DNA from: Heterotrichella gracilis | Lineage: Eukaryota > Sar > Xanthophyceae > Tribonematales > Xanthonemataceae | DNA length: 35,251 bases | NCBI GenBank assembly: GCA_032358255.1 | Contig: JAULBX010027661.1 | Coordinates: 1 to 35,251, forward strand | Reading direction: 5' to 3' | Part shown: positions 1 to 35,251 of the stretch, one piece after another | How positions within the stretch are numbered: the first letter of the stretch is position 1 | How the letters are laid out: each line of letters starts with the position of its first letter | Position numbers and translations under genes: made by a program | The notes under the pieces: generated by a model | The model's database searches: none | Told to the model about the DNA's origin: nothing | Seen by the model: the letters and a program-made list of their open reading frames with translations, nothing else

Positions 1-1502
1 GCGCCCGCGCGGCACGGGCCGCTGGGGAGGGTGCATTCTGGGCGGGCGGGCGGCGGCGGGTTGCCAGGCGGCGCGGCGGCCGCGGCGGCGGCGGCGACGC
101 TGTACAGCGGCGGGGCGCGAGGTGAGGGTGCGCTTGGCCGGGGTTGTGTTGGTGGTTGGGTAGGGTTTCAGTGCACCAAGGTCTTTGTGCTTTGGGTAGG
201 CTTATGCATGCAGGGTGTGATCGCCCTTGAGTAGGGTTTCAGGTGCTCCTCCTCAAAGAATGTGGACGAGCTATTTGTTCGATATGGCGTTGTAAATCCG
301 CCACCATGCGCATCTGATGCACCACATGCGTATTTTCAGAGCATGAATGAATTAAATGATCAATCCCCATCCACACAAGCCTGCTGCATTTAGGGTATTA
401 GTTAGTTAGTTAGTTACATGCATTCCAGCACATAGGGTATGGCATCGTCTAACGCTGATACAAAATCCCATGCGCTTCCCTCCTGCAGGCGTGGTGGCGG
501 CTGCCTTCTGCCCAGGGGGTTACGACACATCCACCTCGGCAGGGGAGGCGGAGCACCAAGGGGAGGAATCAGTTGGTGCCGCTATAGGGGAGGAACTGTA
601 CATTGTGTCAGAAGAGGGGGTCCTCACCCGCCACTGGGTGGAGGCGGGGGCTAGGGGGGATGCTGTGGGGATGGGGGAGAGCCCGCGGGGAGGGGGACAG
701 CTAAGCAATGCCAGGTAAGGAAGGCGAGCGCCAGGTCTAGGGTTCTGGGGTTTATTAGGGTTGAGGGCTTTGAGGTTTAGGCCAGCTTCATAGTAAGTGG
801 GCTTTGGTGCAGGTGAAGGCAAGGATTTGGGTTGTTGGTGTTGCATTACATATGATGCACCCTAATGTGCACAAGCTCCCCTGCGAGCCAGAGTCGCACA
901 CTACCGTTTGAAATTCACCCATCTACCCACCGAGTGATTTTGCATTGTCGCGGCGTATTGCGGACCACCAATGCAGCCTATCGCCTCACTGGGCTTAGAA
1001 TCCAAATGCCCAAAGTGCCCCAGATTCCCCAAATTCCAAAATCCCCCAAATTGTAAAATGCCCACAATGCATCCTTGCTCAGTGAGGCGCATATTGGGAT
1101 GCGACTGCAACCATAGGCACCACACCCAAACCAACGCCCGCGCGCACAAGCACTAAAACCCCTACCTCCCCACCTCACAGGCCCCCACCGGAACCCCCCC
1201 AGCACCCCCCCATAGCGCTCCTCCCCCAGGAGCGCTGGGACCTCTGCCGGCGCCGCACATGGCCCGAAAAGGAGGGAACCATAGGGACCCTAGAGCCCCC
1301 ATTGGCGCCCCTCTCGGACCGCCAAAATGGGGACTGCAAGGGGGGAAACGCCGGGGATGGCGGCGGGGATGGGTGGGCGAGCGGGGATGCGCATGCGTGG
1401 ATGGCGGAAGCTGAGACGGGGGCTGCGGGGACTCTCGCCGGGCAGAGCCTGTGGGGCGATGGGCAGTTTCGGGCGGTGGAGGTGGGGGTGGGGCGTGCGT
1501 GA
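1..1502 (+). CDS. BCAS3-domain / ATG18-type WD-repeat protein, C-terminal exons (5' partial)
   Basis: Three exons join in phase: 1-121 (donor GTGAGG), 489-714 (donor GTAAGG) and 1181-1502 (TGA). The gene runs in from the left. The first exon encodes an Ala/Gly-rich stretch ending TLYSGGAR. The second has a beta-propeller-like strand pair, VVAAAFCPGG and ELYIVSEEGVLTRH. The third carries ERWDLCRRRTWPEKEG, then WMAEAET and LWGDGQFRAVEV. That order (propeller blade, 'W-DxCRR-xWPE', 'W-x-AE', 'LW-G-QF') matches the BCAS3 domain of metazoan BCAS3 and plant ATG18 F/G/H proteins, which act at phagophores and bind phosphoinositides; function here is inferred from family. The stop at 1500-1502 is the simplest end. 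A GTGCGTGAG donor-like site at about 1494 means one more exon cannot be excluded. The intron at 715-1180 holds a low-complexity stretch of CCCAAA-like repeats (about 1005-1065). Confidence 0.72.
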
Positions 1503-2900
1503 GGGGAGGGTGCGGGGGGTGGGGGGGTGTCCGCCTGAGGGAAGGACTACCTCCCTTTTTGTTGAGGGAATGGGGACGTGGGTGGCGGGTAGAGTCGGGA
1601 ATCGGCGGTGCAGCATTTTGGCATGGGTTTGGGTTTTCATAACAGCCCTCAAGGCCATTTGGCCTGTATTTCCGCATTTTTGGCTTACCAAGCATGGGGG
1701 CGATGCATGGTCCTCAATGCCAGGTGGTGGTGCTGTTTCGCATGTGGGCAGGCTAAAAGGGGGGGAGGGTCAGAAAAAAGGTGTTGAGCTAATGCGGTGC
1801 CATTCAGGATTCGCAATGAATATATATGTGTATGTGGAGCCTGCCTTTATAAGGCAGGATGCCAAGGTTAACAGCTGTAGTGTATAGCAAAGGGGTTGCA
1901 CCATGCCCCCGTGTACCATAGTTTCCTTTTCTTTTTGTTCCCGGCGGCGCAGCCATGCGTTGTTATGTGTTTCCCAGCGTGCTGCTGCCATTTGCCATTA
2001 TGTATAATCCCAGGCGTGTGCTGTTTGTTAATGAATTTGTGCGCCAGGGGACGGTTTTCAGGGTCCCCCTTGGTACATGAGGGCTGTGTTGCGGGGTTGA
2101 GTGGCTCGTCATTGACAGTCCTGGGACCTGGTATGGCCAGTTGCCGCCCTACTTGATGCAATATCTGCTGCAATTGCTGAGGTGGTGATGGTTGCACCAG
2201 GTTTGCATTTTGTGGCGCCACGAGGCGTGTGTGGTATAGGACGTTTCTTCGTGCGAAAAGGGTTGAGTGATGCGATCCTGTCCCTTTTTATTCCCAATGG
2301 TTGGGTGGTGTCTATTTGGTGCGCTCGGGTGGGGCCCGAAGTTGATTACGATGTTGGGCGCAGTTTTGCAGAAGGATTTTGATATGTCCGGGGAAGGGCC
2401 AGTTTCCTGCAAGCAGTAGGGTCCTCCTCCCGTTGTTAGAAGCATTGCGAACTTCTCAGGCAGAGCATGTAGCCATTTAAGGTCACATTTATTGGCCATT
2501 TTTGGCAGACCAGTGGCGCTGTGCGGCACACTCTGTGTAATATCCATTGAACTGATCTATGAAAGTCAGTGACTCGACTGTCCGCTCAGTGTTCCTGCAT
2601 GCGGAATGCCAGCCGACTGCAGTCACAATGTGATGCATGCCACAGTACAATGTATTGCCATGTACAGTTCATGTCAAGGCTGCATTACATGACTGTGCAG
2701 ACAGCTGATGCCTAGCCCATAACATTATTACGATGCGCATGCCATGTAATGACAGTTAATTGGTTAAAATGAAGTCAGCATGCTAATCCTGGACGCGATG
2801 GCTGTTGAATTTTGCTCTGATTATGCTAGATTATGACAAAATAATGGACACTGTGATAGTATTAATGGGGAAATCTGGCAATCAAATTAGGGTTTATAAA
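1503..2900. other. 3' flank without recognisable gene
   Basis: Downstream of the BCAS3-type gene the reading frames on both strands are low-complexity or antisense shadows, and I recognise no domain. A TGTAA motif near 2533 is the first plausible green-algal poly(A) signal on the + strand, which would imply a 3' UTR of about 1 kb. From about 2560 the base composition becomes AT-rich. Confidence 0.5.
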
Positions 2901-2982
2901 GTGATTAGGGTTGACATGTCACTTTCTCATGGTCCCATGCTGTGTGCCATGTGGCAGCCATTGAGTTGAACAGTCGAGGAGT

Positions 2983-3070
2983 TTCTAGAATGCTCAGCTC
3001 TGGAATGTTCGGCATGCTCTGGAACCTTCTGCGTTCTGAACTCTCTAGACCTTCTGTGAGCAGTATATAA
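2983..3070 (+). promoter_or_regulatory. Heat-shock-type promoter: HSE cluster plus TATA box
   Basis: Three perfect head-to-head or tail-to-tail HSE dimers are visible: TTCTAGAA (2983-2990), GAATGTTC (3003-3010) and GAACCTTC (3022-3029). A looser GTTCTGAAC follows at 3033-3041. A TATA box, TATATAA, lies at 3064-3070, about 35 bp after the last perfect dimer. This order and spacing resemble HSF-driven promoters such as Chlamydomonas HSP70A (family knowledge). Transcription would start near 3095 on the + strand. No convincing coding region follows, so it could drive a non-coding transcript, a degraded gene, or be part of a retrotransposon LTR. Confidence 0.65.
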
Positions 3071-3900
3071 GCATTGCCTGTTGCTGCTTTTGGCCCCCAG
3101 AACCCCCAATAGTTTATGTCAGTGTGTATGTGAGTCAGTGTATTGCCGCACGTGTGTAGAGTGTTCCATGTGGGCTATACAAGTGGATTAAGTGTTTGTG
3201 GGCAAGGTGTTGTCAGTCCTTGAGTGATAGGAGCTGCACGCTGCCAGTTTTGTGTTTCAGTGTTGTTGTAGTAAGGCCTTGCTCTGTGTTGTGAGCCTTG
3301 GCTGTTGTTGGGTTGTAAAGAGGTGACAATACTATTCGTGTCGTTGTGTCTTCTCATAGCTGGTTGTGCACTGGGCCCTCCCATAGCTTGCTGTGACTGT
3401 GAGTGACTCTATCAGCAGTGTACCTGTATCCGGCTATAGTGCGGCGCGTTTTTTTTGTCTGCGGGCACGCCCGGTGGGCTCGCCTTGCGTGGTGGTGCCA
3501 CATGTACAAGTCAAAAGTGCACATGGCAAAGTGCATATGGGAAAAGTGCCTCGCAGCGATCAACTGTGAAAATGAGGTAAATGCATGTTATTTGTCCACA
3601 CTGTCAGTGCGTTGCCAATATTTGAAAAATGTCAACAATTGCCAAAATTCAACACCAAGTAATATTCACTGGCTCCAGACCATCCACATGCATATTTCAT
3701 CCAGTGGATGTGACACGCCATGTGCTGCTTAGTAACGTTGCTCATCATTGCATCATGCAACGTTCCTGCAGGCCACTAGCGTCTCCATGGTGTTGCCAAT
3801 GGTGACCCCGCCGCCTACTGGTCAACCCCCACCCCCTTGCATATACATCCACGGTGCTGTAGCCTTCCATCTCTGGTTGCCAGCGACACCCAGCCAGGCT
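3071..3900. other. Transcribed or decayed region behind the HSE promoter; no gene recognised
   Basis: This stretch is TG-rich with short unrelated frames. A 109-codon frame at 3403-3732 (+) shows no known motif, no codon bias and no splice logic. The region could be the leader of a non-coding RNA or the R/U5 part of a solo LTR. I looked for a TG...CA pair with a matching 5-bp duplication and found no exact one. Confidence 0.4.
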
Positions 3901-3903
3901 GGA

Positions 3904-3908
3904 TTACA
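3904..3908 (-). terminator. TGTAA poly(A) signal of the 173-aa membrane-protein gene
   Basis: Reverse-strand TGTAA lies about 235 nt after the stop codon at 4141. This is the usual green-algal poly(A) signal, and no closer copy was seen. Confidence 0.5.
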
Positions 3909-3919
3909 CCCACAACCAG

Positions 3920-4140
3920 GCTGGACATAGAAAGCTGTTGGCATTGCCGCAACACCTGCGCATAGTCCCGCATATGGCTTGCTCCCCAAAAACCCTGCCG
4001 CAGGGTTAACATCAACGGCGGCATCGCCCCAAAGTCTGCGCCCCAACATCCACCAAAACCCTAGCTTAGGTTTCACACGAACTGCGACATCGCCCCAAAG
4101 TGTGCCTCCCCACCATCCTCCAAAAACCCTAGCTAAGGGT
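3920..4140 (-). repeat. Tandem echoes of the terminal exon's 3' edge (about 66-85 bp period)
   Basis: Right after the stop codon of the 173-aa gene, degenerate copies of the last coding stretch (GGCACGCTGTGGGG... through the stop) recur at about 4069-4138 and 4004-4070, with a weaker copy at about 3920-4005. Two of the units end with AAAACCCTAGCT(T/A)AGG, a telomere-like CCCTA/TAGGG junction. In one minus frame the copies read as GTLWGDVAV and GRRLWGDAAV, compared with GTLWGRADF in the real exon. Confidence 0.7.
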
Positions 4141-6920
4141 TCACATGAAGGGGTACATGGGCATGAAGTCTGCGCGGCCCCACAGCGTGCCGTGCGTGGC
4201 CATTGCAAAGGCCAGGCCCAGCAGGGGGGTCATCATGAAAATGAGGTAGAGGACGGACAGGGTGTTCCAGCGGGAGCCCACGTACACATCGCCATCCCTG
4301 CATGCACCAAGCGGTGGGGTCAGAATGTGGAGTTTCAACAGCAAGAAACGTGATTTTTTCCCTCAGATTCCTTTCAAAGTGAGTCACGTTTGCGGGAACT
4401 GGTGTTTCAAGATGCACTCAGGATGTGGAACGGTGGCTAGCCACAAGCTTTGGCATGCAAGGGCATGCGTTCCAGCGGGACCCGATCTACACATCCTCAT
4501 CTCTGCATGCACCAAAGGGCGGGGTCAGGATGTGGGCCATCACAGGGTACCGTGCTTGCTGTGGGATAGGGGCATTACCAACCAGGAGGAGGGGTTAACT
4601 AGGAGATGGACCTTATCCTCTTGTCAACCATGCCCTACTTTTAAATATTACAGCCGCACATGAGTTTGGTGCATCATGGTGTGCATTGGTGCTATAAATA
4701 AAAGCAGCATTGGGTAAAGCCCTTGCTCAGGTTTCCTTGCAAGCGCGCGTGCAAAAGACCCTAGGCTAGGGTATTCCCTCACCAGTTGTTGGTGTGCAGG
4801 TGCTCCTCCCCGCTCTTCATCTTCTGCTCGCTGGCAAGGTAGGCTTCACGCAGTAGCCCTGGAGCGCAAACATGAACGGCATCTATACAAAGGTTCCATG
4901 CATTCCAGCTCGAAAGCAAGATAAGCAGTCGACCCCCTGTATCTATACATGTCGCGCAAGGGCAGGTCTGCCCTAACACTGCTTGTATCATGTCTGAATC
5001 TTGCGCACTTGTACCGATAATTATGCCAGTTCATAGGCAACAGTTCTCCATGCAGCAGGAGTAATCTTGTCCAACCACTATACGCTGGCCTAACACACCC
5101 TAGTGACCAATCCGAGCATGCAGAGCAGTGCCTGGTAAAGGGAAGGTACAGCACAGTAAGCCATTGCAGTGGATTGGATTTCTGGAGATGCATCCACAAT
5201 ATAATTACAATGGTCACGATATGTGCTCAGGACTCAGTGTCTTGACCACTGTGCGAGAGGCGCTTGTGTGCTGGGTTTCCAGTTGCAGATGAATGAAGGG
5301 TTTAGGAGACAGGGTTGGACAGCGCTGTGCTATGAAGGGTTGAGGGTTGGGTTTAGGGGTTTTCAGTTGCAGGTGCCGTGCCACGCACCCAGTTCCTCCC
5401 CGATGGTCTTCCCCCCCAGCAGGTGCGGGTGCTTCATCTGCTCCAGCTCCTTGCGGCTGAACCCCTTCTTCTGCACACCAATGATGGGCAGGGCAAGGTC
5501 CTCCTCCTCGTGAGCACGCACTGCAACCAATAATTGTACAGATTTAGAACTTCATTAAGCAGTGATGGGGTCTAGCCTCATGCTCCAAGGGACTTTGTAA
5601 ATTACTGCTGGAAGTAGTCAAGTGTAAAAGCAGCGCTGTGGGCCAAACCAGGTTTTGAATGATATCAAAAGAGCAAAATTCTGGTGTGGTGCACAGAGCA
5701 AGGTCCTCCTGCTCGTGAGCACACACTGCAACCAATATACGCATACATAAAATTCATATATAGCCCATATGGGAGGTGTTTAGAAGGGGTGCGTGGGGTT
5801 TAGCCTAGGCTTGGCGTTGCCCATGGGTGGCAGGTTTCACCTCGCGCTAGACAGGTGTGTGCCATAGTTCCTGGGGCTTACAGGAATGGAATGGTTTGCC
5901 TCACACAATGATGGGCAGCGCAAGGTCCACCTGCTTATGAGCACAGAGTGCAACCAGTCATGTGCAGTCTTTAAAAGCGGTGCGTGGGGTTTAGCCTTGG
6001 CTTGGGGTTGCTTATGGGTACCTTTGGTGGCAGGTTTCACCTCGCGCTAGGGATGTGTGCCCCCTACTTCCTGGGTATAGAAAGGTGCATAGTCTTGCTT
6101 CATGGTAGCAAGTGCCAATGTTCTGATGGTGTTACCGCAAACCCTAAACCCTAAACTGGCACACCACAGCCATGACTAAAGCTGCGCAAACTGCCTATAG
6201 CACCTGCGCACAGGGTGGTGTCAAGCGAACTACCAGAAAGGCACCACCATCGGCTCATTCATGAGGCAAAGGAAAATAGAGTGGGTCCTAGACGCCTTGA
6301 TACAGGCGGTGCAGGGTGGTGGCCACTGGCTGCAATGGTGCATGATCCACAAACCCTGCTGCATTGCTGCAGACATGCACTCCCCAACAGATGGCCACAT
6401 TAGTATCAGTAGTATTTTATATCCATCTGTGCATTCTGGACACACGTGAGGCTATCAGAAACGGTGTCGGACACGTTGAGGGCAGATTAGGCAGTTGCTT
6501 CCACAGGGTGCTAAGCTTCACCCACCTACAAGACTGCGGCGAGGCTTCTGGGGTTGGCTGCGGCGCTTGGTGGCCGCGACACGAGCAGGAGTCAGACTCA
6601 CTGCTGTAAGGGCGAACATTGTTGATATCCCCCACTTCAGTGGACCACTCCTTGAACGGCGGGAAGATCCTTGAAAGCGACAAATGTGTGGACAGGGTGA
6701 AGGTAAAGCAACCCCGTCACTTGGAAAACGTGGCGCTCAAAGCTGATATATTTGGTCAGTTTGTGGGAAAGGTTGTAGTTGCACAAAAGTAGATGAGCGT
6801 GCATATATACGTGACCACTTCCACCCTTCACCCTTCACTCCGACGGTGACGTGCATCTGACGTGGCTGGGCTCAAGCCTGCCCACTGCGTACAGCTCAAA
6901 GCAGTAGCAAAACCCATCAT
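4141..6920 (-). CDS. Unidentified 173-aa one-helix membrane protein, five exons, probable organelle targeting
   Basis: Exons on the minus strand are 6832-6920 (ATG at 6920), 6602-6669, 5389-5520, 4783-4858 and 4141-4297 (stop at 4141). All introns are GT-AG, phases agree, and the total is 522 nt. The ATG is the first after an in-frame stop. The N-terminus (MMGFATALSCTQWAGLSPAT, then RHRR) is rich in Ala, Ser, Thr and Arg, as in algal transit peptides. A charged middle follows (GFSRKELEQMKHPHLLGGK, then LASEQKMKSGEEHLHTNNW). Near the C-terminus GDVYVGSRWN precedes one clear membrane helix (LSVLYLIFMMTPLLGLAFAM) and the protein ends MPMYPFM. I do not recognise the family. A chloroplast or mitochondrial inner/thylakoid membrane subunit or assembly factor is an inference from layout only. 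The gene is divergent from the CRAL-TRIO gene. Its exons 3 and 5 have degenerate copies of their edges in adjacent DNA. Confidence 0.78.
4465..4530 (-). repeat. Echo of terminal exon 5' edge and acceptor in its upstream intron
   Basis: The sequence GCGTTCCAGCGGGA through CTGCATGCACCAAA repeats the start of the terminal exon and its acceptor (real copy at about 4262-4325), offset by 206 bp. The acceptor TGCATGCAG is intact, but the copy has an in-frame stop within a few codons (DEDV then TAG). Confidence 0.7.
5480..6075 (-). repeat. Triplicated exon-3 5' edge and adjoining tandem block
   Basis: The acceptor side of the third exon (real copy 5480-5530) recurs at 5691-5738 and 5907-5958 inside the upstream intron. 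The first echo keeps the acceptor TTGCAG and an open frame (CAHEQEDLAL against RAHEEEDLAL). The second has lost it (GCAG changed to GCAC). A linked block, GTGCGTGGGGTTTAGCCT through CACCTCGCGCTAG, occurs at about 5789-5876 and 5970-6075. The tandem period is about 180-215 bp. Confidence 0.75.
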
Positions 6921-7283
6921 TACACACTTTGAACTTCTCGGATAGGCTATTGCCTGTCATCCTGTTTCAGCTTGCTAACCCACAACACAATCTGCCCGGC
7001 ATTGACCGGCATGTTTTGCCCGGGAAACCAATCACCCAATCGACGCTGTCAGCACCCGGGATGCGGCTTTGAGAGACACATAACGCTTTGGTGTATGACA
7101 GTGGTGCAACTCTCGGCTAGACACCCTTTCAATGTCCCACGTGGAAGTGCACATCATGATGCAGCGGGGGGACTTGGGGATACAATGCCGGGGATGGTAA
7201 AATGGAAGGCTGCAGGTTTTTGAACGATATCCAAAATCGTCACCTGCGGGGCAGCGCCAACCAGCTTTAAAGGTTGCTGCGAA
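6921..7283. promoter_or_regulatory. Bidirectional promoter between the membrane-protein and CRAL-TRIO genes
   Basis: The two genes diverge with 363 bp between ATG 6920 (-) and the earliest possible start at 7284 (+), or 483 bp to the preferred start at 7404. A palindromic G-box, CCACGTGG, lies at 7137-7144, the class of site bound by plant bZIP and bHLH factors. No clear TATA box was seen for either direction. Shared regulation is an inference. Confidence 0.5.
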
Positions 7284-7403
7284 GTGCATGTTGCAACAGG
7301 ACTTCTAACCACTAGTACACCCTTAACGCCCTCCGCAACCCACAGCTTCACTTTCAAGCCTATTCCGGAACCGGGCCGTCCATGCCCACACGCTATTGAA
7401 AGC

Positions 7404-10400
7404 ATGGCTTCCTCAAGCAAGCAAACCGGTGGCGTTAGGCTCCGGCTGAGGTTTGGCCTACTGGGAGCAGAAACGAAGGTTGCTGTTGTGGAACAATGTT
7501 GCTCTACAGCAGCCCCAGAAGAGACCAGCGCCAGCGCACCCACAGACCAAACAGAACACCATGCCATGGCCAGCACCAGTAGCAGCAACGAGGAGCACAC
7601 CACAGACCAGGCGTTGCCGCCGCTGGCGGACGAGCTGTATCAGCGGTTACAGGCCAGTGGATGCTTGCAGCGGCTGGCCAGAACAGGGGAGGAGGTGGAC
7701 GCAAGGTTTCTGCGGCGGTGGCTGAGGGCTAGGAAGGAGGACGTCCTTGTGACTGCGGAAGCTATCATCCAGCATGCTCACTGGCGGGATGAGTTCCTGC
7801 CTACTGGGCGAATCGAGGAGGTGGGCTAACCCAGATCATGAGCAGCGTCCCTTTGTGCTTTTGGTGGGGCTTGGAGAACCCCGTGCATTGCCCGTTTCGG
7901 AAAGATATTGGCATGGCTTGCTATTGGCCCACCCACCCTTATCCAACAAACAAGATTGCAGATTGCAGCAGGAGTCTGCAGGGCAAGGGTTCATTGCCAC
8001 CTATTCAATGTCGCGGCTATGCCTTGTCTTGCCTTGCCCGTTATTTGCTGCTGGGTTTTCTGCACAGGAGAGCAACGGCCACCTGCATAAACAACGACAC
8101 ATACCCCATTCTTCACGGCACCATTCCTCGCCTTCCCAAACTCTGCAGTATAACCTGCTCTCCCCTAATACCCACTTCATCCTCTCCTGCAGTACGAGAT
8201 CCAGTCCGAGCTGGACGCCAACAAGGTCTTCCTGCAAGGCACCGACACAATGGGCCGGCCGGTCATCGTGATCCAAGCCCGGAACCACAACATGAACACC
8301 CGCAACTTTGAGGAGACCAAGAGGCTCATCTGCTACACGTTGGATAACGCCATAGCCGCTGCCGACCCTGACAAGGCCCCAGACGGCAAGATCTGCTGCA
8401 TCTTCGACTTGTCAGGTACCCACCTCACCCCCACATGCCCTGCCCCTACGACGCAACGCCCCTGACCCCACCTGATTGAACTCCTCAGGCAAAACCCAAC
8501 CTTTGAAGTTTCAGGTTGCAGAGGAGAACTAAAAATGTATAATGCGCTGTCTATCACCAGCACTTGCGCTGTCCAACCCATGCCAGCAAGCACTGTTACC
8601 CCGAACCCATGCCATTTGTTAAGAGCCGCGTACCAGGCCTATACATATACAGCAGCCAAGCCTGCGCAATTATGTGCCGGCTGGCTGTCTCACAAAGTTG
8701 CTGCAGCCTGTCTCTATCCCGCCTTGCCCGCGTAAGTGCTCGCCACTCAGTGCAAGCATACCATCCGCCGCGCCCTCCTTCCCCACCCCTCGCTCCCCCT
8801 CCAGACTGCCAGGAATCCACCTAAACCCACCACACACACCCCAACCCTTGCTTTTGTACCAAGCACTCTACTCCATAATGCTTGAACTTCCATCTCCTAC
8901 CCCGCTCCACCCGCGCACCATCACCACCGCCACATATCACGTACCGCCCTGCACCCCTTCCCTTGACTTTACCTACTCCCTCGCCCCCAGGCCTGGCCCT
9001 GCGCAACCTGGACGTGGCCGCCCTGCGCGCCATCTTCGACACCCTGCAGCAGCACTACCCGGAGCGCCTGGCGCAGCTGTGGTTTGTCAACGCTCCCCTC
9101 ATCTTCTGGGGCATCTGGAAGCTGGTAAGCCCCTTCATCCAGCCAGCCACCAGGGAGAAGCTGGCGTTCATCGCGCTGGGGGGGCGGGAGAACGCGCTGC
9201 GCGCCGCGGTGGGAGACCAGGTGGGTGGGGAACCCTAGGGTAGGGTTTATCGATGGCAGACTGGACCAGTCCCTGGGCATGCGAGTTTATTGGGATCAAC
9301 TTGGTGAGATGGCGGTGGTGGGAGGCAAAATCATGTGTTGCGGGTTTGGCGAGGGGCAAGTGGGGTGAGGGGCAGCCCGCCTGGAGATAGGGGTGTTAGC
9401 CTGGGGTAGCAGTTGTGCGGGGCGGGCAGTGTGCTGCTGGTGCCTTGCTAACTCAGCCACCTCCATCCTGAGCAATGGAATGTGGCGTTATTTCAGTACA
9501 TTTCTGTTTAAGTGAGTTTTAGGACGGGGCAAATTTCTCCCAAACCAACCTCCGGCACACTATGTGCATGCATTAAAATGACGATTCAGGTGCATTATCA
9601 GTGCGCTCCTGACACAGGTGCTCCCACGAGAGTATGGCGGCGCTGGCACCCTAGTGCCGCGGTGGCCCAGCGACGCTCCGCCGCCGATGTTAGAAAAAAT
9701 CCTATAAAACCTTGTAATCATCACAAGCAAATTCGCATAAAAAGTTGATAAGAGATCGCAAAACCCAGACAACACTGTGTTGTTGATTCTCCCATCCTCC
9801 ACCTTGCCACAGGTGCTCCCACGAGAGTACGGCGGCGCCTCTGCCCTTGTCCCCATCCAGCATGCGGTGGCCCAGCGGCGCACCGCCGCCGCCCCGCACC
9901 GCATCCGCGCCTCGGCCGCCGCCTGCCCGTCCTCCCACCCGCTGCCCCCCGACCCCTCGCGCATGCAGCGGCTGCGGGGGGCGGGCTCCGCAGTAACGCA
10001 CGCCATGACGCACGCGGCGGGGGCGGTGCTGCACTTCCGGCCCTGGCGGCATGGCTTTGGGGGCCATGGGGAGGGCGGGAGTGGGCTGGTGTCGGGGGGG
10101 AGAGGCGGGAGCCTGCGCCCCAGCGGGAGCCTGAGGGTCCGCCTGGGTCGGATGGCCAAGGGGGATTATGGCAGCTTTGATGATGTGCGGAGGGTGGTGC
10201 TGGGGATCCTCCTACCGGGGCTGCTTCTGCAGGTAAGGCTGGATAGGCATGCGCGGGAAATCGGGGGAGGCAAAGGTGCAATGGGGTATTGTGAAGGTGG
10301 CGGTCTTGGGTGTTGTCGCAGGTTCCGCATGGCTTTAATGCATTGTCAAAAATGCAGTTTTAAGAAATGCACTCCATAATTGCCGGATGCCCAGTTAGCC

Positions 10401-10547
10401 GCATGGACATTTTAAAGTGAAACTCAAAATTTAACTTAAAGATTGTGTTTTCTTTCTTGTATATAAATCAGAGGTAAATAAGCAAATGGGCTGCTGCTGC
10501 AGGTGCTGCTAATGTTGGCGCAGAAGATGGCAGTGGGGCCGCGCTGA
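7404..10547 (+). CDS. CRAL-TRIO (Sec14-like) lipid-transfer protein
   Basis: Exons are 7404-7820, 8193-8415, 8991-9220, 9813-10232 and 10503-10547 (TGA). Phases agree and the product is 444 aa. The ATG at 7404 has A at -3 and G at +4. An in-frame start at 7284 (484 aa) has a weak context, and another in-frame ATG lies at 7566. Exon 1 ends with the CRAL-TRIO N-terminal helix bundle (DARFLRRWLRARKEDVLVTA, then HWRDEFLP). Exons 2-4 carry the lipid-binding fold: GRPVIVIQARNHN, ICCIFDLSG, then LWFVNAPLIFWGIWKLVSPF and the LPREYGG segment that usually closes the domain. The Ser/Thr/Gln-rich N-terminus may be a linker or transit region. The C-terminus is Gly/Arg-rich and ends in a hydrophobic helix (VVLGILLPGLLLQVLLMLAQ), possibly a membrane anchor. 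Family members move phosphoinositides or other lipids between membranes; the ligand here is unknown. The intron before exon 4 contains a second, diverged copy of that exon's start. Confidence 0.88.
9618..9707 (+). repeat. Echo of CRAL-TRIO exon 4 start, possible alternative last exon
   Basis: The sequence after GACACAG at 9611-9617 repeats the first about 80 nt of exon 4 (9813 on), including GTGCTCCCACGAGAGTA and GCGGTGGCCCAGCG, with a short internal deletion. The acceptor is intact and phase is conserved. The frame reads VLPREYGGAGTLVPRWP and stays open for 29 codons before TAA at 9705-9707. Splicing to it would make a form that ends just after the CRAL-TRIO fold and lacks the hydrophobic tail. 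Confidence 0.75.
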
Positions 10548-11780
10548 TGCACAGGGGGGGAGGGGGGTTCAGGGGATGCTGGCACAGGGGAGGGAATTAT
10601 TGGGGTGCTGGCACTGGGGGGGAAAAGGGGGAGGGATCGAGCGCTGCATCGCGCTGTACATGTGATTGCAGTGGCATCCAATACAAGGGAAGGATAAGGG
10701 AAACCACCATTACGTGGCGTATTGCCTTGCTGTGTTTTATGTGTGTTTTGGGTTGTAGGTCGGCAAGTGGGAGGGATTGATTGTACATTTGCGATTTTTA
10801 TGCGCGCACAATTTGCGCGGAGCTCTGTTATTTACGGTTTGGCATTGCCCCTGGGAATGATAGTTGACCTACTGCCCCGCCAATTTTCAAGTACAAGTTC
10901 AACCGAATTTTCGCTAGGTTTTCTGCTGAAAATTTCTACCTGGTGCCGCTTTACCACATATCAAACACCTCAGGAATTTGGGGTGATTCCTCGCCACAAA
11001 GGGCATTGCTGTGTTGCATGCAAAATTTTCATGGTACAGGCCTCAAGGGTGTGTGCTTTTGTGTCTGGCATATGCAAATGCTGTTGCAGCATTTTCCTCA
11101 ACGTATGGCTACCGCTCGTGCTGTTTTCTGGGAGAGTGAGTCAGGGAGGGCGCTTGGTGTGTGCGCACGCACTAGCTGCCAGCGGCGCATGCGACTGTTT
11201 TGGGTATCGATACCTACCTAGTGGTGCCTGCACTTGACTGGAGCGACTGGTGCACAGATAGGATGGGTGCTGCCGCCGGGTTTCAATAAGCACCTTGCCC
11301 AGCACATGCCACGCTTTTAGTTAGTAGCTGATGAGTAGGTTTTGAAATTTATGCTATGGTACATAGAGCTTGATCTTAGAATGGTGTAAATGAGTTGTTG
11401 GGTCAATAGATCAATTGTATTAGGTGAGAGAATGTCTTCAACGTACAAGCTTTACTGAGACAGCTTGCAAGACTCATCAAGTTGACACATGGTAGTGTGC
11501 TAGTCTGAGATCGATGAGATGTTTGAACTTCACGTGGCGCAATTGGTTAACCATGTCCCTTCTAAAATCGTTATAAGTAAATAGTCACATCCAGTTTGGA
11601 CTCTTGACACACAGCTACTGTATTGACAATGTAGCATTATTACAAATGTGTCCCAAATGTGCCCCTGAAGGGCACACAAGGCAATAAGCCGATGACGGCT
11701 GGGAATGCCTTTTGTTTGTTTGTAACTTTATCGGCAATAAACTTGGCTAACCGTCAAATTTGCTGTCGTCATCAAGGTGA
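10548..11780 (+). other. 3' UTR and flank of the CRAL-TRIO gene
   Basis: No further gene is recognised. A 171-codon frame at 10722-11237 has no domain and unusual composition, and it lies where a long algal 3' UTR is expected. The first + strand TGTAA is at 11395-11399, about 850 nt after the stop. Confidence 0.5.
11395..11399 (+). terminator. TGTAA poly(A) signal candidate of the CRAL-TRIO gene
   Basis: This is the first TGTAA on the + strand after the stop codon at 10547. Green-algal poly(A) signals usually have this sequence. Confidence 0.4.
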
Positions 11781-12082
11781 TCATGTGCTGGCAACAATAT
11801 TGGCCGAATTGGCGGGCCTCAAGGTCGGACCTGACGGGCTTGCCAATGGTTGCAATGCGTGCGCCGCGGCAACCCTACATATACTTGACGTGTCAGGAGA
11901 GCAAAGGTGCCACTGCCATGGTCCGGACTGTAATGCACTGGCCAACACTGCAGTGGCTGACTCAAGAGCTTGCGCAGTGCGGCAGCCCCCCATTTTTTTT
12001 TTGGTATTCATTTGCATCCATGAGACTCTATGATACCATGCACCCTCTTACACGCATTTCAGTTCAAGTACAGGAGACAGAT

Positions 12083-13270
12083 TCAATCCGACGGCTGCTG
12101 AACAGGCAAAGTCACATGGCATAGCATTTGTAGCCATATATGGCATCTTTGTTCAAGTTCCGAACAGGCATGAGTCATGGCATCTGTCACAATCCTTGCA
12201 AGCATAGTTACAGCTGCCTCCCAGCAGCCCATCCCGCTGACCAGCGCCTGAATCATCGCAGGCAGAGCCCAGCTGCCCTTGCTGCCGCTGTGCGCTGGGC
12301 GATAGGCTGGTTGCATGTTATGACGCCAGGTTTGCTAGTGCCATATGACTTTGCGGGCCTCTTCTGCTGCACGGGTCTTGTGAAAACCCTTCTGGAGGGT
12401 TCTGGCCCCTGTCCATCAGCAGGCTGAGAGCAGGTACCGCCCCAGCATCCAGCCAGGCAACCCTGTGCTCCTTGCAGCCGCATGAAATGCTGCTGCAGAG
12501 GCAAGGCAAGGCCCCTGGTGGCTGTTGCGCAGGTGGCGGATCAGACATGGTATGCCTCCAGTGGACACAATGGCATCTGCGCATCTGCATGCAATACTGT
12601 GGCGCCTGCCTTTGGACACATTTGCCGCTGCCTCAATGTATCGCACAAGGTCCACTGCATGCTCCTGCAGTCTCCCACCTGGATGAATCTGTGCCAGAAG
12701 CTGTACATGAGCTGTCAGCCCACCAGCTATCAAAGCGGTTTTTGCCCTGCACATCACCATTTGTATCAAGTGCCAGCTGACCCAACACGCGCGCAGCAGT
12801 TGCCTGAAATGTGCTGCTGCTGCTGCCCAGCAGGGTTACCAGGGATGTGATCACTGGTATAACCCCGTCAGCCACCACATGACCCATGTAGTGCGCACAT
12901 TCTGTAACAATGTGGGAAACTGTCCAGGCAGCTGGCCCCTTCAATATTCTTCATTGGAGCAGAGTAGGCGGACCAGCACTGGCAAAATCCCCAGACCCTC
13001 TGCGGCATCCCTGTGCCGCATTGGCAGGCAGATGAGGCCCAGAGAAACCGTCACATTGATGATGCATTGTGCATTGTCGCCTTGAAGTAGCCGAACAAAC
13101 ACCGGCAATGCCCCAGCAGCAACAATCGCATCACTGTAATCGCCCCTGCTGGGCACTGCACATATCATGAAGAGCATAGAGGCCACCTCATGGCCGAGCT
13201 GATCAAAGCTTGTACTGCGGCTGCCCAACAGAGTCACCAGCTTGGCCTCATGATCCCCTCACGCATGATG
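12083..13270 (-). pseudogene. Armadillo-repeat protein pseudogene, intronless, several frame changes
   Basis: Minus-strand frames give successive armadillo-type repeats: VTLLGSRSTSFDQLGHEVAS and GALPVFVRLLQGDNAQ (13237-12941), then VADGVIPVITSLVTLLGS and TFQATAARVLGQLALDTNG (12944 to about 12757), then KTALIAGGLTAHVQLLAQ and STGGIPCLIRHLRN (about 12757-12490), then WLDAGAVPALSLLMDRGQ (to about 12400), and finally ALPAMIQALVSGMGCWEAA (12316-12083). Consecutive parts lie in different frames, with no GT-AG pair to join them. At least four frame changes are therefore needed, one near 12755 at a G/A homopolymer. Weak similarity continues at 12017-11781 (SSICRVAAAHALQPLA). The other genes here have many introns, so lack of introns suggests a processed copy or a decayed single-exon gene. 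Armadillo arrays bind protein partners; no function is claimed. Sequencing indels are an alternative explanation. Confidence 0.7.
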
Positions 13271-15180
13271 GGCTTTCTTCAGGGGCACCGCTCCAGGAGG
13301 CCTCGCCCAAAGTGCTCGCTGCGCACCCAATCAGCCATTGCCTTTGCAGCTGCAATCTGACATGCATGGTCTCCTTCCTCCATGCTCTGCCTGAGCATAG
13401 GATGAATATTTGCACCCTTGCAACTTCACCTGGACACAAATCACATGTGCTGCAGCAATCCTCACAGTTCGGTTGCCCACTGACATTGCAGGTGGCAGGT
13501 GTGGTGAAGAGCAAGAGGTTGAAGCATTTGATCAATCCGATGGGCATCTGCATGGCGCAGCGGCACCGGTTGCATGATGCTGGAGACTATTCAGCACCAC
13601 GCGAGCCACCTGATGCTGACACTAGTGGGGCACTATTCTGCTAGTCACTATTCCACCGTGTCTGTTACGCATGGCCCTCAGCGCTCTGGCACTCTGTAGT
13701 GGCCATTGCTGGCGCCATGCGTCAAGCAGGGCGGGAGGCAATCAAGCTCTCTTGATATCTGGTGTGCATGACCATGGACAATGCTGTCACCTCTTTGCAT
13801 TCAATTACACCTCCTGTCCAGCAGACTGACCGGGAATAGTAATGCACCGGCTGTAGCTGTTACAAGGGCATAGCTGTGGGTGTCCAAACCAGCTTCATGC
13901 GTCCGGTCGAGTTGGTTCTTTTATTACTTGGGCCACTGCACATGCCGCATGGCCACACAGCACTGCGTAGCTCAGACACAATGGTGGCAATGTCCAGGGA
14001 GGAAATAGCAGGCTTGCCAGCGCCTGGAAGCCACACAGCAGTTTTTTGTTTTTCCAAAAATATTTTATTATCTGTACATTTATTGACAGATGGGCACACA
14101 ACTTTCATCCTATCTCCTACAAGCATCAGCGGGTTAGGTTGCTCGTTGCTTTCCAAAAAGTGATAAGCAGGGGTCTTCAGGTCTCATCCTTGGGAACCTT
14201 ACTCGGAGGGCACCACTGTCAGGTACGTGCCATATGCATGCATGCATGGCAAAGTCACCTATGAAACGCTGTTGGCGAAACGGCCAAGGTGTGGCGCGCC
14301 TTTGTAACCCCAGTAAGCTTGGTCTGCTTGCTATCAGTTCATCTGATACGGTGGCAGGTGTAGTGCCCAGTCCTATCAGGTTAGCCACGTCTAGTGATCA
14401 GGTGACCTGCATTGAAAGCACTTGCAATTTGCCTGTGTGAAGGTCACTGGTCTCTGAGACGGGCGTGGTTTCTAATTTGAACTAATGGGCAGTTGTCACA
14501 CAGACGAAAAGGAGTAGTAGTGCAACTGCTTGCACTGTTCTCCATGTTCTTCCACCGATAGGAAACATCGACATGCTCACCTGTAACAGTTCTGAAGTGG
14601 CACGAAGAAGGGGCTTGGGCTGAATGCAAGGATGCGTTATGTGTCTGCCGTTGGTATGCTGAGCGTGGAGTGCCACTGAGCCAGGCTCACTCTGGCCTTC
14701 AAAACTCGCCCGCAGGCCTGTACAATCAACTTTTTGCTTTGTTGGCAGAAGCTGGTGCTGCTCTATCAACCATGTGACGTTTTTGAAGCTCGTCTCGTCA
14801 CTGAACCAGGTTCAAACTGCACCCAACAGCAAAAAATCCCCAATATAATTATCAAGGCTTTTTAGAGAAATACTAATTGGAGCTATTCAATGTTGGAAAG
14901 ACCAAATTAGTCATTAGCATGCCTCAATAAGGGATCATCCATATGAGGCTCAAGCTGATCAACAGATGATTCTATGGAGGTGCTAGTTGCATCATGTATC
15001 ATAGAGGCTCTTTCATCAACAATCCAAAGCGGGTGAACGATGCAGACTGTATTTTGAGTTCAATTCAAGGCACCATTGAACTTCAGGATGTATTCGACAG
15101 TTACAGCACCAATAGAGCAACATATTCAACGTCTGCAGTTCTGGTCGCTAAAACAAGGTCACATTCAACGCGACTCACAA
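13271..15180. other. Region without recognisable gene between the ARM pseudogene and lipase unit 1
   Basis: Short frames on both strands show no motif I can name. The minus frame at 14101-13895 has a weak ARM-like segment (AACAVAQVIKEPTRPD) and may be part of the same decayed locus. The minus frame at 14769-14482 is open for 95 codons but is not recognised. The rest is AT-rich without clear promoters. Confidence 0.4.
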
Positions 15181-15207
15181 TGCGCACACATGCAGCTCAA
15201 GCCGCTT

Positions 15208-15228
15208 AACCCTAAACCCTAAACCCTA
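15208..15228. repeat. Interstitial telomere-like repeat (CCCTAAA)n, about 2.7 units
   Basis: Perfect consecutive CCCTAAA units lie at the 3' edge of duplication unit 1. Similar short tracts occur at about 6139, 17470-17500, 19035 (opposite strand), 21001-21016 (opposite strand), 27630 and 27807. They are short and on both strands, so this is not a chromosome end. Confidence 0.8.
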
Positions 15229-15404
15229 CGCATGCAGCTCAAGAAGCAGCAGCGCAGTGTGGCAAATCAACAGCTGCAGGCAAGGACACCAGCAACAGCA
15301 CAACATCTATCGCAGCATTAAAGCGCAGCATTGCGCACCATCTAGGCACAATTATCAGCAAGGGGTGTAGGGGGGCATACAGAAAGAGATAAATATTGGT
15401 AATG

Positions 15405-15545
15405 ATCATAAAATCTGCCTGTGCAAATATGGGTTTTAATCATCTACCCTATCATAAAATCAGCCTGTGCACATAAGGGGTTTAATCGTCTACCCTATCA
15501 TAAATTCTGCCTGTGCAAACATGGGTTTAATCATCTATCCTATCA
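15405..15545. repeat. Triplicated about 57-bp repeat in lipase 1 3' flank
   Basis: Three copies of a unit built on ATCATAAA, CTGCCTGTGCAAA and GGGTTTAATCATCTACCCT lie in tandem. Unit 2 has the matching sequence once (about 26825-26880), so the expansion is specific to unit 1 or was lost in unit 2. Confidence 0.8.
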
Positions 15546-15624
15546 TAAACACAAAACAAGAATAGTAATGCACTTGATATTATCGCCATCTACTATGATC
15601 CTCTACAAACTACGGCAAGGGGGG

Positions 15625-15629
15625 TTACA
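15625..15629 (-). terminator. TGTAA poly(A) signal candidate of lipase gene 1
   Basis: Reverse-strand TGTAA lies about 445 nt after the stop codon at 16073. Confidence 0.4.
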
Positions 15630-15698
15630 CCACTACATTAGCCCAGGGCCTGCTATTCTTGACCATTAAATCAGCCCTAATATCCCTGTATGCTTTTG

Positions 15699-15873
15699 AC
15701 CCAGAGCAACAAGCCTCCTCACACGGGCTGTGACTTGCCCTCGCCCTCGTCCCTGCTGGCTGGCATGGAATCTTGCTGCCACCCCAGGGATTGACCCTCA
15801 GGTGACATTCCCGTAAATTGACCCAGAGCAACATGTCCCTCACACAGGCTGTGACTCGCCCTCGCCCTCCCCC
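15699..15873 (-). repeat. Duplicated 3' UTR segment of lipase gene 1
   Basis: The stretch CCAGAGCAACA through GCTGTGAC(T)TGCCCTCGCCCTC occurs at 15699-15750 and again at 15822-15873, an offset of about 123 bp. Confidence 0.7.
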
Positions 15874-15957
15874 TTGAACCTTGGCGCTGGCACAGACGTG
15901 ACCAGGGGTGTTGGGAAAAAAACCAGGAACCCTTCCGGGTTTATTACACCCCCTGGC

Positions 15958-16134
15958 ATGACCCAGGCCCCTACACCACACTCCACGTGCCCCCTTCCCC
16001 AATTGCCTCAAACTCAATTTGCGCAGGGGCTAGGGTTTTAGGGTTTCCAGAATCACACAGTGACCCAGGCCCCTACACCACGCGCCATGTGCCCCCTTCC
16101 CCAACCGGCTCAAACTCGATCTGCGCAGGGGCGG
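15958..16134 (-). repeat. Echo of the lipase 1 terminal exon 3' edge, including the stop
   Basis: The real end of the gene (16061-16134) is repeated at about 15958-16032. The copy encodes APAQIEFEAIGEGGTWSVV and a stop, against APAQIEFEPVGEGGTWRVV in the exon. The junction between copies is TAGGGTTTTAGGGTTT, a telomere-like tract. Confidence 0.8.
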
Positions 16135-19100
16135 CAGGCACAGCGGGAGCGTACACCCGTTTCCCCCCCTTGGCGGTGCTTCCATACCGCCCCTTGTCCC
16201 ACAGCTCGGGCTGCCACCATGCTGTGGGGGTGGGTGGGTGGCCGGGGAGGGGGTCATTTACAGCATCCGCTGACTTGTTGAGGAGGATGGGGGTGCGGGG
16301 GATGTCGCCCAGGCGGGCCACCAAGTGCAGGTAGAGCTGCGGGAACAGGGAGGGAATGGTGTGGGCGTTTGGGTATTGACAACAAACTCCAATATTGTGA
16401 AGAAGTAAAATCATTACATGATTTGTTGAGCAGGATGGGGCTGCGGGAGATGTCGCCCAGGCAGGCCACCAAGTGCAGGCAGAGGTGCGAAAACACGGGG
16501 AATGGTGTGAGCAATAAGTAACTAAAAAAAGAGCTCAACTTGAGCCAAAATATTGTGAAGAACTACAGTCTAAGTACAGTCAATGCGATTTGTTGAGCAG
16601 GATGGGGGATGTGCTCTAGGCGAGCAACCATGCAGGTAGAGCTGCACGGGAACGGGGAGGGAATGGTGTGAGCATTTGGGTAATTAACAACCTAATTCAA
16701 AGCCAAAAAGCATCATGTGGTTTGTTGAGCAAGATGGGGCTGCGGAAATTGTTGGCTGAGCAAGCAAGCCTGTGCAGGTAGAGCTGCAGAAATTAGGTAA
16801 ATTAGGAGGACATGGGGTAAGCACCAGGAGGACGTCATTTATCAGTCATTGATAATAGTACAACGATCAACTACTAATTAACGAATAATCAGAGGAGTTC
16901 AAACATTGTGAAGAATTCAAATCATCATGTGAGCGCCGTGGAGGAGTGTGCATGTCATGAGATGTTGTGTTGCACAGAATTGCACCGTGAGCAAGGCTGG
17001 CTACGGGGTTGGTGGTGATGGGCAGGCTTGCAAATACACTGGTCCAACGCACCTCGCGGTTGTGGAGGGAGCCACATCAATTCCCAGCCACATCAATGCC
17101 ATTGAATTCACAGATAAATCCATTTTTTTGTGAACAGCTTGGGTGTGTGATGCACTACTTCAAAAGGGGTGCAGCAATTTCGCCAATGTGCATGTAGGCG
17201 GGAGGAGGGCCTTTGTGGGTTGCGTGCTGACGCTGTGCCTAACACAAAAACAGTTGCAGGACGCTCATGCTTTGTATGCACACCTCGCAGTTGTGCAGGG
17301 AGCCAATCAACTCCCCAGCCACGGCTGCCAGGTCCTGCTGGGACTCAATCGTGCTGGTGCTTCCCCGCACAAAGGTAGGGCACCAACCGGGGATGTCGGC
17401 TGAGGGGTCAGTGGCTGAGGGCTCCTCCCAGGAGTTGAGCAGCAGCTGTGGGGCAAAACAGAAGGAGTTATGAACCCTAAACATTAAACCCTAAACAGCT
17501 GAGGGATCAGTGCTGAGGGTTCCGCCCAGGATTTGAGCAGCAGCTGTGGGGCAAAACAGAAGGAGTTAAAACCTTAAACCCTAAACAGCTGAGGGATTCT
17601 CCCAAGAGTCAAGCAGCGGCTGTGGGGCAAACAGAAAGAATTGAAAAACATTTTGAACCCTGGGCAAATACATGTGTGCCGCATGAAAACCTGTATAGCA
17701 CATTCTGGTGGTTGTGTGCGCTGTTTTGTGGTGGCAGTGCTATTACCGTACAATGCACAATGCGGCGGGCAACCATTGACGTGTGTAATGACGATTGGTA
17801 TATAGGGGTTAATACTTGTTGTCACCACGAATTGCATGTGCACTGCATGCACACAAGTGTTCTATACGAATTTGCAACGCACCTCATACCCCGAGTGAAC
17901 AAACACATGCACCAGCACTGCTGCCTGCAGCTTCCGGAGGCTTGTGGCCAGCTTTTTTGCTTGCTCGTCATATCCCCCCTGGGGGATGAGCCCGTGCTTG
18001 CCACCTGGCAGCGCTCCGGCCTCCCGGTCCAACACCAAAACCCTAATAGGTTCCAGGAAGCTCCTTGCCGATCTGGCTGTGGTCGAGTTTGCCACGGAGG
18101 CATCCAGCAACAGGCGGGTGTTTTTCCCGACTGCTGCCAGCAGGTCTTGCGGCAGTTTAGACAGGCTTGCAAGGTATGTGCTATACCAAGGCTGGGTTGG
18201 GGGGGTGGCGGTGGCCGCGACGGGGATGAATTTCCCGGGTACTCCCAGGAAGCGCAGGAGTTGGGGTTTCAGCTGCGCCTCCACGCTCTGCTGCAGCTGC
18301 TCCTTTTGCTGCAGAAAGTGCAATGCAAGTTGTTTGATAATGTGCTGTGTATGAGCAGTATGGACAATTATGCCACTACTTGTCAATTTTGGTACCTCCA
18401 AAGGGTACTGGCAATACTAGTAATGCAAGCAATACCAGCCATATTACCAACTACTGCACATAATCTCTTGCCTGCCATTTGACATACTGCACATTCTATA
18501 CCAAGTCTATAATCACCATCAGACTTTGATCATGATTACAGTCCAGACAAGCAGTGCAACCCACCATCAGGACTGTCATCACACGATCTGTAATCACCAT
18601 CAGGATTATAATTTCAAACAGTGCAATCATCATCAGGACTGTAATCACCTCATCGCCGATTCTGAGAACCCCCTGGGATGCCGCCTCGCTGGGTTTGGGT
18701 TTCTTTGCACCAAAGCCAATCCCCGCGCCCAGCACGCCGATGAGCACGCCCAATGCTTTGAGCACATTGTTCTTGTTCAGCAGAGCTGCACAAGGGGAGT
18801 ACTACTAAGCACATTGAGCAGTACTGCATGCGATAATATTCTAAATTGGACTACGTTACAACACCTGTCAAACTCCCCTTTTCTCACATTTGCTAAAAGC
18901 GGTTTGCAATTAAATGCTTGGCATTATGAAAATTATGAAGGGAGTAGGCACATTGCAATGAGCACATGGCATGAGCACAAAAGGAGTAGGAAAATGGCGG
19001 CAACCGTGTTTCTTCATAATCCGCCTGGATTTTGCATCAGGGTTTAGGGTTTACCGCTGCCCCTGCCTAATGCAAGCACGCACGCAGCTCAGCCACCACC

Positions 19101-22100
19101 TTGTTGCAAACCCTACACTAGGGTCCGGAACCCAGGCTTCCGGGACAAACCTGGCACCTTTGGGATGACGAGCGGTAGCTTGAGGACCACCTCGTTGCAA
19201 AATTTACACTAGGGTCCGGAACTGTTTTTTTTGGGACGCACCTGGCACCATTGGGATGACAAGCGGTAGCTTGGGGACCACGCCATTGCAAATCCTACCA
19301 GAAACCCGACACTAGGTTCTAGGGTTTTGGGAGGCACCTGGCACCATCGGGATGACGGGCGGCAGCTTGGGGACCACGTCATTCTGGTTGACGATGCGCA
19401 CCACGGTGAGGTTGGGGAGCTCCTGGACCACCTGCATGTAGCGGGTGTTGCCCACGCGTGGAGCTGCAAACGCGTAGCCGTGCACGCTGGCGGCACCCCT
19501 GGCGGCAGCCTGCGCAGCCACACAGGCATGATTTGTCAAGGGGTTTGGGGACTGGAGTGAGGGAGACATCCGACTGGGAAATATGTTCAGTCAATACTGC
19601 AGTGCTAGGACAGGGCTGGCTGGCGGAAGGCATGTAGGACAGACTGCTATTGTGGGTGTACTGCATGTACGTCTTAAAAATGCAGAGAAACGGTGAGGCT
19701 CTATTACTAACCCTCGCCAGCTGCCGCCACTACCCTATTCTGACCCTCACACCACGTGTTTAGGGTAGAAATAGTTGAGGGTTTAGGGTATTTCTTACCC
19801 ACTCGGGCTTGTTCTGGAGCTGGTATGCCACATAAAAGGAGGTGAGGGAGGTGAGACCACCTCCCAAGCTGTGGCCTGTCACACTCACTGTCCCCAGCTG
19901 GGTCCCAGAAGCGATGATGTCACTGATGATGGCGTCAATGAGCTGCAACGGGGATGACGTCAGCAAGAAACTTTGCTAGACATTCCAGCCCAAACATAAC
20001 CCCACTATACGTGCAGTTTGAATGCAAACAAGCTAGACATGGAAACCCGCCTGCGATTTGAACCCTGTTGGTCTGTGCAAAAGCATTGATGGCTGTGTGT
20101 TTGCTCCTCGCGACATTAAAATTCAATGCTGTTGGTGGGCCCATTCTTTCTGAAACCCCTTTCATCCCCTGCAATGCAGACTTTCCATGCAACATCTCAA
20201 TGGGGCTCATGCCAAGTGTGCCAGTTCTTTCTGACACCCCTTTCCTCCCCTGCAATGCAGGCTTTAAACTTTAGTTCTCATCACCCACCTCAATGGGGCT
20301 CATGCCATCCAGCTCCCGCACTGTGTAGTGCAGCCCCTCCTCTCCTTCTGGGTAACCATATGATTTCCCTTGCACGTCAGCCAACTCCCTCGCCAGCCCC
20401 AGATTGGCGCGGTTGTTGTTGGCATTGGTGGGATCCAAGGTGGGTGTGCTAGTCAACATGGACCAGAAGCCTTCATGCACGCGCACCCCCTTGGACTGCA
20501 AGTCGATTATTGTCTTCCCCTTGGTCGAGTACACAAGGGGGATGGCCACACCATCGGCGTCCGTCAGCCACTCAAAGTTCCTCCCAGTTCCGCGCCATGC
20601 AATGACCACATCCTGAGGCTCACCTGCACCTGTAGATGTGGCGGCAGAAAGGGCGGTTTGTACGAGTCATTATGTATTGTATGAGTCATTATTGCATGTA
20701 CCCTGATGGAACTGGGTGCCAACCTTTGTCAAGGTGCGGCCATCATCTCTTAACTTGCTTTGCCTTAATGCTTCAATGCATTGCATGCACATACACTGCC
20801 TTTCAATGCGTCCATGCCATCCTTCATCGTGTAGTGTGCACACCACGATGTTGGTCAGCGGAAACGTTTTGGTAGGGTTTGTATTGGCGCAGCTGTTGAT
20901 TGGCAGCAGGACATGCCCTGCCATGCTTTGCACCTGGCATCATTGAATGGTGTGATGGGCGTTGCAGCAGGGGGAATGCCAACCAATCAAGGGCACATGG
21001 TTTAGGGTTTAGGGTCTAGGTTTTGTGTAGGGGTTTAAAATCAGCTTGGCTGGCAGGAGAAAGGGATTTGTATAGTGTTTGGGAAGAGACCCCGGCAGGA
21101 AGCAAAACGACTCTGGCTATGGTAGCAAGGGTGTGCGCAGGGAATTAACGGTCACCTCTGGGTGGCAGCAGCACATATCCCTGCCAGGCTGTGTCACTGA
21201 TGCTTTCAGTGGTGAACGCCCCTGCCTCGGCAGACTGCTGAGTCAGCGCACGCCAACCTGCAGCGGTAAAAACGAATAAATAATAAAAATATGCACAGTT
21301 ACGCAGCCTTTCCTTGAACAAGCGCGTTGGTTGAGGAAGAGGTGTTATCAGGTGAAGGCAAAAAAGAAGGCAATGCCTTCCTGTCCACTATGTCCACTAC
21401 CATACCTGCAGCGGTGTACAAGGGGAAGAGCGCAGCCTTCTTCCCGTCTTTGAAGAACCTGTGCAAGGGGTAACAAATCATTGTCTTGTTATGCTGCACA
21501 CGAATTCAAGGCAGCTGGTATATTAACCTCTGTCTACAATATAACAGAAATCACATTTCAAATATCAGAAAGTATATGGCAAAAGAGCCCCGGGCGGAAT
21601 GGGTTTCCAAACTAGGGACCTGTGCCCGAAAACCCTACGGAAACCCTCCTACCACTCACAGCTCGCGAGCTCCGCTGGCTGACCCGGGCAGGGTGTTGTC
21701 CAGCAGTGTGTCCACGCTGTCCCAGCGCCAGTTGCCCGCCACAGACTTGCGGGTGTTGCCTGGGGCGACGCCTGTGCCCTGTTCCAGGTTGGCATTATAC
21801 ACAAAGTTGTCGTAGGTCACCTGAGCCAGCTCGCCATACTTGAGCACGTCTTCCACGGTGGTGACAACATCTGGTGCAGGGGGGAAAGACTTTCTGGTAA
21901 GCAAAGGGGTTTAGGGGACCCCAGCTGAGGAATTGGGGTGCAGCTACACGTACAACAAGGGTTTTGCAGAACCCTCGAGGGTTTTGGATGCGCAGTCAAT
22001 TTAAGGTTGTCACACTTCAACTGGTGCAGGGGGGAAAGCACAGGCCATCAGAGGGACAGTGCGTGATACCACGTAGGTATGGCGGCACGCGGGCACTTCA

Positions 22101-23095
22101 GTGGAGGGTTTTGCACAACCCTACTCGAGGGTTTTGGGGACAGGAGATCTCACTGGATTCTTTTGCAGTACTGCGTGCGCTGACTGCGCGGCAAGCAAAT
22201 ATGTGGGCACCAAAGGTGGAAAGCTGGTGTCATGGGGTCACGGGCCTGCTTTGCACACCTTCACCCGTTGCTGTGGCAGTTACCGGCACCCTTGGGGAAT
22301 CCCTCTGCTGCACAACTTCATCGGTTGCTGTAGTTGCTGTGGCTCTCGGTACCACTGGGGAAACCCTCCCAGGCCCCGGGCGCTGCGGAGGCTGGTGGCG
22401 CCGCATTGCCACCTGGTGGCGCCGCACTCCCGCCTGGCTGTAGCTACGGCTGCTGGGGAAGCTTCTTGAGATGTTGGTGGGTGTGACAGCAGCTGCAACA
22501 CCGTTGGAAGTATTACTGAGGTAGGGCAAGTAGAGGGCCAGCTAGCTCACGTTAACTTTGGGGATAATCAAAGCAGGGATATTAGGAGGGCATCAAGGTT
22601 TCGGGCAGTACGCCAGACCAGAGGGCACTCGGGCTTTGGATATGGTACCAGGGTGATAAGGCATGAGGGTCGTTGCGTCAGTGGACAGAGTCCACAGTGC
22701 ACAAGCTGTGAAACCACTGCACTTTATTGTGGAAAAAAGCTTGTGGTACTCGCCACGTCAAAACTATACCAGGGGTTGGTGGGTAGCTTTCCAGCATGCA
22801 CCGGTAGGTACCTAGCTAGCCCGTTCGGCTGTGGGATAGCTCACCGCAGTACTTGCAGGCCCACGTTCACTGGCGCGCTCTCAAGCTAACACTATAAAAG
22901 CCACAACGTTAAGTCAAAGTATGAAAGCGTTGTGGGAGCGTATCCATGATCAAAACAGCGCTGGGCACGGTTGCGCTGGAACCGCATGCGTGTGGATATG
23001 GTCCGGAATATTACCGCGTGGCACGCTAAGAGAGGTAGCTGGTTGCTCCTCAACTACCCATCAAGTAGTTTAGGCCTACCTGCAGTAACCTGCAT
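16073..23095 (-). CDS. Class 3 lipase / phospholipase A1-like protein, copy 1
   Basis: Eleven minus-strand exons: 23080-23095, 21660-21870, 21406-21458, 21156-21257, 20289-20623, 19799-19942, 19338-19509, 18649-18785, 17883-18308, 17284-17445 and 16073-16336. Phases agree and the sum is 2022 nt (673 aa). The start exon is only 16 nt (MQVTA); it is supported by the same arrangement in copy 2. Family marks in order: VEDVLKYGELAQVTYDNF, NWRWDSVD, DVVIAWRGTGRNFEW, the nucleophile elbow VTGHSLGGG (Ser about 264), VHGYAFAAPRVGN, VRIVNQNDVVP (Asp about 331) and LHNCELYLHLV (His about 583), then SPILL/LLNKSADAV-type and AWWQPELW. This order matches plant DAD1-like PLA1 lipases, which hydrolyse acyl esters of glycerolipids; substrate and location are unknown. 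Exon 9 is 76 aa longer than its counterpart in copy 2. The acceptor of exon 5 is a tandem choice (20623 or 20629). Many of its exons have edge echoes in adjacent introns. Confidence 0.88.
16275..16810 (-). repeat. Four tandem copies of lipase 1 exon 11 5' edge with acceptor
   Basis: The real exon start and acceptor (16275-16345) are followed upstream by copies at about 16421-16510, 16590-16680 and 16718-16800, with periods of about 130-170 bp. Copy 2 preserves the frame (LCLHLVACLGDISRSPILL) but has lost the acceptor (CAG changed to CAC). Copy 3 keeps the acceptor but is frameshifted. Copy 4 keeps acceptor and frame (LYLHRLACSANNFRSPILL) and soon meets a stop. Lipase gene 2 has only the real copy. 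Confidence 0.82.
17042..17100 (-). repeat. Echo of lipase 1 exon 10 3' edge with donor
   Basis: GCACCTCGCGGTTGTGGAGG through CAGCCACATC repeats the end of exon 10 and its donor (real copy 17278-17330). The donor in the copy is GTGCGT, which is intact. Confidence 0.7.
17401..17640 (-). repeat. Three tandem copies of lipase 1 exon 10 5' edge with acceptor
   Basis: The real exon start (17401-17460) recurs at about 17501-17562 and 17591-17640. Both echoes keep the acceptor GCCCCACAG. Read from it they give LLLKSWAEPSALIPQLFRV-stop and PLLDSWENPSAV-stop. Both stop codons lie in the telomere-like TTTAGGGTTTAA junction between copies. Confidence 0.82.
18510..18660 (-). repeat. Minisatellite-like copies of the lipase 1 exon 8 donor region
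   Basis: The donor side of exon 8 (GAG then GTGATTACAG) is followed by further copies of the motif AATCACCATCAGGA(C/T)T (+ strand) at about 18590-18606 and 18508-18525, plus shorter pieces, with irregular spacing of 40-80 bp. Confidence 0.6.
19085..19385 (-). repeat. Tandem echoes of lipase 1 exon 7 3' edge with donor
   Basis: The end of exon 7 and its donor (real copy 19331-19385) recur at about 19236-19293 and 19146-19203, with a fainter trace at about 19085-19130. Periods are about 91-96 bp. The donors of the copies are GTGCGT and GTTTGT, both usable. Junctions carry ACCCTACACTAGGGTCC or TTCTAGGGTTTT. Lipase gene 2 has only a weak trace at about 29870-29945. Confidence 0.8.
20190..20310 (-). 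repeat. Echo of lipase 1 exon 5 3' edge
   Basis: GGCATGAGCCCCATTGAG (end of exon 5, at 20289-20306) recurs at 20196-20213, a 93-bp offset. The shared flank GCAGGGGA(G/T)GAAAGGGG and GTCAGAAAGAA also repeats. The donor is lost in the copy (GAG then AT). Confidence 0.8.
21258..21405 (-). other. Intron specific to lipase gene 1, flanked by a 12-bp direct repeat
   Basis: This 148-nt intron splits the exon that is continuous in lipase gene 2 (32340-32491). The sequence ACCGCTGCAGGT occurs exactly at both boundaries, so one AG|GT target appears to supply both the donor and the acceptor. This is the pattern expected when an intron is gained by insertion with target duplication. Confidence 0.8.
21871..22140 (-). 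repeat. Copies in lipase 1 intron 1: exon 2 acceptor and TTTTGGGA-type telomere-like dyads
   Basis: The exon 2 acceptor tract CTTTCCCCCCTGCACCAG (21871-21888) recurs at 22021-22038. Linked dyads, GGGTTTTGCAGAACCCTCGAG (20-21 nt scale) near 21960 and a related AACCCT/AGGGTT palindrome near 22110-22135, also repeat. Lipase gene 2 has one related dyad near 32995-33020. The remainder of this long intron has no recognised coding content. Confidence 0.6.
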
Positions 23096-23165
23096 CCTTG
23101 CGAGGGACCGTGTTCCGACGGCCCAGGTCGATGGCGCCACGCGTAGTGCAGCAGATGCCTCCTTG

Positions 23166-24340
23166 TGACGTCAGATGTGAGTTGGTTTTATACGTGGCGG
23201 AAGGTGCTTTTCGGCTGCTGCCCAGACTTGCCATCACAAACGAAGCTGGCCACCCACCTGTACAGACTTTGAATGGGTCGTGTTGCGATGATTGCAGCTT
23301 GTCATTCTCGGAAGAATGATTCTCCATTCAGAATGGTTCTCAGCGGGGACGAGGTTTGGGGACCGGGGATTCAACGTCCACCGGGTTCGAAGAAATTGGG
23401 ACAGCATAGGCAACAACCTGTCCACCGTTGCTGAGCAAGCTTGAGTCCATATGCATCAACCATAGGCCCTCTCCAAGCCACGAGGGCCCTACCTCAAAGC
23501 CATAGGAAGTATAGGAAGTATAGGAAGCACCAAAGCCACACCACCCAATTGCAGTGTTTTACAATAGGTTGCACGCAATTACACCTCACTTTCAGCATGA
23601 CCCCTTGGGACCTGTTGTGGCATCGGAAGTTAACTCTGCTCCATTGTTCATACCATTACCACACTAAACCCAACCCACAGCCTCCTTGATACTGATGCGG
23701 CTGGCATGCCCATCAGGGAGTGCTCATAGCCATAGAGGCTCCGCAAATCGCATCAGATATGCGAATTAAACTGTTACAGCTAAGCCAGCTGCTAGCTAAG
23801 CTGCAATTTCCAACGCTACACCAATCTGGTCATTTTTTTTGGCAAGGCCTAGTTGCATTCATTCAGCCTTGAAGGATGGTGTGGTAAAAAACAATGCGAT
23901 TTGTGACACTGTACGTATATATTCCGCAATATAGGGCAGCTGCAGCGTCATGCATTGCCCTCAGGCGAAAGGTGATAACATAAAACAAAAACTCCTTAGG
24001 AATCAAAGTTGAAAGGTAAGGGTAGCGCAGAAGAAAGGGGACCCTACACAAATAAATTTTGTGCAACACGCAAGGTATTATGTAATTACCATTATTTTAG
24101 TAGCAGGGAGAAACAATATGGTAAATGCAGCGCATTTGAACATAGGAATTACTTGCGGGCGTTCCCTTCTTCCTTTCTTCTTTCTTACTGTGTTCATGCA
24201 TACCGTAATCGCAACGCAGTATCACTCCTTGCGCCCCCCAACCCCCCCTTTTCACCCCCCCTCCCTACTCTGCCAGAAATGCACTTCACTGCAGCGCGAG
24301 CTCAAAAGTGGAAAAAGTGCAGTGCAGCGCTGCACATGAG
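23166..24340. other. Spacer upstream of lipase gene 1 without recognisable gene
   Basis: This is the probable promoter side of lipase gene 1 (TSS beyond 23095). It includes an imperfect inverted cluster of GAATGATTCTCC / ATTCAGAATGGTTC at about 23303-23342 and a short tandem AGTATAGGA (about 23505-23527). No coding region was recognised on either strand. Confidence 0.4.
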
Positions 24341-24341
24341 T

Positions 24342-26345
24342 GCATACCTTCTACTGGACCTCGGCACCTCTCCCTTCCAGCATCGCCCGCCGCCACCCGC
24401 CGGGTGAGCTCAGATAGCTGCATGCCAGTTGGTAGGGTGCGATGGATGTACATGACCAGCCTGCTAACAATTGTTCAGTACGACTGTTCCTCAATTGCAA
24501 GCATTTCAGCGGTAATGGATTGTTGGTATGTAGTCAGTCTGTTGCCTTCATAAGCCACATGCAATCCAGCAGTGCACCTTGATAAGGAGCCTCCAACAGG
24601 GTCCCCGTATACCAGCTTTGCACCAGCGGATTCAACACCTCAAGGAACCCTACCCTAGGGTCCTCATGCACCCCAAAAACCCTTCAGCACCTGTGCCGCA
24701 TAGGCCCCCACCACTGCTCACGTTCATCCTGGCACTGATTTGCTACCAGCCTGGCGCATGCCCCATCATGCCTTGCCACATTGCATGCCATGATGGCACC
24801 ACATTGCGCCACATGTCTCCACCAGCAAGCAGCCACTCCCTGCAGCCAGGGGAGCGTACAAGGGTTCAGTAAAGAAGGGAAATGGTGCATTACAAACGAT
24901 ACCAAACTGAGGACAGGATCTGGGTCAGGATTCAGTGAACGGGCAGCACAGCTCCTGTCTGCAATGCAGCATTTGCAGCATGCCCCACTGCCTCTGCGCT
25001 TGGCAAGATAATATTTATGAGGATAGAAGGGTGAGGCCAGGCACCAAGTCGCACATTGCCTCTTGCAGACCACCCAGCGGCGCCCCTGTGGCCCCATCAG
25101 GGTACAGTGTTCAGGGTGTAGGGTTGACGAAGGTAGGATTCAGGATTCAGGGTGTAGGGTTGACAAAAAAGGGTACAGGGCTCAGGGTGTAGGGTGATAA
25201 ATTTAGGTTTACTCAGCAAACCCTGCAAATCGTCCCCGCACGCATTAGGGTGTAGGGTATGGGGTGGGGAATTGGAGTTGAAGGCAAGAGCACACCATAA
25301 CCACCCACAGTGACCACCCACCCCACCCACTAAACGCCACACACGCCCCACTGAATAATGCAATGACAAGGCATTCAGCATACCTTTACGTCACCAACCA
25401 ACCTTTCCTGCACCGCAGCCGCACCAGCCCCCCCTGCGCACCCCCAGTGCCCTCCCCTCCTCCTTGATCATCTCCACCCCCCTGAGGCAGGCAGCCACAC
25501 TCTCAACCTGCGCCATCATCACCTGTGGGGATGGGCGCACATTGTCAGTAGAATACCCTACTAGGGCAAATAAAACCCTACTATGGTATGGGAAACCCTA
25601 CTAGGGCATGGAAAATTTGACAAGGTTATGAAAACATCTACTAGGGCCTAGGGAAATCCTGTAGGGCAGGGAACTTCCTGATATCAGGGCTGGTTAATCA
25701 GTTTGGCTGGGCCTGGGGCATGTGGCTAATCGACCCCCGGCACCAAGCGCCATTGCATCCAAGCGGCGATTGATGCATGCATTATCACTATCCCTTGCCA
25801 TCTGGCTCCTTCCATTTGTTCAAACGCATTTTGCCAGGGACAGGTATTTTGGGGCGCACGCCTGGTCACGCTTGATTGCTCATCCGGCTGCACTGTTATG
25901 ATGCATGCTGCCGGTAGTAATGCTAGCAACCAGCTGCTTGGTGGTCTGCACAAGGCAATGTGTGATTCGGTGGCTGCCCTCAACCCTAGACCCAAAACTC
26001 TAAACATATATTGACCCTCTGATGGGGCCAGGGAGGCGCTGCTAAGTGATTTGAATCCGCGCCTGTGCAAGCGCGGCGTACCACATCTGTCCTCCTTCTC
26101 CCCCTACCCCGCGCCTGCCCCCCTTGCAGCGCTGCCAGCCACCGGTTACCGCTACAGTAGCGGCGGGTGACCACTGTGACCTCCCGGGACAGGGCTGTAG
26201 CATGGATGCACATGGCTTTGCAATCCTGTGCAGGGAGAGGTGCATGCCGCATGCTTTTGAATGGAAAATATACAGTACTGTACGGGAGGTGACCTCTTGA
26301 CGCAGGGCCATGGCATGGATGCAAATGGCCTCGTGGTCCTGTGCA
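24342..26345 (-). CDS. Possible exons of an unknown helix-rich protein (low confidence)
   Basis: Several short minus-strand stretches look like exons. One is 26294-26338 (DHEAICIHAMALRQE; acceptor CTGCACAG, but a poor GTCACC donor). Another is 25442-25522 (27 codons, VMMAQVESVAACLRGVEMIK, acceptor CCCCACAG, donor GTGCGC, phase 0). A third is about 24342-24412 (LSELTRRVAAGDAGRER; acceptor GCATGCAG, donor GTATGC). The first two join in phase to a helix-like sequence. I recognise no family and did not find a start codon, a stop, or a full chain of exons. It may be a decayed gene. Confidence 0.3.
25030..25990. repeat. Degenerate inverted repeat pair, about 55 bp arms, 0.9 kb apart
   Basis: About 25030-25085 (+) contains GCACATTGCCTCTTGCAGAC. 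The reverse strand of about 25925-25990 contains CACATTGCCTTGTGCAGACC in a similar flank, with roughly 80 percent identity over the arms by eye. This could mark a non-autonomous DNA transposon. I could not identify target-site duplications. Confidence 0.35.
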
Positions 26346-26350
26346 GCCTT
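26171..26350 (-). repeat. Tandem duplication of a putative exon with acceptor
   Basis: Two copies about 119 bp apart share GGTGACC, CAGGGC(C/T), TGGATGCA(C/A)ATGGC and TCCTGTGCAG. Read on the minus strand they give DHEAICIHAMALRQE and DCKAMCIHATALSRE after intact CTGCACAG acceptors. This resembles the exon-edge echoes of the other genes. Confidence 0.6.
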
Positions 26351-26507
26351 TTGGAGTGGGGTGCATGTGATGAAAATTTATATTTCTATATTAATGTGTG
26401 GTCAATCCAATTGTTACTTTGGCCTTGCGGTCCTGCAAGAATGAAGCTTCTCTAGAGGGGAGCAATCGCTCACCGAAAGTATTTGGAATTCTTGTGTCTT
26501 TTTCAGT

Positions 26508-26512
26508 TTACA
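26508..26512 (-). terminator. TGTAA poly(A) signal candidate of lipase gene 2
   Basis: Reverse-strand TGTAA lies about 530 nt after the stop codon at 27041. Confidence 0.35.
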
Positions 26513-27040
26513 AGTAACAAAAAGTTGTGGATTCCAAACTCGACAATCATAGCCGTTGCAAGAGATGGACTGCCAGTACCCCACAGCAAAAAACGAATGC
26601 AGTGCTACAACATACCACTGGCACTGCCAGTCAGGTGGCAACCCAAAGCAACTTTTTCAAGGCAATTTTTTTGTCTTCACATCATGACAGTCAATGCAAA
26701 TCATATGCGCCCCCATGCAGCTCAAGCCGCAGCGGCGCACAATGGCAACCAGCAGCTGTCAGCATGGACACGGCGCAACCCTACCATTAAGGGGTATATA
26801 CAAAAGGGTAAGATTCAAAAAATGCTGCCTGTGTAGCCTGTGCAAATACAGGGTTAAACCATTCACCCTACCATAAACACAACATGATAATTGCTTTTGC
26901 TATCGTACTATGATCCTCCCAGGCCTCATCATAGTCCGGACTATGATTGGCTAAAGGAGTTGAACCACATTGGATTTGTTGCTCGTCCTTGCCCCTGCTG
27001 GTTGGCGTAGTTGGCGCTAGTCTAAGCGTGACCAAGGCCC

Positions 27041-30000
27041 CTACTTCACTAACTTCACACTCCACGTGCCCCCATGGCCATCTGCAGCTGCAACAAACTC
27101 GATTCGGACAGTCGGCTTGCCAACCACTGGCGGTGCGACATACGCGCGCTTGAGTTTGTCCTTGTGTGCGCACGCTGCATCATAGTCTTTCAGAACCCAA
27201 CGCTCAGGCGTCCACCATGCTATAGGTACAGCTGGGTGGCCGGGGAGGGGGTCACCGACAGCATCCGCTGACTTGTTGATGAGGATGGAGCTGCGGCGGA
27301 TGTTGGCCAGCTTGGCCACCATGTGCAGGTAGAGCTGCAGAAACGGGGGAGGAATGGGGTGAGCATTTTTTTGATCATTCAAAAGCTTCTAGTGGTCAAA
27401 TATTGGGAGAGCACCATGGGATGTGTGAGTGTGTGTGTGAAATGCGAAGGTGCACAACCTCGCACCATGAGCAAGGTTGGCAATAGGGTTGGTGGTAATG
27501 GCAGGCTTGCCAATATCCATACCAACATAGCGCTTACAACTCGTATACAGTGTCCCCTTTCAAGGTAATTTAAAATGTCTCATTTTCCACCAAGTAAGGT
27601 TGCAACGGCAGAGCCATCGCAAACCCTAAACCCCTACACTGTAGCATAGGGCCTTAAACCCTAACTCCTCACAAGAGCCACTGCTTGGCCAGGGGCACAC
27701 AGCAACCTCAAAGTTGCAGTGGCTCAAATTATACAACCCTAAACGTTACAGCAGCCACTGGCCAGGTTGGACTAATAATTGATAACCTTAGAAGGTTTAC
27801 TGTTTGCCCTAAACCCTAAACCCTAAACCGTAGGATAGCCACTGCTCACCCAGGGGCACACAACACCCCGCCACCTACAGTTGCACATTACGCCCCCGCA
27901 CACTTGGCACAGCCTGACATACTGGCCAGTGCAACCAAACGCTGCAACCTGCCCACCTGTACCCTACAGTGCCAGACTGCACTAGTCTGCTGAGCACTGC
28001 GGGAAGTAGAAAAGCCTTTTGTGGGCAACAAATCAGGCGATAATCCCTTTGCAACCTAAACGAACGATGATTTTAGGGTTTGTCTGGTCAAGGGTAAGGG
28101 TTTGTACACAACATGTGAAGCAGTGCCAATTAGCAAAGTCTGCCCAGCTAGCAACTTGCCGATGCTGCAGGCCATTCCAACGCATTAGGGGTCAATGAAC
28201 CCGTTGAACTTTAGTAAAGATGGCAATTTCTAGTGGGAAATGAAGTGGGGGTTGAAGTTTGAAAGTGAATGAAGTGGCTGAACTGGGGTTGGGGGTCCAA
28301 GGAAAGCTGAGGGAAAAGGCATGTATTATTTAAAGGCCATTCAACAGACCTGGACACTGTATTCCATTTATCTGTTGAAGTCTGAATGAAGTGGCTGAAG
28401 GGGTGGGTGGGTCCAGGCTGAGGGAAAAGGCAGGGATTGATTAAATGGCCAATTGTTTAGTGTTGTAATGTAGCGGCTTTCAAATGCATATACCAATGTG
28501 ACGGGCTCAGAGTGAAGTTTGTTGAATAATAATGACGTTGTTGGTATTCTGTCCTACAACGCACCTCGCAGTTGTGGACAGCGCTATAAAACTCGAGAAT
28601 ACGGAGCTTCTGTGTCGCCTTGTACCACCACGAGGTACTGTCCCGCTGAGCAATAAGGCACCACTTGGGAGCGCCAGTGGTGACATCAGCATCGTCTACA
28701 TCCTCCTTGGAGTTGAGCAGCAACTGTTTGGCAAAAACAAGGAATGAAAAGCCTTTTAAACACTGAATACTGCAAAACAGAAGCGTGCACATGAAAAACC
28801 TACGTCAAGCAAGTTATGGTTTATTTGTGTGTAGGGTTTCAAGGCGGTGGGCAACCAGCGACGACACATGTGAGCACAGTACAACAAATCATATATAAAT
28901 TATGTTTACTATGTCACAAGATAATTGCATTGCAGCAACACGCACACAAGGATTGTCAGCACACCTCAAACCCTGCATGGATATACACATCCATGAACAG
29001 TTCCCGCTCCCTGAGGGCATCCTTCAGCTCCTGTGCTTGCATGGCACGCCCACCCTTGGGGCAGAGCTCATGACTGGTCCCCGGAAGCTGCACGACAGAA
29101 GGCCGATCCAACACCCTGATAGGTTCCGCCACACCAGGCTTGAGGGTCTCATAGGGGGGTGCCTACAAAAGGGATATTGTACATCAAGACTGGGAGTGCA
29201 GGGAGGTAACCTCGTAACGCACAACACACAATGGAGTAATTGGGGACTCCATTAAAGCATTGAATGACTGCAGCAGAAGTGCAATGGAAGTCGTTTCGGT
29301 ATCGTGTCATTGTACGCAGAGAAATGATCACCAACAGGTAATTACTACAATCAGTGTAAATATTGTAATAATGAGCAGTCAGGGTAGTACCTGGACTCCC
29401 TTGCGTGCAAACCCTGCTCCTGGGGGTGCAAGTCCGGCGACGGAGGCCCCAAAGGTCTCCTGCCAGCGGCGATAAACCCAGATGACACCTTCCATTACCC
29501 AAATTCCAAGCTGGCTTTCAACCACAGCTGCACAAGGGAATAAGCCAAATGACGACACAAGGGGAGCAAACACATTGGGGACAGTGCAAGTGAGCACCCG
29601 GTAGTCATTTGTATATAACGTTTTCTTTTCATTACACTTGGTGCGCGAATTGCTCTCTGCACACCTCACCAGGATTGGGGGTTGCCTGACCCATGAGCTG
29701 GCTATGACTCTTACGGGTTGCCGCGGGGTAATTTATCTATGTTGTTAATAGACTAGAAATAAGTTATGTTGTTTGGTTGATGCACTTCGTGGAGGAGCAG
29801 CACCGGTTTGTCAAGCAATCCTTGGCATTCTGGACTGGGGTGGAGGGTTTACCGTTGCCACTAGTGCAAGCACGCCTGGCTAGCCTGGTAGCTCGGGCAC
29901 CATCTCGCTGCAAACCCTACCCTAGGGTCTGAGACAAACCTCTCAAAGCACGGTTGCGAGACGGTCGCATGGGCACCTCATCACTCTCATTGACTATGCG

Positions 30001-33000
30001 CACAAGCGTGAGGTTGGGCAGCTCCTCCACTAGCTCCACAAAGCCTTTGTTGCCCACGCGGGGTGCTGCAAAAGCGTAACCGTGCACGGGAACATCCTTG
30101 GTACCTTCCTGCGGAGCCACACAAAATGTTTGTCCTGGGTGTCAGCGACTGGAGTGAGGTAGACACCAGACTAGAAGTATGCTATGTGAAAACTGCAGAG
30201 AAATTGAAGCAAAAGCGGCGGGACCCTATTGCTAACCCTCGCTAGCTGCCAATATGAAACTTTCACATGGTCCTCACATTATGTGCCTCTTACCCCGTAT
30301 TTGTTATTGTGCAGCTGGTACGCCAGGTAGCAGGAGGTGAGGGACGTGAGGGCACCTCCCAAGCTGTGGCCCGTCACGCTCACTGTGCCCAGCTGGGTCC
30401 CGGAAGCCGGTGAGATGATATAGCTGATGATTTCGTCAATGAGCTGCAAAAAGGGAGGGGAGATGACGCCAGCAAGTACGCCTTTATGTCACAAATATGG
30501 GTTTCAATACTATGCAAAAGAGAGCAGCTAATGACGACAAGCATGCATGAGATGGACGCAGTCATGCATGGCTTTCAAAGCTCGGAGCTGCCCTGTGATG
30601 GATACAGCTACAGCGCTGCAATTTATAAGTGAATATCATGATGACAGACAAAGAGCGCTGCACCCCCGAGGGACTGTGAAAAGCATGCCTGGCATGGCCC
30701 AGACAAAATGCTGGCTGCTGAATAGTTTGGGTTGCTTTGTGTGGATTGCGTCCTGAGATCGGCTCGAGATTGACCACCGGAATTTACTAGAAGCCCCAAT
30801 TTGCCAAATACAATCCCCAATACAGATGTTTTTTCCTGGAAATGCAAACATGCCATGCTAGACATGGAACCACTACAAACCCTGCAAGTCCCTGATGATC
30901 AGCGGGAAAGCTTTGATGGCTGTGTGACTGCTGCGTAAAGGAACATTAATCGATACAGTTGATGCGCCCATTTTTTCTGACACCCCTGTCCCCTCCTGCA
31001 ATTGCATTGCAATGCATTGCAATGCAAACTCTCCATCACATACCTCGATGGGGCTCTTGCCATCCAGCTGCCGCACTGTGTAGCGCGGCCCTTCGCCTGG
31101 GAAGCCATACGATGTCTCTTGCACATCACCCTTGGCCAGCGCCTCAGCCTTGGCCAGCTGTTGAAGGTCCAAAGCCAGCTTAAGATTGCAGGGATCCTTC
31201 TCAATGTCGTGTTTGCTGGGATCCAGAGTGGGTGCTTTTGTCAGCATGGTCCAAAAGCCGTCATGCACTCTGACTGCCTTGGACTCCTCAGCGTCTCCCT
31301 TGGCCTCCGCAGCAGTGCCCTCAGACGCGACATTTTTCCGCCCATTGGCGTCAAGCGTGGGGCCGAGCACGGCATTGGCGTCAGTCGCCCACTCCACGGG
31401 CCTCCCCGTTCCGCGCCACGCTATAACCACATCCTGCTTCTGACTCTCACCTGTAGGCGAGGTTGCAAAATGACCACCGAATTTCATTATTGCATGTACA
31501 GTGATAAAATAAGGTGCCAATCTTTGTTACGATACTGCAACCAGCTTTTAGCAAGTTGTAGGCGGCGTGAAATTATCTATATGATATATTTATACCCCTT
31601 GCTAGGAAATGCGGCTACAAAAGACGAGGGTTTCACTGCGAGGCTGCCGAGCAGCTCAAATACGACATGAAAGGGCTTCAATAGCAATGGCATGGGTCCA
31701 GTGGGGTCAAGATGTTGCCTGCAACTTCACATCCTGGGGAATTACCATAATTTATTATGAATATATCATTATGTATTTATTTTAATCCCATTCATTAAAA
31801 TGGTCTTTAAGAATCATTGCCCAACTAGCCACCAATCAACTCTGCTTACCCCAAATGTCACCGGGAACACGGCACCATTTTCACTTACGTTGCTAATAGT
31901 AAAATACAGTTGCATGCGCATACATTGCTTTCCCTCACATCCATGCCAACTTTCATCATGCAGTCACTGTGTGCTAATAATGTTTCAGTGCGGTTTGGCA
32001 GGACTTCTGTCGGTGATAGCAGTACATGCCCTGCCATGCTGGGAGCCGCAGTAGCCAAAGCAAGGATTTGAAAACCACCCCTAGCTAATGCAACAAGGGT
32101 TTGCGCAGTTTGGGTAGGGTTTTAAATCCATCTCTGACTAGTGCAGCAGCAGCAGCAGCAGCAGCAGCACTTACAGCACTAGCCTTAGGGTTTATCTCAG
32201 AACCTAAGAAAGCCACCCATGTAAGTGACTTTAGGGTTATGGTTTAGGTAATTTAGGGTTAAAGTGTAGGGTTCTAGGGTTATACACTTTTGGATTTAGG
32301 AGCCAGTATGGTGATATGACAGTATGGTTTTGACATCACCTATGGGTGGCAGCAGCACATATCCCTGCCAGGCAGTGTCACTTGAGCTCTCCTCTTTAAA
32401 CTTGCCAGCCGCCTTAACCTGGGCCAGCTTATCCCAACCGGCAGCAGCGTACAGAGGAAAGAGCACACCGTCTCCCTTTGTAGAGCGGAACCTGCAAGGA
32501 ATAAAAAGGTATATTCAGGTGACAACGTTGCTAAAACATGGGCACAGCGCAGTACATAAAACCCTTGCCTATATGGCAAAGCAGCCGAATGGTTCCCCGT
32601 ACAAGTGATCTGTGCAGAAAGGTGACCCAGAATGAATGCAGTTAGTGGAATATTCAAGGCATTTTTTTCAGATAACCCTACGGAAACCCTCCAACTACTC
32701 CAACCACTCACAGCTCGCGAGCTCCGCTGGTTGACCCGGGCAGTGTGTGGGCCAGCAGCCTATCCACATTATCCCAGCGCCAGTTGCCAGCCACAGACCC
32801 TAGGGTCCCATTCCCTGGGGCAATGCCACCTTTGGGAAGGTTGCTGCTGTACACAAAGTTGTCGTAGGTCAGCTGCGCCAGCTCGCCATACTTGAGCACA
32901 TCTTCAACGGTGGTCACAACATCTGGTGCAGGGGGGAGAGGTTAAGCCTTCAGGGGTGCAGCAGGTGTACTACATGGCGTGCTGGCAACTGAAGGGTTTT

Positions 33001-34362
33001 TCAAGACCCTACTAGAGGGTTTTTTGGACCAGAACCCTACTGGATGGCACTGCCATGATGAATACCCTATTTCGGCCGATGCATCGACACTGACCGGGCA
33101 CCAAAAATACGTTGTTTGCATGTGTCAGGCCCTGTTTTTCACACCTTGCTGGTTGCCCTGGTAAGATGCTCCCTGCTGGCTGCTGACGGAGCCCGTTGCT
33201 GCGGCAGTTCGCAGCACCCTTGACGAACCACGCCCAAACCGCGGTAAGCCGGGGCGCTGGGGAGTCTGGGGGCGCACTAGTGCTGCCAGCTGGGTGCGCC
33301 GCACTGCTGAGTGGCCACGGCTGCAGGGGAAGATCTTGGCGGGCCTGGCGGCACCTGTACACCGTTGAGATAGTTGAGAAGGGGGGTGGGTATAGTAGGG
33401 TAGGCTGCGCACTGCGTCCATGGCCAAACACATTGGGTAAATAGGGCCAAAATGCCACAACAGGACAGCATCAAGGCTTCGGGCAGTAAGACCAGAAGGC
33501 GTTGAATTTAGAAAAGCTACGAAAGGAGATGAGGCAGTGCATCGCAAGTACATAGATAAATACGTGGGCAATAAGTCATTCGGTGATCAGCGAAAACACT
33601 TGACGGGGCCAGAATGAGCACACCGAAATAACTCCGACCGGTTGGTACTCGCCAAGTTGACGCCGCCACAACGTCAACAACGCCAGTCTATGCTCGAACC
33701 TCCGCGTTGGTTTAGATAGTTACCCGTAGCGCGCGCCTAGCGCGCCGCAGAGCACGAAGAGCATGAAAACCTAGCTTGCTTGTACTTGCTGCAGCCGGAT
33801 TACGTAAATACTCCTTAATACTGGCGTTCTCTCGAGCTGGCGGTTTGAAGGGGCGATAGCATGACGCATGTTTTGGGTTCTGTGAGCATATATATCGAAG
33901 AGCGAGACAGGCGCCTGTTAACAAACGTTTCGCTCGTGGCTTTGGGCGCGGTTGCGCTGCGCAGGTACCACGCGTGCGCACCGACCACACCGACCGCAGT
34001 GGTCACTATCGATAGATATTCATATTATCCATAGTAGCTAGGCGCGCCCGGGGCCCTACTTGGAAATCCCCGGTAGCTACGTAGGTGGGTACGTATCCGA
34101 GGTGAGAAATCCCCGGTAGGTACGTATACGAGGTGGACTTGGCAGGCCTTTGGCAAGCTTGTACTGCTGTGAAGGTTTGTGTGCAGACTTGGCAGCGACT
34201 TGCAAGTGGCATACTTGGCACCACTTGCAAGGCTGGGGGCTACCCAGTATACTGCAGTACTAGTACCAATACCGGTACCACTGCAGCTGGCCTTGGCTAA
34301 TCATAATGTGCAGCTTTAAACACACCGCGTAGTCGAGGCCTACCTGCCGCAGTAGCGAGCAT
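27041..34362 (-). CDS. Class 3 lipase / phospholipase A1-like protein, copy 2
   Basis: Ten minus-strand exons: 34344-34362, 32712-32922, 32340-32491, 31044-31450, 30294-30443, 29940-30108, 29391-29527, 28965-29162, 28565-28723 and 27041-27334. Phases agree and the sum is 1896 nt (631 aa). The 19-nt start exon encodes MLATAA. Marks in order: VEDVLKYGELAQLTYDNF, NWRWDNVD, DVVIAWRGTGRPVEW, VTGHSLGGA (Ser about 290), VHGYAFAAPRVGN, VRIVNESDEVP (Asp about 356), VHNCELYLHMV (His about 531), then SILINKSADAV and AWWTPERW. The catalytic triad is complete, so this copy is probably active. Compared with copy 1 it has a 24-aa longer segment after the WRGTG motif (VLGPTLDANGRKN and an acidic stretch), lacks the 76-aa extension of exon 9, and lacks one intron. 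Substrate and compartment are not shown by the sequence. Confidence 0.9.
27620..27900. repeat. Duplicated block with CCCTAAA tracts in lipase 2 intron
   Basis: GAGCCACTGCTTGGCCAGG and GGGGCACACA at about 27675-27710 recur at about 27836-27865. Each copy is preceded by AAACCCTAAACCC tracts (27629 on and 27807 on). The tract at 27807-27829 has three CCCTAAA units. Confidence 0.7.
28253..28453. repeat. Two-copy about 120-bp tandem repeat in lipase 2 intron
   Basis: TGAATGAAGTGGCTGAA, then GGTCCA and GCTGAGGGAAAAGGCA, then ATTA and AATGGCC-like ends occur at about 28253-28345 and about 28375-28453. Confidence 0.75.
32143..32169. repeat. (GCA)9 microsatellite in lipase 2 intron 3
   Basis: Nine perfect GCA units lie in the intron between exons 3 and 4 of lipase gene 2 (CTG repeats on the coding strand). 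Confidence 0.95.
34064..34136. repeat. Tandem GGTAGGTACGTATCCGAGGTG-type repeat, two copies
   Basis: AAATCCCCGGTAG then TACGTAT(C/A)CGAGGTG occurs at 34064-34105 and 34107-34136, inside intron 1 of lipase gene 2. Each copy holds the palindrome TACGTA. Confidence 0.7.
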
Positions 34363-34450
34363 TTTTGCGAGGGACCGCGCACAATACGCACAACGAGCAC
34401 AACGCCGGTGGGTTCCGGGCGGCCCAGGTCGATGGCGCCACTTGCGCCAC

Positions 34451-35251
34451 TCCGAAGCAGATCTCTAGAGTAGATGTCATATAGTGACAAAACATACGTG
34501 TGTCCAGTGAAAAGTCTCGTCAAAACACTGATGTACGCGTTCATATGTGGGTAGCAGGGGCCTAGGCAGATTCACACTGGTCTGGTCAGTTCCCTTCCGG
34601 AAGGACCTCGAGATCCAAAGATTTCCTGTGAACCAGTGAACGGTGTACCGTATGATGGGGATTAGCTAATAATCTGTAGAAATAGTCCTATTCTAGTCCC
34701 CCTGAACCGTATCTTTGTGCAATGCAAGGGGTGCAGTGCGTGCAGACTTGCAGTGCGTGCAATGCAAGGGGTGCACAGCAGAGCAAGTACTAGGAATAGA
34801 AAAAAGACAAGAAAAGAAAACAGACGGCCAATGGCGTAAATAGGCGGCATAGCAACTTAGGCTACGCATAGCCCCCAAGTTGAGGCAGTCAGGGAACCCG
34901 TCCCTAGGAGGAAAAGGAAGTGGTGGCGTTGGGGGGAACGGTGGAGGGTCTGAGAGGGAATAGAAGGGACCACATGGAATACATAAACCAAGAAATTATG
35001 GGTGTTATGTTAACAACCCTGGCCATGGCATATACTGTGTGCATCACATGCCTTGGCATGCCACATGATGGAGTGTTTGACTTTGTGCAGGGTGGCCAGA
35101 CAAGCCTTGTTTGCATCATTTGCTTCTTACAAAAATCAATATAAAGATAATTGGCTCACCGATACACAGTTGGATGGCTGCTACACAATATAATGCCTGC
35201 AGCGTGTGTAAATGCCATGGTAGGCGGTAACCGGTTGGCATCACTAAAGCT
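34451..35251. other. Upstream flank of lipase gene 2 and window end, no gene recognised
   Basis: This is the probable promoter side of lipase gene 2. A 44-bp-period direct repeat (GTGCAATGCAAGGGGTGCA) lies at 34718-34776. The + frame at 34920-35144 (74 codons) has a hydrophobic middle but no recognised family or start context. Confidence 0.4.

Follow-up and report, generated by a model that had tools for sequence, protein, structure and literature searches.

The window, i.e., the whole stretch of 35,251 nucleotides of the Heterotrichella gracilis genome that was analysed, contains a small membrane-protein gene, a CRAL-TRIO gene and a lipase gene (lipase-1). The three predicted exons of the membrane-protein gene join in frame to a stop, and no Pfam match was found for this gene. 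The nine exons of lipase-1, when joined, are open to the stop. Near several exon edges of these genes, degenerate copies of the edge itself were found in the adjoining intron or in the 3' flank.

The window was aligned with itself and the matches were grouped into clusters of local duplications using a score cut of 24. Exon-edge copies were recovered at nine exon edges (Table 1), corresponding to 9 of the 15 clusters, and a tenth edge (lipase-1 donor 20289) scores 20, just below the cut. The earlier note had described degenerate copies at about ten exon edges of the three genes, and this description holds. The other six clusters comprise four confined to introns, one of which adjoins donor 20289, and two intergenic ones. 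When each of the three sources was shuffled once, no such match appeared. The 138-bp spacer at the membrane-protein acceptor 4297 (4331-4468) has itself as its sole match in the genome, while the spacer at the lipase-1 stop edge (16031-16060) contains two telomere-type units. The intron sequence adjoining the second copy of acceptor 5520 (5769-5875) is also repeated, at 5960-6075. Lipase 2, a tandem paralogue (about 27056-32940), contains two local duplications according to self-alignment, neither at an exon edge.

Table 1. Exon edges in the window and their local copies
Feature	Position	Strand	Remarks
Membrane-protein gene, stop-codon edge (last exon 4141-4297) and tandem degenerate copies into the 3' flank	3983-4173	-	period about 66 bp
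Membrane-protein gene, source block across acceptor edge 4297/4298	4264-4330	-	about 34 bp exon, 33 bp intron
Membrane-protein gene, copy of acceptor edge 4297	4469-4535	-	84% identical, 205 bp away
Membrane-protein gene, source block across acceptor edge 5520 (exon 5389-5520)	5482-5532	-	
Membrane-protein gene, first copy of acceptor edge 5520	5687-5737	-	88%
Membrane-protein gene, second copy of acceptor edge 5520	5909-5956	-	
CRAL-TRIO, source block across exon 4 acceptor 9813 (exon 9813-10232)	9805-9891	+	
CRAL-TRIO, copy of exon 4 acceptor edge, within intron 3	9610-9686	+	76%
Lipase-1, source block across stop codon (last exon 16073-16336)	16061-16132	-	
Lipase-1, copy of stop-codon edge (16073) in the 3' flank	15959-16030	-	89%
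Lipase-1, source block across acceptor 16336	16271-16366	-	
Lipase-1, three degenerate copies of acceptor edge 16336	16419-16512, about 16604-16680, 16709-16792	-	
Lipase-1, source block across donor 17284 (exon 17284-17445)	17281-17322	-	
Lipase-1, copy of donor edge 17284	17050-17091	-	81%
Lipase-1, acceptor 17445 and two tandem copies (17498-17597, 17588-17642)	17399-17642	-	junction with telomere-type repeats
Lipase-1, donor 19338 and two tandem copies (about 19095-19185, 19186-19286)	19095-19383	-	period about 91 bp
Lipase-1, donor 20289, 22-bp copy (20193-20214) adjoining intron duplication 20135-20184/20216-20265	20135-20307	-	

A wider sample was taken from the same 68.5-Mb genome, described as trebouxiophyte-like, namely 270 kb of four other contigs (C178, C288, C354 and C24) that were not picked for duplications; the 285-kb set holds 84 clusters in total. 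Edge copies recur on C178, C288 and C354, so that their presence in the three window genes stands, and their being peculiar to those genes does not. The 10-kb stretch of C24 had no local duplication at all. With the window excluded, 48 of the 59 gene-space clusters were exon-derived, compared with about 46% expected (p 2e-8) under a null in which exon-anchored copies are assumed to be detectable twice as long. When random tandem duplications were simulated forward in time with neutral decay, 619/1444 (43%) were exon-derived, vs 57/71 of the gene-space clusters observed, i.e., the excess holds over both nulls. Circular shift placed 17.7 clusters (sd 3.2) on edges; 43 were observed. The excess was kept at every score cut tried and after weak exon calls were dropped. 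The earlier note had proposed as a test the enrichment of edges over random positions, and this enrichment is present in the sequence that had not been picked for duplications. Thus, exon-edge copying goes beyond simple chance models and is not peculiar to the window. An exon border of its own was found duplicated in 44 of the 325 introns sampled; the median length of introns with such copies was 450 bp vs 320 bp, although a long intron also has more space for a copy.

The smallest spacing per cluster was 52-374 bp (median about 106 bp, 84 clusters of the 285-kb set). The range given in the earlier note was 65-210 bp. Block size was 28-305 bp, and about 16-88 bp of exon was copied together with its edge. 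When the single best match was taken from each cluster of the 285-kb set, 53 blocks were exon-derived, of which 48 included an edge (24 donors, 19 acceptors, 4 stops and 1 start) and 5 were exon-interior; random blocks of the same lengths gave 4883 interior for 7768 edge hits. A distance of 20 bp or less from the far exon was seen for only 3 of 51 copies. Exon-edge copies were in direct orientation only, as in small tandem duplication by break fill-in. No inverted exon-edge copy was found in 285 kb; there were 28 inverted matches, of which 27 are self-palindromes and the remaining one does not touch an exon. The ratio of aligned length to spacing had a median of 0.58, vs 1.0 in simulated simple tandem duplications. 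A spacer resembling the flank predicted by a pure tandem model was found in 6/32 cases at p <0.05, although all 32 combined tend in that direction (p 8e-4). The short aligned blocks and the poor likeness of spacer and flank mean that a tandem model needs a spacer or filler step. A simple tandem duplication in its pure form is contradicted by the aligned length relative to spacing and, for the most part, by spacer homology; the copies work like a tandem duplication and are not classed as a pure one.

Comparison of exons with their copies revealed mismatches at 107/888, 97/887 and 184/878 sites of the three codon positions (12.0, 10.9 and 21.0%). Among pairs with at least one exonic copy, including exon repeats, 33 indels were counted, and 25 of them are of a single base. 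The splice dinucleotides were intact in 57 of 70 aligned copies, a marginal excess over the 70% expected from general identity (p 0.049). Thus, the copies drift as non-coding DNA, without coding constraint. The suggestion that they supply ready-made alternative splice sites is not borne out, since positions 1 and 2 change as in non-coding DNA, indels are mostly of 1 bp and the dinucleotides are only marginally above expectation. Decaying in this way, the copies resemble scars of repair by which introns become longer, and not a working splicing device. The gene predictor labelled part of some copies as exonic. The identity of exon-derived pairs extends from about 68 to 100%, as for a spread of ages, which makes an assembly artefact unlikely.

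The genome has TTTAGGG telomeres and encodes a telomerase RNA-binding domain. Within introns, telomere-type hexamers lie preferentially at the ends, and 238 introns in which no duplication was detected show this too. At the exon-side junctions of the copies, a telomere-type motif was present in 29 of 57 junction 30-mers (21 in G orientation, 7 in C and 1 in both), compared with 12.1% of random intron 30-mers. The junctions are thus enriched in telomeric units over background, as in telomeric repeat insertion at breaks. The motif was also found in 16/35 spacers of edge pairs vs 9.5 (sd 2.4) in random intron windows, and at 19/26 echo-bearing donors vs 74/281; for acceptors the association was weak (11/23 vs 81/292, p 0.055). 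The motif declines away from the junction, in part since farther bins reach the exon. It occurred in both units in 19 cases, in neither in 20, only at the junction in 7 and only at the far end in 5. As the first two classes are nearly equal, the motif may have been duplicated together with the rest of the unit and need not be filler. Breakpoints placed at the observed motifs predict 31% edge clusters in gene space vs about 80% observed, so that the position of the motifs, rejected here as a sole cause, does not by itself account for edge targeting.

These characteristics are consistent with the copies being scars of small local tandem-type duplications that arose from erroneous break repair in or beside introns, a reading to which we give about an even chance. 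The initiating lesion would be a DNA break in or beside an intron that is repaired with error, such that a segment spanning the exon end is copied in direct orientation next to itself. The copies would often be separated by a spacer that cannot be aligned with the flanks and in which telomere-type (TTTAGGG) units are abundant. Events interrupting an exon would be removed by selection, while an edge-spanning event would be harmless because the original splice site remains beside the exon; the second copy would become intron and then drift. The loss of insertions within exons and the survival of edge-spanning ones would explain the small number of exon-interior blocks. The telomere-type tracts at intron ends may cause or accompany the breaks; telomerase addition, fill-in by CST-Pol-alpha and stalling at G-rich tracts are candidate mechanisms. 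Such break-linked tracts could be the reason why edges are hit beyond neutral expectation. A bolder version is put forward only tentatively, and we consider it rather doubtful: in this algal lineage, telomere-type repeats at intron ends would turn exon edges into recurrent break-repair sites at which telomerase or CST-Pol-alpha duplicates edges, introns would grow by copying their own borders, and more than 1/10 of introns would carry duplicate splice sites.

The main rival account of the edge excess over the null is residual detection bias. According to it, nothing is specific to edges: random tandem duplications are combined with selection against exon damage and with easier detection of exon-derived pairs, in which one partner, the exon copy, does not change, whereas in a pair of intron copies both partners drift. 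This is possible, if rather improbable. Selection and slower decay both act in the observed direction, intron-only duplications exist (14/84 clusters of the 285-kb set), and the mismatch rates of about 11% in exon-copy pairs (codon positions 1-2) and 17% in intron-intron pairs fit one and two drifting partners, respectively. However, both forces are already contained in the simulation (43%) and in the factor-two null (45%), and 78-81% was observed. The excess also holds among pairs of at least 85% identity (27/34) and at least 90% identity (10/13) with all sources pooled, although in the narrowest subset, C178 alone at 90% or more, it is not significant (4/7, p 0.15). Finally, intergenic duplications are rarer, not commoner, than expected (5 vs about 18). 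Templated capture, in which an intron break is filled from a nearby exon edge by synthesis-dependent strand annealing or polymerase-theta patches, would leave a native spacer with the echo alone as new sequence. The short aligned blocks and the spacers mostly unlike the flanks agree with it, and repair-mediated local duplications of such a kind are described for vertebrates in passages of PMC2671141; capture should nevertheless also draw on exon interiors and act in both orientations, and with 5 interior blocks out of 53 and inverted templated patches rejected for want of any at exon edges, we consider it unlikely.

Copying coupled to splicing or transcription, whether through R-loop breaks, polymerase pauses at exon-intron junctions or nascent pre-mRNA serving as repair template, would agree with the enrichment in genes over intergenic DNA and with both donors and acceptors being affected. 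Stop (4/53) and start (1/53) edges, which splicing does not mark, are hit too, and this mechanism appears still less probable. That the echoes are functional alternative exon ends under selection is very improbable: the marginal preservation of splice dinucleotides would fit, as would a few cases differing mostly at third positions (e.g., C178 48504, with 0, 0, 5), but the overall codon-position pattern and the 1-bp indels are as in non-coding DNA, and in a relative protein, 70% identical, the copy is absent where the sequence runs across the junction of CRAL-TRIO exons 3 and 4. An origin of the spacers from a mobile element or introner was rejected, two window spacers searched genome-wide each matching itself alone; in the 285-kb sample, two non-edge spacers match 21 and 9 places and the others 1-3, selves included.

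Duplication by erroneous break repair, if this preferred reading is correct, bears on two open questions, the source of intron DNA and the cause of intron lengthening. A measurable share of the introns sampled carries a mappable duplication of its own exon border, and telomere-type sequence lies at about half of the junctions. This makes it testable, in a small algal genome, whether introns grow by error-prone repair at exon-intron borders with the telomeric machinery involved. Caution is needed in annotation, as gene predictors may take such copies for exons.

The earlier note knew of no named system with this pattern, yet its ingredients are named: break repair can leave small tandem duplications, and telomeric repeats can be inserted where DNA has broken. 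The concentration at exon edges was not found in the open-access papers searched, subscription papers being outside the scope, and the passages of PMC8226300 and PMC8537989 contain nothing relevant to it. The comparisons given here refer to passages of the papers cited. Intron gain through tandem duplication of an AGGT-bearing exon segment (PMC3443670, a review; PMC2891723, Drosophila cases) likewise involves tandem duplication near splice sites; on that route exon tail plus intron head equals intron tail plus next exon head, whereas here existing introns grow. An AGGT-type exon/intron exchange was not seen by eye in the C178 and C288 alignments, and intron birth by AGGT duplication or long target-site duplication was rejected, with no alignment among these fitting by eye and copies seldom at the far end. 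The neointrons of Daphnia (PMC4202315) also contain direct repeats, which are ascribed to staggered breaks that recur, and introns there tend to become longer; the exon-derived repeats described there are of 4-12 bp and lie at the far end of the new intron, a location that is rare here, where far more exon sequence is copied. Direct repeats around exon-intron borders are also reported in PMC11782384, but those are of 4-30 bp and pair both ends of one intron, while the longer blocks found here link a single exon edge to a site inside the intron or in the 3' flank.

Among repair systems, vertebrate duplication by capture of proximal DNA (PMC2671141) is similar in that local duplications stem from break repair and can include splice sites. 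In the passages of that paper, partial exon/intron donors make up 4/824 and one exon copy in opposite orientation is described, whereas exon-edge copies here are never inverted in 285 kb. Mammalian interstitial telomeric sequences inserted at double-strand breaks (PMC2246262) resemble the present case in having telomeric units at repair junctions and flank duplication in some insertions (6/130 in rodents, 4/25 in primates), while the units found here are short and degenerate and lie mainly at intron ends, with exon edges among the flanking sequence that is duplicated. Small tandem duplications through CST-guided Pol-alpha-primase fill-in at breaks with 3' overhangs were obtained in human and mouse cells with induced breaks (PMC8355091). 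The copies described here are likewise direct, adjacent and short, and the fill-in complex is the telomeric one; on the other hand, many copies here are separated by a spacer, and the passages of that paper contain no exon-edge concentration. That breaks can give rise to small tandem duplications and acquire telomeric filler is already known, and what the open-access search did not turn up is the concentration at exon edges.

Self-alignment of the window, which is contig C514 in full, from an assembly of 68.5 Mb in 903 contigs, recovered the degenerate exon-edge copies that the earlier note had described there. Nine of its 15 local-duplication clusters (score cut 24) lie at exon edges; seven of these reach 10 bp or more past the edge in both directions and two hold less intron. 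The other six lie elsewhere. Besides the window, 200 kb of contig C178, 50 kb of C288 and one 10-kb stretch each from C24 and C354 were sampled. These contigs had surfaced through family searches (CRAL-TRIO, protein kinase), and the stretches were picked without regard to duplications. The examined share is about 0.45% of one genome, and its exons are predictions of an intron-exon model self-trained on C178, C288 and the window (347 exons; 307 introns, median 340 bp; donor consensus CAG/GT, acceptor TGCAG/). One first-order shuffle of each of these three sources gave no matches at the same cut.

A hydrophobic stretch seen by eye in the product of the small membrane-protein gene agrees with its "membrane" name in the earlier note; no Pfam match was found for it. 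The nearest matches of the CRAL-TRIO protein are metagenomic proteins and trebouxiophyte green algae (Myrmecia, Trebouxia, Parachlorella, Chlorella), and its exon 3/4 junction as annotated is traversed by a 70%-identical relative protein. Joining the nine exons of lipase 1 gave an open reading to TAG. Several edges of lipase 1 have copies; in its tandem paralogue, next in the window, self-alignment found two local duplications, both away from exon edges.

Coordinates of the features (window positions unless a contig is named)
Feature	Position	Strand	Remark
Small membrane-protein gene	exons 4141-4297, 4783-4858, 5389-5520	minus	predicted
CRAL-TRIO gene	exons 7404-7820, 8193-8415, 8991-9220, 9813-10232, last from 10503	plus	
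Lipase 1, class-3 lipase	16073-21870 in model	minus	Pfam Lipase_3
Tandem class-3-lipase-like gene	about 27056-32940		
Telomere-type hexamers in introns, examples	17471-17497, 16031-16046, 21001-21020		
Palindromic AACCCTA...TAGGGTT joins	4124-4142, 9231-9250, 19108-19125, 24646-24663, 25551-25620		
Interior exact (CCCTAAA)4 runs	C24:83707-83734, C69:51482-51509, C178:231420-231447		far from the ends of contigs of known length
Five clusters with spacing of 184-196 bp	C288:30044-33200		

In the 285 kb of the window, C178 and C288, 84 local-duplication clusters were found. Of these, 43 span an exon edge, while circular shift expects 17.7 (sd 3.2), and another 14 are exon-derived with little intron (expected 8.4). 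The remaining clusters are intron-only (14 versus 27.6 expected), intergenic (4 versus 17.7), exon repeats (8 versus 12.0) and mixed non-coding (1 versus 0.6). The C354 stretch contains three clusters, all crossing exon edges by position, and the C24 stretch contains none. By best match per cluster, the five sources gave 56 exon-derived, 16 intron and 5 intergenic clusters and 10 exon repeats. The exon share among exon-derived and intron clusters (gene space) was 0.78, against 0.29 under the null and 0.45 under a double-detectability null (p = 1.4e-8); it was 48/59 without the window (p = 2.2e-8) and 32/41 in C178 only (p = 1.6e-5). The excess stays when the score cut is raised to 30 or 40, when only pairs at least 85% identical are kept, and when weak exons are dropped (51/75 versus 0.33). 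Among pairs at least 90% identical, 10/13 clusters from all sources (p = 0.012) and 4/7 from C178 only (p = 0.15) were exon-derived. The test that the earlier note had proposed, enrichment at boundaries over other positions, thus came out in favour of the pattern in these stretches. A base-by-base profile agrees with the cluster counts: duplications cover 9.5-10.7% of the outermost 30 bp at either exon end versus 4-6% at 60-150 bp, 6.8% of introns and 1.9% of intergenic DNA.

The exon-derived blocks of the 285-kb set (n = 53, best match per cluster) comprise 24 donors, 19 acceptors, 4 stops, 1 start and 5 exon-interior blocks, with an exon portion of 16-88 bp (median about 44; n = 51). When any match in the five sources is counted, 26/307 donors and 23/315 acceptors have a copy. 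Copies occur in 44/325 introns, and these introns are longer (450 bp versus 320 bp without), which may be an effect of copying or an opportunity for it. All copies are in direct orientation; of 51, two are directly next to the far exon and another is no more than 20 bp away from it. The median ratio of aligned length to spacing is 0.58 for edge pairs and 0.59 for other pairs, so DNA without alignment to the flank lies between the copies of many pairs. Homology of these spacers to the flank is weak yet collectively present (6/32 at p < 0.05; combined p = 8e-4), and two window spacers searched genome-wide each matched only themselves. In C288, five clusters within about 3 kb all have a spacing of 184-196 bp, resembling the nucleosome-repeat distance; a sixth has one of 104 bp.

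The copies are free of coding constraint. Mismatches between exon and copy at codon positions 1, 2 and 3 number 107/888, 97/887 and 184/878, and these equal rates at the first two positions and about double at the third fit a freely drifting copy and a silently drifting exon. Where either copy is exonic, 25/33 indels are single-base.

The commonest intron 7-mers are TTTAGGG-type words, and a telomere-type hexamer is present in 238/303 introns of C178, C288 and the window. TGCATGC, GCATGCA and ATGCATG are also among the commonest there (117, 106 and 93 counts). Per kb and strand, intergenic DNA has 3.0 hexamers and exons 0.8. Densities reach 13-19 per kb on both strands over the 50 bp that follow a donor; over the 50 bp that precede an acceptor they reach 15-16 per kb, on the C strand alone. 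G-strand hexamers, whose TAG would be a premature acceptor, fall to 0.4 per kb in the final 25 bp. The CCCTAA strand near acceptors would also supply a branch-point-like CTAA and avoid a premature AG. Lower peaks at these ends were also found in 238 introns of at least 150 bp without detected duplication, so the concentration is a general intron-end feature. The related telo-box has no intron enrichment in Arabidopsis and rice, according to the available part of PMC3022908.

At exon-side junctions of copies, 29/57 30-mers contain the motif (toward the copy: 21 G, 7 C, 1 both), versus 12.1% of 30-mers drawn at random from introns. Its frequency is down to background about 60 bp away, in part because exon is met at that distance. 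The motif was found in 8/19 duplications without exon. It was also found in 16/35 edge-pair spacers, where windows placed at random in introns give 9.5 (sd 2.4). A motif lies within 60 bp of 19/26 echo-bearing donors versus 74/281 others, and of 11/23 echo-bearing acceptors versus 81/292 others (p = 0.055). Both units carry it in about as many cases as neither does, and cases with it in a single unit are few; it may have been inserted as filler or may belong to the duplicated unit. Contigs C70 and C140 start with TTTAGGG-type telomeres, and the genome encodes a telomerase RNA-binding domain. Exact four-unit repeat matches number 209 genome-wide, overlapping ones counted; those on C24, C69 and C178, contigs of known length, are interior, and some of the 209 may be telomeres at contig ends. 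In introns and flanks, telomere-type units are repeatedly joined as palindromes, in an order that is the reverse of telomere end fusion.

Even random tandem duplications would often span exon edges, given short introns, selection against exon damage and the slower decay of copies anchored in an exon. In a forward simulation, 6000 such events were given the observed spacings and left to decay neutrally, with intron DNA and copies taken to mutate equally; 1888 were detected (619 involving exons, 825 intron, 444 intergenic). The exon share in gene space was 43% simulated versus 57/71 observed in the 285-kb set, so under the equal-mutation premise the excess outlasts these obvious biases. Placement of the telomere motif alone was rejected as the cause of the excess, since breakpoints at motifs, in either direction, predict only 31% edge.

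The observed geometry, orientation, neutrality, edge excess and motif association of the copies most likely reflect a DNA break near an exon end, followed by fill-in or extension and duplication of the border with a spacer. The inferred break would leave ends that a polymerase or telomerase would fill in or extend, at times with telomere-type units, and their rejoining would yield the direct duplication. Exon-interior duplications would be lost and edge-spanning ones kept, because the original splice site still adjoins the exon; the retained copy would then drift.

In the available text on known systems, no preference for exon borders as the source at such frequency was found. Each of these systems, as described there, shares part of the exon-edge pattern: break-associated small tandem duplications (PMC8355091), insertion of telomeric repeats at breaks that occasionally duplicates the target (PMC2246262), recurrent staggered breaks by which introns lengthen in Daphnia (PMC4202315), duplication by capture (PMC2671141) and duplication of AGGT (PMC3443670, PMC2891723).
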